Shown piece after piece: positions 1 to 64,000 of a stretch of DNA of 64,000 nt. The notes beneath the pieces were generated by a model. That model had not been told where the DNA came from. It ran no database searches and saw nothing but the letters and a program-made list of their open reading frames with translations. This DNA comes from Sipunculus nudus. Its lineage: Eukaryota > Annelida > Sipuncula > Golfingiida > Sipunculidae. Within the stretch, counting starts at the first letter, position 1, and each line of letters begins with the position of its first letter. The translations under genes and the position numbers were made by a program. The stretch is from assembly GCA_026874595.1 (NCBI GenBank), contig CM049306.1:66658019-66722018 (forward strand), given 5' to 3'.

Positions 1-720
1 CTTGTAAAATATTAAACAAACTGGCCTAAGTATCATCAGTCGAAAAACTTTTTGTAGGTTTATAACTCATATGGGAAAATACAGCAAAATGGCAAAGTTC
101 AGCTTCCCATAACTCAGCCAAAAATCATTGAACCAAAACCATTTGAACAAACTTGAATTATCAACTTATAAGGATAATTAATGTATGAGATTTAAGAATT
201 TGGCCCAGTGGTTTTTGAGAAGAAGATTTTTTTTTTAGCCACTCAGCTAACATGGGCTGTTATGGCATATGACTAAATTCAGCTTCCCATAACTTAGCCA
301 AAAGTCACTGAACTGAGACCATTTAAACAAACTTGAATTATCAACATCTAAGAATAATTAATGTGTGAGATTTAAGAATTTGGCCCAGTGGTTTTTGAGA
401 AGAAGATTTTTGTAGCCACTCAGCTAACATGGGCTGTTATGGGATATGACTAAATTCAGCTTCCCATAACTCAGCCAAAAGTCACTGAACTGAGACCATT
501 TGAACAAACTTGAATTATCAACATCTAAGGATTATTAATGTGTGAGATTTAAGAATTAGGCCCAGTGGTTTTTGAGAAGAAGATTTTTGTAGCCACTTAG
601 CTAAAATGGGCTGTTATGGCATATGACTAAATTCAGCTTCCCAAAACTTAGCCAAAAGTCACTGAACTGAGACCATTTGAACAAATTTCAGAAAGCACTA
701 ACCTAGGATCATTTCTGTGC
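1..720 (+). repeat. ~177-bp tandem repeat array
   Basis: The anchor AGCTTCCCAT (or AGCTTCCCAA) recurs at 101, 281, 458 and 635, a spacing of 180, 177 and 177 bp. The extra 3 bp in the first interval comes largely from a longer T run near 229. Each unit holds a CAGCCAAAA-type segment, a GAACAAACTTGAATTATCAAC segment, a GGCCCAGTGGTTTTTGAGAAG segment and a CTCAGCTAACATGGGCTGT segment. A partial unit starts the window. No coding frame runs through it. The length is close to one nucleosome repeat, but that alone proves nothing. Confidence 0.9.
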
Positions 721-1310
721 GATATTAAACAATTTGGCCATTTCGTTTCAGAGAAGAAGTTATTTGTAGCTGTCAGTATGATACAGGCACTGATGACCCC
801 CGTACAAAAAAGGCCGATGCAGGTGGCGCCACCAATACCTCAATTTCAGATATGACTCATGTGACCAACATTGGCATAAAATTTGGTGATGATAGCTCAA
901 GCCTTTTCTGAGATTGTAAATTTAGTATGCTTTTTTGGACAGATGATTAAGTTCAACATCCTGTAACTCGGCCAAAAATCACCGAAATTAAACCATTCGA
1001 ACAAACTTGAGGGAATATTGTTCCAAGAATCATTTCTGTAAAATATTGGACAATTTGACTGAACAGATTCGGAGAAGAAGATTTTTTAAGCTTTTTTAGC
1101 TTTTTCCCTATAAAATCTAAGAAAATGCAGTTAGCCAAAAAATAAGCAAAATCTGATATAGTTTTTTAGATGACTAATTTTATGCATAAGATTTCAAGGT
1201 GCTAATTCTTGCCGTTTTCAAGATAGTATGGGTTAACGTACAGACGACGGACGACACCACACCATCGCATAAGCTCACAGGTTCGCTAAAAACCAGTAAG
1301 CAGGTGAATT
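721..1310. repeat. Degenerate 177-bp copy and transposon-like end
   Basis: A diverged fifth copy of the upstream repeat lies near 945-1090 (CATCCTGTAACTCGGCCAAAA, AACAAACTTGA, GGAGAAGAAGATTTTTT). The stretch near 1235-1300 has an ACAGACGACGGACGACACC tract followed by AAGCTCAC and TTCGCTAAAAA. It resembles the end of the insertion at 19447-21340, with a GACGG tract, AGCTCA and GCTAAAAA. I infer a decayed copy of a similar non-autonomous element. No coding frame is recognisable. Confidence 0.5.
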
Positions 1311-2077
1311 TGAGAACTAACAAACAGACAGACATACTGACAAAGTTACACAAAGCTGAGACCAGTTGACTTACTCAGCTTATGGAAAAGACCCAGAGGA
1401 AGAAAATAAGGTATAGTTTCTGTAATTAAGGTTTATAATTTTAGAGATATGGCTCAAAAATGATATGTTGGGGAAGTTCGAGTGCAGCGCCACCTAGCAG
1501 CCATATCTGGAAAATGAAAAATCCATTTCGAGATATTAGTGTAAGAAATAAGATATATTAGTTTCAAAATGATTCCTGCATATTTGTGAAATCTAGGCTG
1601 TCATTAAGTGATATCTCGAAATATCTCGTTTGACGAGATATTGTACGAGATATTGCGAGAGTTGCAGTATAATCAAACAATACTACTTGTATGCTACCTG
1701 ATGCAAAAAACTAGATCTCTGTAGCTTTAAAACTGACAAAGAAAAATGAGACCCCTTGTTTTCGAATATCATGACTTTTCCCCCAAAATGCGTAACCATG
1801 GTTACCGCAAATTTGAGGCCGCTATACACCAGAAGAAAGGCCTTGGAATGACAATTAAAATGAGCTACAGTTGAAGTAGATACGACTAATAGTGACAAAG
1901 ATATGAAGGAAAAACCGTTTTGCAAACTTTTGATGACCTTGACCGTCGACTGATAATGACAAAATTCAATAGGCTTCGGGCACTTTTGGTTGTACATCAA
2001 CTATGTAAGTTTGCAAGCGATCGCTGCAAAACTGTGCATTTTAGGCTGGAGACAGACAGACAAACAAACAAACAAAC
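1311..2077 (+). repeat. Truncated 330-bp/type I composite unit
   Basis: This is the right part of a composite unit. In order it holds a 330-type module with a CTCF-like core (1485-1504), TCTCG/CGAGA palindromes (about 1612-1660), a palindromic GTAACCATGGTTAC X-box near 1794, a degraded nuclear-receptor element near 1932 (TGACCTTGACC then GTCGACT) and a (CAGA)(CAAA) tract that ends at the TAGACGACC boundary at 2078. The same order recurs in the other units of the window. Confidence 0.8.
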
Positions 2078-3944
2078 TAGACGACCAGAGGTCGAACGCT
2101 TGACGGAAGCGGAAATAAGAAAGTCAAACTAGGAGACTACATACAGCAGGCAGGCAGTTTACATTTGGAACTGGTCAAATGAAGTACCCGAATAATGGCG
2201 TAAACAGAAGCACAATTTTGTGTGGTTATGCTGATTTTCAAAAGTCGCAGATGAGTAGACAGACAGACAGACAAGAAAAAACTGTATGTGAAGGCCATGT
2301 ACTCCTGTCATGGAGAATGGAAAACAGTCTATTAGAATAAAACTCCATATTTGATATTTCAAGAATAAGAAGAATTTAATTGTAACGTATATTAGGTCAC
2401 CATGGTAATGGAAGAATATGACAGAGTCCCCACGAGGATAATCGCATTAAATCTGGTTTCAGTTGCTGCAATCAATGTTGTGACACTGTCTATAGTTTTG
2501 GAGATATGGCACAATAATGATTGCTGCAGCGCCATCTGGCGGCTTTTTTCTAAACAAAAAAAAATAAGTTCCCAGATATTTATTTTATGATATATATTTG
2601 ATGTATAATTAAATTTAAACCCTGCAGAATGTGACAGAGTCCCCAGGAGGATAAACGCAATAAACCTAGTATCAGATGCTGCAATCAATCTTGTGACAGT
2701 GTGTATAGTTTTGGAGATATGGCACAATAATGATTGCTGCAGCGCCATCTGGCGGTTAATTTCTAAATGAAAAAAAAATGTTTCGAAATATTTTATTTTT
2801 TATTATAAATATTTAATGTATAATTAAAATTAAACCCCTGCCCCCCAACCTGCTAAACCAAGGATCCGCCCATAATTTGACACACCCAACTACAAAATCG
2901 GGGATCCGTCCCTGGTTTGAAAGATTTGCCAGTGGTTCCTAGCAACACAAGTGGCCGCAGAAGGGGACACAAGGAAAATAACAGGTGTGTTCAATTCAAA
3001 TTTAGCGGCTTTTGTCCTCTTTTCAATGCTGCTTTGTGAAATTCATGGACGACCGCGCACGCCAACTTGCTACTGTAATGGCCTTGCCGGCACTTACCGG
3101 TCAACCCTGAAGCCACTTGTGCTCACGGCAATTGGATTTATCTTCATCATTTGATAAAAAACGAGGCCAGATTTGACGGGAATTGCTATATAATCACATT
3201 ATATGACTGAGAGTGTCAGACGCTGTCACATGCTGAAAACTATATGACTGTAGTGTAAAAAATGACAGCATTATAGGCATTTGTTTAAATGTTCCTCTGT
3301 TTTCGTTTGATGACAAATGGTGCGAGATTTGACGAGATATTCACTTCTGTCACTTTAATCTACTAAAAAATCCTAGAACAATAAAAACAAGACCCTTGTA
3401 GCATTAAAATAGCTGAGATACAGATATTTGTTTAAAATCTCGTAATTTCTCGTTTGACGATAAACGGAGCGAGATTTGACGAGATTTGCAATTGAATGAC
3501 TTAGAACCAAGGGAATGCTGCCTTATACAAAAAACTTCACCCTTGTAGCATAAATATTAACAGAGATAAAAGCCAAAAACATCATGTTTTCAGATTGTCA
3601 AATTTAACCCTAAAATTTGGTAACCATGGTAACGGCGACACAAGCCTATATGTACAAAGGAATAAGCCAATGAAAAATGAAAAGTTGTAGTGTTTCCTGT
3701 ACCACGCCCCCTGGTGTTTTTTTTCGAAAAATGAAAAAACACGTTCGAGATAATACAGAAAAACAGAAAATATGTCACTTTCAGAACCTCATCTGTAAAA
3801 CTGCAACCTCTAAATCGTATTTAATGAAATCTCGAAAAGTCTCATTTGACGACAGATGGCACGAGATTTTGCGAGACTTGCATTAATTTAGCACAGAGCG
3901 TATAAAATGCTACACAATGCAAAAAACTAGAGCTCTCGAACTTA
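2078..3944 (+). repeat. Type I unit, copy 1
   Basis: First copy of the ~2.3-kb unit whose cleanest versions start at 11103 and 13396. It begins at the TAGACGACCAGAGGTCG hairpin. It then holds two CTCF-like modules with GCGCCATCTGGCGG cores (2526-2543 and 2739-2755), an AT-rich stretch, a CAGGGATCC-type inverted repeat near 2855-2920 and the small-ORF segment (2951-3154). TCTCG clusters, an X-box (3620-3633) and a third CTCF-like site (3702-3716) follow. Relative to other copies the right end is missing: CTTAAAA near 3940 joins directly to the hairpin minisatellite. Confidence 0.85.
2951..3157 (+). pseudogene. Conserved small frame, copy 1 (no ATG)
   Basis: The frame encodes the same ~60-residue hydrophobic, Cys-containing peptide seen at 12001, 14294 and 19263, but the ATG codon of those copies is AGG here. 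The frame opens only at GTG, which is not a normal eukaryotic start. Differences between copies are almost all amino-acid changing (Phe/Cys/Tyr, Pro/Gln, Tyr/Asn), so there is no sign of purifying selection. I do not recognise the peptide. It is most simply a chance open frame inside a repeat. Confidence 0.35.
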
Positions 3945-4110
3945 AAATTTCCGGCAAGCAACAAACAGACATACGCAACTGACCAACATGCTTGCCGAAA
4001 TCGAAGATTTCCGGCAAGCAACAAACAGACAAAGAGACAAAGAGACAAACAGACATACGCAACTGACCAACATGCTTGCCGAAATCGAAGATTTCCGGCA
4101 AGCAACAAAC
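3945..4110 (+). repeat. Hairpin minisatellite, cluster 1
   Basis: Tandem units of about 60-82 bp. Each has an ACAAACAGACATACGC-type linker, AACTGACCAACATG, and an inverted repeat with arms CTTGCCGAAATC and GATTTCCGGCAAG around a GAA loop. Two full units and the tail of a third (from about 3949) are visible. The second unit has extra AAAGAGAC linker repeats. Related clusters lie at 22666-22950, 32200-32308 and 35893-36122. Confidence 0.85.
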
Positions 4111-4329
4111 TAGACGACCAGAGGTCGAACGCTTGCCGGAAGTTGAAATGACAGACAGATGGACAGACAGAACATATTGTGGGTTTTCTATTATTTGAAT
4201 GACCCTCAGCATTTGCTGAGAAGTTGTGGCCTGTAAAATGACATATCAGACAAAACGAGGAAGCAGACAAAGCTGACATCAAAAGAAGAACAGACAGACA
4301 TACTGACACATCTGTGATAACAGATTACC
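4111..4329 (+). repeat. Boundary hairpin plus AACATATTGT module
   Basis: Begins with TAGACGACCAGAGGTCG, an inverted repeat (CGACC-AGA-GGTCG), followed by GCTTGCCGGAA. A module with ACAGACAGAACATATTGT, a TTTTCTATTA segment and a GACCCTCAG segment follows. The same module recurs near 5415, 7330 and 15730, always just after or near the boundary hairpin and before a 330-bp block. No gene is seen. Confidence 0.75.
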
Positions 4330-5280
4330 AGACAAAAGTGCCGAAGGTAAAGAAGAGCAAAACTAGCGATAGTTTATGTAGATAAGGTTTATAATTTTGG
4401 AGATATGGCCAAAACATGATATGTTGGGGGAGGTGAAAGTGCAGCGCCCCCTAGTGGCTATATCCGGAAAATGAAAAATCTGTTTTGAGATATTAGTGTA
4501 ACACATAAGATGTACCAGTTTTAAAAGGATTCCTGAAAAAAACTGTGGCCTGTAGAATGCTATATATGAGACGCAAGAACCAGCAAGTAGGCGGATTTGA
4601 GGACAACTGACAAACAGACAGACACGCTGACAAAGTGACACAAGATTGAGACCAGATGACATTACCAGGTCACGGAGAAGACTCAGGGAAAGAAAATAAG
4701 CCATAGTTTCTGTAATTGAGGCTTTGGGTTTTAGAGATATGGTCAATATAATGATATGTGTGTGAGAGTCAGGTGCAGCGCCACCTAGCGGCCATACCAG
4801 GAAAATGAAAAAAATGTTTTGAGATATTTCTGTAAAATATAATATGCATGTTTTCAAATGCTTCTTTAAAAACTGTGGCCTGTAGAATGCTATATGTGAG
4901 ACGCAAGAGCCAACAAGCAGGCGAATTTGAGGACAACTGACAAACAGACGAAAACACTGACAAAGTGACTCAAGATTGAGTCCAGATGACTACTCCAGGT
5001 TATGGAGAAGACCCAAAGGAAGAAAAAAGCTACAGTTTATGTAACTGAGGTTTATAATTTTGGAGATATGGCCAAAATATGATATGTTCGGGAGGTTCGC
5101 ATCCAGGGCCCCCTAGCGGCCCTATTCAAAAAATGAAAAAACAATTTCGAGATACTAGTGTAGGACTTATGATATGTCAGTTTCAAAAAGATTCCTGCAA
5201 TAATGTGGCCTTTGGCGCAAAATGAATGAAATCTCGAAATATCTCTATTCACGAGATATTTTACGAGATACTGCAAGACT
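4330..5280 (+). repeat. 330-bp tandem repeat, block A (3 units)
   Basis: The CTCF-like core anchors sit at 4441, 4775 and 5104 (spacing 334 and 329 bp). Each unit runs GAGAAGACCCA, GAAGAAAA, TTTTGGAGATATGGCC, ATGATATG, then the CTCF-like core, then GAAAATGAAAAA, TTCGAGATATTAGTGTA, TTTCAAAAGGATTC, TGTGGCCTGTAGAATGC, ACTGACAAACAGAC and CACTGACAAAGTGAC. The last unit ends in the TCTCG/CGAGA cluster near 5230-5275. Confidence 0.9.
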
Positions 5281-5640
5281 TGTAATAAAATCTTGTAGTA
5301 CTAGTTGAATGCTTCCTGATGCAAAAAACTAGATCACTCTAGCTATAAAACTGACAAAGTTACAAAAATTAGGCCTTTTATTTTCGAAAATCATGAGTTT
5401 TCCCCAAAAATGTGGACAAACGGACAGACAGAACATATTGTCGGTTTTCTATTAATGGAATGACTCTCAGGGACATTGCTGAGAATATGTGGCCCGTAGA
5501 ATGACATATGAGACAAAAGAACAGGCAAGCAGACAAAGCTGACAACAAAAGACGAACAGACAGACATACTGACTTTGTGAGACAAGATTGACACCAGATG
5601 ACATAACCTGGTGATTGAGAAGATTCAAAGGAAGAAAATG
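5281..5640 (+). repeat. Partial unit tail and AACATATTGT module
   Basis: A GATGCAAAAAACTAGATCACT segment is followed by TTTTCCCCAAAAATGTG. The sequence then jumps to ACGGACAGACAGAACATATTG, skipping the X-box, nuclear-receptor element and microsatellite found at this place in other units. The join near 5412 is therefore an internal deletion. No coding sequence is seen. Confidence 0.7.
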
Positions 5641-6890
5641 ATTTATGTAATTTAGATTTATAGTTTTGGAGGTATGGCGAATTAATGATATACCTGGGAG
5701 GCTCGACTGTAGCGCCCTCTAGCAGACATGTTCCCAAGACGACAAATGCGTTTCGTATTATTAGTGTATGACAAGAGATGTCCCAGTTTCAAAAGGATTC
5801 CGTCAAAGCTGTGGCCTGTAGAATGCTATATGTAAGGCGTAAGAACCAGCAAGCAGGCGACTTTGAGGATAACGGACAAACAGATGGACACACTGACAAA
5901 GTGACAGAAGATTGAAACCATATGCTTTAATCAGAATATGGAGAAGACTCAAAGGAAAAGAATAAGCGATAGCTTATGTAACTGAGGCTTTGGGTGTAGA
6001 GATATGGCCAATACAATGGTATGTGTGTGAGGGTCGTGTGCAGCGCCCACTAGTGGCCATATCAGGAAAATGAAAAATTCATTTTTAGAAATTAGTGTCA
6101 GACATAAGATGTAAAAGTTTCAAAAGGATTCCGTCAAAACTGTGGCCTATAGAATGCTATATGTGAGACGCAAGAACCAACAAGCAGGCGAATTTGAGGC
6201 ATTGACAAACAGGCGAAAACACTGACAAAGTGATTCAAGATTGAGTCCACATGACTACTCCAGGTTATGGAGAAGACCCAAAGGAAGAAAAAAGCTACAG
6301 TTTATGTTACTGAGGTTTATAGTTTTGGAGATATTGCCAAAGCATGATATGTTGGGAGAGGTTCGAGTTCAGCGCCCCCTAGCGGCCATATCCGGAAAAT
6401 GAAAAATTTGTTTCGAGATATTAGTGTAAGACTTAAGATGTTATAGTTTCAAAAGGATTCTTTCAAAACTGTGGCCTATAGAATGCTATATGTGAGAAGC
6501 AAGAGCAAGCAGGCGAATTTGAGGACAACTGACAAACAGACAGACACACTGACAAAGTGTCACAAAAGTTTGACCAGATGACTACACTAGGTTATGGAGA
6601 AGACCCAGAGGAAGAAATTAAGCTAAAGTTTATGTAATTGAGGCTTATAATTTTGGAGATATGGCCAAAATATGATATGTTCGGGAGGTTCGCATCCAGC
6701 GCCCCCTAGCGGCCCTATTCAAAAAATGAAAAAACAATTTCGAGATACTAGTGTAGGACTTATTATATGTCAGTTTCAAAAAGATTCCTGCAATAATGTG
6801 GCCTTTGGCGCAAGATGAATGAAATCTCGAAATATCTCTATTCACGAGATATTTTACGAGATACTGCAAGACTTGTAATAAAATCTTGTA
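5641..6890 (+). repeat. 330-bp tandem repeat, block B (4 units)
   Basis: Core anchors lie at 5710, 6041, 6370 and 6697, a spacing of about 327-331 bp. The four units differ in a fixed order of core variants: CCCTCTAGCAG, CCCACTAGTGG, CCCCCTAGCGG, CCCCCTAGCGG. Block C (7623, 7954, 8285) and block D (16022, 16353, 16684, 17011) keep the same order, so the block itself is a higher-order repeat. The unit ends in TCTCG/CGAGA palindromes. Confidence 0.9.
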
Positions 6891-7283
6891 GTACTAGTTG
6901 AATGCTTCTTGATGCAAAAAACTAGATCACTCTAGCTTTAAAACTGACAAAGTTAGAAAAATAAGACCCCTTATTTTCGAATATCTCGACTTTTCCCCCA
7001 AAATTTGTAACCATGGTTACGGCAAATTTGAGTCAGCTACACACTAGATGACAGGCCTTGGAATGACGATTAAAATGAGCTATTGTTGAAGTAGATACGA
7101 CTATTAGTCACAAAGATATGAAGAAAAAACCGTTTTGAGAAGTTTTGATGACCTTGACCTTGACCTATATTGCCCAAAAACAATAGGCTTCTTGCATTTT
7201 TGATTTTACACAAACTGTGAAAGTTTGAAAGCGATGGGATCAAAATTGCGACCTGTAGAGACTGGACAGGCAAACAAACAAAC
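6891..7283 (+). repeat. Composite unit tail with X-box and NR element
   Basis: Holds GATGCAAAAAACTAGATCAC, a palindromic GTAACCATGGTTAC near 7009, a nuclear-receptor-type run TGACCTTGACCTTGACC near 7150, and a CAAACAAACAAAC tract ending at the boundary hairpin at 7284. The nuclear-receptor run here lacks the TTTGACC part found in most copies. Confidence 0.8.
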
Positions 7284-8877
7284 TAGACGACCATTGATCG
7301 AACGCTTGCCGGAAATCGGAAGTGAAACACAGACGGACAGACAGAACATATTGTCGGTTTTCTATTAATGGAATGACTCTCAGGGACATTGCTGAGAATA
7401 TGTGGCCCGTTGAATGACATATGAAACAAAAGAACAGGCAAGCAGACAAAGCTGACAACAAAAGACGAACAGACAGACATAGTGACTTAGTGAGACAAGA
7501 TTGACACCAGATGACATAACCTAGTGATTGAGAAGATTCAAAGGAAGAAAATGATTTATGTAATTTAGATTTATAGTTTTGGAGGTTTGGCGCATTAATG
7601 ATATACTTGGGAGGCTCGACTGTAGCGCCCTCTAGCAGACATATTCCCAAGACGACAAATGCGTTTCGTATTATTAGTGTATGACATGAGATGTCCCAGT
7701 TTCAAAAGGATTCTGTCAAAGCTGTGGCCTGTAGAATGCTATATGTAAGGCGTAAGAACCAGCAAGCAGGCGACTTTGAGGATAACGGACAAACAGATGG
7801 ACACACTGACAAAGTGACAGAAGATTGAAACCAGATGCCTTAATCAGGTTATGGAGAAGACTCAAAGGAAGAAAATAAGCTATAGTTTATGTAACTGAGG
7901 CTTTGGGTGTAGAGATATGGCCAATACAATGGTATGTGTGTGAGGGTCGTGTGCAGCGCCCACTAGTGGCCATATCCGGAAAAAGAAAATTTTTTTTTCT
8001 AGATATTAGTGTAAGACATAAGATGTAATAGTTTCAAAAGGATTCCGTCAAAACTGTGGCCTATAGAATGCTATATGTGAGACGCAAGAGCCAACAAGCA
8101 GGCGAATTTGAGGACAACTGACAAACAGACGAAAACACTGACAAAGTGACTCAAGATTGAGTCCAGATGACTACTCCAGGTTATGGAGAAGACCCAAAGG
8201 AAGAAAAAAGCTACAGTTTATGTAACTGAGGTTTATAATTTTGGAGATATGGCCAAAATATGATATGTTCGGGAGGTTCGCATCCAGCGCCCCCTAGCGG
8301 TCCTATTCAAAAAATGAAAAAACAATTTCGAGATACTAGTGTAGGACTTATAATATGTCAGTTTCAAAAAGATTCCTGCAATAATGTGGCCTTTGGCGCA
8401 AGATGAATGAAATCTCGAAATATCTCTATTCACGAGAAATTTTACGAGATACTGCAAGACTTGTAATAAAATCTTGTAGTACTAGTTAAATGCCCCTTAT
8501 GCAAAAAACTAGATCACTCTAGCTATAAAACTGACAAAGTTACAAGAATTAGGCCTTTTATTTTCGAAAATCATGAGTTTTCCCCAAAAATGTGTAACCA
8601 TAGAAACAGCAGATTTCAGCAACATATATATCAGAAGAAAGGCCTTGGAATGCCGATTAAAATGAGCCATGTTTGAAGTGGCTATGACAAATAGTAATGG
8701 AGATATGAAGAAAAGAGCACTTTAGGAACTTTTGATGACCTTGACCTTGACCTTTGACCTATATTGCCCAAAAACAATAGGCTTCTTGCATTTTTGATTT
8801 TACACAAACTGTTAAAGTTTGAAAGCGATGGGATCAAAATTGCGACCTTTAGAGACTGGACAGACAAACAAACAGAC
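7284..8877 (+). repeat. Composite unit with 330-bp block C (3 units)
   Basis: Starts at a variant boundary hairpin (CGACCATTGATCG). It continues with the AACATATTGT module and three 330-bp units (core anchors 7623, 7954, 8285), one fewer than block B. The tail carries TCTCG palindromes, a degraded X-box near 8588 (GTAACCATAGAAAC), the longest nuclear-receptor run (8736-8759, four half-sites) and a CAAAC tract. The 5710-to-7623 distance of about 1.9 kb gives the higher-order period. Confidence 0.85.
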
Positions 8878-11102
8878 TAGACGACCAGAGTTCGAACGCT
8901 TGCCGGAAGCGGAAATAAGAAATTCAAACTAGGAGACAACATACAGCAGGCAGGCAGTTTACATTTGGAACTGGTCAAATGAAGTACCCGAATAATGGCG
9001 TAAACAGAAGCACAATGTTGTGTAGTTATGCTGATTTTCAAAAGTCGCAGATGAGTAGACAGACAGACAGACAAGAAAAAACTCCATGTGAAGGCCATGT
9101 ACTCCTGTCATAGAGAATGGAAAACAGTCTATTAGAATAAAACTCCATATTTTGAATTTCAAGAATAAGAAGAATTTAATTGTAACGTATATTAGGTCAC
9201 CATGGCAATGGAATAATATGAAAGAGTCCCCAGGAGGATAAACGCAATAAATCTAGTATCAGATGCTGCAATCAATGTTGTGACAGTGTGTGTAGTTTTG
9301 GAGATATGGCACAATAATGATTGCTGCAGCGCCATCTGGCGGCTTATTTCTAAACGGAAAAAAATAAGTTTCGAAATATTTTATTTTTTATTATAAATAT
9401 TTAATGTATAATTAAAATTAAACCCCTGCCCCCCAACTGCTAAACCAGGGATCCGCCCATATTTTGACAAACGCATCTATAAAATCGGGGATCCGTCCCT
9501 GGTTTGAAAGATTTGCCAGTGGTTCCTGGCAACACAAGTGGCCCCACAAAGGGGACACAATGAAAATAACAGGTGTGTTCAATTCAAATTTAGCGGCTTT
9601 TGTCCTCTTTTCAATGCTGCTTTGTGAAATTCATGGATGACCGTGCACGCCAACTTGCAACTGTAATGGCCTTGCTGGCACTTATCGGTCAACCCTGAAG
9701 CCACTTGTGCTCACGGCATTTGGATTTATCTTCATCATTTGATAAAAAACGAGGCCAGATTTGACGGGAATTGCTATATAATCACATTGTATGAATGAGA
9801 GTGTCAGACGCTGTCACATGCTGAAAACTATATGTCTGTAGTGTAAAAAATGACAGCATTATAGGCATTTTTTAAAATGGTCCTCTGTTTTCGTTTGACG
9901 ACAAATGGTGCGAGATTTTACGAGATATTCACTTGTGTCACTTTAATCTACTAAAAAATCCTAGAACAATAAAAACTAGACCCTTGTAGCATAAAAATAG
10001 CCGAGATACAGATACTTCTTTAAAATCTCGAATTTCTCGTTTGGTGGGAGATGATGCGAGATTGGGCGAGATTTGCAATTCCTTCATATTAAGCTCCAAA
10101 AAAGCTACCAAATGCTGAAAACAACTGCTCTTTAGCTTAAAAGGTGGTCAGGTTATAAGCATTTCTGTGAAATCTCGTAATTTCTCGTTTGACGAAAAAC
10201 CGAGCGAGATTTGACGAGATTTGCAACTGAATGACTTAGAACAAAGGGAATGCTGCCTTATGCAAAAAATTAGACCCTTGTAGCATAAATATTAACAGAG
10301 ATAAAAGCCAAAAACCTCATGTTTTCCGATGGTCAAGTTTTACCCCAAAATTTGGTAACCATGGTTACCGCAGCACAAGGCTATATATACGAAGGAATAA
10401 GGCGATGATACTAGTTTTAGATGCGACAAGAAAAATTGTTATATGCTTAATATTTTTTTAGATATTGCAGAAAAATGATAAGTTGTAGTGTTTCCAGTAC
10501 CACGCTCCCTGGTGGCTTTTTTCGAAAAATGAAAAAGCAAGTTCGAGATAATACAGAAAAACAGAAAATATGTCACTTTCAGAACCTTAGCTGTAAAACT
10601 GCAACCTCTAAATCGTATTTTATGAAATCTCGAAAAGTCTCATTTGACGACAAATGGCACGAGATTTTGCGAGACTTCTATTAATTTTCCATAGAGCATA
10701 TTAAATGCTACACAATGCAAAAAACTAGACCTCTCTAACTTAAAAAATGAGAAATTTGGAGGGAAATTTTCGAATTTTCTGATTTCCCCCCATAATACGT
10801 TACCATTGTAACCATTGACCGGAAAAATTTGCTAGCACTTGGAATGCTAACATAAAGAGGAATAAAATGAGCTACAGATTATGCGGCTACGATTATTATT
10901 GACGAAGATATGAAGAAAATAAAAATTTAAGGTTTTTTGGTGACAATGACCTTGACCTTTGACCGATCATGACCAAAAACAATAGGCTCCGAGGAGAACC
11001 GATCTTACACTATATCTATAAGTTTCAGAGCGATTGGTGAAAAATTGTGGCCTGTAGAGCACAGACAGACAGACAGACAAACAAACAAACAGACAAACAG
11101 AC
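8878..11102 (+). repeat. Type I unit, copy 2 (2,225 bp)
   Basis: Runs from boundary hairpin to boundary hairpin. It has a single CTCF-like GCGCCATCTGGCGG core (9326-9343), whereas copies 3 and 4 have two. The small-ORF frame is broken by a TGA where other copies read CGA (near 9637). A TCTCG region near 10030-10220 is longer than in copies 3 and 4. A decayed CTCF-like core (10500-10516, CTCCC instead of CCCCC), a mutated X-box near 10797 and a nuclear-receptor element (10947-10964) follow. Confidence 0.88.
9561..9741 (+). pseudogene. Conserved small frame, copy 2 (stop codon)
   Basis: Homologous to the 60-codon frame at 12001. Here ATG is present, but a CGA-to-TGA change stops the frame after about 26 codons (following the Glu-Ile-His-Gly segment). 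A further change near the end alters Ile to Phe. This copy cannot make the peptide, which argues against a required protein function for the family. Confidence 0.45.
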
Positions 11103-11554
11103 TAGACGACCAGAGGTCGAACACTTGCCGGAAGCGGAAATAAGAAAGTCAGACTAGGAGAAACATTCAGCAGGCAGTTTACATTTGGAACTAGTCAAAT
11201 GAAGTACCCGAATAATGGCGTAAACAGAAGCACAATTTTGTGTGGTTATGCTGATTTTTAAAAGTCGCAAAAGAGTAGAAAGACAAACAAACAGACAGAC
11301 GGGAAAAAAACTCCATGTGAAGGCCATGTACTCCTGTCATGGAGAATGGAAAACAGTCTATTAGAATAAAACTCCATATTTTGAATTTCAAGAATAAGAA
11401 GAATTTAATTGTAACGTATATTAGGTCACCAAGGTAATGGAAGAATATGACAGAGTCCCCACGAGAGTAATCGTATTAAATCTAGCTTCAGATGCTGCAA
11501 TCAATGTTGTGACACTGTCTATAGTTTTGGAGATATGGCACAATAATGATTGCT

Positions 11555-11572
11555 GCAGCGCCATCTGGCGGC
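11555..11572 (-). promoter_or_regulatory. CTCF-like motif (CCATCT variant)
   Basis: Read on the minus strand the core is CCGCCAGATGGCGC, which fits the degenerate animal CTCF core CCASYAGRKGGCRS except A>G at position 3. It lies just after the conserved GAGATATGGCACAATAATGA flank. Binding is not shown by sequence, and invertebrate CTCF preference could differ. Confidence 0.4.
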
Positions 11573-11883
11573 TATTTTCTAAAAGGAAAAAAAATAAGTT
11601 CCCTGATATTTTTTTTATTATATATATTTGATGTATAATTAATCTAACCCGTGCAGAATGTGACAGAGTCCCCAGATGGATAAACGCAATAAATCTAGTA
11701 TCAGATGCTGCAATCAATGTTGTGACAGTGTGTATAGTTTTGGTGATATGGCACAATAATGATTGCTGCAGCGCCATCTGGCGGCTTATTTCTAAACGGA
11801 AAAAAATAAGTTTCGAAATATTTTATTTTTTATTATAAATATTAAATGTATAATTAAAATTAAACCCCTGCCCCCCAACTGCT

Positions 11884-11947
11884 AAACCAGGGATCCGCCC
11901 CTATTTTGACACACCCAACTACAAAATCTGGGATCCGTCCCTGGTTT
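11884..11947. repeat. Inverted repeat AAACCAGGGA/TCCCTGGTTT
   Basis: Perfect 10-bp arms about 44 bp apart, each next to GATCC. The same pair with minor changes sits near 2858, 9443, 14177 and 19145 in the other type I copies. It could fold as a long-loop hairpin in RNA or mark an old insertion boundary. I see no further support for either. Confidence 0.5.
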
Positions 11948-12000
11948 GAAAGATTTGCCAGTGGTTCCTGGCAACACAAGTGGCCGCACAAGGGGACACA

Positions 12001-12183
12001 ATGAAAATAACAGGTGTGTTCAATTCAAATTTAGCGGCTTTTGTCCTCTGTTCAATGCTGCTTTGTGAAATTCATGGACGACCGCGCACGCAAACTTGCA
12101 ACTGTAATGGCCTTGCCGGCACTTACCGGTCAACCCTGAAGCCACTTGTGCTCACGGCAATTGGATTTATCTTCATCATTTGA
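12001..12183 (+). other. 60-codon frame of unknown function, copy 3
   Basis: An ATG-started frame. The predicted peptide has a hydrophobic N-terminal stretch (Ala-Ala-Phe-Val-Leu followed by Met-Leu-Leu-Cys), a middle with Cys-Asn-Cys-Asn-Gly, and a hydrophobic C-terminal tail. It looks a little like a tiny secreted or membrane peptide, but I recognise no family. It is copied with the repeat at 14294 and 19263 and broken at 2951 and 9561. Changes between intact copies are nearly all non-synonymous, so a neutral chance frame is the better reading. Confidence 0.25.
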
Positions 12184-12793
12184 TAAAAAACGAGGCGAGA
12201 TTTGACGGGAATTGCTATATAATCACATTATATGACTGAGAGTGTCAGACGCTGTCACATGCTGAAAACTATATGTCTGTAGTGTAAAAAATGACAGCAT
12301 TATAGGCATTTGTTTAAATGGTCCTCTGATTTCGTTTGACGACAAATGGTGCGAGATTTGACGAGATATTCACTTGTGTCACTTTAATCTCCTAAAAAAT
12401 CCTAGAACAATAAAAACTAGACCCTTGTAGCATTAAAATAGCCGAGATACAGATATTTGTTTAAAATCTCGTAATTTTTCGTTTGACGATAAACTGAGCG
12501 AGATTTGACGAGATTTGCAATTGAATGACTTAGAACAAAGGGAATGCTGCCTTATGCAAAAAACTTCACCCTTGTAGCATAAATATTAACAGAGATAAAA
12601 ACCAAAAACATCATGTTTTCAGATTGTCAAGTTTTACCCTAAAATTTGGTAACCATGGTAACGGCGGCACAAGCCTATATGTACAAAGGAATAAGGCAAT
12701 GATCCTAGTTTAAGATGCGACAAAAAAATTTGTTATATGCTTAATATTTTTTTAGATATTGCGGAAAAATGAAAAGTTGTAGTGTTCCCGGTA

Positions 12794-12810
12794 CCACGCC
12801 CCCTGGTGGC
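12794..12810 (-). promoter_or_regulatory. CTCF-like motif (CCCCCTGGTGG variant)
   Basis: The minus-strand reading is GCCACCAGGGGGCGTGG. It matches the vertebrate CTCF consensus TGGCCACCAGGGGGCGCTA across the whole CCACCAGGGGGCG core. Similar sites lie at 3702, 15087, 22096, 23553, 24814, 30320, 31582 and in the P2 and P3 copies. Confidence 0.5.
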
Positions 12811-13091
12811 TATTTTCGAAAAATGAAAAAATAAGTTCGAGATAATACAGAATAACAGAAAATAAGTCACTTTCAGAACCTTAGCTGTAAAACTGCAACC
12901 TCTAAATCGTATTTAATGAAATCTTGAAAAGTCTCATTTGACGACAATGGCACGAGATTTTGCGAGACTTCTATTAATTTTCCATAGAGCATATTAAATG
13001 CTACACAATGCAAAAAACTAGACCTCTCTAACTTAAAAAATGAGAAATTTGGAGGGAAATTTTCGAATTTTCTGATTTCCCCCCATAATAC

Positions 13092-13105
13092 GTTACCATG
13101 GTAAC
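13092..13105. promoter_or_regulatory. Palindromic RFX X-box-like motif
   Basis: GTTACCATGGTAAC is a perfect 14-bp palindrome. It fits the RFX X-box form GTNRCC-N(0-3)-RGYAAC with two half-sites. Equivalent sites lie at 3620, 15387, 22396, 30173 and 31882 and in later copies. The inverted copy has one at 18240. Confidence 0.5.
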
Positions 13106-13239
13106 CATTGACCGGAAAAATTTGCTAGCACTTGGAATGCTAACATAAAGAGGAATAAAATGAGCTACAGATTATGCGGCTACGATTATTATTGACGAAG
13201 ATATGAAGAAAATAAAAATTTAAGGTTTTTTGGTGACAA

Positions 13240-13257
13240 TGACCTTGACCTTTGACC
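13240..13257 (-). promoter_or_regulatory. Triple nuclear-receptor half-site
   Basis: The minus-strand reading GGTCAAAGGTCAAGGTCA contains AGGTCA half-sites as DR1 and DR0. It includes TCAAGGTCA, the extended half-site used by ERR/SF-1-type receptors. A fourth, separated TGACC follows in most copies (GATCATGACC). The element is repeated about 27 times in the window at the same place in each unit. Confidence 0.45.
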
Positions 13258-13395
13258 GATCATGACCAAAAACAATAGGCTCCGAGGAGAACCGATCTTA
13301 CACTATATCTATAAGTTTCAGAGCGATTGGTGAAAAATTGTGGCCTGTAGAGCACAGACAGACAGACAGACAAACAAACAAACAGACAAACAGAC

Positions 13396-15682
13396 TAGAC
13401 GACCAGAGGTCGAACACTTGCCGGAAGCGGAAATAAGAAAGTCAGACTAGGAGAAACATTCAGCAGGCAGTTTACATTTGGAACTAGTCAAATGAAGTAC
13501 CCGAATAATGGCGTAAACAGAAGCACAATTTTGTGTGGTTATGCTGATTTTTAAAAGTCGCAAAAGAGTAGAAAGACAAACAGACAGACAGACGGGAAAA
13601 AAACTCCATGTGAAGGCCATGTACTCCTGTCATGGAGAATGGAAAACAGTCTATTAGAATAAAACTCCATATTTTGAATTTCAAGAATAAGAAGAATTTA
13701 ATTGTAACGTATATTAGGTCACCAAGGTAATGGAAGAATATGACAGAGTCCCCACGAGAGTAATCGTATTAAATCTAGCTTCAGATGCTGCAATCAATGT
13801 TGTGACACTGTTTATAGTTTTGGAGATATGGCACAATAATGATTGCTGCAGCGCCATCTGGCGGCTATTTTCTAAAAGGAAAAAAAATAAGTTCCCTGAT
13901 ATTTTTTTTATTATATATATTTGATGTATAATTAATCTAACCCGTGCAGAATGTGACAGAGTCCCCAGATGGATAAACGCAATAAATCTAGTATCAGATG
14001 CTGCAATCAATGTTGTGACAGTGTGTATAGTTTTGGTGATATGGCACAATAATGATTGCTGCAGCGCCATCTGGCGGCTTATTTCTAAACGGAAAAAAAT
14101 AAGTTTCGAAATATTTTATTTTTTATTATAAATATTAAATGTATAATTAAAATTAAACCCCTGCCCCCCAACTGCTAAACCAGGGATCCGCCCCTATTTT
14201 GACACACCCAACTACAAAATCTGGGATCCGTCCCTGGTTTGAAAGATTTGCCAGTGGTTCCTGGCAACACAAGTGGCCGCACAAGGGGACACAATGAAAA
14301 TAACAGGTGTGTTCAATTCAAATTTAGCGGCTTTTGTCCTCTGTTCAATGCTGCTTTGTGAAATTCATGGACGACCGCGCACGCAAACTTGCAACTGTAA
14401 TGGCCTTGCCGGAACTTACCGGTCAACCCTGAAGCCACTTGTGCTCACGGCAATTGGATTTATCTTCATCATTTGATAAAAAATGAGGCGAGATTTGACG
14501 GGAATTGCTATATAATCACATTATATGACTGAGAGTGTCAGACGCTGTCACATGCTGAAAACTATATGTCTGTAGTGTAAAAAATGACAGCATTATAGGC
14601 ATTTGTTTAAATGGTCCTCTGATTTCGTTTGACGACAAATGGTGCGAGATTTGACGAGATATTCACTTGTGTCACTTTAATCTTCTAAAAAATCCTAGAA
14701 CAATAAAAACTAGACCCTTGTAGCATTAAAATAGCCGAGATACAGATATTTGTTTAAAATCTCGTAATTTTTCGTTTGACGATAAACTGAGCGAGATTTG
14801 ACGAGATTTGCAATTGAATGACTTAGAACAAAGGGAATGCTGCCTTATGCAAAAAACTTCACCCTTGTAGCATAAATATTAACAGAGATAAAAACCAAAA
14901 ACATCATGTTTTCAGATTGTCAAGTTTTACCCTAAAATTTGGTAACCATGGTAACGGCGGCACAAGCCTATATGTACAAAGGAATAAGGCTATGATCCTA
15001 GTTTAAGATGCGACAAAAAAATTTGTTATATGCTTAATATTTTTTTAGATATTGCGGAAAAATGAAAAGTTGTAGTGTTCCCGGTACCACGCCCCCTGGT
15101 GGCTATTTTCGAAAAATGAAAAAATAAGTTCGAGATAATACAGAATAACAGAAAATAAGTCACTTTCAGAACCTTAGCTGTAAAACTGCAACCTCTAAAT
15201 CGTATTTAATGAAATCTTGAAAAGTCTCATTTGACGACAAATGGCACGAGATTTTGCGAGACTTCCATTAATTTTCCATAGAGCATATTAAATGCTACAC
15301 AATGCAAAAAACTAGACCTCTCTAACTGAAAAAATGAGAAATTTGGAGTGAAATTTTCGAATTTTCTGATTTTCCCCTAAAAAAACGTTACCATGGTAAC
15401 CATTGACCGGAAAAATTTGCTAGCACTTGGAAAGCTAACATAAAGAGGAATAAAATGAGCTACAGATTATGCGGCTACGATTATTATTGACGAAGATATA
15501 AAGAAAATAAAAATTTTAGGTTTTTCGGTGACACTGACCTTGACCTTTGACCGACCATGACAAAAAACAATAGGCTCCGAGGAGAACTGATCTTACACTA
15601 TATCTATAAGTTTCAGAGCGATTGGTGAAAAATTGTGGCCTGTAGAGCACAGACAGACAGACAAACAGACAAACAGACAAAC
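13396..15682 (+). repeat. Type I unit, copy 4 (2,287 bp)
   Basis: Nearly identical to copy 3 for most of its length. Single-base changes are visible (for example CTGTCTATAG to CTGTTTATAG near 13808 and GCCGGC to GCCGGA near 14411). The right end diverges more (from about 15260) and resembles other family members, as expected if the tandem duplication was resolved by unequal crossing over within paralogous sequence. CTCF-like cores lie near 13848, 14061 and 15087 and an X-box at 15387-15400. Confidence 0.93.
14294..14476 (+). other. 60-codon frame of unknown function, copy 4
   Basis: Same peptide as at 12001. One synonymous difference (GGC to GGA, Gly) is visible. It came with the 2.3-kb duplication and is not independent evidence of a gene. 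Confidence 0.25.
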
Positions 15683-17615
15683 TAGACGACCATAGGTCGA
15701 ACGCTTGCCGGAAATCGGAAGTGAAACACAGACGGACAGACAGAACATATTGTCGGTTTTCTATTAATGGAATGACTCTCAGGGACATTGCTGAGAATAT
15801 GTGGCCCGTAGAATGACATATGAGTCAAAAGAACAGGCAAGCAGACAAAGCTGACAACAAAAGACGAACAGACAGACATACTGACTTTGTGAGACAAGAT
15901 TGACACCAGATGACATAACCTGGTGATTGAGAAGATTCAAAGGAAGAAAATAATTTATGTAATTTAGATTTATAGTTTTGGAGGTATGGCGAATTAATGA
16001 TATACTTGGGAGGCTGGACTGTAGCGCCCTCTAGCAGACATATTCCGAAGACGACAAATGCGTTTCGTATTATTAGTGTATGACATGAGATGTCCCAGTT
16101 TCAAAAGGATTCCGTCAAAGCTGTGGCCTGTAGAATGCTATATGTAAGGCGTAAGAACCAACAAGCAGGCGACTTTGAGGATAACGGACAAACAGATGGA
16201 CACATTGACAAAGTGACAGAAGATTGAAACCATATGCCTTAATCAGGTTATGGAGAAGACTCAAAGGAAGAAAATAAGCTATAGCTTATGTAACTGAGGC
16301 TTTGGGTGTAGAGATATGGCCAATACAATGGTATGTGTGTGAGGGTCATGTGCAGCGCCCACTAGTGGCCATATCAGGAAAATGAAAAATTGATTTCGAG
16401 ATATTAGTGTAAGACTTAAGATGTTATAGTTTCAAAAGGATTCTTTCAAAACTGTAGCCTATAGAATGCTATATGTGAGACGCAAGAACCAACAAGCAGG
16501 CGAATTTGAGGACAACTGACAAACAGACGAAAACACTGACAAAGTGATTCAAGATTGAGTCCAGATGACTACTCCAGGTTATGGAGAAGACCCAAAGGAA
16601 GAAAAAAGCTACAGTTTATGTTACCGAGGTTTATAGTTTTGGAGATATTGCCAAAGCATAATATGTTGGGAGAGGTTCGAGTTCAGCGCCCCCTAGCGGC
16701 CATATCCGGAAAATGAAAAATTGTTTTCGAGATATTAGTGTAAGACTTAAGATGTTATAGTTTCAAAAGGATTCTTTCAAAACAGTGGCCTGTAGAATGC
16801 TATATGTGAGACGCAAGAGCAAGCAGGTGAATTTGAGGACAACTGACAAACAGACAGACACACTGACAAAGTGTCACAAAAGTGTGACCAGATGACTACA
16901 CTAGGTTATGGAGAAGACTCAGAGGAAGAAAATAAGCTATAGTTTATGTAATTGAGGCTTTTAATTTTGGAGATATGGCCAAAATATGATATGTTCGGGA
17001 GGTTCGCATCCAGCGCCCCCTAGCGGCCCTATTCAAAAAATGAAAAAATCATTTCTAGATATTAGTGTAGGACTTATGATATGTCAGTTTCAAAATGATT
17101 CCTGCAATAATGTGGCCTTTGGCGCAAGATGAATGAAATCTCGAAATATCTCTATTCACGAGATATTTTACGAGATACTGCAAGACTTGTAATAAAATCT
17201 TGTAATACTAGTTGAATGCTACGTGATGCAAAAAACTAGATCACTCTAGCTTTAAAACTGACAAAGTTAGAAAAATAAGACCCCTTATTTACGAATATCA
17301 TGACTTTTCCCCCAAAATTTGTAACCATGGTTACGGCAAATTTGAGCCAGCTACACACCAGATGACAGGCCTTGGAATGACGATTAAAATGAGCTATTGT
17401 TGAAGTAGATACGACTATTAGTCACAAAGATATGAAGAAAAAACCGTTTTGAGAATTTTTGATGACCTTGACCTTGACCTTTGACCTATTTTGACCAAAA
17501 ACAATAGGGCACCTGGAAATTTAATTCTCCATAATCTCTGAAAATTTCAAGGTGATTGTGGCAAAATTGTGGCCAGGAGAGTGCAGACAAACAAACAAAA
17601 AGACAGACAAACAGA
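15683..17615 (+). repeat. Composite unit with 330-bp block D (4 units)
   Basis: Boundary hairpin, AACATATTGT module, then four 330-bp units with core anchors at 16022, 16353, 16684 and 17011. The order of core variants is the same as in block B. The tail has TCTCG palindromes, an X-box near 17323, a four-half-site nuclear-receptor run near 17462 and a CAAACAAAC tract. Block D is therefore a second copy of the 1.9-kb higher-order unit, separated from blocks B and C by three type I units. Confidence 0.88.
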
Positions 17616-18193
17616 CTAGACGACCAGAGGTCGAACGCTTGCCGGAAGCGGAAATAAGAAAGTCAAACTAGTAGACAACATACAGCAGACAGTCAGGTTA
17701 CATTTGGAACTGGTCAAATGAATTACCCCAATTATGGCGGAAACAGAAGCACAATTTTGTGTGGTTATGCTGATTTTCAAAAGTCGCAGATGAGTAGACA
17801 GACAAACAGACAGGCAGACGGGAAAAAAAAACTCCATGTGAAGGCCATGTACTCCTGTCATGGAGAATAGAAAACAGTCTATTAGAATAAAACTCCATAT
17901 TTTGAATTTCAAGAAAAAGAAGAATATAATTGTAACGTATATTAAGTCACCATTGTAATTGAAGAATATGACAGTGTCCCCACGAGGATAAACGCATTAA
18001 TCTAGTTTCAGATGCTGCAATGAATGTTGTGACACTGTTTATGGTTTTAAAGATAACACATTATGGCACAATAATGATTGCTTCAGCCTCATCTAGCGGC
18101 TATTTTCTAAAAGGAAAAAAATAAGTTCCCAGATATTTTTTTTTATTATATGTATTTGATGTATAATTATATTTAACCCCTGCAGAATATGAC

Positions 18194-19108
18194 TCTTTAT
18201 GTTAGCTTTCCAAGTGCTAGCAAATTTTTCCGGTCAATGGTTACCATGGTAACGTATTTTTGGGGGGAAATCAGAAAATTCGAAAAATTCCCTCCAAATT
18301 TCTCATTTTTTAAGTTAGAGAGGTTTAGTTTTTTGCATTGTGTAGCATTTGATATGCTCTATGGAAAATTAATAGAAGTCTCGCAAAATCTCGTGCCATT
18401 TGTCGTCAAATGAGACTTTTCGAGATTTCATTAAATACGATTTAGAGGTGGCACTTTTACAGCTAAGGTTCTGAAAGTGACATATTTTCTGTTTTTCTGT
18501 ATTATCTCGAACTTGTTTTTTTCATTTTTCGAAAAAAGCCACCAGGGGGCGTGGTACAGGAAACACTACAACTTTTCATTTTTCCGCAATATCTAAAAAA
18601 ATATTAAGCATATAACATTTTTTTTGTCGCATCCTAAACTAGGATCATTGGCTTATTCCTTTGTACATATAGGCTTGTGCCGCTTGTTACCAAATCTTAG
18701 GGTTAAATTTGACAATCTGAAAACATGATGTTTTTGGCTTTTATCTCTGTTAATATTTATGCTACAAGGGTGAAGTTTTTTGTATAAGGCAGCATTCTCT
18801 TGGTTCCGTTTATCGTCAAACGAGAAATTACGAGATTTTAAACAAATATCTGTATCTCAGCTATTTTAATGCTACAAGGGTCTAGTTTTTATTGTTCTAG
18901 GATTTTTTAGTAGATCAAAGTGACACAAGTGAATATCTCGTCAAATCTCGCACCATTTGTCGTCAAACGAGAACAGAGGATCATTTAAACAAATGCCTAT
19001 AATGCTGTCATTTTTTACACTACAGACATATAGTTTTCAGCATGTGACAGCGTCTGACACTCTCAGTCATATAATGTGATTATATAGCAATTCCCGTCAA
19101 ATCTCGCC
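18194..19108 (-). repeat. Inverted 915-bp segment of the type I unit
   Basis: The segment is the reverse complement of the part from GGCGAGATTTGACGGGAATT to GCTAACATAAAGA seen on the plus strand at about 12195-13151. It includes a CTCF-like core on the opposite strand (18538-18554) and one X-box (18240-18253). The other X-box is damaged near 18690 by loss of part of the palindrome. The segment is about 40 bp shorter than the direct version. With 21341-22460 it forms a large inverted repeat with arms of roughly 0.9 kb. Confidence 0.9.
18538..18554 (+). promoter_or_regulatory. CTCF-like motif in opposite orientation
   Basis: GCCACCAGGGGGCGTGG on the plus strand. Of about 55 CTCF-like cores seen by eye, this is the only one oriented this way, because it lies in the inverted segment. 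Confidence 0.5.
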
Positions 19109-19262
19109 TGTATAATTAAAATTTAACCCCTGCCCCCAAACTGCTAAACCATGGATCCGCCCATATTTTGACACACCCAACTTCAAAATCGGGGATCCGT
19201 CCCTGGTTTGAAAGATTTGCCAGTGGTAACTGGTAACACAAGTAGCCGCACAAGGGGACACA

Positions 19263-19445
19263 ATGAAAATAACAGGTGTGTTCAATTCAAATGTAGCGGC
19301 TTTTGTCCTCTATTCAATGCTGCTTTGTGAAATTCATGGACGACCGCCCACGCCAACTTGCAACTGTAATGGCCTTGCCGGCACTTACCGGTCAACCCTG
19401 AAGCCACTTCTGCTCACGGCAATTGGATGTATCTTCATCATTTGA
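19263..19445 (+). other. 60-codon frame of unknown function, copy 5
   Basis: ATG-started and intact. It differs from the 12001 copy by Leu>Val, Cys>Tyr, Arg>Pro, Gln>Pro, Val>Leu and Phe>Cys, with no synonymous change that I can see. The stop codon sits at the insertion boundary. Confidence 0.25.
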
Positions 19446-21249
19446 TAAACAAGGGACCTATGGGTCACTGTGCTCAGCTGACGTTAACCTTGAAGGTGAA
19501 AATCTAAAATAATATCTAATGGAGATAAAGTGTAAGAGGTAATAAAGGCCATGGTTGGTTTATATGATTGGTTTGTATTGATGAGCAAGAAATTGTTGCA
19601 AAAAATATTTTGTGACCTGACCATGTGTTTCCTAATGTTGAAACTAAAGCATGTGAGCAGTTTGTGAACAAATGACCTGTACTATTACCATGATCATTAG
19701 TTGGTTTTTCAATTAACTGTTGACATATCAGTAGTTTACACATTTGTTCAATTGAATCTATTTTTTTGTATAATATATATTATTGAATATATATGTATTT
19801 TATTTATGAAATGTATACAGTTGAAATATAGCTAATTAACAACATAAAACAGGGCAAACAAAGCCTGATCTCAAATTCTGCTGAGGCAGGAAAATAATGA
19901 AGAAATGTTTGTATTAAATCCTAATTTTTTTATCACATCAATTATTTTCTAATTTAAGTTTATATTTCTATACATTTCCAATTTAACATATATATCTGAA
20001 TATAAAAGTTGATTCATAATTCTCAATTGCATCATCATAAATCTCAATCTTGTCAGATAACACCACATCATGCATACAAATGTTTATTTATTTTTTACCA
20101 CAAAAATATATCTTTTAAATCTGCAAAACAATAAATATCTAAAAATAATACTTGATTTAGATTTCACAATTTTTAATTGTGTCTTTATTTATCCATAATG
20201 TACTTCATATTTTATAATAATTAAAGCATACTGATGGGTTCCTTTATATTTGTTAAAATCATTTAAAAGAAAATTGATTTCTTTAAAAATGCTACATTAC
20301 ACAACATTGCATCTTCTGGATTACACCTTGAATTATTTTTTCAAGGAAAGTTTTTGCATATCGGAGTGGAAACAGCATTACAATTAAGGAGATACAGTGA
20401 AAACAATAACAATTACTGCATAACACTTGGTGGGTTGGGTTTTCTGGGGGGGGGGGTGATTGGGGTGTCGATATGAGAATAACTGTACACCTGTAACAGC
20501 ACAGCAGGGGATCTCCCCCAGTGACTGTAACAAATCAGAAACCCTGGCATAGCTGACTTCCAGTGACCTGGAGTGGGACCCTGCATCTGTAATCAAAGCA
20601 AGTGACTACAGAAAAAAAATCAATAACTATCTTAATTTTCAAGCTTTTATTTCCAAATTTCAGATTTAGACAAACTAAATATTTATGTTAACATGCTGTG
20701 AAAATTAAATCAATGGTGCTTACAGGAAAAAAACGTGCCATGGTCAAAGTTGGGCAAAATTTAAGGTACTGATTTTTTTTTATGCTAATAACTTAAAAAA
20801 TTTACAAAATTCAGATCTAATTTTGGGTAAACAATTGAATCTTAATTAAACATAGTTATATACTTGAAAAAGTAGACTCTAGTTTCAAAATTTTTTATGT
20901 TAAGTGAGTTATTATTTTTCCTGATTTTTTACAAAGTCCAATATGTTTGGGCCCACAACTTAAAGAATTTATACTTTAGAGACTTAATTTCTGGCATGTA
21001 CATAGGAACTATATAGAGGAATATTTATGGTAAATATGAGGAAAAACAGATGAGTGGTTTTTTTGATATGAGGCAGTCCTGAAGTGTGAAAATAGGATTT
21101 TAATAAAAAATTGAGGTTTTTCCTTAATTTCTCAAAGGAACGAAGTCCCAAAGACCCAGTTTTCGGCTTGGTAGGAGATCTTGGGGACATCTAACATTAT
21201 GGTGAATTTTGGATTCCTAGGTCTTACGGTTTCAAAACGTGCCACATCT

Positions 21250-21294
21250 ACGGACGGACGGACGGACGGACGGACAGACGGACGGACGACGGAC
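21250..21294 (+). repeat. (ACGG)n microsatellite
   Basis: A run of GGAC units, with one GACAGAC interruption, just inside the right end of the insertion. A shorter related tract lies near 1238-1258 beside a similar AGCTCA end. Confidence 0.85.
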
Positions 21295-21310
21295 AATGGA
21301 CCACGACTAT

Positions 21311-21339
21311 AGCTCAGATGACTTATAGTCAGCTGAGCT
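21311..21339. repeat. Terminal hairpin of the insertion
   Basis: Arms AGCTCAGATGACT and AGTCAGCTGAGCT pair over 13 positions with two mismatches, with a three-base TAT loop. It lies one to a few bases before the return to type I sequence. Terminal hairpins near 3' ends are typical of some rolling-circle elements, but I cannot assign the class. Confidence 0.65.
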
Positions 21340-21340
21340 A

Positions 21341-22665
21341 AAAACGAGGCGATATTTGACGAGAAATGCTATATAAACACATAATGTGACTGAAAGTGTG
21401 AGACGCTGTCACATGCTGAAAACTATATGTCTGTAGTGTAAAATATGACAGCATTATAGGCATTTGTTTAAATGGTCCCCTGTTCTCGTTTGACGACAGA
21501 TGGTGCGAGATTTGACGAAATATTCACTTGTGTCACTTTAATCTACTTAAACATCCTGGAACAATAACAAACTAGACTCTTGTAGCATATAAATAGCCGA
21601 GATACAGATATTCGTTTAAAATCTCGAATTTCTCGTTTGGTGGGAGATGATGCGAGATTGGGCGAGATTTGCAATTCATTCATATTAAGCTCTAAAATAG
21701 CTACCAAATGCAGAAAACAACTGCTCTTTAGCTTAAAAGGTGATCAGGTTATAAGCATTTCTGTGAAATCTCGTAATTTCTCGTTTGACGAAAAACCGAG
21801 CGAGATTTGACGAGATTTGCAACTGAATGACTTAGAACCAAGGGAATGTTGCCTTATGCAAAACACTTGACCCTTGTAGCATAAATATTTACAGAGATAA
21901 AAGCCAAAAACATCATGTTTTCAGATTGTCAAGTTTTACCCCAAAATTTGGTAACCATGGTAACCGCAGCACAAGGCTATATGTACGAAGGAATAAGGCA
22001 ATGATCCTAGTTTAAGATGCGACCAAAAAAATTGTTATATGCTTAATATTTTTTTAGATATTGCGGGAAAATGATAAGTTCTGGTGTTTCCAGTACCACG
22101 CCCCCTGGTGGCTTTTTTCGAAAAATGAAAAAACAAGTTTGAGATAATACAGAAAAACAGAAAATATGTCACTTTCAGAATCTTAGCTGTAAAACTGCCA
22201 CCTCTAAATCGTATTTAATAAAATCTCGAAAAGTCTCATTTGACGACAAATGGCACGAGATTTTGCGAGACTTGCATTAATTTTGCATAGAACCTATAAA
22301 ACGCTACACAATGCAGAAAACTAGACCTCTCTATCTTAAAAAATGAGAAATTTGGAAGGAAATTTTCGAATTTTCTGATTTTCCCCCAAAAATACGTTAC
22401 CATGGTAACCATTCACGGGGAAAATGTGCTAGCACTTGGAAAGCTAACATTAAGAGGAATAAAATGAGCTACAGATTATGCGGCTGCGATTATTATTGAC
22501 GAAGATATGAAGAAAATAAAGATTTTAGGTTTTTTGGTGACACTGACCTTGACCTTTGACCGATCATGACCAAAAACAATAGGCTCCGAGGAGAAAAGAT
22601 CTTACACTTAGTGCATAAGTTTCAGAGCGATTGCTTAAAAACTGTGGCCTGTAGCGCGTGTACAT
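21341..22665 (+). repeat. Type I unit, right half (continuation of copy 5)
   Basis: Resumes at AAACGAGGCGA and holds TCTCG/CGAGA clusters, an X-box near 21952, a CTCF-like core (22096-22112), an X-box (22396-22409) and a nuclear-receptor element (22544-22561), in the usual order. It is moderately diverged from copies 3 and 4 and contains the extra TCTCG section seen in copy 2 near 10030-10200. Confidence 0.88.
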
Positions 22666-22950
22666 ACAGACAAACAAACAGACAGACAGACAGACAAACA
22701 AACAAACAAACAAACATACGCGGGTGATCAACATGCTTGCGAAAATCGAAGATTTCCGGCAAGCAACAAACAAACAAACATACGGAACTGACCAACATAC
22801 TTGCCGAAATCTTTGATTCCGGCAAGTAACAAACAAACATACGGAACTGACCAACATACTTGCGAAAATCGAAGATTTCCGGCAAGTAACAAACAGACAT
22901 CCGCGACTGACCAACCAGCTTGCAAAAATCGAACATTCCGGCAAGCAATA
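22666..22950 (+). repeat. Microsatellite and hairpin minisatellite, cluster 2
   Basis: A (CAGA)n(CAAA)n tract is followed by four hairpin units of about 60-66 bp that end near 22946. Each has CTTGC(C)GAAAATC / GATTTCCGGCAAG-type arms. Linkers alternate CATACGCGGGTGATC, CATACGGAACTGACC and CATCCGCGACTGACC. The last units are degenerate (AATCGAACATTCCGG). Confidence 0.85.
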
Positions 22951-24120
22951 AAGTTGTGACTGTGCCTCCAACATGTATGATCATAGATGGGGCCCGGAGA
23001 GGCCGTCACGCACCGCTGCACACGCCGGCCGCCCACCGTAAGGACCCTGCCGGCACTTGCGGCGACGGCACGTGACTTCGCGGTTTGGTGAAACACGGCG
23101 CGAGATTTGACGAGACTTACAATGCGACCCCTGAATGTGACTGCGAGTGTCAGCCGCTATCCGGCGCTGCAAGCCATGTGTCTGTAGCGTAAAAAATGAC
23201 AGAATTATAGGCATTTCTTTGAATGGTCACGTGTTCTCGTTTCACGAGAAACGGCGCGAGATATGACGAGACTTGCAATTGAACGGCTTAGAACTAGAGG
23301 GATGCTGTCTAACGCCAAAAACCCGACCTTTCTATCGCAAATATCAACAGAGATAGAAGCTGGAAAACTCCGAATTTTCAGATTGTCAAGTTTTACCCCA
23401 AAATTTGGTAACCATGGTAACGGCAGCACAAAGCAACATGTGCGAAGGGATAAGCCAATGTTCCTAGTTTCAGATACGACCAAAAAAATGGTGTCACGTT
23501 TAATATTTTTTGAGATATTGCAGAAAAATGATATGTTACAGTGTTTCAGGTACCACGCCCCCTGGTGGCTATTTCCAAAAAATGAAAAATTGGTTTCGAG
23601 ATATTTCTAGATAACACAAAATATGTCATTTTCAAAGTCATAGTTTAAAAAATGTGACCTGTAAGCCATGTTAAATGAAATCTCGAAAATTCTCGTTTGA
23701 CGAGAAATGGTGCGAGATTTTACGAGACTTTCACTTGTATAATAAAAAGCTTATTTAGTACTATCTGATGCAAAAAACTAGAACTCTCTAGCTTTAAAAA
23801 TTACAAAGTTAGAAAAATTAGGCCTTTTATTTTCGAAAATCATGAGTTTTCCCCCAAAATGTGTAACCATAGAAACAGCAGATTTCAGCAACATATATAT
23901 CAGAAGAAAGGCCTTGGAATGCCGATTAAAATGAGCCATGTTTGAAGTGGCTATGACAAATAGTAATGGAGATATGAAGAAAAGAGCACTTTAGGAACTT
24001 TTGATGACCTTGACCTTGACCTTTGACCTATATTGCCCAAAAACAATAGGCTTCTTGCATTTTTGATTTTACACAAACTGTGAAAGTTTGAAAGCGATGG
24101 GATCAAAATTGCGACCTGTA
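22951..24120 (+). repeat. Alpha unit 1 (~1.2 kb)
   Basis: Begins with a GC- and CpG-rich section (to about 23105; CCGGCCGCCCACCG, TTGCGGCGACGGCACGTG). This is a diverged relative of the GCCTTGCCGGCACTTAC part of the type I unit. TCTCG/CGAGA palindromes, an X-box near 23409, a CTCF-like core (23553-23569), a degraded X-box near 23866, a nuclear-receptor run near 24003 and a CAAAC tract follow. Overlapping frames on both strands (23205-23483, 23263-23610) are shadows of the repeat. Confidence 0.85.
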
Positions 24121-24200
24121 GAGACTGGACAGACAAACAAACAAACAGACAAACAGACATCCGCGACTGACCAACCAGCTTGCGAAAATCGAAGATTTCC

Positions 24201-25419
24201 GGCAAGCAATAAAGTTGTGACTGTGCCTCCAACATGTATGATCATAGATGGGGCCCGGAGAGGCCGTCACGCACCGCTGCACACGCCGGCCGCCCACCGT
24301 AAGGACCCTGCCGCCACTTGCGGCGACGGCACGTGTCTTCGTGGTTTGGCGAAAAACGGCGCGAGATTTGACGAGACTAACAATGTGACCCCTGAATGTG
24401 ACCGCGAGTGTCAGCCGCTATCCAGCGCTGCAAACCATGTGTCTGTAGCGTGAAAAATGACAGAATTATAGGCATTTCTTTGAATGGTCACGTGTTCTCG
24501 TTTCACGAGAAACGGTGCGAGATATGACGAGACTTGCGATTGAACGGCTTAGAACTAGAGGGATGCTGTCTAACGCCAAAAACCAGACCTTTCTATCGCA
24601 AATATCAACAGAGATAGAAGCTGGAAAACTCCGCATTTTCAGATTGTCAAGTTTTACCCCAAAATTCGGTAACCATGGTAACGGCAGCACAAAGCAACGT
24701 GTGCGAAGGGATAAGCCAACGTTCCTAGTTTCAGATACGACCAAAAAAATGGTGTCACGTTTAATATTTTTTGAGATATTGCAGAAAAATGATATGTTAC
24801 AGTGTTTCATGTACCACGCCCCCTGGTGGCTATTTCCAAAAAATGAAAAATTGGTTTCGAGATATTTCTAAATAACACAAAATATGTCATTTTCAAAGTC
24901 ATAGTTTAAAAAATGCGACCTGTAAGCCATATTTAATGAAATCTCGAAAATTCTCGTTTGACGAGATATTATACGAGATATCGCGAGACTTTTAATAAAA
25001 TCCTGCAGTACTTGTTAAATGCTACCTGATGCAAAAAACTAGAACTCTCTAGCTTTAAAAATGACAAAGTTAGAAAAAATTGTCCTTTGATTTTCGATTT
25101 ACATCACTTTTACCCAAAAATACGTAACCATGGTGACAACCAATTTGAATCAGCTACACACCAGACGAAAGGCCTTGGAATGACGATTAAAATGAGCCAT
25201 GTTTGAAGTGGCTATGACAAATAGTAATTGAGATATGAAGAAAAGAGCACTTTAGGAACTTTTGATGACCTTGACCTTGACCTTTGACCTATATTGCCCA
25301 AAAACAATAGGCTTCTTGCATTTTTGATTTTACACAAACTGTGAAAGTTTGAAAGCGATGGGATCAAAATTGTGACCTGTAGAGACTGGACAGACAAACA
25401 AACAAACAAACAAACAGAC
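24201..25419 (+). repeat. Alpha unit 2 (start of P1)
   Basis: Tandem neighbour of alpha unit 1. Order: GC-rich section, TCTCG/CGAGA, X-box near 24670, CTCF-like core (24814-24830), a TCTCGTTTGACGAGA palindrome (24952-24966), an X-box variant near 25127 (GTAACCATGGTGAC), a nuclear-receptor run near 25265 and a CAAAC tract. The two opposed ~115-codon frames (24466-24810 minus, 24515-24871 plus) overlap almost fully and recur in P2 and P3. I do not call either a gene. Confidence 0.88.
24952..24966. repeat. TCTCG-type palindrome
   Basis: TCTCGTTTGACGAGA has 6-bp arms (TCTCGT/ACGAGA) around TTG. It is followed closely by further CGAGATAT copies, including ATATCGCGAGAC, close to the Kaiso/ZBTB33-type TCTCGCGAGA. 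Similar clusters precede the X-box in every unit. Confidence 0.6.
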
Positions 25420-27684
25420 TAGACGACCTGAGGTCGAACGCTTGCCGGAAGTGACCGGAAATAAGACAGCGGAATAGATGGACAGTTACTAGGCAGACAG
25501 ACAGGGAACATTTGGATCTGATCAAATGAAAAACCTCTATCATGGGGAAAACAGTAGCACATATGAATAAGGTCTTGCTGATTTTCAAAAGTCAAAGAGG
25601 AGTAGACAGAGAGACAGACAGAGAGACAGACAGACAGACGGATAGAGAGACATTAATAGTGTTGTTATTAGTAGCCATCCTATACAGGATAATCCATTTT
25701 TGGACAGAAATAAAAATAAAGGAAGTCCAACTGAATCCTTGGCAGTTCTCCTATTCTTGAGTGCTGGAAATAAGAAAAGCACTGAAAATGAAACTTGAAG
25801 AGTTGAACGTCCAGAATGCCGAAATGCAAGCGAAGCCGCGTTCGTGTTAGACAGAGACCCGACCTCTGGGTAAGGGAGACGTGACCTTTCATTCCTGGAC
25901 AAATAGGTCGGCCTGAGGACATCTTCAAGTCTGATGATGGCTTAAATTAGGGCTGTCCTTGAAGAAAAAAAGGCAGTCGGTCAGCCTGCGTCCGGGAATT
26001 ATAAAATTCCAAGAAGTCCTGCCCATCACGGATTAACTGTAATGTCCCCTTGGTGTAGGTTATCTGTAATGTGAAATTTAATATATTTTAAAAATTGGAA
26101 TCTTTGGTTAAAAAAGGAGAGGCTTTTAAGGAGTCTGAAGTGGTAAGTAATAAGATAAAAAAATTTGAGGCCCTAGTTCCGTGGTGGGTTAGGACTTCAT
26201 ATATAAAAATATATTCTGGCATGAGAGAGGGGTGCTGTCAAATTTTTTGGCGCCTGCCGCACGTTTGTGAATAAAACGGTACACTTGACACGGGCGCGAT
26301 GGAAATTTAAGAGGAAAGGTAGTAATCCCAAGCCGTAGTTGAGTTGTTTTGACCCCAGAGTTTGCAGTCCTAGCTGAAATAGGCATGGGACGGGCTCTTT
26401 TTTAAACCCGGAACGCCAGAAGAGGCTGGAGATTGAATGAAGGATTGGGCCATTTTTTTATCCGAAAAACCTGGGAATTGACAATTAAAAAAAATGACAG
26501 GGACCTTCTTAGCCCGTTCCAGCTCAGGGAACGGTCTTTAGAATATTGTCGGGAATCCATATTATCCTACCTGTGGGCTGGGACGGTCCAGAAAACCGCA
26601 ATTATACGGGTATCCATAAAATTGTATGTCAATTTTTGTCATTAATAAATACATATACATCTATAACGCGGACAGCTGGAGAATTCGCGGAGAATTCATC
26701 ATGATGATATTATTAAATGTGAGCAAAGGTACAATTTATGTTTTGTATCATATTTCCTTAAGAACCTGTAAATTTGATATCCTGCATGGTTTTGTTACGG
26801 TTTGCACAGTAAACTGTTGAAAAAATATATAGTGTTTAGCGTTTTCGTCTGATGTAAGATCGGTAGTCAATGTTAGCTGGTGATCCAGATTGGTGTTAGT
26901 GGCAGTCCCACATTGTTTGCGCTGGTTATTATTTCGGTAATTTAACAGTGAATAAATGTCTTTAGAGTAATATAGTGGTAGATTTTAAATGATTTTAACG
27001 TGTAATTAAAAGTATCATTGCATATAAAATCTCTCCGTGAATTGTCCGGGAATTCCCCGCGTTTACATATAAACGCATTTACCAGCCGTATGAAAGTTTT
27101 TGTCCGCTTTCATAATGTTTGCCGTGCCCCGGACACAAATTTAAGACGAGATGGACTAAACCCCGCCCCTGTAGGATTGTTTGGACTCTGAAGAAACGAA
27201 CCCTCGCAGGAAATGCGGTGGGACGGGCTCTTTCTTATTCGATGAACGCTCGAAAAGAGTGGTGAATGATTGAAAAAATAGGGTCATTTTCACTGTCATC
27301 TTGAATAACGGAATAAATATTTTTTTAAAAATTCATAGAGACTTGGTCATCCAATAACAGCAGAAAAAAATGTTCTTTCAAATGTTGTGTGGTGTCCATT
27401 GTACCCTCGCCCACCGCCGGGATCCAAAGAGAAGCCTGGATTTTACTGCAAAAAAAAAACACAAACACCCCCCCCCCCCCCAAAAAAAAAAAACAAAAAC
27501 AAAAAAACTTTTATTCATTTTATTTTTATTTTTTATTACTGGATGTAATTGAATATCACGGTTTATTTATAAAAAAATAAGATGCAATTCATTGGATGAA
27601 AAGAGATTTTATTAAATATATTGATACATGTTTATAACAGTTTGATATTTGATTTTTTTTAATTTATAGACAGACAATTTGTTA
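25420..27684. other. P1 spacer, single-copy-like 2.27 kb
   Basis: Starts at a boundary hairpin variant (CGACC-TGA-GGTCG). It has a (GACA)(GAGA) tract (about 25604-25654), then sequence unlike the rest of the window. Short frames here open mostly at TTG or GTG and match nothing I know. Visible structure includes a GCGTTTA-CATA-TAAACGC hairpin (27059-27076), two direct copies of GGGACGGGCTCTTT (26387, 27220) and a C14A12 run near 27468. It might contain a gene's untranslated or regulatory part, but nothing shows that. Confidence 0.6.
27468..27493 (+). repeat. C-run/A-run homopolymer pair
   Basis: About 14 C then 12 A. The same site is about C15A13 in P2 (near 39390), C12A10 in P3 (near 55137) and C10A8 in P4 (near 61521). 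It accounts for the offset change between P1 and P2. Confidence 0.9.
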
Positions 27685-29200
27685 CCTCAAATCTGTACTC
27701 ATGGTCCAACATGCATGTATTTGGTGTTCTTAGACCCATTTTAGGGTGTATATCCATGATAACAAGATAATATTACCTTGTTCCCACCAGCAAACATTTC
27801 AAGCCCCCAGAAAGCTGATTTCAGCTGAGGACAGTATATGGCTTATTATACACAGGCAAATAGTGTTTTGGACCACCTCATCTCCACCAGACTCATCACA
27901 CACACCTGGTTTGGCTATCATTGCAATCCATTTACACCCACTGGCTGGAATCTCAAAGCATTTGGTTCAAATCCCTCAGAAAAAAAATTAGGGCCAGTTT
28001 GAATTTCCAAATCTGGACACAGTGGACATAGTGATATACAGAAAAAATCCATTTTTTCCCCTCAAATCTGTACTGATGGTCCCACAAACCTGGTTTTGGT
28101 GTCATTAGGCCCAGTTTAGTGTGTATATACAGGAAAACAAGATAATATTACCCTGTTCCCACAAACAAAAATTTCATGCCCCCAGAAACCTGATTTCAGG
28201 CCAGTTTATGCTTATACACAGTCAAATAGGTTCTGGCCCCCCTCATCCCCACAAAACTCAACACACACTCCTGGTTTGGGTATCATTGCAATCCATTTAC
28301 ACCCACTGGCTGGCATCACCAAGCATTTGGCTCAACTCCCTCAGAAAAAAAATTAGGGCCAGTTTGAATTTCCAAATCTGGACACAGTGAACATAGTGAT
28401 ATACAGAGAAAATCCATTTTCCCCCCTCAAATCTGTACTGATGGTCCCACAAACCTGGTTTTGGTGTCATTAGGCCCAGTTTAGGGTGTATATACAGGGA
28501 AACAAGATAATATTACCCTGTTCCCACAAACAAAAATTTCATGCCCCCAGAAACCTGATTTCAGGCCAGTTTATGCTTATACACAGTCAAATAGGTTCTG
28601 GCCCCCTTCATATCCACAAAACTCAACACACACTCCTGGTTTGGGTATCATTGCAATCCATTTACACCCACTGGCTGGCATCACCAAGCATTTGGCTCAA
28701 CTCCCTCAGAAAAAAAAATTAGGGCCAGTTTGAATTCCCAAATCTGGACACAGTGAACATAGTGATATACAGATAAAATCCATTTTCCCCCCTCAAATCT
28801 GTACTGATGGTCCCACAAACCTGGTTTTGGTGTCATTAGGCCCAGTTTAGGGTGTATATACAGGGAAACAAGAAAATATTACCCTGTTCCCACAAACAAA
28901 AATTTCATGCCCCCAGAAACCTGATTTCAGGCCAGTTTATGCTTATACACAGTCAAATAGGTTCTGGCCCCCTGCATCTCCACCAGACTCTTCACAAACA
29001 CCTGGCTTGGGTTTCATTGCAATCCATTCACACCCACTGGCTGGCATCTCCAAGCATATAGCTCAACTTCTTCAGAAAAAAATATAGACCACTTTAAAGT
29101 TTATCAAACCTGGTCATAGTGGTTTATGCAGAAATCAATTGTTCTGATCTCAAATCTGAAATAGTGGTCATAGAACATTGGTTGGTTCTTGTATGATTTT
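27685..29200 (+). repeat. ~365-bp satellite, P1 (4 units)
   Basis: The GTGTATAT anchor lies at 27746, 28121, 28486 and 28852 (spacing 375, 365, 366). Each unit has ACAAGATAATATTACC, CCCCCAGAAACCTGATTTCAG, CATTTACACCCACTGGCTGG and GATGGTCCCACAAACCTGG segments. The outer units are the most diverged, and the array decays past 29060. Short open frames repeat with the unit but start at GTG. Confidence 0.92.
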
Positions 29201-30927
29201 ATTCAATTTACAATCAATTTGCAGGAAAACCTGGCATTTTATTTTACTTCAATACACCAACAATAAACAATCTAAGGACAAGTGAACAGGCTACCATACA
29301 TATCTTAGGGAAAGGAAAACAGCAAAGGTTGTTTACATTGAGGACACATGGCAACCAGGTGGTTGGCGCTGGTCTGTGAAGCTTACGAAGCAGCAATCAA
29401 AGGAAGACGATAACAACACAATAGAAGTCTTCTTCATGGGCCATCGCACACCCATAGAACACGGCTCCAACTGTCAAGTGTAATGCCCCTGCCGACATTT
29501 ACTATCACATACTGCCGCCACTTATGGTCACGGCAATAGGATGTACTTTTTTATTTGAAGAAAAAACGATCCCAGATTTGACGAAACTTACAATATAAAC
29601 ACATAATGTGACCGAGAGTGTTAGACGCTATCGAATGCTGAAAACTAAAGGTCTTCAGCATTAAAATAACAGAATTATAGGCGTATCTTTGAATGGTCCC
29701 ATGTTCTCGTTTGACAAGAAATGATGCGAGATATGACGAGATATTCAATTTTGTCACTTCAAACTAGTCAAGTGAATCTTGAACAATAGAAAAATAAAAT
29801 CTCTGGCATTCAAATGACAGAGATATAGACATTTGTTCGAATTCTCGAATATTCTCGTTTGGCGGGAGATGGTACGAGATGTGGCGAGATATAAGTTATT
29901 ATCTTGTTAAGCTCCCAAAACGCAACAAAATGCTGAAAACTGCTCCTCTTTAGCCGAAAAGGTGACCAAGTTATATGCATTTCTGTGAAATCTCGTAATT
30001 TCTCGTTTGTCGGAAAACAGAGCGAGATTCTACGAGACTTGCAATTAACTGCATTAGTGGCAAGGGAATGCTACCTCATGCAGAAAACTAGACACTTGTA
30101 GTATAAATATTAACAGAGATAGAAGCAAAAAACTTATTATTTTCAGATTGCCAAGTTTTACCCCAAAATTTGGTTACCATGGTAACAGCAGCGCAAAGCT
30201 ACATGTACGCAGGAATAAGCCGACGATCCTAGTTTCAGATAAGACAGTAAACATTGTGCCACGTTTAATATTTTTTTTTTGGTATTGCAGAAAAATGGTA
30301 AGTTGCAGTGTTTCCAGTACCACGCCCCCTGGTGGCTAATTTCAAAAAATGAAAAAACAAGTTCGAGATAATACAGAAAAACAGAAAATATGTCACTTTT
30401 AGAACCTTAGCTGTAAAACTGCCACCTCTAAATCGTTTTTAATTAAATCTCGAAAAGTCTCATTTGACGACAAATGGCACGAGATTTTGCGAGACTCCCG
30501 TTAATTTTCCATAGAGCATATTAAATGCTACACAATGCAAAAAACTAGACCTCTCTAACTTAAAAAATGAAAAATTTTGAGTGAAATTTTCGAATTTTCT
30601 GATTTCCCCCCAAAAATACGTTACGATGGTAACAATCGACCAGAAAAATTTGCTAGCACTTGGAAAGCTAACATAAAGAGGAATAAAATGAGCTACAGAT
30701 TATGCGGCTACGATTATTATTGACAAAGATATGAAGAAAGTAAAAATGTTAGGTTTTTTGGTGACCCTGACCTTGACCTTTGACCGATCATGACCAAAAA
30801 CAATAGGCTCCGAGGAGAACCAATCTTACACTTAATGTATAAGTTTCAGAGCGATTGCTTAAAAACTGTGGCCTGTAGCGCGTGTACATACAGACAAACA
30901 AACAGACAGACAAACAAACAAACAAAC
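29201..30927 (+). repeat. Type I variant unit, P1
   Basis: A diverged relative of the type I right half. It contains a diverged form of the small-frame segment (about 29340-29560), TCTCG/CGAGA clusters, an X-box (30173-30186), a CTCF-like core (30320-30336), a second X-box mutated to GTTACGATGGTAAC near 30622, a nuclear-receptor element near 30767 and a microsatellite. Confidence 0.85.
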
Positions 30928-32199
30928 ATACGCGGGTGACCAATATGCTTGCGAAAATCGAAGATTTCCGGCAAGCAATAAAGTTAGGACTGTGCCTCCA
31001 ACATGTAGGATAATAGACAGGGCCCGGAAAGGCCGACACGCACCGCTGCACACGCCGGCCGCCCACCGTAAGGACCCTGCCGGCACTTGCGGCGATGGCA
31101 CGGGTCTTCGTGGTTTGGCGAAAAACGGCGCGAGATTTGACGAGACTTACAATATGACCCCTGAATGTGACTGCGAGTGTCAGGCGCTACCCAACGCTGC
31201 AAACCATGTGTCTGTAGCGTAAAAAATGACAGAATTATAGGCATTTCTTTGAACGGTCCCGTGTTCTCGTTTCACGAGAAACGGTGCGAGATATGACGAG
31301 ACTTTCTATTGAATGACTAAGAAGTAAACTAATGCTATCTAACGCCAAAAACCAGAGCTTTCTATCGCAAATATTGACAGAGATAGAAGCAGGAAAACTC
31401 CGTTTTTCAGATTGTCAAGTTTCACCCCAAAATTTGGTCACCATGGTGACGGCAGCACAAGGCTAAATGTACGAAGGAATAAAGCAATGATCCTAGTTTT
31501 AGATGCGACAAATAAAATTGTTCTATGCTTAATATTTTTTTGGATATTGCGGAAAAATGATAAGTTGTAGTGTTTCCAGTACCACGCCCCCTGGTGGCTA
31601 TTTCCGAAAAATGAAAAAACAAGTTCGAGATAATACAGAACAACAGAAAATATGTCACTTTCAGAACCTTAGCTGTAAAACTGCCACCTGTAAATCGTAT
31701 TTAATGAAATCTCGAAAAGTCTCATTTGACGACAAATGGCACGAGATTTTGCGAGACTTACATTAATTTCGCATAGAGCATATTAAATGCTACGCATTGC
31801 AAAAAACTAGACCTCTCTAACTTAAACAATGAGAAATTTGGAGGGAAATTTTCGAATTTTCTGAATTTCCCCCAAAAATACGTTACCATGGTAACCATTG
31901 ACCGGAAAAATTTGCCAGCACTTGGAAAGCTGACATAGTGAGGAATAAAATGAGCTACAGATTATGCGGCTACGATTATTATTGACAAAGATATGAAGAA
32001 AGTAAAAATTTCAGGTTTTTTGGTGACCCTGACCTTGACCTTTGACCGATCATGACCAAAAACAATAGGCTCCGAGGAGAATAGATCTTACAGTTTATGT
32101 ATAAGTTTCAGAGCGATTGCTTAAAAACTGTGGCCTCTAGCGCGTGTACATACAGACAAACAGACAGACAAACAAACAAACAAACAAACAAACATACGC
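30928..32199 (+). repeat. Alpha unit 3, P1
   Basis: One hairpin minisatellite unit, then the GC-rich section (about 31000-31130), TCTCG palindromes, an X-box variant GTCACCATGGTGAC near 31438 (still a perfect palindrome), a CTCF-like core (31582-31598), an X-box (31882-31895), a nuclear-receptor element near 32028 and a CAGACAAAC tract near 32153-32190. Confidence 0.88.
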
Positions 32200-32308
32200 G
32201 GGTGATCAACATGCTTGCGAAAATCGAAGATTTCCGGCAAGCAACAAACAGACATCCGCAACTGACCAACATACTTGCGAAAATCGAAGATTTCCGGCAA
32301 GTAACAAA
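32200..32308 (+). repeat. Hairpin minisatellite, cluster 3 (P1)
   Basis: Two hairpin units joined to the start of the 1,274-bp array. The array unit itself begins with a third, degenerate hairpin unit (ACTTGTCGAAATC and TGATTCCGGCAAG). Confidence 0.8.
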
Positions 32309-35300
32309 CGGAACTGATCAACATACTTGTCGAAATCTCTGATTCCGGCAAGCAATAAACTATAACGCGACAGAAATGGCAAACCGGCCGGCAAAGAGTG
32401 CCTGTGGTCACTTATTTTATACGGCGAACGCTATAATTTTTGCAGTCACGGGAAAGCGTGTCTGTCTTTCATACTAAAACGCGTGCATGCATGCGTGATG
32501 GCATATGTATTTGTGCATGCGGGTTTTAATTTTTACAAAGTTGCTAAAATTTGTGGGGACCGTGTATGATTAAACAAAAGAGGTCATGGGCAGAAAGGCC
32601 ATGAAACGCCCATTCATATGGTGTACAGTTTATGTACCTAACATGTGTAGTTTTGGAGATATGGTTAAACAATGATAGTAGGTACGGGGTTGCAGTGCAG
32701 CGCCCCCTAGCGGGAAATTTTCCAAAAACTGAACAATTGCTTTCGAGATATTAGTGTATGACGTAACATGTATCAGTTTCAAAAGGATGCCTGCATATCT
32801 GTGGCCTATAGGGCATGTCACCGTGAAATCGCGAAATCTCATTCGACGAGAAACGGTGCGAGATTTTGCAAGATTTTTGGTTGGATCACCGAGAACTCAC
32901 CAAGCGCTACAAGATGCAAAAATTTTGACCTCTCTAGCATAAAAACTGACAGAGTTAGAAGCTGAAAAGTGCATATTTTCAAAATTGAAAGGTTTTACCC
33001 CAAAAATAGAGAAATCTGGCAATAGCGCACTTTGGCACCTATGCGCAAAAACAAGCCCATGGACCCTAGTTTAAGGTGCTGTGATGGAAATGGCCCAATG
33101 TTTAATAGTTCTGGAGGTATAGCACCAAAACAAATTTTCATGTTTTTTCATCTGCAACGCCCCCTGGCGGCCATTTCCAAAATCTGAAAAACCCGTTTCG
33201 AGATATTCTTATGTTACATAAAATATCTCAGAATCAGTAAAATTGCTGCAAATTTGAAAAATATCACGAAATTCCATGATTTCTCCCCAAAATTGCGTAA
33301 CCATGGTAACAGCGAAATGAGGCAATTTTGCAGTGTTGGAAGTGGCCATTCAGTGGCAAATAAAACGGGCAACAGATTAGGTGCCTACGGCTATTTTTGA
33401 CGAAGGTATGAAGAAAAAACCGTTTTTGAGCTTTTTGGTGACCCTGACCTTGACCCTTGACCGATCATGACCAAAAACAATAGGCTCCGAGAAGAACCGA
33501 TTATACACTCTATCTATAAGTTTCAGGACGATTGGTGCAAAATTGTGGCCTGTAGAGCGGGGACATACAGACAAACAAACAAACGGAACTGATCAACATA
33601 CTTGTCGAAATCTCTGATTCCGGCAAGCAATAAACTATAACGCGACAGAAATGGCAAACCGGCCGGCAAAGAGTGCCTGTGGTCACTTATTTTATACGGC
33701 GAACGCTATAATTTTTGCAGTCACGGGAAAGCGTGTCTGTCTTTCATACTAAAACGCGTGCATGCATGCGTGATGGCATATGTATTTGTGCATGCGGGTT
33801 TTAATTTTTACAAAGTTGCTAAAATTTGTGGGGACCGTGTATGATTAAACAAAAGAGGTCATGGGCAGAAAGGCCATGAAACGCCCATTCATATGGTGTA
33901 CAGTTTATGTACCTAACATGTGTAGTTTTGGAGATATGGTTAAACAATGATAGTAGGTACGGGGTTGCAGTGCAGCGCCCCCTAGCGGAAATTTTCCAAA
34001 AACTGAACAATTGCTTTCGAGATATTAGTGTATGACGTAACATGTATCAGTTTCAAAAGGATGCCTGCATATCTGTGGCCTATAGGGCATGTCACCGTGA
34101 AATCGCGAAATCTCATTCGACGAGAAACGGTGCGAGATTTTGCAAGATTTTTGGTTGGATCACCGAGAACTCACCAAGCGCTACAAGATGCAAAAATTTT
34201 GACCTCTCTAGCATAAAAACTGACAGAGTTAGAAGCTGAAAAGTGCATATTTTCAAAATTGAAAGGTTTTACCCCAAAAATAGAGAAATCTGGCAATAGC
34301 GCACTTTGGCACCTATGCGCAAAAACAAGCCCATGGACCCTAGTTTAAGGTGCTGTGATGGAAATGGCCCAATGTTTAATAGTTCTGGAGGTATAGCACC
34401 AAAACAAATTTTCATGTTTTTTCATCTGCAACGCCCCCTGGCGGCCATTTCCAAAATCTGAAAAACCCGTTTCGAGATATTCTTATGTTACATAAAATAT
34501 CTCAGAATCAGTAAAATTGCTGCAAATTTGAAAAATATCACGAAATTCCATGATTTCTCCCCAAAATTGCGTAACCATGGTAACAGCGAAATGAGGCAAT
34601 TTTGCAGTGTTGGAAGTGGCCATTCAGTGGCAAATAAAACGGGCAACAGATTAGGTGCCTACGGCTATTTTTGACGAAGGTATGAAGAAAAAACCGTTTT
34701 TGAGCTTTTTGGTGACCCTGACCTTGACCCTTGACCGATCATGACCAAAAACAATAGGCTCCGAGAAGAACCGATTATACACTCTATCTATAAGTTTCAG
34801 GACGATTGGTGCAAAATTGTGGCCTGTAGAGCGGGGACATACAGACAAACAAACAAACGGAACTGATCAACATACTTGTCGAAATCTCTGATTCCGGCAA
34901 GCAATAAACTATAACGCGACAGAAATGGCAAACCGGCCGGCAAAGAGTGCCTGTGGTCACTTATTTTATACGGCGAACGCTATAATTTTTGCAGTCACGG
35001 GAAAGCGTGTCTGTCTTTCATACTAAAACGCGTGCATGCATGCGTGATGGCATATGTATTTGTGCATGCGGGTTTTAATTTTTACAAAGTTGCTAAAATT
35101 TGTGGGGACCGTGTATGATTAAACAAAAGAGGTCATGGGCAGAAAGGCCATGAAACGCCCATTCATATGGTGTACAGTTTATGTACCTAACATGTGTAGT
35201 TTTGGAGATATGGTTAAACAATGATAGTAGGTACGGGGTTGCAGTGCAGCGCCCCCTAGCGGAAATTTTCCAAAAACTGAACAATTGCTTTCGAGATATT

Positions 35301-35892
35301 AGTGTATGACGTAACATGTATCAGTTTCAAAAGGATGCCTGCATATCTGTGGCCTATAGGGCATGTCACCGTGAAATCGCGAAATCTCATTCGACGAGAA
35401 ACGGTGCGAGATTTTGCAAGATTTTTGGTTGGATCACCGAGAACTCACCAAGCGCTACAAGATGCAAAAATTTTGACCTCTCTAGCATAAAAACTGACAG
35501 AGTTAGAAGCTGAAAAGTGCATATTTTCAAAATTGAAAGGTTTTACCCCAAAAATAGAGAAATCTGGCAATAGCGCACTTTGGCACCTATGCGCAAAAAC
35601 AAGCCCATGGACCCTAGTTTAAGGTGCTGTGATGGAAATGGCCCAATGTTTAATAGTTCTGGAGGTATAGCACCAAATTTTTTAAGGAAGGTATAGCACC
35701 TATTTTTGACGAAGGTATGAAGAAAAAACCGTTTTTGAGCTTTTTGGTGACCCTGACCTTGACCCTTGACCGATCATGACCAAAAACAATAGGCTCCGAG
35801 AAGAACCGATTATACACTCTATCTATAAGTTTCAGGACGATTGGTGCAAAATTGTGGCCTGTAGAGCGGGGACATACAGACAAACAAACAAA
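32309..35892 (+). repeat. 1,274-bp satellite array, P1 (3 units)
   Basis: Units start at 32309, 33584 and 34858 and measure 1,275, 1,274 and 1,035 bp. The first has CTAGCGGGAAA and the others CTAGCGGAAA, which explains the 1-bp difference. A full unit holds CTCF-like core a (32697-32713), TCTCG/CGAGA, CTCF-like core b (33154-33172, GCGGCCATTTCC flank), an X-box near 33298, a nuclear-receptor run (TGACCTTGACCCTTGACC near 33447) and a CAAACAAAC end. The third unit lacks core b and the X-box. Confidence 0.95.
35674..35702 (+). repeat. Deletion junction with templated filler (P1)
   Basis: After GGTATAGCACCAAA the unit jumps to TATTTTTGACGAAGG, losing about 260 bp. Between them is TTTTTTAAGGAAGGTATAG-type filler that repeats the GGTATAGCACC found just upstream. 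The same junction is present at about 51421-51449 in P2. Confidence 0.85.
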
Positions 35893-36122
35893 CGGAACTG
35901 ATCAACATACTTGTCGAAATCTCTGATTCCGGCAAGCAACAAACATACGCGGGTGATCAACATGCTTGCGAAAATCGAAGATTTCCGGCAAGCAACAAAC
36001 AGACAAACAGACATCCGCGACTGACCAACCTGCTTGCAGAAATCGAAGATTTCCGGCAAGCAACAAACAGACAAACAGACATCCGCGACTGACCAACCTG
36101 CTTGCAGAAATCGAAGATTTCC
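35893..36122 (+). repeat. Hairpin minisatellite, cluster 4 (P1 end)
   Basis: Four units with arms of the CTTGCAGAAATC / GATTTCCGGCAAG type. The last two, with the linker CAGACAAACAGACATCCGCG, are almost the same sequence. The cluster joins the satellite array to the next P block. Confidence 0.85.
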
Positions 36123-37341
36123 GGCAAGCAATAAAGTTGTGACTGTGCCTCCAACATGTACGATAATAGATGGGGCCCGGAGAGGCCGTCACGGACCGCT
36201 GCACACGCCGGCCGCCCACCGTAAGGACCCTGCCGCCACTTGCGGCGACGGCACGTGTCTTCGTGGTTTGGCGTAAAACGGCGCGAGATTTGACGAGATT
36301 AACAATGTAACCCCTGAATGTGACCGCGAGTGTCAGCCGCTATGCAGCGCTGCATACCATGTGTCTGTAGCGTCAAAAATGACAGAATTATAGGCATTTC
36401 TTTGAATGGTCACGTGTTCTCGTTTCACGAGAAACGGTGCGGGATATGACGAGACTTGCGATTGAACGGCTTAGAACTAGAGGGATGCTGTCTAACGCCA
36501 AAAACCAGACCTTTCTATCGCAAATATCAACAGAGATAGAAGCTGGAAAACTCCGCATTTTCAGATTGTCAAGTTTTACCCCAAAATTCGGTAACCATGG
36601 TAACGGCAGCACAAAGCAACGTGTGCGAAGGGATAAGCCAACGTTCCTAGTTTCAGATACGACCAAAAAAATGGTGTCACGTTTAATATTTTTTGAGATA
36701 TTGCAGAAAAATGATATGTTACAGTGTTTCATGTACCACGCCCCCTGGTGGCTATTTCCAAAAAATGAAAAATTGGTTTCGAGATATTTCTAAATAACAC
36801 AAAATATGTCATTTTCAAAGTCATAGTTTAAAAAATGCGACCTGTAAGCCATATTTAATGAAATCTCGAAAATTCTCGTTTGACGAGATATTATACGAGA
36901 TATCGCGAGACTTTTAATAAAATCCTGCAGTACTTGTTAAATGCTACCTGATGCAAAAAACTAGAACTCTCTAGCTTTAAAAATGACAAAGTTAGAAAAA
37001 ATTGTCCTTTGATTTTCGATTTACATCACTTTTACCCAAAAATACGTAACCATGGTGACAACCAATTTGAATCAGCTACACACCAGACGAAAGGCCTTGG
37101 AATGACGATTAAAATGAGCCATGTTTGAAGTGGCTATGACAAATAGTAATTGAGATATGAAGAAAAGAGCACTTTAGGAACTTTTGATGACCTTGACCTT
37201 GACCTTTGACCTATATTGCCCAAAAACAATAGGCTTCTTGCATTTTTGATTTTACACAAACTGTGAAAGTTTGAAAGCGATGGGATCAAAATTGTGACCT
37301 GTAGAGACTGGACAGACAAACAAACAAACAAACAAACAGAC
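36123..37341 (+). repeat. Alpha unit (start of P2)
   Basis: Counterpart of 24201-25419. Ten substitutions up to 36442, none seen afterwards. CTCF-like core at 36736-36752, X-box variant near 37049, nuclear-receptor run near 37187. Confidence 0.88.
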
Positions 37342-39608
37342 TAGACGACCTGAGGTCGAACGCTTGCCGGAAGTGACCGGAAATAAGACAGCGGAATAGA
37401 TGGACAGTTACTAGGCAGACAGACAGGGAACATTTGGATCTGATCAAATGAAAAACCTCTATCATGGGGAAAACAGTAGCACATATGAATAAGGTCTTGC
37501 TGATTTTCAAAAGTCAAAGAGGAGTAGACAGAGAGACAGACAGAGAGACAGACAGACAGACGGATAGAGAGACATTAATAGTGTTGTTATTAGTAGCCAT
37601 CCTATACAGGATAATCCATTTTTGGACAGAAATAAAAATAAAGGAAGTCCAACTGAATCCTTGGCAGTTCTCCTATTCTTGAGTGCTGGAAATAAGAAAA
37701 GCACTGAAAATGAAACTTGAAGAGTTGAACGTCCAGAATGCCGAAATGCAAGCGAAGCCGCGTTCGTGTTAGACAGAGACCCGACCTCTGGGTAAGGGAG
37801 ACGTGACCTTTCATTCCTGGACAAATAGGTCGGCCTGAGGACATCTTCAAGTCTGATGATGGCTTAAATTAGGGCTGTCCTTGAAGAAAAAAAGGCAGTC
37901 GGTCAGCCTGCGTCCGGGAATTATAAAATTCCAAGAAGTCCTGCCCATCACGGATTAACTGTAATGTCCCCTTGGTGTAGGTTATCTGTAATGTGAAATT
38001 TAATATATTTTAAAAATTGGAATCTTTGGTTAAAAAAGGAGAGGCTTTTAAGGAGTCTGAAGTGGTAAGTAATAAGATAAAAAAATTTGAGGCCCTAGTT
38101 CCGTGGTGGGTTAGGACTTCATATATAAAAATATATTCTGGCATGAGAGAGGGGTGCTGTCAAATTTTTTGGCGCCTGCCGCACGTTTGTGAATAAAACG
38201 GTACACTTGACACGGGCGCGATGGAAATTTAAGAGGAAAGGTAGTAATCCCAAGCCGTAGTTGAGTTGTTTTGACCCCAGAGTTTGCAGTCCTAGCTGAA
38301 ATAGGCATGGGACGGGCTCTTTTTTAAACCCGGAACGCCAGAAGAGGCTGGAGATTGAATGAAGGATTGGGCCATTTTTTTATCCGAAAAACCTGGGAAT
38401 TGACAATTAAAAAAAATGACAGGGACCTTCTTAGCCCGTTCCAGCTCAGGGAACGGTCTTTAGAATATTGTCGGGAATCCATATTATCCTACCTGTGGGC
38501 TGGGACGGTCCAGAAAACCGCAATTATACGGGTATCCATAAAATTGTATGTCAATTTTTGTCATTAATAAATACATATACATCTATAACGCGGACAGCTG
38601 GAGAATTCGCGGAGAATTCATCATGATGATATTATTAAATGTGAGCAAAGGTACAATTTATGTTTTGTATCATATTTCCTTAAGAACCTGTAAATTTGAT
38701 ATCCTGCATGGTTTTGTTACGGTTTGCACAGTAAACTGTTGAAAAAATATATAGTGTTTAGCGTTTTCGTCTGATGTAAGATCGGTAGTCAATGTTAGCT
38801 GGTGATCCAGATTGGTGTTAGTGGCAGTCCCACATTGTTTGCGCTGGTTATTATTTCGGTAATTTAACAGTGAATAAATGTCTTTAGAGTAATATAGTGG
38901 TAGATTTTAAATGATTTTAACGTGTAATTAAAAGTATCATTGCATATAAAATCTCTCCGTGAATTGTCCGGGAATTCCCCGCGTTTACATATAAACGCAT
39001 TTACCAGCCGTATGAAAGTTTTTGTCCGCTTTCATAATGTTTGCCGTGCCCCGGACACAAATTTAAGACGAGATGGACTAAACCCCGCCCCTGTAGGATT
39101 GTTTGGACTCTGAAGAAACGAACCCTCGCAGGAAATGCGGTGGGACGGGCTCTTTCTTATTCGATGAACGCTCGAAAAGAGTGGTGAATGATTGAAAAAA
39201 TAGGGTCATTTTCACTGTCATCTTGAATAACGGAATAAATATTTTTTTAAAAATTCATAGAGACTTGGTCATCCAATAACAGCAGAAAAAAATGTTCTTT
39301 CAAATGTTGTGTGGTGTCCATTGTACCCTCGCCCACCGCCGGGATCCAAAGAGAAGCCTGGATTTTACTGCAAAAAAAAAACACAAACACCCCCCCCCCC
39401 CCCCAAAAAAAAAAAAACAAAAACAAAAAAACTTTTATTCATTTTATTTTTATTTTTTATTACTGGATGTAATTGAATATCACGGTTTATTTATAAAAAA
39501 ATAAGATGCAATTCATTGGATGAAAAGAGATTTTATTAAATATATTGATACATGTTTATAACAGTTTGATATTTGATTTTTTTTAATTTATAGACAGACA
39601 ATTTGTTA
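37342..39608. other. P2 spacer
   Basis: Copy of 25420-27684 with no difference noticed except the C15A13 homopolymer near 39390. No gene seen. Confidence 0.6.
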
Positions 39609-41124
39609 CCTCAAATCTGTACTCATGGTCCAACATGCATGTATTTGGTGTTCTTAGACCCATTTTAGGGTGTATATCCATGATAACAAGATAATATTAC
39701 CTTGTTCCCACCAGCAAACATTTCAAGCCCCCAGAAAGCTGATTTCAGCTGAGGACAGTATATGGCTTATTATACACAGGCAAATAGTGTTTTGGACCAC
39801 CTCATCTCCACCAGACTCATCACACACACCTGGTTTGGCTATCATTGCAATCCATTTACACCCACTGGCTGGAATCTCAAAGCATTTGGTTCAAATCCCT
39901 CAGAAAAAAAATTAGGGCCAGTTTGAATTTCCAAATCTGGACACAGTGGACATAGTGATATACAGAAAAAATCCATTTTTTCCCCTCAAATCTGTACTGA
40001 TGGTCCCACAAACCTGGTTTTGGTGTCATTAGGCCCAGTTTAGTGTGTATATACAGGAAAACAAGATAATATTACCCTGTTCCCACAAACAAAAATTTCA
40101 TGCCCCCAGAAACCTGATTTCAGGCCAGTTTATGCTTATACACAGTCAAATAGGTTCTGGCCCCCCTCATCCCCACAAAACTCAACACACACTCCTGGTT
40201 TGGGTATCATTGCAATCCATTTACACCCACTGGCTGGCATCACCAAGCATTTGGCTCAACTCCCTCAGAAAAAAAATTAGGGCCAGTTTGAATTTCCAAA
40301 TCTGGACACAGTGAACATAGTGATATACAGAGAAAATCCATTTTCCCCCCTCAAATCTGTACTGATGGTCCCACAAACCTGGTTTTGGTGTCATTAGGCC
40401 CAGTTTAGGGTGTATATACAGGGAAACAAGATAATATTACCCTGTTCCCACAAACAAAAATTTCATGCCCCCAGAAACCTGATTTCAGGCCAGTTTATGC
40501 TTATACACAGTCAAATAGGTTCTGGCCCCCTTCATATCCACAAAACTCAACACACACTCCTGGTTTGGGTATCATTGCAATCCATTTACACCCACTGGCT
40601 GGCATCACCAAGCATTTGGCTCAACTCCCTCAGAAAAAAAAATTAGGGCCAGTTTGAATTCCCAAATCTGGACACAGTGAACATAGTGATATACAGATAA
40701 AATCCATTTTCCCCCCTCAAATCTGTACTGATGGTCCCACAAACCTGGTTTTGGTGTCATTAGGCCCAGTTTAGGGTGTATATACAGGGAAACAAGAAAA
40801 TATTACCCTGTTCCCACAAACAAAAATTTCATGCCCCCAGAAACCTGATTTCAGGCCAGTTTATGCTTATACACAGTCAAATAGGTTCTGGCCCCCTGCA
40901 TCTCCACCAGACTCTTCACAAACACCTGGCTTGGGTTTCATTGCAATCCATTCACACCCACTGGCTGGCATCTCCAAGCATATAGCTCAACTTCTTCAGA
41001 AAAAAATATAGACCACTTTAAAGTTTATCAAACCTGGTCATAGTGGTTTATGCAGAAATCAATTGTTCTGATCTCAAATCTGAAATAGTGGTCATAGAAC
41101 ATTGGTTGGTTCTTGTATGATTTT
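39609..41124 (+). repeat. ~365-bp satellite, P2 (4 units)
   Basis: Anchors at 39670, 40045, 40410 and 40776, the same four units in the same order as P1. Confidence 0.92.
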
Positions 41125-42851
41125 ATTCAATTTACAATCAATTTGCAGGAAAACCTGGCATTTTATTTTACTTCAATACACCAACAATAAACAATCTAAG
41201 GACAAGTGAACAGGCTACCATACATATCTTAGGGAAAGGAAAACAGCAAAGGTTGTTTACATTGAGGACACATGGCAACCAGGTGGTTGGCGCTGGTCTG
41301 TGAAGCTTACGAAGCAGCAATCAAAGGAAGACGATAACAACACAATAGAAGTCTTCTTCATGGGCCATCGCACACCCATAGAACACGGCTCCAACTGTCA
41401 AGTGTAATGCCCCTGCCGACATTTACTATCACATACTGCCGCCACTTATGGTCACGGCAATAGGATGTACTTTTTTATTTGAAGAAAAAACGATCCCAGA
41501 TTTGACGAAACTTACAATATAAACACATAATGTGACCGAGAGTGTTAGACGCTATCGAATGCTGAAAACTAAAGGTCTTCAGCATTAAAATAACAGAATT
41601 ATAGGCGTATCTTTGAATGGTCCCATGTTCTCGTTTGACAAGAAATGATGCGAGATATGACGAGATATTCAATTTTGTCACTTCAAACTAGTCAAGTGAA
41701 TCTTGAACAATAGAAAAATAAAATCTCTGGCATTCAAATGACAGAGATATAGACATTTGTTCGAATTCTCGAATATTCTCGTTTGGCGGGAGATGGTACG
41801 AGATGTGGCGAGATATAAGTTATTATCTTGTTAAGCTCCCAAAACGCAACAAAATGCTGAAAACTGCTCCTCTTTAGCCGAAAAGGTGACCAAGTTATAT
41901 GCATTTCTGTGAAATCTCGTAATTTCTCGTTTGTCGGAAAACAGAGCGAGATTCTACGAGACTTGCAATTAACTGCATTAGTGGCAAGGGAATGCTACCT
42001 CATGCAGAAAACTAGACACTTGTAGTATAAATATTAACAGAGATAGAAGCAAAAAACTTATTATTTTCAGATTGCCAAGTTTTACCCCAAAATTTGGTTA
42101 CCATGGTAACAGCAGCGCAAAGCTACATGTACGCAGGAATAAGCCGACGATCCTAGTTTCAGATAAGACAGTAAACATTGTGCCACGTTTAATATTTTTT
42201 TTTTGGTATTGCAGAAAAATGGTAAGTTGCAGTGTTTCCAGTACCACGCCCCCTGGTGGCTAATTTCAAAAAATGAAAAAACAAGTTCGAGATAATACAG
42301 AAAAACAGAAAATATGTCACTTTTAGAACCTTAGCTGTAAAACTGCCACCTCTAAATCGTTTTTAATTAAATCTCGAAAAGTCTCATTTGACGACAAATG
42401 GCACGAGATTTTGCGAGACTCCCGTTAATTTTCCATAGAGCATATTAAATGCTACACAATGCAAAAAACTAGACCTCTCTAACTTAAAAAATGAAAAATT
42501 TTGAGTGAAATTTTCGAATTTTCTGATTTCCCCCCAAAAATACGTTACGATGGTAACAATCGACCAGAAAATTTTGCTAGCACTTGGAAAGCTAACATAA
42601 AGAGGAATAAAATGAGCTACAGATTATGCGGCTACGATTATTATTGACAAAGATATGAAGAAAGTAAAAATGTTAGGTTTTTTGGTGACCCTGACCTTGA
42701 CCTTTGACCGATCATGACCAAAAACAATAGGCTCCGAGGAGAACCAATCTTACACTTAATGTATAAGTTTCAGAGCGATTGCTTAAAAACTGTGGCCTGT
42801 AGCGCGTGTACATACAGACAAACAAACAGACAGACAAACAAACAAACAAAC
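41125..42851 (+). repeat. Type I variant unit, P2
   Basis: Copy of 29201-30927. One substitution noted near 42572 (GAAAAATTTG to GAAAATTTTG). CTCF-like core at 42244-42260. Confidence 0.85.
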
Positions 42852-44123
42852 ATACGCGGGTGACCAATATGCTTGCGAAAATCGAAGATTTCCGGCAAGC
42901 AATAAAGTTAGGACTGTGCCTCCAACATGTAGGATAATAGACAGGGCCCGGAAAGGCCGACACGCACCGCTGCACACGCCGGCCGCCCACCGTAAGGACC
43001 CTGCCGGCACTTGCGGCGATGGCACGGGTCTTCGTGGTTTGGCGAAAAACGGCGCGAGATTTGACGAGACTTACAATATGACCCCTGAATGTGACTGCGA
43101 GTGTCAGGCGCTACCCAACGCTGCAAACCATGTGTCTGTAGCGTAAAAAATGACAGAATTATAGGCATTTCTTTGAACGGTCCCGTGTTCTCGTTTCACG
43201 AGAAACGGTGCGAGATATGACGAGACTTTCTATTGAATGACTAAGAAGTAAACTAATGCTATCTAACGCCAAAAACCAGAGCTTTCTATCGCAAATATTG
43301 ACAGAGATAGAAGCAGGAAAACTCCGTTTTTCAGATTGTCAAGTTTCACCCCAAAATTTGGTCACCATGGTGACGGCAGCACAAGGCTAAATGTACGAAG
43401 GAATAAAGCAATGATCCTAGTTTTAGATGCGACAAATAAAATTGTTCTATGCTTAATATTTTTTTGGATATTGCGGAAAAATGATAAGTTGTAGTGTTTC
43501 CAGTACCACGCCCCCTGGTGGCTATTTCCGAAAAATGAAAAAACAAGTTCGAGATAATACAGAACAACAGAAAATATGTCACTTTCAGAACCTTAGCTGT
43601 AAAACTGCCACCTGTAAATCGTATTTAATGAAATCTCGAAAAGTCTCATTTGACGACAAATGGCACGAGATTTTGCGAGACTTACATTAATTTCGCATAG
43701 AGCATATTAAATGCTACGCATTGCAAAAAACTAGACCTCTCTAACTTAAACAATGAGAAATTTGGAGGGAAATTTTCGAATTTTCTGAATTTCCCCCAAA
43801 AATACGTTACCATGGTAACCATTGACCGGAAAAATTTGCCAGCACTTGGAAAGCTGACATAGTGAGGAATAAAATGAGCTACAGATTATGCGGCTACGAT
43901 TATTATTGACAAAGATATGAAGAAAGTAAAAATTTCAGGTTTTTTGGTGACCCTGACCTTGACCTTTGACCGATCATGACCAAAAACAATAGGCTCCGAG
44001 GAGAATAGATCTTACAGTTTATGTATAAGTTTCAGAGCGATTGCTTAAAAACTGTGGCCTCTAGCGCGTGTACATACAGACAAACAGACAGACAAACAAA
44101 CAAACAAACAAACAAACATACGC
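42852..44123 (+). repeat. Alpha unit 3, P2
   Basis: Copy of 30928-32199, with a CTCF-like core near 43506 and the palindromic GTCACCATGGTGAC near 43362. Confidence 0.88.
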
Positions 44124-44232
44124 GGGTGATCAACATGCTTGCGAAAATCGAAGATTTCCGGCAAGCAACAAACAGACATCCGCAACTGACCAACATACTT
44201 GCGAAAATCGAAGATTTCCGGCAAGTAACAAA
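44124..44232 (+). repeat. Hairpin minisatellite, P2
   Basis: Copy of 32200-32308 directly before the expanded satellite array. Confidence 0.8.
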
Positions 44233-47200
44233 CGGAACTGATCAACATACTTGTCGAAATCTCTGATTCCGGCAAGCAATAAACTATAACGCGACAGAAA
44301 TGGCAAACCGGCCGGCAAAGAGTGCCTGTGGTCACTTATTTTATACGGCGAACGCTATAATTTTTGCAGTCACGGGAAAGCGTGTCTGTCTTTCATACTA
44401 AAACGCGTGCATGCATGCGTGATGGCATATGTATTTGTGCATGCGGGTTTTAATTTTTACAAAGTTGCTAAAATTTGTGGGGACCGTGTATGATTAAACA
44501 AAAGAGGTCATGGGCAGAAAGGCCATGAAACGCCCATTCATATGGTGTACAGTTTATGTACCTAACATGTGTAGTTTTGGAGATATGGTTAAACAATGAT
44601 AGTAGGTACGGGGTTGCAGTGCAGCGCCCCCTAGCGGGAAATTTTCCAAAAACTGAACAATTGCTTTCGAGATATTAGTGTATGACGTAACATGTATCAG
44701 TTTCAAAAGGATGCCTGCATATCTGTGGCCTATAGGGCATGTCACCGTGAAATCGCGAAATCTCATTCGACGAGAAACGGTGCGAGATTTTGCAAGATTT
44801 TTGGTTGGATCACCGAGAACTCACCAAGCGCTACAAGATGCAAAAATTTTGACCTCTCTAGCATAAAAACTGACAGAGTTAGAAGCTGAAAAGTGCATAT
44901 TTTCAAAATTGAAAGGTTTTACCCCAAAAATAGAGAAATCTGGCAATAGCGCACTTTGGCACCTATGCGCAAAAACAAGCCCATGGACCCTAGTTTAAGG
45001 TGCTGTGATGGAAATGGCCCAATGTTTAATAGTTCTGGAGGTATAGCACCAAAACAAATTTTCATGTTTTTTCATCTGCAACGCCCCCTGGCGGCCATTT
45101 CCAAAATCTGAAAAACCCGTTTCGAGATATTCTTATGTTACATAAAATATCTCAGAATCAGTAAAATTGCTGCAAATTTGAAAAATATCACGAAATTCCA
45201 TGATTTCTCCCCAAAATTGCGTAACCATGGTAACAGCGAAATGAGGCAATTTTGCAGTGTTGGAAGTGGCCATTCAGTGGCAAATAAAACGGGCAACAGA
45301 TTAGGTGCCTACGGCTATTTTTGACGAAGGTATGAAGAAAAAACCGTTTTTGAGCTTTTTGGTGACCCTGACCTTGACCCTTGACCGATCATGACCAAAA
45401 ACAATAGGCTCCGAGAAGAACCGATTATACACTCTATCTATAAGTTTCAGGACGATTGGTGCAAAATTGTGGCCTGTAGAGCGGGGACATACAGACAAAC
45501 AAACAAACGGAACTGATCAACATACTTGTCGAAATCTCTGATTCCGGCAAGCAATAAACTATAACGCGACAGAAATGGCAAACCGGCCGGCAAAGAGTGC
45601 CTGTGGTCACTTATTTTATACGGCGAACGCTATAATTTTTGCAGTCACGGGAAAGCGTGTCTGTCTTTCATACTAAAACGCGTGCATGCATGCGTGATGG
45701 CATATGTATTTGTGCATGCGGGTTTTAATTTTTACAAAGTTGCTAAAATTTGTGGGGACCGTGTATGATTAAACAAAAGAGGTCATGGGCAGAAAGGCCA
45801 TGAAACGCCCATTCATATGGTGTACAGTTTATGTACCTAACATGTGTAGTTTTGGAGATATGGTTAAACAATGATAGTAGGTACGGGGTTGCAGTGCAGC
45901 GCCCCCTAGCGGAAATTTTCCAAAAACTGAACAATTGCTTTCGAGATATTAGTGTATGACGTAACATGTATCAGTTTCAAAAGGATGCCTGCATATCTGT
46001 GGCCTATAGGGCATGTCACCGTGAAATCGCGAAATCTCATTCGACGAGAAACGGTGCGAGATTTTGCAAGATTTTTGGTTGGATCACCGAGAACTCACCA
46101 AGCGCTACAAGATGCAAAAATTTTGACCTCTCTAGCATAAAAACTGACAGAGTTAGAAGCTGAAAAGTGCATATTTTCAAAATTGAAAGGTTTTACCCCA
46201 AAAATAGAGAAATCTGGCAATAGCGCACTTTGGCACCTATGCGCAAAAACAAGCCCATGGACCCTAGTTTAAGGTGCTGTGATGGAAATGGCCCAATGTT
46301 TAATAGTTCTGGAGGTATAGCACCAAAACAAATTTTCATGTTTTTTCATCTGCAACGCCCCCTGGCGGCCATTTCCAAAATCTGAAAAACCCGTTTCGAG
46401 ATATTCTTATGTTACATAAAATATCTCAGAATCAGTAAAATTGCTGCAAATTTGAAAAATATCACGAAATTCCATGATTTCTCCCCAAAATTGCGTAACC
46501 ATGGTAACAGCGAAATGAGGCAATTTTGCAGTGTTGGAAGTGGCCATTCAGTGGCAAATAAAACGGGCAACAGATTAGGTGCCTACGGCTATTTTTGACG
46601 AAGGTATGAAGAAAAAACCGTTTTTGAGCTTTTTGGTGACCCTGACCTTGACCCTTGACCGATCATGACCAAAAACAATAGGCTCCGAGAAGAACCGATT
46701 ATACACTCTATCTATAAGTTTCAGGACGATTGGTGCAAAATTGTGGCCTGTAGAGCGGGGACATACAGACAAACAAACAAACGGAACTGATCAACATACT
46801 TGTCGAAATCTCTGATTCCGGCAAGCAATAAACTATAACGCGACAGAAATGGCAAACCGGCCGGCAAAGAGTGCCTGTGGTCACTTATTTTATACGGCGA
46901 ACGCTATAATTTTTGCAGTCACGGGAAAGCGTGTCTGTCTTTCATACTAAAACGCGTGCATGCATGCGTGATGGCATATGTATTTGTGCATGCGGGTTTT
47001 AATTTTTACAAAGTTGCTAAAATTTGTGGGGACCGTGTATGATTAAACAAAAGAGGTCATGGGCAGAAAGGCCATGAAACGCCCATTCATATGGTGTACA
47101 GTTTATGTACCTAACATGTGTAGTTTTGGAGATATGGTTAAACAATGATAGTAGGTACGGGGTTGCAGTGCAGCGCCCCCTAGCGGGAAATTTTCCAAAA

Positions 47201-50200
47201 ACTGAACAATTGCTTTCGAGATATTAGTGTATGACGTAACATGTATCAGTTTCAAAAGGATGCCTGCATATCTGTGGCCTATAGGGCATGTCACCGTGAA
47301 ATCGCGAAATCTCATTCGACGAGAAACGGTGCGAGATTTTGCAAGATTTTTGGTTGGATCACCGAGAACTCACCAAGCGCTACAAGATGCAAAAATTTTG
47401 ACCTCTCTAGCATAAAAACTGACAGAGTTAGAAGCTGAAAAGTGCATATTTTCAAAATTGAAAGGTTTTACCCCAAAAATAGAGAAATCTGGCAATAGCG
47501 CACTTTGGCACCTATGCGCAAAAACAAGCCCATGGACCCTAGTTTAAGGTGCTGTGATGGAAATGGCCCAATGTTTAATAGTTCTGGAGGTATAGCACCA
47601 AAACAAATTTTCATGTTTTTTCATCTGCAACGCCCCCTGGCGGCCATTTCCAAAATCTGAAAAACCCGTTTCGAGATATTCTTATGTTACATAAAATATC
47701 TCAGAATCAGTAAAATTGCTGCAAATTTGAAAAATATCACGAAATTCCATGATTTCTCCCCAAAATTGCGTAACCATGGTAACAGCGAAATGAGGCAATT
47801 TTGCAGTGTTGGAAGTGGCCATTCAGTGGCAAATAAAACGGGCAACAGATTAGGTGCCTACGGCTATTTTTGACGAAGGTATGAAGAAAAAACCGTTTTT
47901 GAGCTTTTTGGTGACCCTGACCTTGACCCTTGACCGATCATGACCAAAAACAATAGGCTCCGAGAAGAACCGATTATACACTCTATCTATAAGTTTCAGG
48001 ACGATTGGTGCAAAATTGTGGCCTGTAGAGCGGGGACATACAGACAAACAAACAAACGGAACTGATCAACATACTTGTCGAAATCTCTGATTCCGGCAAG
48101 CAATAAACTATAACGCGACAGAAATGGCAAACCGGCCGGCAAAGAGTGCCTGTGGTCACTTATTTTATACGGCGAACGCTATAATTTTTGCAGTCACGGG
48201 AAAGCGTGTCTGTCTTTCATACTAAAACGCGTGCATGCATGCGTGATGGCATATGTATTTGTGCATGCGGGTTTTAATTTTTACAAAGTTGCTAAAATTT
48301 GTGGGGACCGTGTATGATTAAACAAAAGAGGTCATGGGCAGAAAGGCCATGAAACGCCCATTCATATGGTGTACAGTTTATGTACCTAACATGTGTAGTT
48401 TTGGAGATATGGTTAAACAATGATAGTAGGTACGGGGTTGCAGTGCAGCGCCCCCTAGCGGAAATTTTCCAAAAACTGAACAATTGCTTTCGAGATATTA
48501 GTGTATGACGTAACATGTATCAGTTTCAAAAGGATGCCTGCATATCTGTGGCCTATAGGGCATGTCACCGTGAAATCGCGAAATCTCATTCGACGAGAAA
48601 CGGTGCGAGATTTTGCAAGATTTTTGGTTGGATCACCGAGAACTCACCAAGCGCTACAAGATGCAAAAATTTTGACCTCTCTAGCATAAAAACTGACAGA
48701 GTTAGAAGCTGAAAAGTGCATATTTTCAAAATTGAAAGGTTTTACCCCAAAAATAGAGAAATCTGGCAATAGCGCACTTTGGCACCTATGCGCAAAAACA
48801 AGCCCATGGACCCTAGTTTAAGGTGCTGTGATGGAAATGGCCCAATGTTTAATAGTTCTGGAGGTATAGCACCAAAACAAATTTTCATGTTTTTTCATCT
48901 GCAACGCCCCCTGGCGGCCATTTCCAAAATCTGAAAAACCCGTTTCGAGATATTCTTATGTTACATAAAATATCTCAGAATCAGTAAAATTGCTGCAAAT
49001 TTGAAAAATATCACGAAATTCCATGATTTCTCCCCAAAATTGCGTAACCATGGTAACAGCGAAATGAGGCAATTTTGCAGTGTTGGAAGTGGCCATTCAG
49101 TGGCAAATAAAACGGGCAACAGATTAGGTGCCTACGGCTATTTTTGACGAAGGTATGAAGAAAAAACCGTTTTTGAGCTTTTTGGTGACCCTGACCTTGA
49201 CCCTTGACCGATCATGACCAAAAACAATAGGCTCCGAGAAGAACCGATTATACACTCTATCTATAAGTTTCAGGACGATTGGTGCAAAATTGTGGCCTGT
49301 AGAGCGGGGACATACAGACAAACAAACAAACGGAACTGATCAACATACTTGTCGAAATCTCTGATTCCGGCAAGCAATAAACTATAACGCGACAGAAATG
49401 GCAAACCGGCCGGCAAAGAGTGCCTGTGGTCACTTATTTTATACGGCGAACGCTATAATTTTTGCAGTCACGGGAAAGCGTGTCTGTCTTTCATACTAAA
49501 ACGCGTGCATGCATGCGTGATGGCATATGTATTTGTGCATGCGGGTTTTAATTTTTACAAAGTTGCTAAAATTTGTGGGGACCGTGTATGATTAAACAAA
49601 AGAGGTCATGGGCAGAAAGGCCATGAAACGCCCATTCATATGGTGTACAGTTTATGTACCTAACATGTGTAGTTTTGGAGATATGGTTAAACAATGATAG
49701 TAGGTACGGGGTTGCAGTGCAGCGCCCCCTAGCGGAAATTTTCCAAAAACTGAACAATTGCTTTCGAGATATTAGTGTATGACGTAACATGTATCAGTTT
49801 CAAAAGGATGCCTGCATATCTGTGGCCTATAGGGCATGTCACCGTGAAATCGCGAAATCTCATTCGACGAGAAACGGTGCGAGATTTTGCAAGATTTTTG
49901 GTTGGATCACCGAGAACTCACCAAGCGCTACAAGATGCAAAAATTTTGACCTCTCTAGCATAAAAACTGACAGAGTTAGAAGCTGAAAAGTGCATATTTT
50001 CAAAATTGAAAGGTTTTACCCCAAAAATAGAGAAATCTGGCAATAGCGCACTTTGGCACCTATGCGCAAAAACAAGCCCATGGACCCTAGTTTAAGGTGC
50101 TGTGATGGAAATGGCCCAATGTTTAATAGTTCTGGAGGTATAGCACCAAAACAAATTTTCATGTTTTTTCATCTGCAACGCCCCCTGGCGGCCATTTCCA

Positions 50201-51639
50201 AAATCTGAAAAACCCGTTTCGAGATATTCTTATGTTACATAAAATATCTCAGAATCAGTAAAATTGCTGCAAATTTGAAAAATATCACGAAATTCCATGA
50301 TTTCTCCCCAAAATTGCGTAACCATGGTAACAGCGAAATGAGGCAATTTTGCAGTGTTGGAAGTGGCCATTCAGTGGCAAATAAAACGGGCAACAGATTA
50401 GGTGCCTACGGCTATCTTTGACGAAGGTATGAAGAAAAAACCGTTTTTGAGCTTTTTGGTGACCCTGACCTTGACCCTTGACCGATCATGACCAAAAACA
50501 ATAGGCTCCGAGAAGAACCGATTATACACTCTATCTATAAGTTTCAGGACGATTGGTGCAAAATTGTGGCCTGTAGAGCGGGGACATACAGACAAACAAA
50601 CAAACGGAACTGATCAACATACTTGTCGAAATCTCTGATTCCGGCAAGCAATAAACTATAACGCGACAGAAATGGCAAACCGGCCGGCAAAGAGTGCCTG
50701 TGGTCACTTATTTTATACGGCGAACGCTATAATTTTTGCAGTCACGGGAAAGCGTGTCTGTCTTTCATACTAAAACGCGTGCATGCATGCGTGATGGCAT
50801 ATGTATTTGTGCATGCGGGTTTTAATTTTTACAAAGTTGCTAAAATTTGTGGGGACCGTGTATGATTAAACAAAAGAGGTCATGGGCAGAAAGGCCATGA
50901 AACGCCCATTCATATGGTGTACAGTTTATGTACCTAACATGTGTAGTTTTGGAGATATGGTTAAACAATGATAGTAGGTACGGGGTTGCAGTGCAGCGCC
51001 CCCTAGCGGAAATTTTCCAAAAACTGAACAATTGCTTTCGAGATATTAGTGTATGACGTAACATGTATCAGTTTCAAAAGGATGCCTGCATATCTGTGGC
51101 CTATAGGGCATGTCACCGTGAAATCGCGAAATCTCATTCGACGAGAAACGGTGCGAGATTTTGCAAGATTTTTGGTTGGATCACCGAGAACTCACCAAGC
51201 GCTACAAGATGCAAAAATTTTGACCTCTCTAGCATAAAAACTGACAGAGTTAGAAGCTGAAAAGTGCATATTTTCAAAATTGAAAGGTTTTACCCCAAAA
51301 ATAGAGAAATCTGGCAATAGCGCACTTTGGCACCTATGCGCAAAAACAAGCCCATGGACCCTAGTTTAAGGTGCTGTGATGGAAATGGCCCAATGTTTAA
51401 TAGTTCTGGAGGTATAGCACCAAATTTTTTAAGGAAGGTATAGCACCTATTTTTGACGAAGGTATGAAGAAAAAACCGTTTTTGAGCTTTTTGGTGACCC
51501 TGACCTTGACCCTTGACCGATCATGACCAAAAACAATAGGCTCCGAGAAGAACCGATTATACACTCTATCTATAAGTTTCAGGACGATTGGTGCAAAATT
51601 GTGGCCTGTAGAGCGGGGACATACAGACAAACAAACAAA
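44233..51639 (+). repeat. 1,274-bp satellite array, P2 (6 units)
   Basis: Units start at 44233, 45508, 46782, 48057, 49331 and 50605 with lengths 1,275, 1,274, 1,275, 1,274, 1,274 and 1,035. Using the GCGGGAAA/GCGGAAA marker the order is A-B-A-B-B-D, against A-B-D in P1. Units are otherwise nearly identical; a T-to-C change near 50416 marks one. Each full unit carries two CTCF-like cores about 457 bp apart, one X-box and one nuclear-receptor run. D lacks the second core and the X-box. Confidence 0.95.
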
Positions 51640-51869
51640 CGGAACTGATCAACATACTTGTCGAAATCTCTGATTCCGGCAAGCAACAAACATACGCGGG
51701 TGATCAACATGCTTGCGAAAATCGAAGATTTCCGGCAAGCAACAAACAGACAAACAGACATCCGCGACTGACCAACCTGCTTGCAGAAATCGAAGATTTC
51801 CGGCAAGCAACAAACAGACAAACAGACATCCGCGACTGACCAACCTGCTTGCAGAAATCGAAGATTTCC
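51640..51869 (+). repeat. Hairpin minisatellite, P2 end
   Basis: Copy of 35893-36122 at the P2/P3 junction. Confidence 0.85.
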
Positions 51870-53088
51870 GGCAAGCAATAAAGTTGTGACTGTGCCTCCA
51901 ACATGTACGATAATAGATGGGGCCCGGAGAGGCCGTCACGGACCGCTGCACACGCCGGCCGCCCACCGTAAGGACCCTGCCGCCACTTGCGGCGACGGCA
52001 CGTGTCTTCGTGGTTTGGCGTAAAACGGCGCGAGATTTGACGAGATTAACAATGTAACCCCTGAATGTGACCGCGAGTGTCAGCCGCTATGCAGCGCTGC
52101 ATACCATGTGTCTGTAGCGTCAAAAATGACAGAATTATAGGCATTTCTTTGAATGGTCACGTGTTCTCGTTTCACGAGAAACGGTGCGGGATATGACGAG
52201 ACTTGCGATTGAACGGCTTAGAACTAGAGGGATGCTGTCTAACGCCAAAAACCAGACCTTTCTATCGCAAATATCAACAGAGATAGAAGCTGGAAAACTC
52301 CGCATTTTCAGATTGTCAAGTTTTACCCCAAAATTCGGTAACCATGGTAACGGCAGCACAAAGCAACGTGTGCGAAGGGATAAGCCAACGTTCCTAGTTT
52401 CAGATACGACCAAAAAAATGGTGTCACGTTTAATATTTTTTGAGATATTGCAGAAAAATGATATGTTACAGTGTTTCATGTACCACGCCCCCTGGTGGCT
52501 ATTTCCAAAAAATGAAAAATTGGTTTCGAGATATTTCTAAATAACACAAAATATGTCATTTTCAAAGTCATAGTTTAAAAAATGCGACCTGTAAGCCATA
52601 TTTAATGAAATCTCGAAAATTCTCGTTTGACGAGATATTATACGAGATATCGCGAGACTTTTAATAAAATCCTGCAGTACTTGTTAAATGCTACCTGATG
52701 CAAAAAACTAGAACTCTCTAGCTTTAAAAATGACAAAGTTAGAAAAAATTGTCCTTTGATTTTCGATTTACATCACTTTTACCCAAAAATACGTAACCAT
52801 GGTGACAACCAATTTGAATCAGCTACACACCAGACGAAAGGCCTTGGAATGACGATTAAAATGAGCCATGTTTGAAGTGGCTATGACAAATAGTAATTGA
52901 GATATGAAGAAAAGAGCACTTTAGGAACTTTTGATGACCTTGACCTTGACCTTTGACCTATATTGCCCAAAAACAATAGGCTTCTTGCATTTTTGATTTT
53001 ACACAAACTGTGAAAGTTTGAAAGCGATGGGATCAAAATTGTGACCTGTAGAGACTGGACAGACAAACAAACAAACAAACAAACAGAC
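51870..53088 (+). repeat. Alpha unit (start of P3)
   Basis: Matches the P2 version, including all ten variants that distinguish P2 from P1. CTCF-like core near 52483, nuclear-receptor run near 52934. Confidence 0.88.
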
Positions 53089-55349
53089 TAGACGACCTGA
53101 GGTCGAACGCTTGCCGGAAGTGACCGGAAATAAGACAGCGGAATAGATGGACAGTTACTAGGCAGACAGACAGGGAACATTTGGATCTGATCAAATGAAA
53201 AACCTCTATCATGGGGAAAACAGTAGCACATATGAATAAGGTCTTGCTGATTTTCAAAAGTCAAAGAGGAGTAGACAGAGAGACAGACAGAGAGACAGAC
53301 AGACAGACGGATAGAGAGACATTAATAGTGTTGTTATTAGTAGCCATCCTATACAGGATAATCCATTTTTGGACAGAAATAAAAATAAAGGAAGTCCAAC
53401 TGAATCCTTGGCAGTTCTCCTATTCTTGAGTGCTGGAAATAAGAAAAGCACTGAAAATGAAACTTGAAGAGTTGAACGTCCAGAATGCCGAAATGCAAGC
53501 GAAGCCGCGTTCGTGTTAGACAGAGACCCGACCTCTGGGTAAGGGAGACGTGACCTTTCATTCCTGGACAAATAGGTCGGCCTGAGGACATCTTCAAGTC
53601 TGATGATGGCTTAAATTAGGGCTGTCCTTGAAGAAAAAAAGGCAGTCGGTCAGCCTGCGTCCGGGAATTATAAAATTCCAAGAAGTCCTGCCCATCACGG
53701 ATTAACTGTAATGTCCCCTTGGTGTAGGTTATCTGTAATGTGAAATTTAATATATTTTAAAAATTGGAATCTTTGGTTAAAAAAGGAGAGGCTTTTAAGG
53801 AGTCTGAAGTGGTAAGTAATAAGATAAAAAAATTTGAGGCCCTAGTTCCGTGGTGGGTTAGGACTTCATATATAAAAATATATTCTGGCATGAGAGAGGG
53901 GTGCTGTCAAATTTTTTGGCGCCTGCCGCACGTTTGTGAATAAAACGGTACACTTGACACGGGCGCGATGGAAATTTAAGAGGAAAGGTAGTAATCCCAA
54001 GCCGTAGTTGAGTTGTTTTGACCCCAGAGTTTGCAGTCCTAGCTGAAATAGGCATGGGACGGGCTCTTTTTTAAACCCGGAACGCCAGAAGAGGCTGGAG
54101 ATTGAATGAAGGATTGGGCCATTTTTTTATCCGAAAAACCTGGGAATTGACAATTAAAAAAAATGACAGGGACCTTCTTAGCCCGTTCCAGCTCAGGGAA
54201 CGGTCTTTAGAATATTGTCGGGAATCCATATTATCCTACCTGTGGGCTGGGACGGTCCAGAAAACCGCAATTATACGGGTATCCATAAAATTGTATGTCA
54301 ATTTTTGTCATTAATAAATACATATACATCTATAACGCGGACAGCTGGAGAATTCGCGGAGAATTCATCATGATGATATTATTAAATGTGAGCAAAGGTA
54401 CAATTTATGTTTTGTATCATATTTCCTTAAGAACCTGTAAATTTGATATCCTGCATGGTTTTGTTACGGTTTGCACAGTAAACTGTTGAAAAAATATATA
54501 GTGTTTAGCGTTTTCGTCTGATGTAAGATCGGTAGTCAATGTTAGCTGGTGATCCAGATTGGTGTTAGTGGCAGTCCCACATTGTTTGCGCTGGTTATTA
54601 TTTCGGTAATTTAACAGTGAATAAATGTCTTTAGAGTAATATAGTGGTAGATTTTAAATGATTTTAACGTGTAATTAAAAGTATCATTGCATATAAAATC
54701 TCTCCGTGAATTGTCCGGGAATTCCCCGCGTTTACATATAAACGCATTTACCAGCCGTATGAAAGTTTTTGTCCGCTTTCATAATGTTTGCCGTGCCCCG
54801 GACACAAATTTAAGACGAGATGGACTAAACCCCGCCCCTGTAGGATTGTTTGGACTCTGAAGAAACGAACCCTCGCAGGAAATGCGGTGGGACGGGCTCT
54901 TTCTTATTCGATGAACGCTCGAAAAGAGTGGTGAATGATTGAAAAAATAGGGTCATTTTCACTGTCATCTTGAATAACGGAATAAATATTTTTTTAAAAA
55001 TTCATAGAGACTTGGTCATCCAATAACAGCAGAAAAAAATGTTCTTTCAAATGTTGTGTGGTGTCCATTGTACCCTCGCCCACCGCCGGGATCCAAAGAG
55101 AAGCCTGGATTTTACTGCAAAAAAAAAACACAAACACCCCCCCCCCCCAAAAAAAAAACAAAAACAAAAAAACTTTTATTCATTTTATTTTTATTTTTTA
55201 TTACTGGATGTAATTGAATATCACGGTTTATTTATAAAAAAATAAGATGCAATTCATTGGATGAAAAGAGATTTTATTAAATATATTGATACATGTTTAT
55301 AACAGTTTGATATTTGATTTTTTTTAATTTATAGACAGACAATTTGTTA
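53089..55349. other. P3 spacer
   Basis: Copy of 37342-39608 with a shorter homopolymer (C12A10). No gene seen. Confidence 0.6.
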
Positions 55350-56499
55350 CCTCAAATCTGTACTCATGGTCCAACATGCATGTATTTGGTGTTCTTAGAC
55401 CCATTTTAGGGTGTATATCCATGATAACAAGATAATATTACCTTGTTCCCACCAGCAAACATTTCAAGCCCCCAGAAAGCTGATTTCAGCTGAGGACAGT
55501 ATATGGCTTATTATACACAGGCAAATAGTGTTTTGGACCACCTCATCTCCACCAGACTCATCACACACACCTGGTTTGGCTATCATTGCAATCCATTTAC
55601 ACCCACTGGCTGGAATCTCAAAGCATTTGGTTCAAATCCCTCAGAAAAAAAATTAGGGCCAGTTTGAATTTCCAAATCTGGACACAGTGGACATAGTGAT
55701 ATACAGAAAAAATCCATTTTTTCCCCTCAAATCTGTACTGATGGTCCCACAAACCTGGTTTTGGTGTCATTAGGCCCAGTTTAGTGTGTATATACAGGAA
55801 AACAAGATAATATTACCCTGTTCCCACAAACAAAAATTTCATGCCCCCAGAAACCTGATTTCAGGCCAGTTTATGCTTATACACAGTCAAATAGGTTCTG
55901 GCCCCCTTCATATCCACAAAACTCAACACACACTCCTGGTTTGGGTATCATTGCAATCCATTTACACCCACTGGCTGGCATCACCAAGCATTTGGCTCAA
56001 CTCCCTCAGAAAAAAAATTAGGGCCAGTTTGAATTCCCAAATCTGGACACAGTGAACATAGTGATATACAGATAAAATCCATTTTCCCCCCTCAAATCTG
56101 TACTGATGGTCCCACAAACCTGGTTTTGGTGTCATTAGGCCCAGTTTAGGGTGTATATACAGGGAAACAAGAAAATATTACCCTGTTCCCACAAACAAAA
56201 ATTTCATGCCCCCAGAAACCTGATTTCAGGCCAGTTTATGCTTATACACAGTCAAATAGGTTCTGGCCCCCTGCATCTCCACCAGACTCTTCACAAACAC
56301 CTGGCTTGGGTTTCATTGCAATCCATTCACACCCACTGGCTGGCATCTCCAAGCATATAGCTCAACTTCTTCAGAAAAAAATATAGACCACTTTAAAGTT
56401 TATCAAACCTGGTCATAGTGGTTTATGCAGAAATCAATTGTTCTGATCTCAAATCTGAAATAGTGGTCATAGAACATTGGTTGGTTCTTGTATGATTTT
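55350..56499 (+). repeat. ~365-bp satellite, P3 (3 units)
   Basis: Anchors at 55411, 55786 and 56151. The second unit starts as P2 unit 2 (TACAGGAAAAC) and ends as P2 unit 3 (CTTCATATCC, GAATTCCC). One unit was thus lost by a crossover between units 2 and 3. Confidence 0.93.
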
Positions 56500-58225
56500 A
56501 TTCAATTTACAATCAATTTGCAGGAAAACCTGGCATTTTATTTTACTTCAATACACCAACAATAAACAATCTAAGGACAAGTGAACAGGCTACCATACAT
56601 ATCTTAGGGAAAGGAAAACAGCAAAGGTTGTTTACATTGAGGACACATGGCAACCAGGTGGTTGGCGCTGGTCTGTGAAGCTTACGAAGCAGCAATCAAA
56701 GGAAGACGATAACAACACAATAGAAGTCTTCTTCATGGGCCATCGCACACCCATAGAACACGGCTCCAACTGTCAAGTGTAATGCCCCTGCCGACATTTA
56801 CTATCACATACTGCCGCCACTTATGGTCACGGCAATAGGATGTACTTTTTTATTTGAAGAAAAAACGATCCCAGATTTGACGAAACTTACAATATAAACA
56901 CATAATGTGACCGAGAGTGTTAGACGCTATCGAATGCTGAAAACTAAAGGTCTTCAGCATTAAAATAACAGAATTATAGGCGTATCTTTGAATGGTCCCA
57001 TGTTCTCGTTTGACAAGAAATGATGCGAGATATGACGAGATATTCAATTTTGTCACTTCAAACTAGTCAAGTGAATCTTGAACAATAGAAAAATAAAATC
57101 TCTGGCATTCAAATGACAGAGATATAGACATTTGTTCGAATTCTCGAATATTCTCGTTTGGCGGGAGATGGTACGAGATGTGGCGAGATATAAGTTATTA
57201 TCTTGTTAAGCTCCCAAAACGCAACAAAATGCTGAAAACTGCTCCTCTTTAGCCGAAAAGGTGACCAAGTTATATGCATTTCTGTGAAATCTCGTAATTT
57301 CTCGTTTGTCGGAAAACAGAGCGAGATTCTACGAGACTTGCAATTAACTGCATTAGTGGCAAGGGAATGCTACCTCATGCAGAAAACTAGACACTTGTAG
57401 TATAAATATTAACAGAGATAGAAGCAAAAAACTTATTATTTTCAGATTGCCAAGTTTTACCCCAAAATTTGGTTACCATGGTAACAGCAGCGCAAAGCTA
57501 CATGTACGCAGGAATAAGCCGACGATCCTAGTTTCAGATAAGACAGTAAACATTGTGCCACGTTTAATATTTTTTTTTGGTATTGCAGAAAAATGGTAAG
57601 TTGCAGTGTTTCCAGTACCACGCCCCCTGGTGGCTAATTTCAAAAAATGAAAAAACAAGTTCGAGATAATACAGAAAAACAGAAAATATGTCACTTTTAG
57701 AACCTTAGCTGTAAAACTGCCACCTCTAAATCGTTTTTAATTAAATCTCGAAAAGTCTCATTTGACGACAAATGGCACGAGATTTTGCGAGACTCCCGTT
57801 AATTTTCCATAGAGCATATTAAATGCTACACAATGCAAAAAACTAGACCTCTCTAACTTAAAAAATGAAAAATTTTGAGTGAAATTTTCGAATTTTCTGA
57901 TTTCCCCCCAAAAATACGTTACGATGGTAACAATCGACCAGAAAAATTTGCTAGCACTTGGAAAGCTAACATAAAGAGGAATAAAATGAGCTACAGATTA
58001 TGCGGCTACGATTATTATTGACAAAGATATGAAGAAAGTAAAAATGTTAGGTTTTTTGGTGACCCTGACCTTGACCTTTGACCGATCATGACCAAAAACA
58101 ATAGGCTCCGAGGAGAACCAATCTTACACTTAATGTATAAGTTTCAGAGCGATTGCTTAAAAACTGTGGCCTGTAGCGCGTGTACATACAGACAAACAAA
58201 CAGACAGACAAACAAACAAACAAAC
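56500..58225 (+). repeat. Type I variant unit, P3
   Basis: Copy of 41125-42851, one base shorter in the T run near 57570. CTCF-like core near 57619, X-box near 57472, mutated X-box near 57919. Confidence 0.85.
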
Positions 58226-59479
58226 ATACGCGGGTGACCAATATGCTTGCGAAAATCGAAGATTTCCGGCAAGCAATAAAGTTAGGACTGTGCCTCCAAC
58301 ATGTAGGATAATAGACAGGGCCCGGAAAGGCCGACACGCACCGCTGCACACGCCGGCCGCCCACCGTAAGGACCCTGCCGGCACTTGCGGCGATGGCACG
58401 GGTCTTCGTGGTTTGGCGAAAAACGGCGCGAGATTTGACGAGACTTACAATATGACCCCTGAATGTGACTGCGAGTGTCAGGCGCTACCCAACGCTGCAA
58501 ACCATGTGTCTGTAGCGTAAAAAATGACAGAATTATAGGCATTTCTTTGAACGGTCCCGTGTTCTCGTTTCACGAGAAACGGTGCGAGATATGACGAGAC
58601 TTTCTATTGAATGACTAAGAAGTAAACTAATGCTATCTAACGCCAAAAACCAGAGCTTTCTATCGCAAATATTGACAGAGATAGAAGCAGGAAAACTCCG
58701 TTTTTCAGATTGTCAAGTTTCACCCCAAAATTTGGTCACCATGGTGACGGCAGCACAAGGCTAAATGTACGAAGGAATAAAGCAATGATCCTAGTTTTAG
58801 ATGCGACAAATAAAATTGTTCTATGCTTAATATTTTTTTAGATATTGCGGAAAAATGATAAGTTGTAGTGTTTCCAGTACCACGCCCCCTGGTGGCTATT
58901 TCCGAAAAATGAAAAAACAAGTTCGAGATAATACAGAACAACAGAAAATATGTCACTTTCAGAACCTTAGCTGTAAAACTGCCACCTGTAAATCGTATTT
59001 AATGAAATCTCGAAAAGTCTCATTTGACGACAAATGGCACGAGATTTTGCGAGACTTACATTAATTTCGCATAGAGCATATTAAATGCTACGCATTGCAA
59101 AAAACTAGACCTCTCTAACTTAAACAATGAGAAATTTGGAGGGAAATTTTCGAATTTTCTGAATTTCCCCCAAAAATTCGTTACCATGGTAACCATTGAC
59201 CGGAAAAATTTGCCAGCACTTGGAAAGCTGACATAGTGAGGAATAAAATGAGCTACAGATTATGCGGCTACGATTATTATTGACAAAGATATGAAGAAAG
59301 TAAAAATTTCAGGTTTTTTGGTGACCCTGACCTTGACCTTTGACCGATCATGACCAAAAACAATAGGCTCCGAGGAGAATAGATCTTACAGTTTATGTAT
59401 AAGTTTCAGAGCGATTGCTTAAAAACTGTGGCCTCTAGCGCGTGTACATACAGACAAACAGACAGACAAACAAACAAAC
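58226..59479 (+). repeat. Alpha unit 3, P3, truncated at the microsatellite
   Basis: Copy of 42852-44105 with a few substitutions (TTTTTTTAG for TTTTTTTGG near 58828; AAATTCG for AAATACG near 59176). It ends in GACAGACAAACAAACAAAC and then switches to the spacer boundary hairpin. Confidence 0.88.
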
Positions 59480-59679
59480 TAGACGACCTGAGGTCGAACG
59501 CTTGCCGGAAGTGACCGGAAATAATACAGCGAAATAGATGGACAGTTACTAGGCAGACAGACAGGGAACATTTGGATCTGATCAAATGAAAAACCTCTAT
59601 CATGGGGAAAACAGTAGCACATATGAATAAGGTCTTGCTGATTTTCAAAAGTCAAAGAGGAGTAGACAGAGAGACAGAC

Positions 59680-59710
<31 letters not shown>

Positions 59711-61736
59711 TAGAGAGACATTAATAGTGTTGTTATTAGTAGCCATCCTATACAGGATAATCCATTTTTGGACAGAAATAAAAATAAAGGAAGTCCAACT
59801 GAATCCTTGGCAGTTCTCCTATTCTTGAGTGCTGGAAATAAGAAAAGCACTGAAAATGAAACTTGAAGAGTTAAACGTCCAGAATGCCGAAATGCAAGCG
59901 AAGCCGCGTTCGTGTTAGACAGAGACCCGACCTCTGGGTAAGGGAGACGTGACCTTTCATTCCTGGACAAATAGGTCGGCCTGAGGACATCTTCAAGTCT
60001 GATGATGGCTTAAATTAGGGCTGTCCTTGAAGAAAAAAGGCAGTCGGTCAGCCTGCGTCCGGGAATTATAAAATTCCAAGAAGTCCTGCCCATCACGGAT
60101 TAACTGTAATGTCCCCTTGGTGTAGGTTATCTGTAATGTGAAATTTAATATATTTTAAAAATTGGAATCTTTGGTTAAAAAAGGAGAGACTTTTAAGGAG
60201 TCTGAAGTGGTAAGTAATAAGATTTGAGGCCCTAGTTCCGTGGTGGGTTAGGACTTCATATATTCTGGCATGAGAGAGGGGTGCTGTCAAATTTTTTGGC
60301 GCCTGCCGCACGTTTGTGAATAAAACGGTACACTTGACACGGGCGCGATGGAAATTTAAGAGGAAAGGTAGTAATCCCAAGCCGTAGTTGAGTTGTTTTG
60401 ACCCCAGAGTTTGCAGTCCTAGCTGAAATAGGCATGGGACGGGCTCTTTTTTAAACCCGGAACGCCAGAAGAGGCTGGAGATTGAATGAAGGATTGGGCC
60501 ATTTTTTTTATCCGAAAAACCTGGGAATTGACAATTAAAAAAAATGACAGGGACCTTCTTAGCCCGTTCCAGCTCAGGGAACGGTCATTAGAATATTGTC
60601 GGGAATCCATATTATCCTACCTGTGGGCTGGGACGGTCCAGAAAACCGCAATTATACGGGTATCCATAAAATTGTATGTCAATTTTTGTCATTAATAAAT
60701 ACATATACATCTATAACGCGGACAGCTGGAGAATTCGCGGAGAATTCATCATGATGATATTATTAAATGTGAGCAAAGGTACAATTTATGTTTTGTATCA
60801 TATTTCCTTAAGAACCTGTAAATTTGATATCCTGCATGGTTTTGTTACGGTTTGCACAGTAAACTGTTGAAAAAATATATATAGTGTTTAGCGTTTTCGT
60901 CTGATGTAAGATCGGTAGTCAATGTTAGCTGGTGATCCAGATTGGTGTTAGTGGCAGTCCCACATTGTTTGCGCTGGTTATTATTTCGGTAATTTAACAG
61001 TGAATAAATGTCTTTAGAGTAATATAGTGGTAGATTTTAAATGAATTTAACGTGTAATTAAAAGTATCATTGCATATAAAATCTCTCCGTGAATTGTCCG
61101 GGAATTCCCCGCGTTTACATATAAACGCATTTACCAGCCGTATGAAAGTTTTTATCCGCTTTCATAATGTTTGCCGTGCCCCGGTCACAAATTTAAGACG
61201 AAATGGACTAAACCCCGCCCCTGTAGGATTGTTTGGACTCTGAAGAAACGAACCCTCGCAGGAAATGCGGTGGGACGGGCTCTTTCTTATTCGAAGAACG
61301 CTCGAAAAGAGTGGTGAATGATTGAAAAAATAGGGTCATTTTCACTGTCATCTTGAATAACGGAATAAATATTTTTTTTTTAAATTCATAGAGACTTGGT
61401 CATCCAATAACAGCAGAAAAAAATGTTCTTTCAAATGTTGTGTGGTGTCCATTGTACCCTCGCCCACCGCCGGGATCCAAAGAGAAGCCTGGATTTTACT
61501 GCAAAAAAAAAACACAAACACCCCCCCCCCAAAAAAAACAAAAAACAAAAACAAAAAAACTTTTATTCATTTTATTTTTATTTTTTATTACTGGATGTAA
61601 TTGAATATCATGGTTTATTTATGAAAAAATAAGATGCAATTCATTGGATGAAAAGAGATTTTATTAAATATATTGATACATGTTTATAACAGTTTGATAT
61701 TTGATTTTTTTTAATTTATAGACAGACAATTTGTTA
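59480..61736. other. P4 spacer, more diverged copy
   Basis: Fourth copy of the spacer, with more differences than P1-P3 show among themselves. Examples are AATACAGCGAAAT near 59521, a longer GACA tract, loss of an A run near 60222 and of a TATAAAAATA stretch near 60261, and C10A8 near 61521. No gene seen. Small frames change start or length here, for example ATG at 60486 where P1-P3 use TTG, which argues against a conserved protein. Confidence 0.6.
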
Positions 61737-64000
61737 CCTCAAATCTGTACTCATGGTCTAACATGCATGTATTTGGTGTTCTTAGACCCATTTTAGGGTG
61801 TATATCCATGATAACAAGATAATATTACCTTGTTCCCACCAGCAAACATTTCAAGCCCCCAGAAAGCTGATTTCAGCTGAGGACAGTATATGGCTTATTA
61901 TACACAGGCAAATAGTGTTTTGGACCACCTCATCTCCACCAGACTCATCACACACACCTGGTTTGGCTATCATTGCAATCCATTTACACCCACTGGCTGG
62001 AATCTCAAAGCATTTGGTTCAAATCCCTCAGAAAAAAAATTAGGGCCAGTTTGAATTTCCAAATCTGGACACAGTGGACATAGTGATATACAGAAAAAAA
62101 TCCATTTTTTCCCCTCAAATCTGTACTGATGGTCCCACAAACCTGGTTTTGGTGTCATTAGGCCCAGTTTAGTGTGTATATACAGGGAAACAAGATAATA
62201 TTACCCTGTTCCCACAAACAAAAATTTCATGCCCCCAGAAACCTGATTTCAGGCCAGTTTATGCTTATACACAGTCAAATAGGTTCTGGCCCCCCTCATC
62301 CCCACAAAACTCAACACACACTCCTGGTTTGGGTATCATTGCAATCCATTTACACCCACTGGCTGGCATCACCAAGCATTTGGCTCAACTCCCTCAGAAA
62401 AAAAATTAGGGCCAGTTTGAATTTCCAAATCTGGACACAGTGAACATAGTGATATACAGAGAAAATCCATTTTTTTATCTCAAATCTGTAATGATGGTCC
62501 CTAAAACCTGGTTTTGGTGTCATTAGGCCCAGTTTAGGGTGTATATACAGGGAAACAAGATAATATTACCCTGTTCCCACAAACAAAAATTTCATGCCCC
62601 CAGAAACCTGATTTCAGGCCAGTTTATGCTTATACACAGTCAAATAGGTTCTGGCCCCCTGCATATCCACAAAACTCAACACACACTCCTGGTTTGGGTA
62701 TCATTGCAATCCATTTACACCCACTGGCTGGCATCACCAAGCATTTGGCTCAACTCCCTCAGAAAAAAAATTAGGGCCAGTTTGAATTCCCAAATCTGGA
62801 CACAGTGAACATAGTGATATACAGGGAAAATCCATTTTTTTACCTCAAATCTGTACTGATGGTCCCTAAAACATGGTTTAGGTGTCATTAGGCCCAATTC
62901 AAGGTGTATATACAGGGAAACAAGATAATATTACCCTGTTGACACAAACAAGAATTTCAAGCCCCCAGAAACCTGATTTCAGGCCAGTTTATGCTTATAC
63001 ACAGTCAGATAGGTTCTGGCCCCCCTCATCTCCACAAAACTCAACACACACACCTGGTTTGGTATCATCGCAATCCATTTACACCCACTGGCTGGTATCT
63101 CAAAGCATTTGGCTCAACTCCATCAGAAAAAAAATTAGGACCAGTTTGAATTTCCAAATCTGGACACAGTGAACATAGTGATATACAGATAAAATCCATT
63201 TTTCCCCCTCAAATCTGTACTGATGGTCCCTAAAACATGGTTTAGGTGTCATTAGGCCCAATTCAAGGTGTATATACAGGGAAACAAGATAATATTACCC
63301 TGTTCCCACAAACAAAAATTTCATGCCCCCAGAAACCTGATTTCAGGCCAGTTTATGCTTATACACAGTCAAATAGGTTCTGGCCCCCCTCATCCCCACA
63401 AAACTCAACACACACTCCTGGTTTGGGTATCATTGCAATCCATTTACACCCACTGGCTGGCATCACCAAGCATTTGGCTCAACTCCCTCAGAAAAAAAAT
63501 TAGGGCCAGTTTGAATTTCCAAATCTGGACACAGTGAACATAGTGATATACAGAGAAAATCCATTTTTTTATCTCAAATCTGTAATGATGGTCCCTAAAA
63601 CCTGGTTTTGGTGTCATTAGGCCCAGTTTAGGGTGTATATACAGGGAAACAAGATAATATTACCCTGTTCCCACAAACAAAAATTTCATGCCCCCAGAAA
63701 CCTGATTTCAGGCCAGTTTATGCTTATACACAGTCAAATAGGTTCTGGCCCCCTGCATATCCACAAAACTCAACACACACTCCTGGATTGGGTATCATTG
63801 CAATCCATTTACACCCACTGGCTGGCATCACCAAGCATTTGGCTCAACTCCCTCAGAAAAAAAATTAGGGCCAGTTTGAATTCCCAAATCTGGACACAGT
63901 GAACATAGTGATATACAGGGAAAATCCATTTTTTTTACCTCAAATCTGTACTGATGGTCCCTAAAACATGGTTTAGGTGTCATTAGGCCCAATTCAAGGT
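61737..64000 (+). repeat. ~365-bp satellite, P4 (at least 6 units, runs off the end)
   Basis: Anchors at 61798, 62174, 62539, 62904, 63268 and 63633, with a seventh starting at the window edge. Units 2 and 3 match units 5 and 6 at an offset of 1,094 bp, so a three-unit higher-order repeat is visible. Unit 4 carries its own variants (TTGACACAAACAAG, GGTATCATCGC). Confidence 0.93.

Follow-up and report, generated by a model that had tools for sequence, protein, structure and literature searches.

Putative HINE-type rolling-circle elements carry same-polarity rows of CTCF-type sites in the genome of Sipunculus nudus

We propose that rolling-circle, HINE-type elements have dispersed ready-made tandem CTCF-type sites of common polarity through the genome of Sipunculus nudus, and that host CTCF most likely binds some of them. 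We give this reading a probability of about 0.6. It is built on direct observations: the sites, their polarity, the ends of the elements, their spread through the genome, a host CTCF with conserved fingers 3-5, and retention of the motif in diverged copies.

Results

CTCF-type sites in a ladder of repeat modules

We analysed a 64,000-bp stretch of contig CM049306.1 (positions 66,658,019 to 66,722,018; the window). An HMM of the module flanks, with the motif masked, found 57 modules, 55 of them full and two truncated before the motif (Table 1). The original prediction of about 55 motifs was right, and all 21 motif positions that it had picked out by eye held the motif there on the minus strand. 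When each family in turn was left out of HMM training, 55/55 modules were recovered, and the only off-site matches were the two truncated D2 copies. Polarity was nearly uniform (54/55 modules on the minus strand). Spacings of 323-334 bp, 456-457 bp and 1,274 bp (456-457 plus 818) agreed with the predicted ~330, ~460 and ~1,274 bp; steps of 211-213 and 1,261-1,263 bp were also found.

We scored the window with a CTCF position weight matrix (PWM; MA0139.1 counts, entered by hand; 19-bp core). At p<1e-5 there were 51 matches, of which 49 lay on the minus strand and 2 on the plus strand; at p<1e-6, 48 remained (47 minus, 1 plus). In 100 dinucleotide shuffles, the control named in the original prediction, the means were 1.28 and 0.06 (maxima 4 and 1). 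In 300 column-permuted PWMs they were 1.5 and 0.08 (maxima 35 and 7). A CTCF-type core was present in 50/55 full modules at p<1e-5 and in 48/55 at p<1e-6; the five modules below the p<1e-5 cut-off scored 9.4-12.4. Eleven of 13 representative sites had single-site p values of 2e-10 to 6e-8, and the weaker two were the site at 1485 (1.8e-6) and that of family E (7.9e-6). None of the consensus words for NRF1, the REST half-site, p53, YY1, E2F, ETS, CRE, NF-Y, the E-box, AP-1, SRF or heat-shock elements rose above the highest of 40 shuffles in the window.

A simple word search for the upstream CTCF motif (M2) found it 5' of the core in 0/55 modules. In vertebrates this motif is optional, and many peaks there have the core only.

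All six families have the motif in their core repeat. It had been described as carried by every repeat class, which was an overstatement: the 365-bp satellite (14 copies) has a PWM score of only 8.8, and the 177-bp array has no match at p<1e-5. At 90% identity the 55 modules collapse to about 15 lineages, and the window contains duplications of 5.9-11.5 kb whose copies are 99.6-99.9% identical. Because of these segmental duplications and closer repeats, the modules are not independent, and the density of sites in the window is partly a product of segmental duplication.

Table 1. Modules, element ends and satellites in the window. Letters denote module families; modules were called by flank-only HMM and PWM scan unless marked HMM.
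Feature	Position	Strand	Motif	Score	Remark
A	1407..1572	-	1485	15.0	
B	2464..2611	-	2527	19.6	
B	2675..2824	-	2740	20.7	
C	3672..3787	-	3702	13.2	5' part missing
A	4366..4529	-	4442	26.4	highest in window
A	4696..4858	-	4776	24.2	
A	5028..5191	-	5104	18.1	
E	5639..5797	-	5710	12.4	weakened motif; HMM
A	5963..6128	-	6041	21.8	
A	6292..6457	-	6370	25.4	
A	6619..6784	-	6697	23.3	
E	7552..7710	-	7623	12.4	weakened motif; HMM
A	7875..8042	-	7954	21.8	
A	8209..8372	-	8285	22.1	
B	9262..9412	-	9327	19.6	
C	10420..10586	-	10500	12.1	weakened motif; HMM
B	11491..11639	-	11556	22.0	
B	11704..11854	-	11769	19.6	
C	12714..12880	-	12794	21.3	
B	13784..13932	-	13849	22.0	
B	13997..14147	-	14062	19.6	
C	15007..15173	-	15087	21.3	
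E	15950..16109	-	16022	12.4	weakened motif; HMM
A	16274..16440	-	16353	21.8	
A	16606..16771	-	16684	25.4	
A	16932..17098	-	17011	23.3	
B	18011..18167	-	18084	9.4	decayed motif; HMM
C	18467..18633	+	18536	18.9	in inverted segment; only plus-strand module
C	22016..22181	-	22096	18.9	
C	23473..23639	-	23553	21.3	
C	24734..24900	-	24814	21.3	
C	30239..30406	-	30320	21.3	
C	31502..31668	-	31582	21.3	
D1	32619..32787	-	32698	20.4	
D2	33076..33242	-	33155	22.1	
D1	33894..34061	-	33973	21.3	
D2	34350..34516	-	34429	22.1	
D1	35168..35335	-	35247	21.3	
D2, truncated	35625..35677	-			ends before motif, at duplication junction; HMM
C	36656..36822	-	36736	21.3	
C	42163..42330	-	42244	21.3	
C	43426..43592	-	43506	21.3	
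D1	44543..44711	-	44622	20.4	
D2	45000..45166	-	45079	22.1	
D1	45818..45985	-	45897	21.3	
D2	46274..46440	-	46353	22.1	
D1	47092..47260	-	47171	20.4	
D2	47549..47715	-	47628	22.1	
D1	48367..48534	-	48446	21.3	
D2	48823..48989	-	48902	22.1	
D1	49641..49808	-	49720	21.3	
D2	50097..50263	-	50176	22.1	
D1	50915..51082	-	50994	21.3	
D2, truncated	51372..51424	-			ends before motif, at duplication junction; HMM
C	52403..52569	-	52483	21.3	
C	57538..57704	-	57618	21.3	
C	58800..58966	-	58880	21.3	
Head-to-tail junction of two elements	4082..4142	-			hairpin end AAATCGAAGATTTCCGGCAAGCAACAAA directly followed by other end CTAGACGACC...GGTCG...GCTTGCCGGAA
Element end CTAGACGACCATAGGTCGAACGCTTGCCGGAAA	15682..15714	-			no mismatch; one of 12
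CTAGACGACCATAGGTCGAACGCTTGCCGGAAA-type ends (12)	2077, 4110, 7283, 8877, 11102, 13395, 15682, 17616, 25419, 37341, 53088, 59479				
Element end with hairpin	32180..32250	-			slightly decayed copy; one of 18
Hairpin ends (18)	3998, 4082, 22743, 22866, 24186, 30955, 32221, 32281, 35972, 36040, 36108, 42879, 44145, 44205, 51719, 51787, 51855, 58253				
365-bp satellite	27685-29082, 39609-41006, 55350-56381, 61730-63991				
177-bp satellite array	98-685				

The modules lie inside elements with defined ends

The modules are best read as internal core repeats of HINE-type elements, that is, of non-autonomous, rolling-circle Helentrons. The elements have sharp ends, subterminal inverted repeats (subTIRs), a microsatellite and terminal palindromes, and the eight that we examined have 1-5 core modules each. 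One of these, the 3.8-kb element at L016, may be composite. The subTIR close to one end reads GCTTGCCGGAAA(TC), that close to the other GATTTCCGGCAAGC. Judged by eye, about 6 nt separate the 5' copy from its terminus and about 23 nt the 3' copy; the spacing differs from that in mite HINEs, for which passages of PMC4067079 give 2-4 and 38-60 nt. A palindrome, CGACC-TAT-GGTCG, lies 7-8 nt from one element end by eye. The opposite end has a 13-pair hairpin (fold z -5.9 at L025 and -6.0 at L024), adjoined by an (ACAG/ACAA)n microsatellite. In the slightly decayed hairpin copy of Table 1, fold z was -2.3 and 4/200 shuffles were as good.

The search for CTAGACGACCATAGGTCGAACGCTTGCCGGAAA-type ends allowed up to 9 mismatches; at most 3 were seen, and one shuffled window gave no match to these ends and none to the hairpin ends. 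No left end was recognised in 2/11 loci (L022 and L028). The elements finish in runs of A, which are T on the element strand. By eye, 7/8 elements (not L016) had A/T-rich sequence in the 12 bases preceding the left end, right flanks were mixed, and no target duplication was seen by eye at the flanks of the eight elements. Helitron_like_N had 143 matches in the genome.

We rejected two other readings of the repeats. A tRNA-derived SINE was rejected on the lack of any tRNA, any Rfam match and, by eye, any conserved B box in the window. Protein-coding content was rejected because 10 scanned frames, from 38 of at least 110 aa, had no Pfam match over its cut-off.

The motif persists in diverged copies

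Between families, identity outside the motif was 42-60% (A vs E 79%), rising to 50-76% within 90 columns of the motif and 50-94% within it. For E against C, identity within the motif barely exceeded that of the rest (0.50 vs 0.47), and family B in the window showed hardly any excess motif conservation, with 41% of 19-bp windows as conserved. Across 30 non-redundant modules, taken from the window and from other loci, the 14-column window of lowest diversity lay in the motif (0.179, against a mean of 0.344 outside it). A site at p<1e-6 was kept in 24/30 modules, compared with 6.3 expected (sd 2.0, maximum 12, 200 runs) under a star-like neutral simulation that ignores tree structure. The 20 other loci had been picked for holding an exact site; with exact-pattern rows left out, retention was 14/20.

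An unlikely though serious alternative is that the sites are silent passengers, inherited from one ancestral element, still CTCF-like as the elements are young, and methylated or heterochromatic and unoccupied. Many copies inside one family are >90% identical, and repeats fill almost the whole window, where just one single-copy run exceeds 200 bp. Each motif contains one or two CpGs (55/55 modules), so blocking by methylation is plausible. However, the motif persists although family flanks are only about half identical, its retention is well above the neutral expectation, and a CpG observed/expected ratio of 0.78 in the window does not suggest heavy methylation-driven loss.

The motif is accompanied by a second box, TTTTGGAGATATGGC, at a near-fixed distance. 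The box is as conserved as the motif (diversity 0.182 vs 0.179 in the 30 modules) and exceeds it in the six-family alignment (0.83 vs 0.80). Constraint is therefore not confined to the CTCF site. This box, together with the presence of the motif in all six families, is what would be expected if the motif were kept for the element's own use, for example within a core-repeat promoter or as a signal related to Rep or to replication, with an incidental likeness to CTCF. We consider this improbable: the match is to 14-16 bp of a high-information host motif and seems to vary mainly where CTCF tolerates change, and shared Helentron signals are described at element ends in passages of PMC4067079. Per-column variation correlated with CTCF information content (Spearman -0.57 in 15 lineages, -0.54 in 30 modules); the placement on the motif ranked 6/294, five other placements in the module fitting better.

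The host encodes CTCF

The genome encodes a CTCF with 11 fingers (locus L034). Over the human fingers its identity is 56% (E 4e-109, against 9.5e-56 for the next best match), and its best PDB match is CTCF (1.6e-113). The contact residues of fingers 3, 4 and 5 are identical to those in human (12/12). The other half of the CTCF core is read by fingers 6 and 7, and of their contact residues only 1/4 and 2/4 are kept. Together with the PWM scores, both sets of controls and the genome-wide counts below, fingers 3-5 support well the CTCF reading of the motif.

Recognition of the motif by another host C2H2 zinc-finger protein, for instance one that silences the elements, seems very unlikely. A CTCF-finger query had at least 325 matches in the genome, many of them, by eye, packed on contigs C16, C7 and C9, and lineage-specific C2H2 loop proteins of ctenophores bind a GC-rich motif (passages of PMC12221973). 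But CTCF itself is present with identical finger 3-5 contacts, and we linked no other finger protein to the motif.

The elements are dispersed through the genome

In 1.43 Gb of genome we found 13,062 exact matches to a 16-bp CTCF core, compared with 1 for the reversed pattern, and 6,100 places with box plus motif, compared with 0 for the control. Module polarity was uniform in 17/18 loci with two or more modules, and steps in the sampled loci were mostly ~330 bp. That the repeats are a structural (pericentromeric) satellite with a role unrelated to CTCF, or with none, is highly improbable: macrosatellite-like stacking with near-identical duplications in the window, and three clusters of 10-27 that hold 59 of the first 100 core sites listed on C1, would fit it, but 18/21 clusters among those listed sites are small (1-6 sites) and dispersed, and 14/20 sampled loci hold 1-6 modules.

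No relatives turned up in the virus, GTDB, plasmid and phage collections searched. IMG/VR gave 3 pattern matches, and GTDB contigs gave none in a first scan and 2 in a second, in bacterial MAG contigs; none of these aligns to the window; further IMG/VR scans gave none, and there were none in plasmids (1,275 bases searched) or phages (6,936 bases searched).

Discussion

In the reading that we favor, dispersal of ready-made CTCF-type sites by HINE-type elements, each core repeat would carry one site on the top strand of the element (the minus strand of the window). An inserting element would deliver a short one-direction row of 1-5 sites, mostly in ~330-bp steps. At places like the window, elements would have piled up head to tail before segmental duplication turned them into macrosatellite-like arrays. 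At least those copies that are unmethylated are most likely bound by host CTCF in vivo, and if so methylation would control occupancy and each array would be a same-polarity row of CTCF sites. In a species with CTCF-cohesin loop extrusion, such a row would be a one-sided barrier. Judged from its sequence, the window may be a dense CTCF-binding or insulator-like array, as originally suggested. For an invertebrate, however, a polar barrier is not to be taken for granted, because in echinoderms CTCF motif orientation is described as without pattern at domain boundaries; echinoderm CTCF has lost two fingers and hemichordate CTCF one (passages of PMC13317027), so the 11 fingers here speak against a host from either group.

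It is rather doubtful that this rolling-circle family wrote much of the CTCF landscape, with thousands of insertions as one-sided, methylation-gated loop-extrusion barriers and the window as a giant DXZ4-like boundary. If true, transposition would be an engine of domain boundaries. The elements allow two questions to be tested: does genome folding outside vertebrates depend on CTCF polarity, and why do Helentron core repeats persist and grow into satellites? They also offer experimenters a natural series of variant CTCF sites and of copy numbers.

The repeat family is not named, judging from listings, in open-licence PMC literature on CTCF with satellites, molluscan transposons or Helitrons, and the literal motif strings occurred there only in papers unrelated by title. 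HINE and Cg_HINE elements are non-autonomous Helentrons with satellite-like core repeats in mites, Drosophila (DINE-1) and Pacific oyster, and share with the elements here subTIRs, an inverted repeat beside the 5' one, a microsatellite, central tandem repeats and a terminal palindrome (passages of PMC4067079 and PMC7492417). The microsatellites and the type of element here are reminiscent of bivalves. HINE core repeats give rise to satellite arrays (passages of PMC8268682). The word CTCF is absent from the main texts of these three papers. In contrast to known HINEs, the elements here have a core repeat of ~330 bp, with further units of 213 and 1,261-1,274 bp, and it carries a CTCF-type site.

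In the mammalian macrosatellite DXZ4/Dxz4, too, every tandem unit holds a conserved CTCF site of common polarity, and its most conserved sequence matches the CTCF consensus (passages of PMC3218863, PMC3491370 and PMC6985041). The window shares the tandem units with same-polarity sites. However, DXZ4 is a single X-linked locus with 3-kb GC-rich units and proven binding, whereas the carriers here are dispersed AT-rich mobile elements with putative binding. D4Z4 and the 1q23.3 tRNA repeat are likewise tandem units linked to CTCF binding (PMC2639723 and PMC4041453), but they are human loci with gene-bearing units and are not mobile elements. In placozoans, Mutator terminal repeats tie a transposon family to a loop-anchor motif in an invertebrate, and non-bilaterians are described as lacking CTCF (passages of PMC12221973). 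The placozoan motif and element class differ from those here.

The original prediction drew a comparison with rodent B2 SINEs, which spread CTCF sites. The comparison is apt, as the carrier is a genome-dispersed rolling-circle element and not only a satellite. In lamprey, 489/586 copies of the hAT-Tip100 repeat 274 had ChIP peaks (passages of PMC5504073). In these cases, as here, a mobile repeat takes a canonical CTCF site to many places. Transposons that carry CTCF sites have been described in vertebrates; as far as we know, each such insertion, including those of B2 SINEs and repeat 274, brings a single site, whereas an insertion here brings a row of sites. In the elements described here one insertion can bring a polar array, because the satellite-like core repeat itself holds the site.

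CTCF-type motifs in the window

We found that the window contains a ladder of CTCF-like motifs, and this observation is sound. A CTCF position weight matrix (PWM; JASPAR MA0139.1 counts) gave 48 matches at p<1e-6 in 64 kb, 47 of them on the minus strand. In contrast, dinucleotide shuffles of the window, the control proposed with the original prediction, gave a mean of 0.06 matches (100 shuffles), and 300 column-permuted PWMs gave a mean of 0.08 and a maximum of 7. The core described in that prediction was present, on the minus strand, at all 21 positions picked by eye. Single-site p values were 2e-10 to 6e-8 for 11 of 13 representative sites; the weaker ones were the site at 1485 (1.8e-6) and that of family E (7.9e-6). 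We consider the identity of the motif as CTCF-type to be well supported at the sequence level.

To avoid circular counting, we searched the window with an HMM built from the flanks of 15 modules (core repeats that each hold one motif), with the motif masked. This HMM, whose training modules had originally been picked by motif scan, found 57 modules: 55 full and two truncated ahead of the motif. Among the full modules, 50/55 reached p<1e-5 and 48/55 reached p<1e-6. Leave-one-family-out training recovered all 55 (12/12, 8/8, 16/16, 9/9, 7/7 and 3/3), and its only matches away from any site were the two truncated copies, both of family D2. Since both approaches gave 55 full modules, the predicted number of about 55 is correct. 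The further claim that every repeat class carries the motif does not hold, as it is absent from both the 365-bp and the 177-bp arrays.

Module families, duplications and genome-wide spread

Identity among the six module families (A, B, C, D1, D2 and E) was 42-60% outside the motif (79% for A and E) and 50-94% inside it. Because the families have in common a variant of TTTTGGAGATATGGC on the upstream side and of TTTCGAGATATT on the downstream side, we take the six to be one old superfamily that would have inherited the motif rather than gained it repeatedly.

The module count is inflated by duplications of 5.9-11.5 kb with 99.6-99.9% identity; after redundancy, about 15 lineages in six families are left in the window. 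These near-identical duplications reflect either very recent amplification or assembly duplication. The stack of elements is broken four times by a 365-bp satellite. The one long single-copy run closes with a microsatellite of ACGG type and what looks by eye like a short palindromic tail.

Features of the window and their positions
Feature	Positions	Remarks
Near-identical duplication	24140-35677 with 36062-47602	99.85% over 11.5 kb
Near-identical duplication	32303-40640 with 48051-56381	99.64% over 8.3 kb
365-bp satellite	27685-29082, 39609-41006, 55350-56381, 61730-63991	without CTCF-like sites
Single-copy run	19453-21336	sole long one of the window
RFX X-box-like words	3620, 12649, 13092, 15387, 22396, 30173, 31882, 33297, others	
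Nuclear-receptor half-site clusters	1934, 7149, 8736, 10947, 17463, 24005, 32030, 33445, others	

In the source assembly (1.43 Gb, 153 contigs; window at C1:66,658,019-66,722,018, C1 being contig CM049306.1), CAGCGCCNCCTAGCGGC had 3,381 copies (reversed control, 0) and the 16-bp core CCRCYAGRKGGCGYKG had 13,062 matches (6,587 on one strand and 6,475 on the other; reversed control, 1). The box, a second conserved word in the module, occurred together with the motif at 6,100 places (control, 0). Among the first 100 core sites listed on C1, 89 had a neighbouring site within 5 kb; 59 were in three clusters of 10-27 sites, and the remaining 41 in 18 clusters of 1-6.

Twenty 10-kb stretches of C1, picked for holding an exact site, contained 119 module matches, 116 of which reached across the motif. 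A CTCF match was present in 100/116 of these at p<1e-5 and in 84/116 at p<1e-6. The stretches held 127 matches at p<1e-5, with 26 outside modules (13 of the 26 were one recurrent repeat word, score 12.8), and 88 at p<1e-6, with only 3 outside modules. Polarity was uniform in 17 of the 18 stretches holding at least two modules.

Variation within and around the motif

The motif was less variable than the remainder within families A and C, and hardly so in B; within-family 19-bp windows as invariant as the motif made up 2% in A, 5% in C and 41% in B. For 30 modules differing by at least 8%, nucleotide diversity was 0.185 in the core versus 0.344 outside the motif. The lowest-diversity 14-column window fell in the motif (0.179), with the GAGATAT box a close second (0.182). 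A p<1e-6 site was retained in 24/30 modules, compared with 6.3 (sd 2.0, maximum 12, 200 runs) in a star-like simulation at each module's divergence; without rows matching the query pattern, retention was 14/20. Column variation tracked CTCF information content (-0.57 and -0.54 in two module sets). Because five of the 293 alternative positions along the module fitted this profile better than the motif did, the correlation is suggestive only as evidence for CTCF constraint.

The carrier element

Alignments among unlinked loci broke off sharply at common points. The right end was common to all 11 inspected loci and the left end was recognised in 9/11, the exceptions being L022 and L028 (sampled loci outside the window). 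Eight examined elements were 1.1-3.8 kb long with 1-5 modules each; the longest, at L016, may be composite. With small changes among the eight, one end read AAACTAGACGACC-ata-GGTCG..GCTTGCCGGAAA and the opposite end (ACAG)n..ACATACGCAACTGACCAACATGCTTGCCGAAATCGAAGATTTCCGGCAAGC-AAYAAA. This opposite end forms a hairpin of 13 pairs, with fold z values of -5.9 and -6.0 at two loci and -2.3 for a decayed copy in the window. Within the window, one type of end occurred 12 times and the other 18 times, compared with none in a single shuffled window, and elements met in a direct head-to-tail junction at 4082-4142.

Read on the minus strand of the window, the 5' part of the element comprises a T-rich start, a subterminal repeat, its inverted copy and a (GTCT/GTTT)n microsatellite. 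The middle and 3' part comprise the core repeats (CTCF motif on the top strand), a second subterminal repeat, a small palindrome and CTAGTTT. By this architecture, the carrier is identified as an element of the HINE type (a non-autonomous Helentron, a rolling-circle element).

The genome had 143 Helitron_like_N matches, several in frames of >2,000 aa. On C1 (110.9 Mb), 13 of the 15 listed matches were between 63.9 and 71.8 Mb, flanking the window (66.7 Mb). Because of this clustering, we suggest that C1 at ~63.9-71.8 Mb may be a transposon-rich zone, perhaps pericentromeric.

Host CTCF and other regulatory words

Querying the genome with the human CTCF fingers, we found a host CTCF gene at C11:67,037,578-67,038,510, which is 56% identical to human CTCF across the fingers (E 4e-109; runner-up 9.5e-56). 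Its open frame is 887 aa with 11 fingers, and its top PDB match is CTCF. Fingers 3-5 of CTCF read the AGRKGGCGC half of the core, and fingers 6-7 the other half. Residues -1, 2, 3 and 6 of fingers 3, 4 and 5 were identical to human (12/12). Human contact residues were kept at 1/4 in finger 6, 2/4 in finger 7, 1/4 in finger 8, 2/4 in finger 9 and 1/4 in finger 11. PWM position 6, in the half read by fingers 6-7, was G, not the human A, in 22/30 modules. The upstream M2 motif was missing in 55/55 modules, which accords with the contact-residue changes seen in fingers 8, 9 and 11. By sequence, the host genome has a large C2H2 zinc-finger expansion. The finger query gave at least 325 genome matches, many of them by eye packed on contigs C16 (in dense clusters), C7 and C9.

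Other consensus words gave copy-inflated counts: 35 matches for RFX X-box words (both strands counted) versus a mean of 0.45, 34 for TCAAGGTCA (all on the minus strand) versus 0.72, and 16 for DR1 words versus 0 (40 shuffles each). Since these words recur in the units that hold the CTCF motif, the elements may be regulatory bundles instead of pure insulators. The X-box-like words have the form GTNRCC N0-3 RGYAAC (e.g., CGTTACCATGGTAACC). In units of family C they flank the CTCF module on either side; in D2 they lie downstream of it. The nuclear-receptor half-sites (TGACCTTGACCTTTGACC) are clustered in a conserved segment of ~60 bp that also contains CAATAGG and recurs among units.

Proposed mechanism and comparison with known systems

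The evidence best supports a model in which elements of the Helentron type carry a candidate CTCF site within their core repeat and, as they spread, would lay down series of these sites that all point the same way. Host CTCF probably binds the unmethylated copies of the module. In mammals, tandem CTCF sites work as insulators (PMC7087399), and common polarity at Dxz4 sets contact direction (PMC6985041). Squid boundaries carry a CTCF-like motif (PMC9023564). Since echinoderm domain boundaries are described without a CTCF orientation pattern (PMC13317027) and one account leaves the direction of the squid motif unresolved (PMC10658182), we treat direction-dependent action of the module arrays only as a hypothesis.

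The element layout matches the plan described for HINEs (PMC4067079) and for Cg_HINE in the Pacific oyster (PMC7492417), whose core repeats are also known as stand-alone satellites (PMC8268682); none of the three papers has the word 'CTCF' in its main text. CTCF sites on transposons are already known, and the variant here is the Helentron-type carrier.
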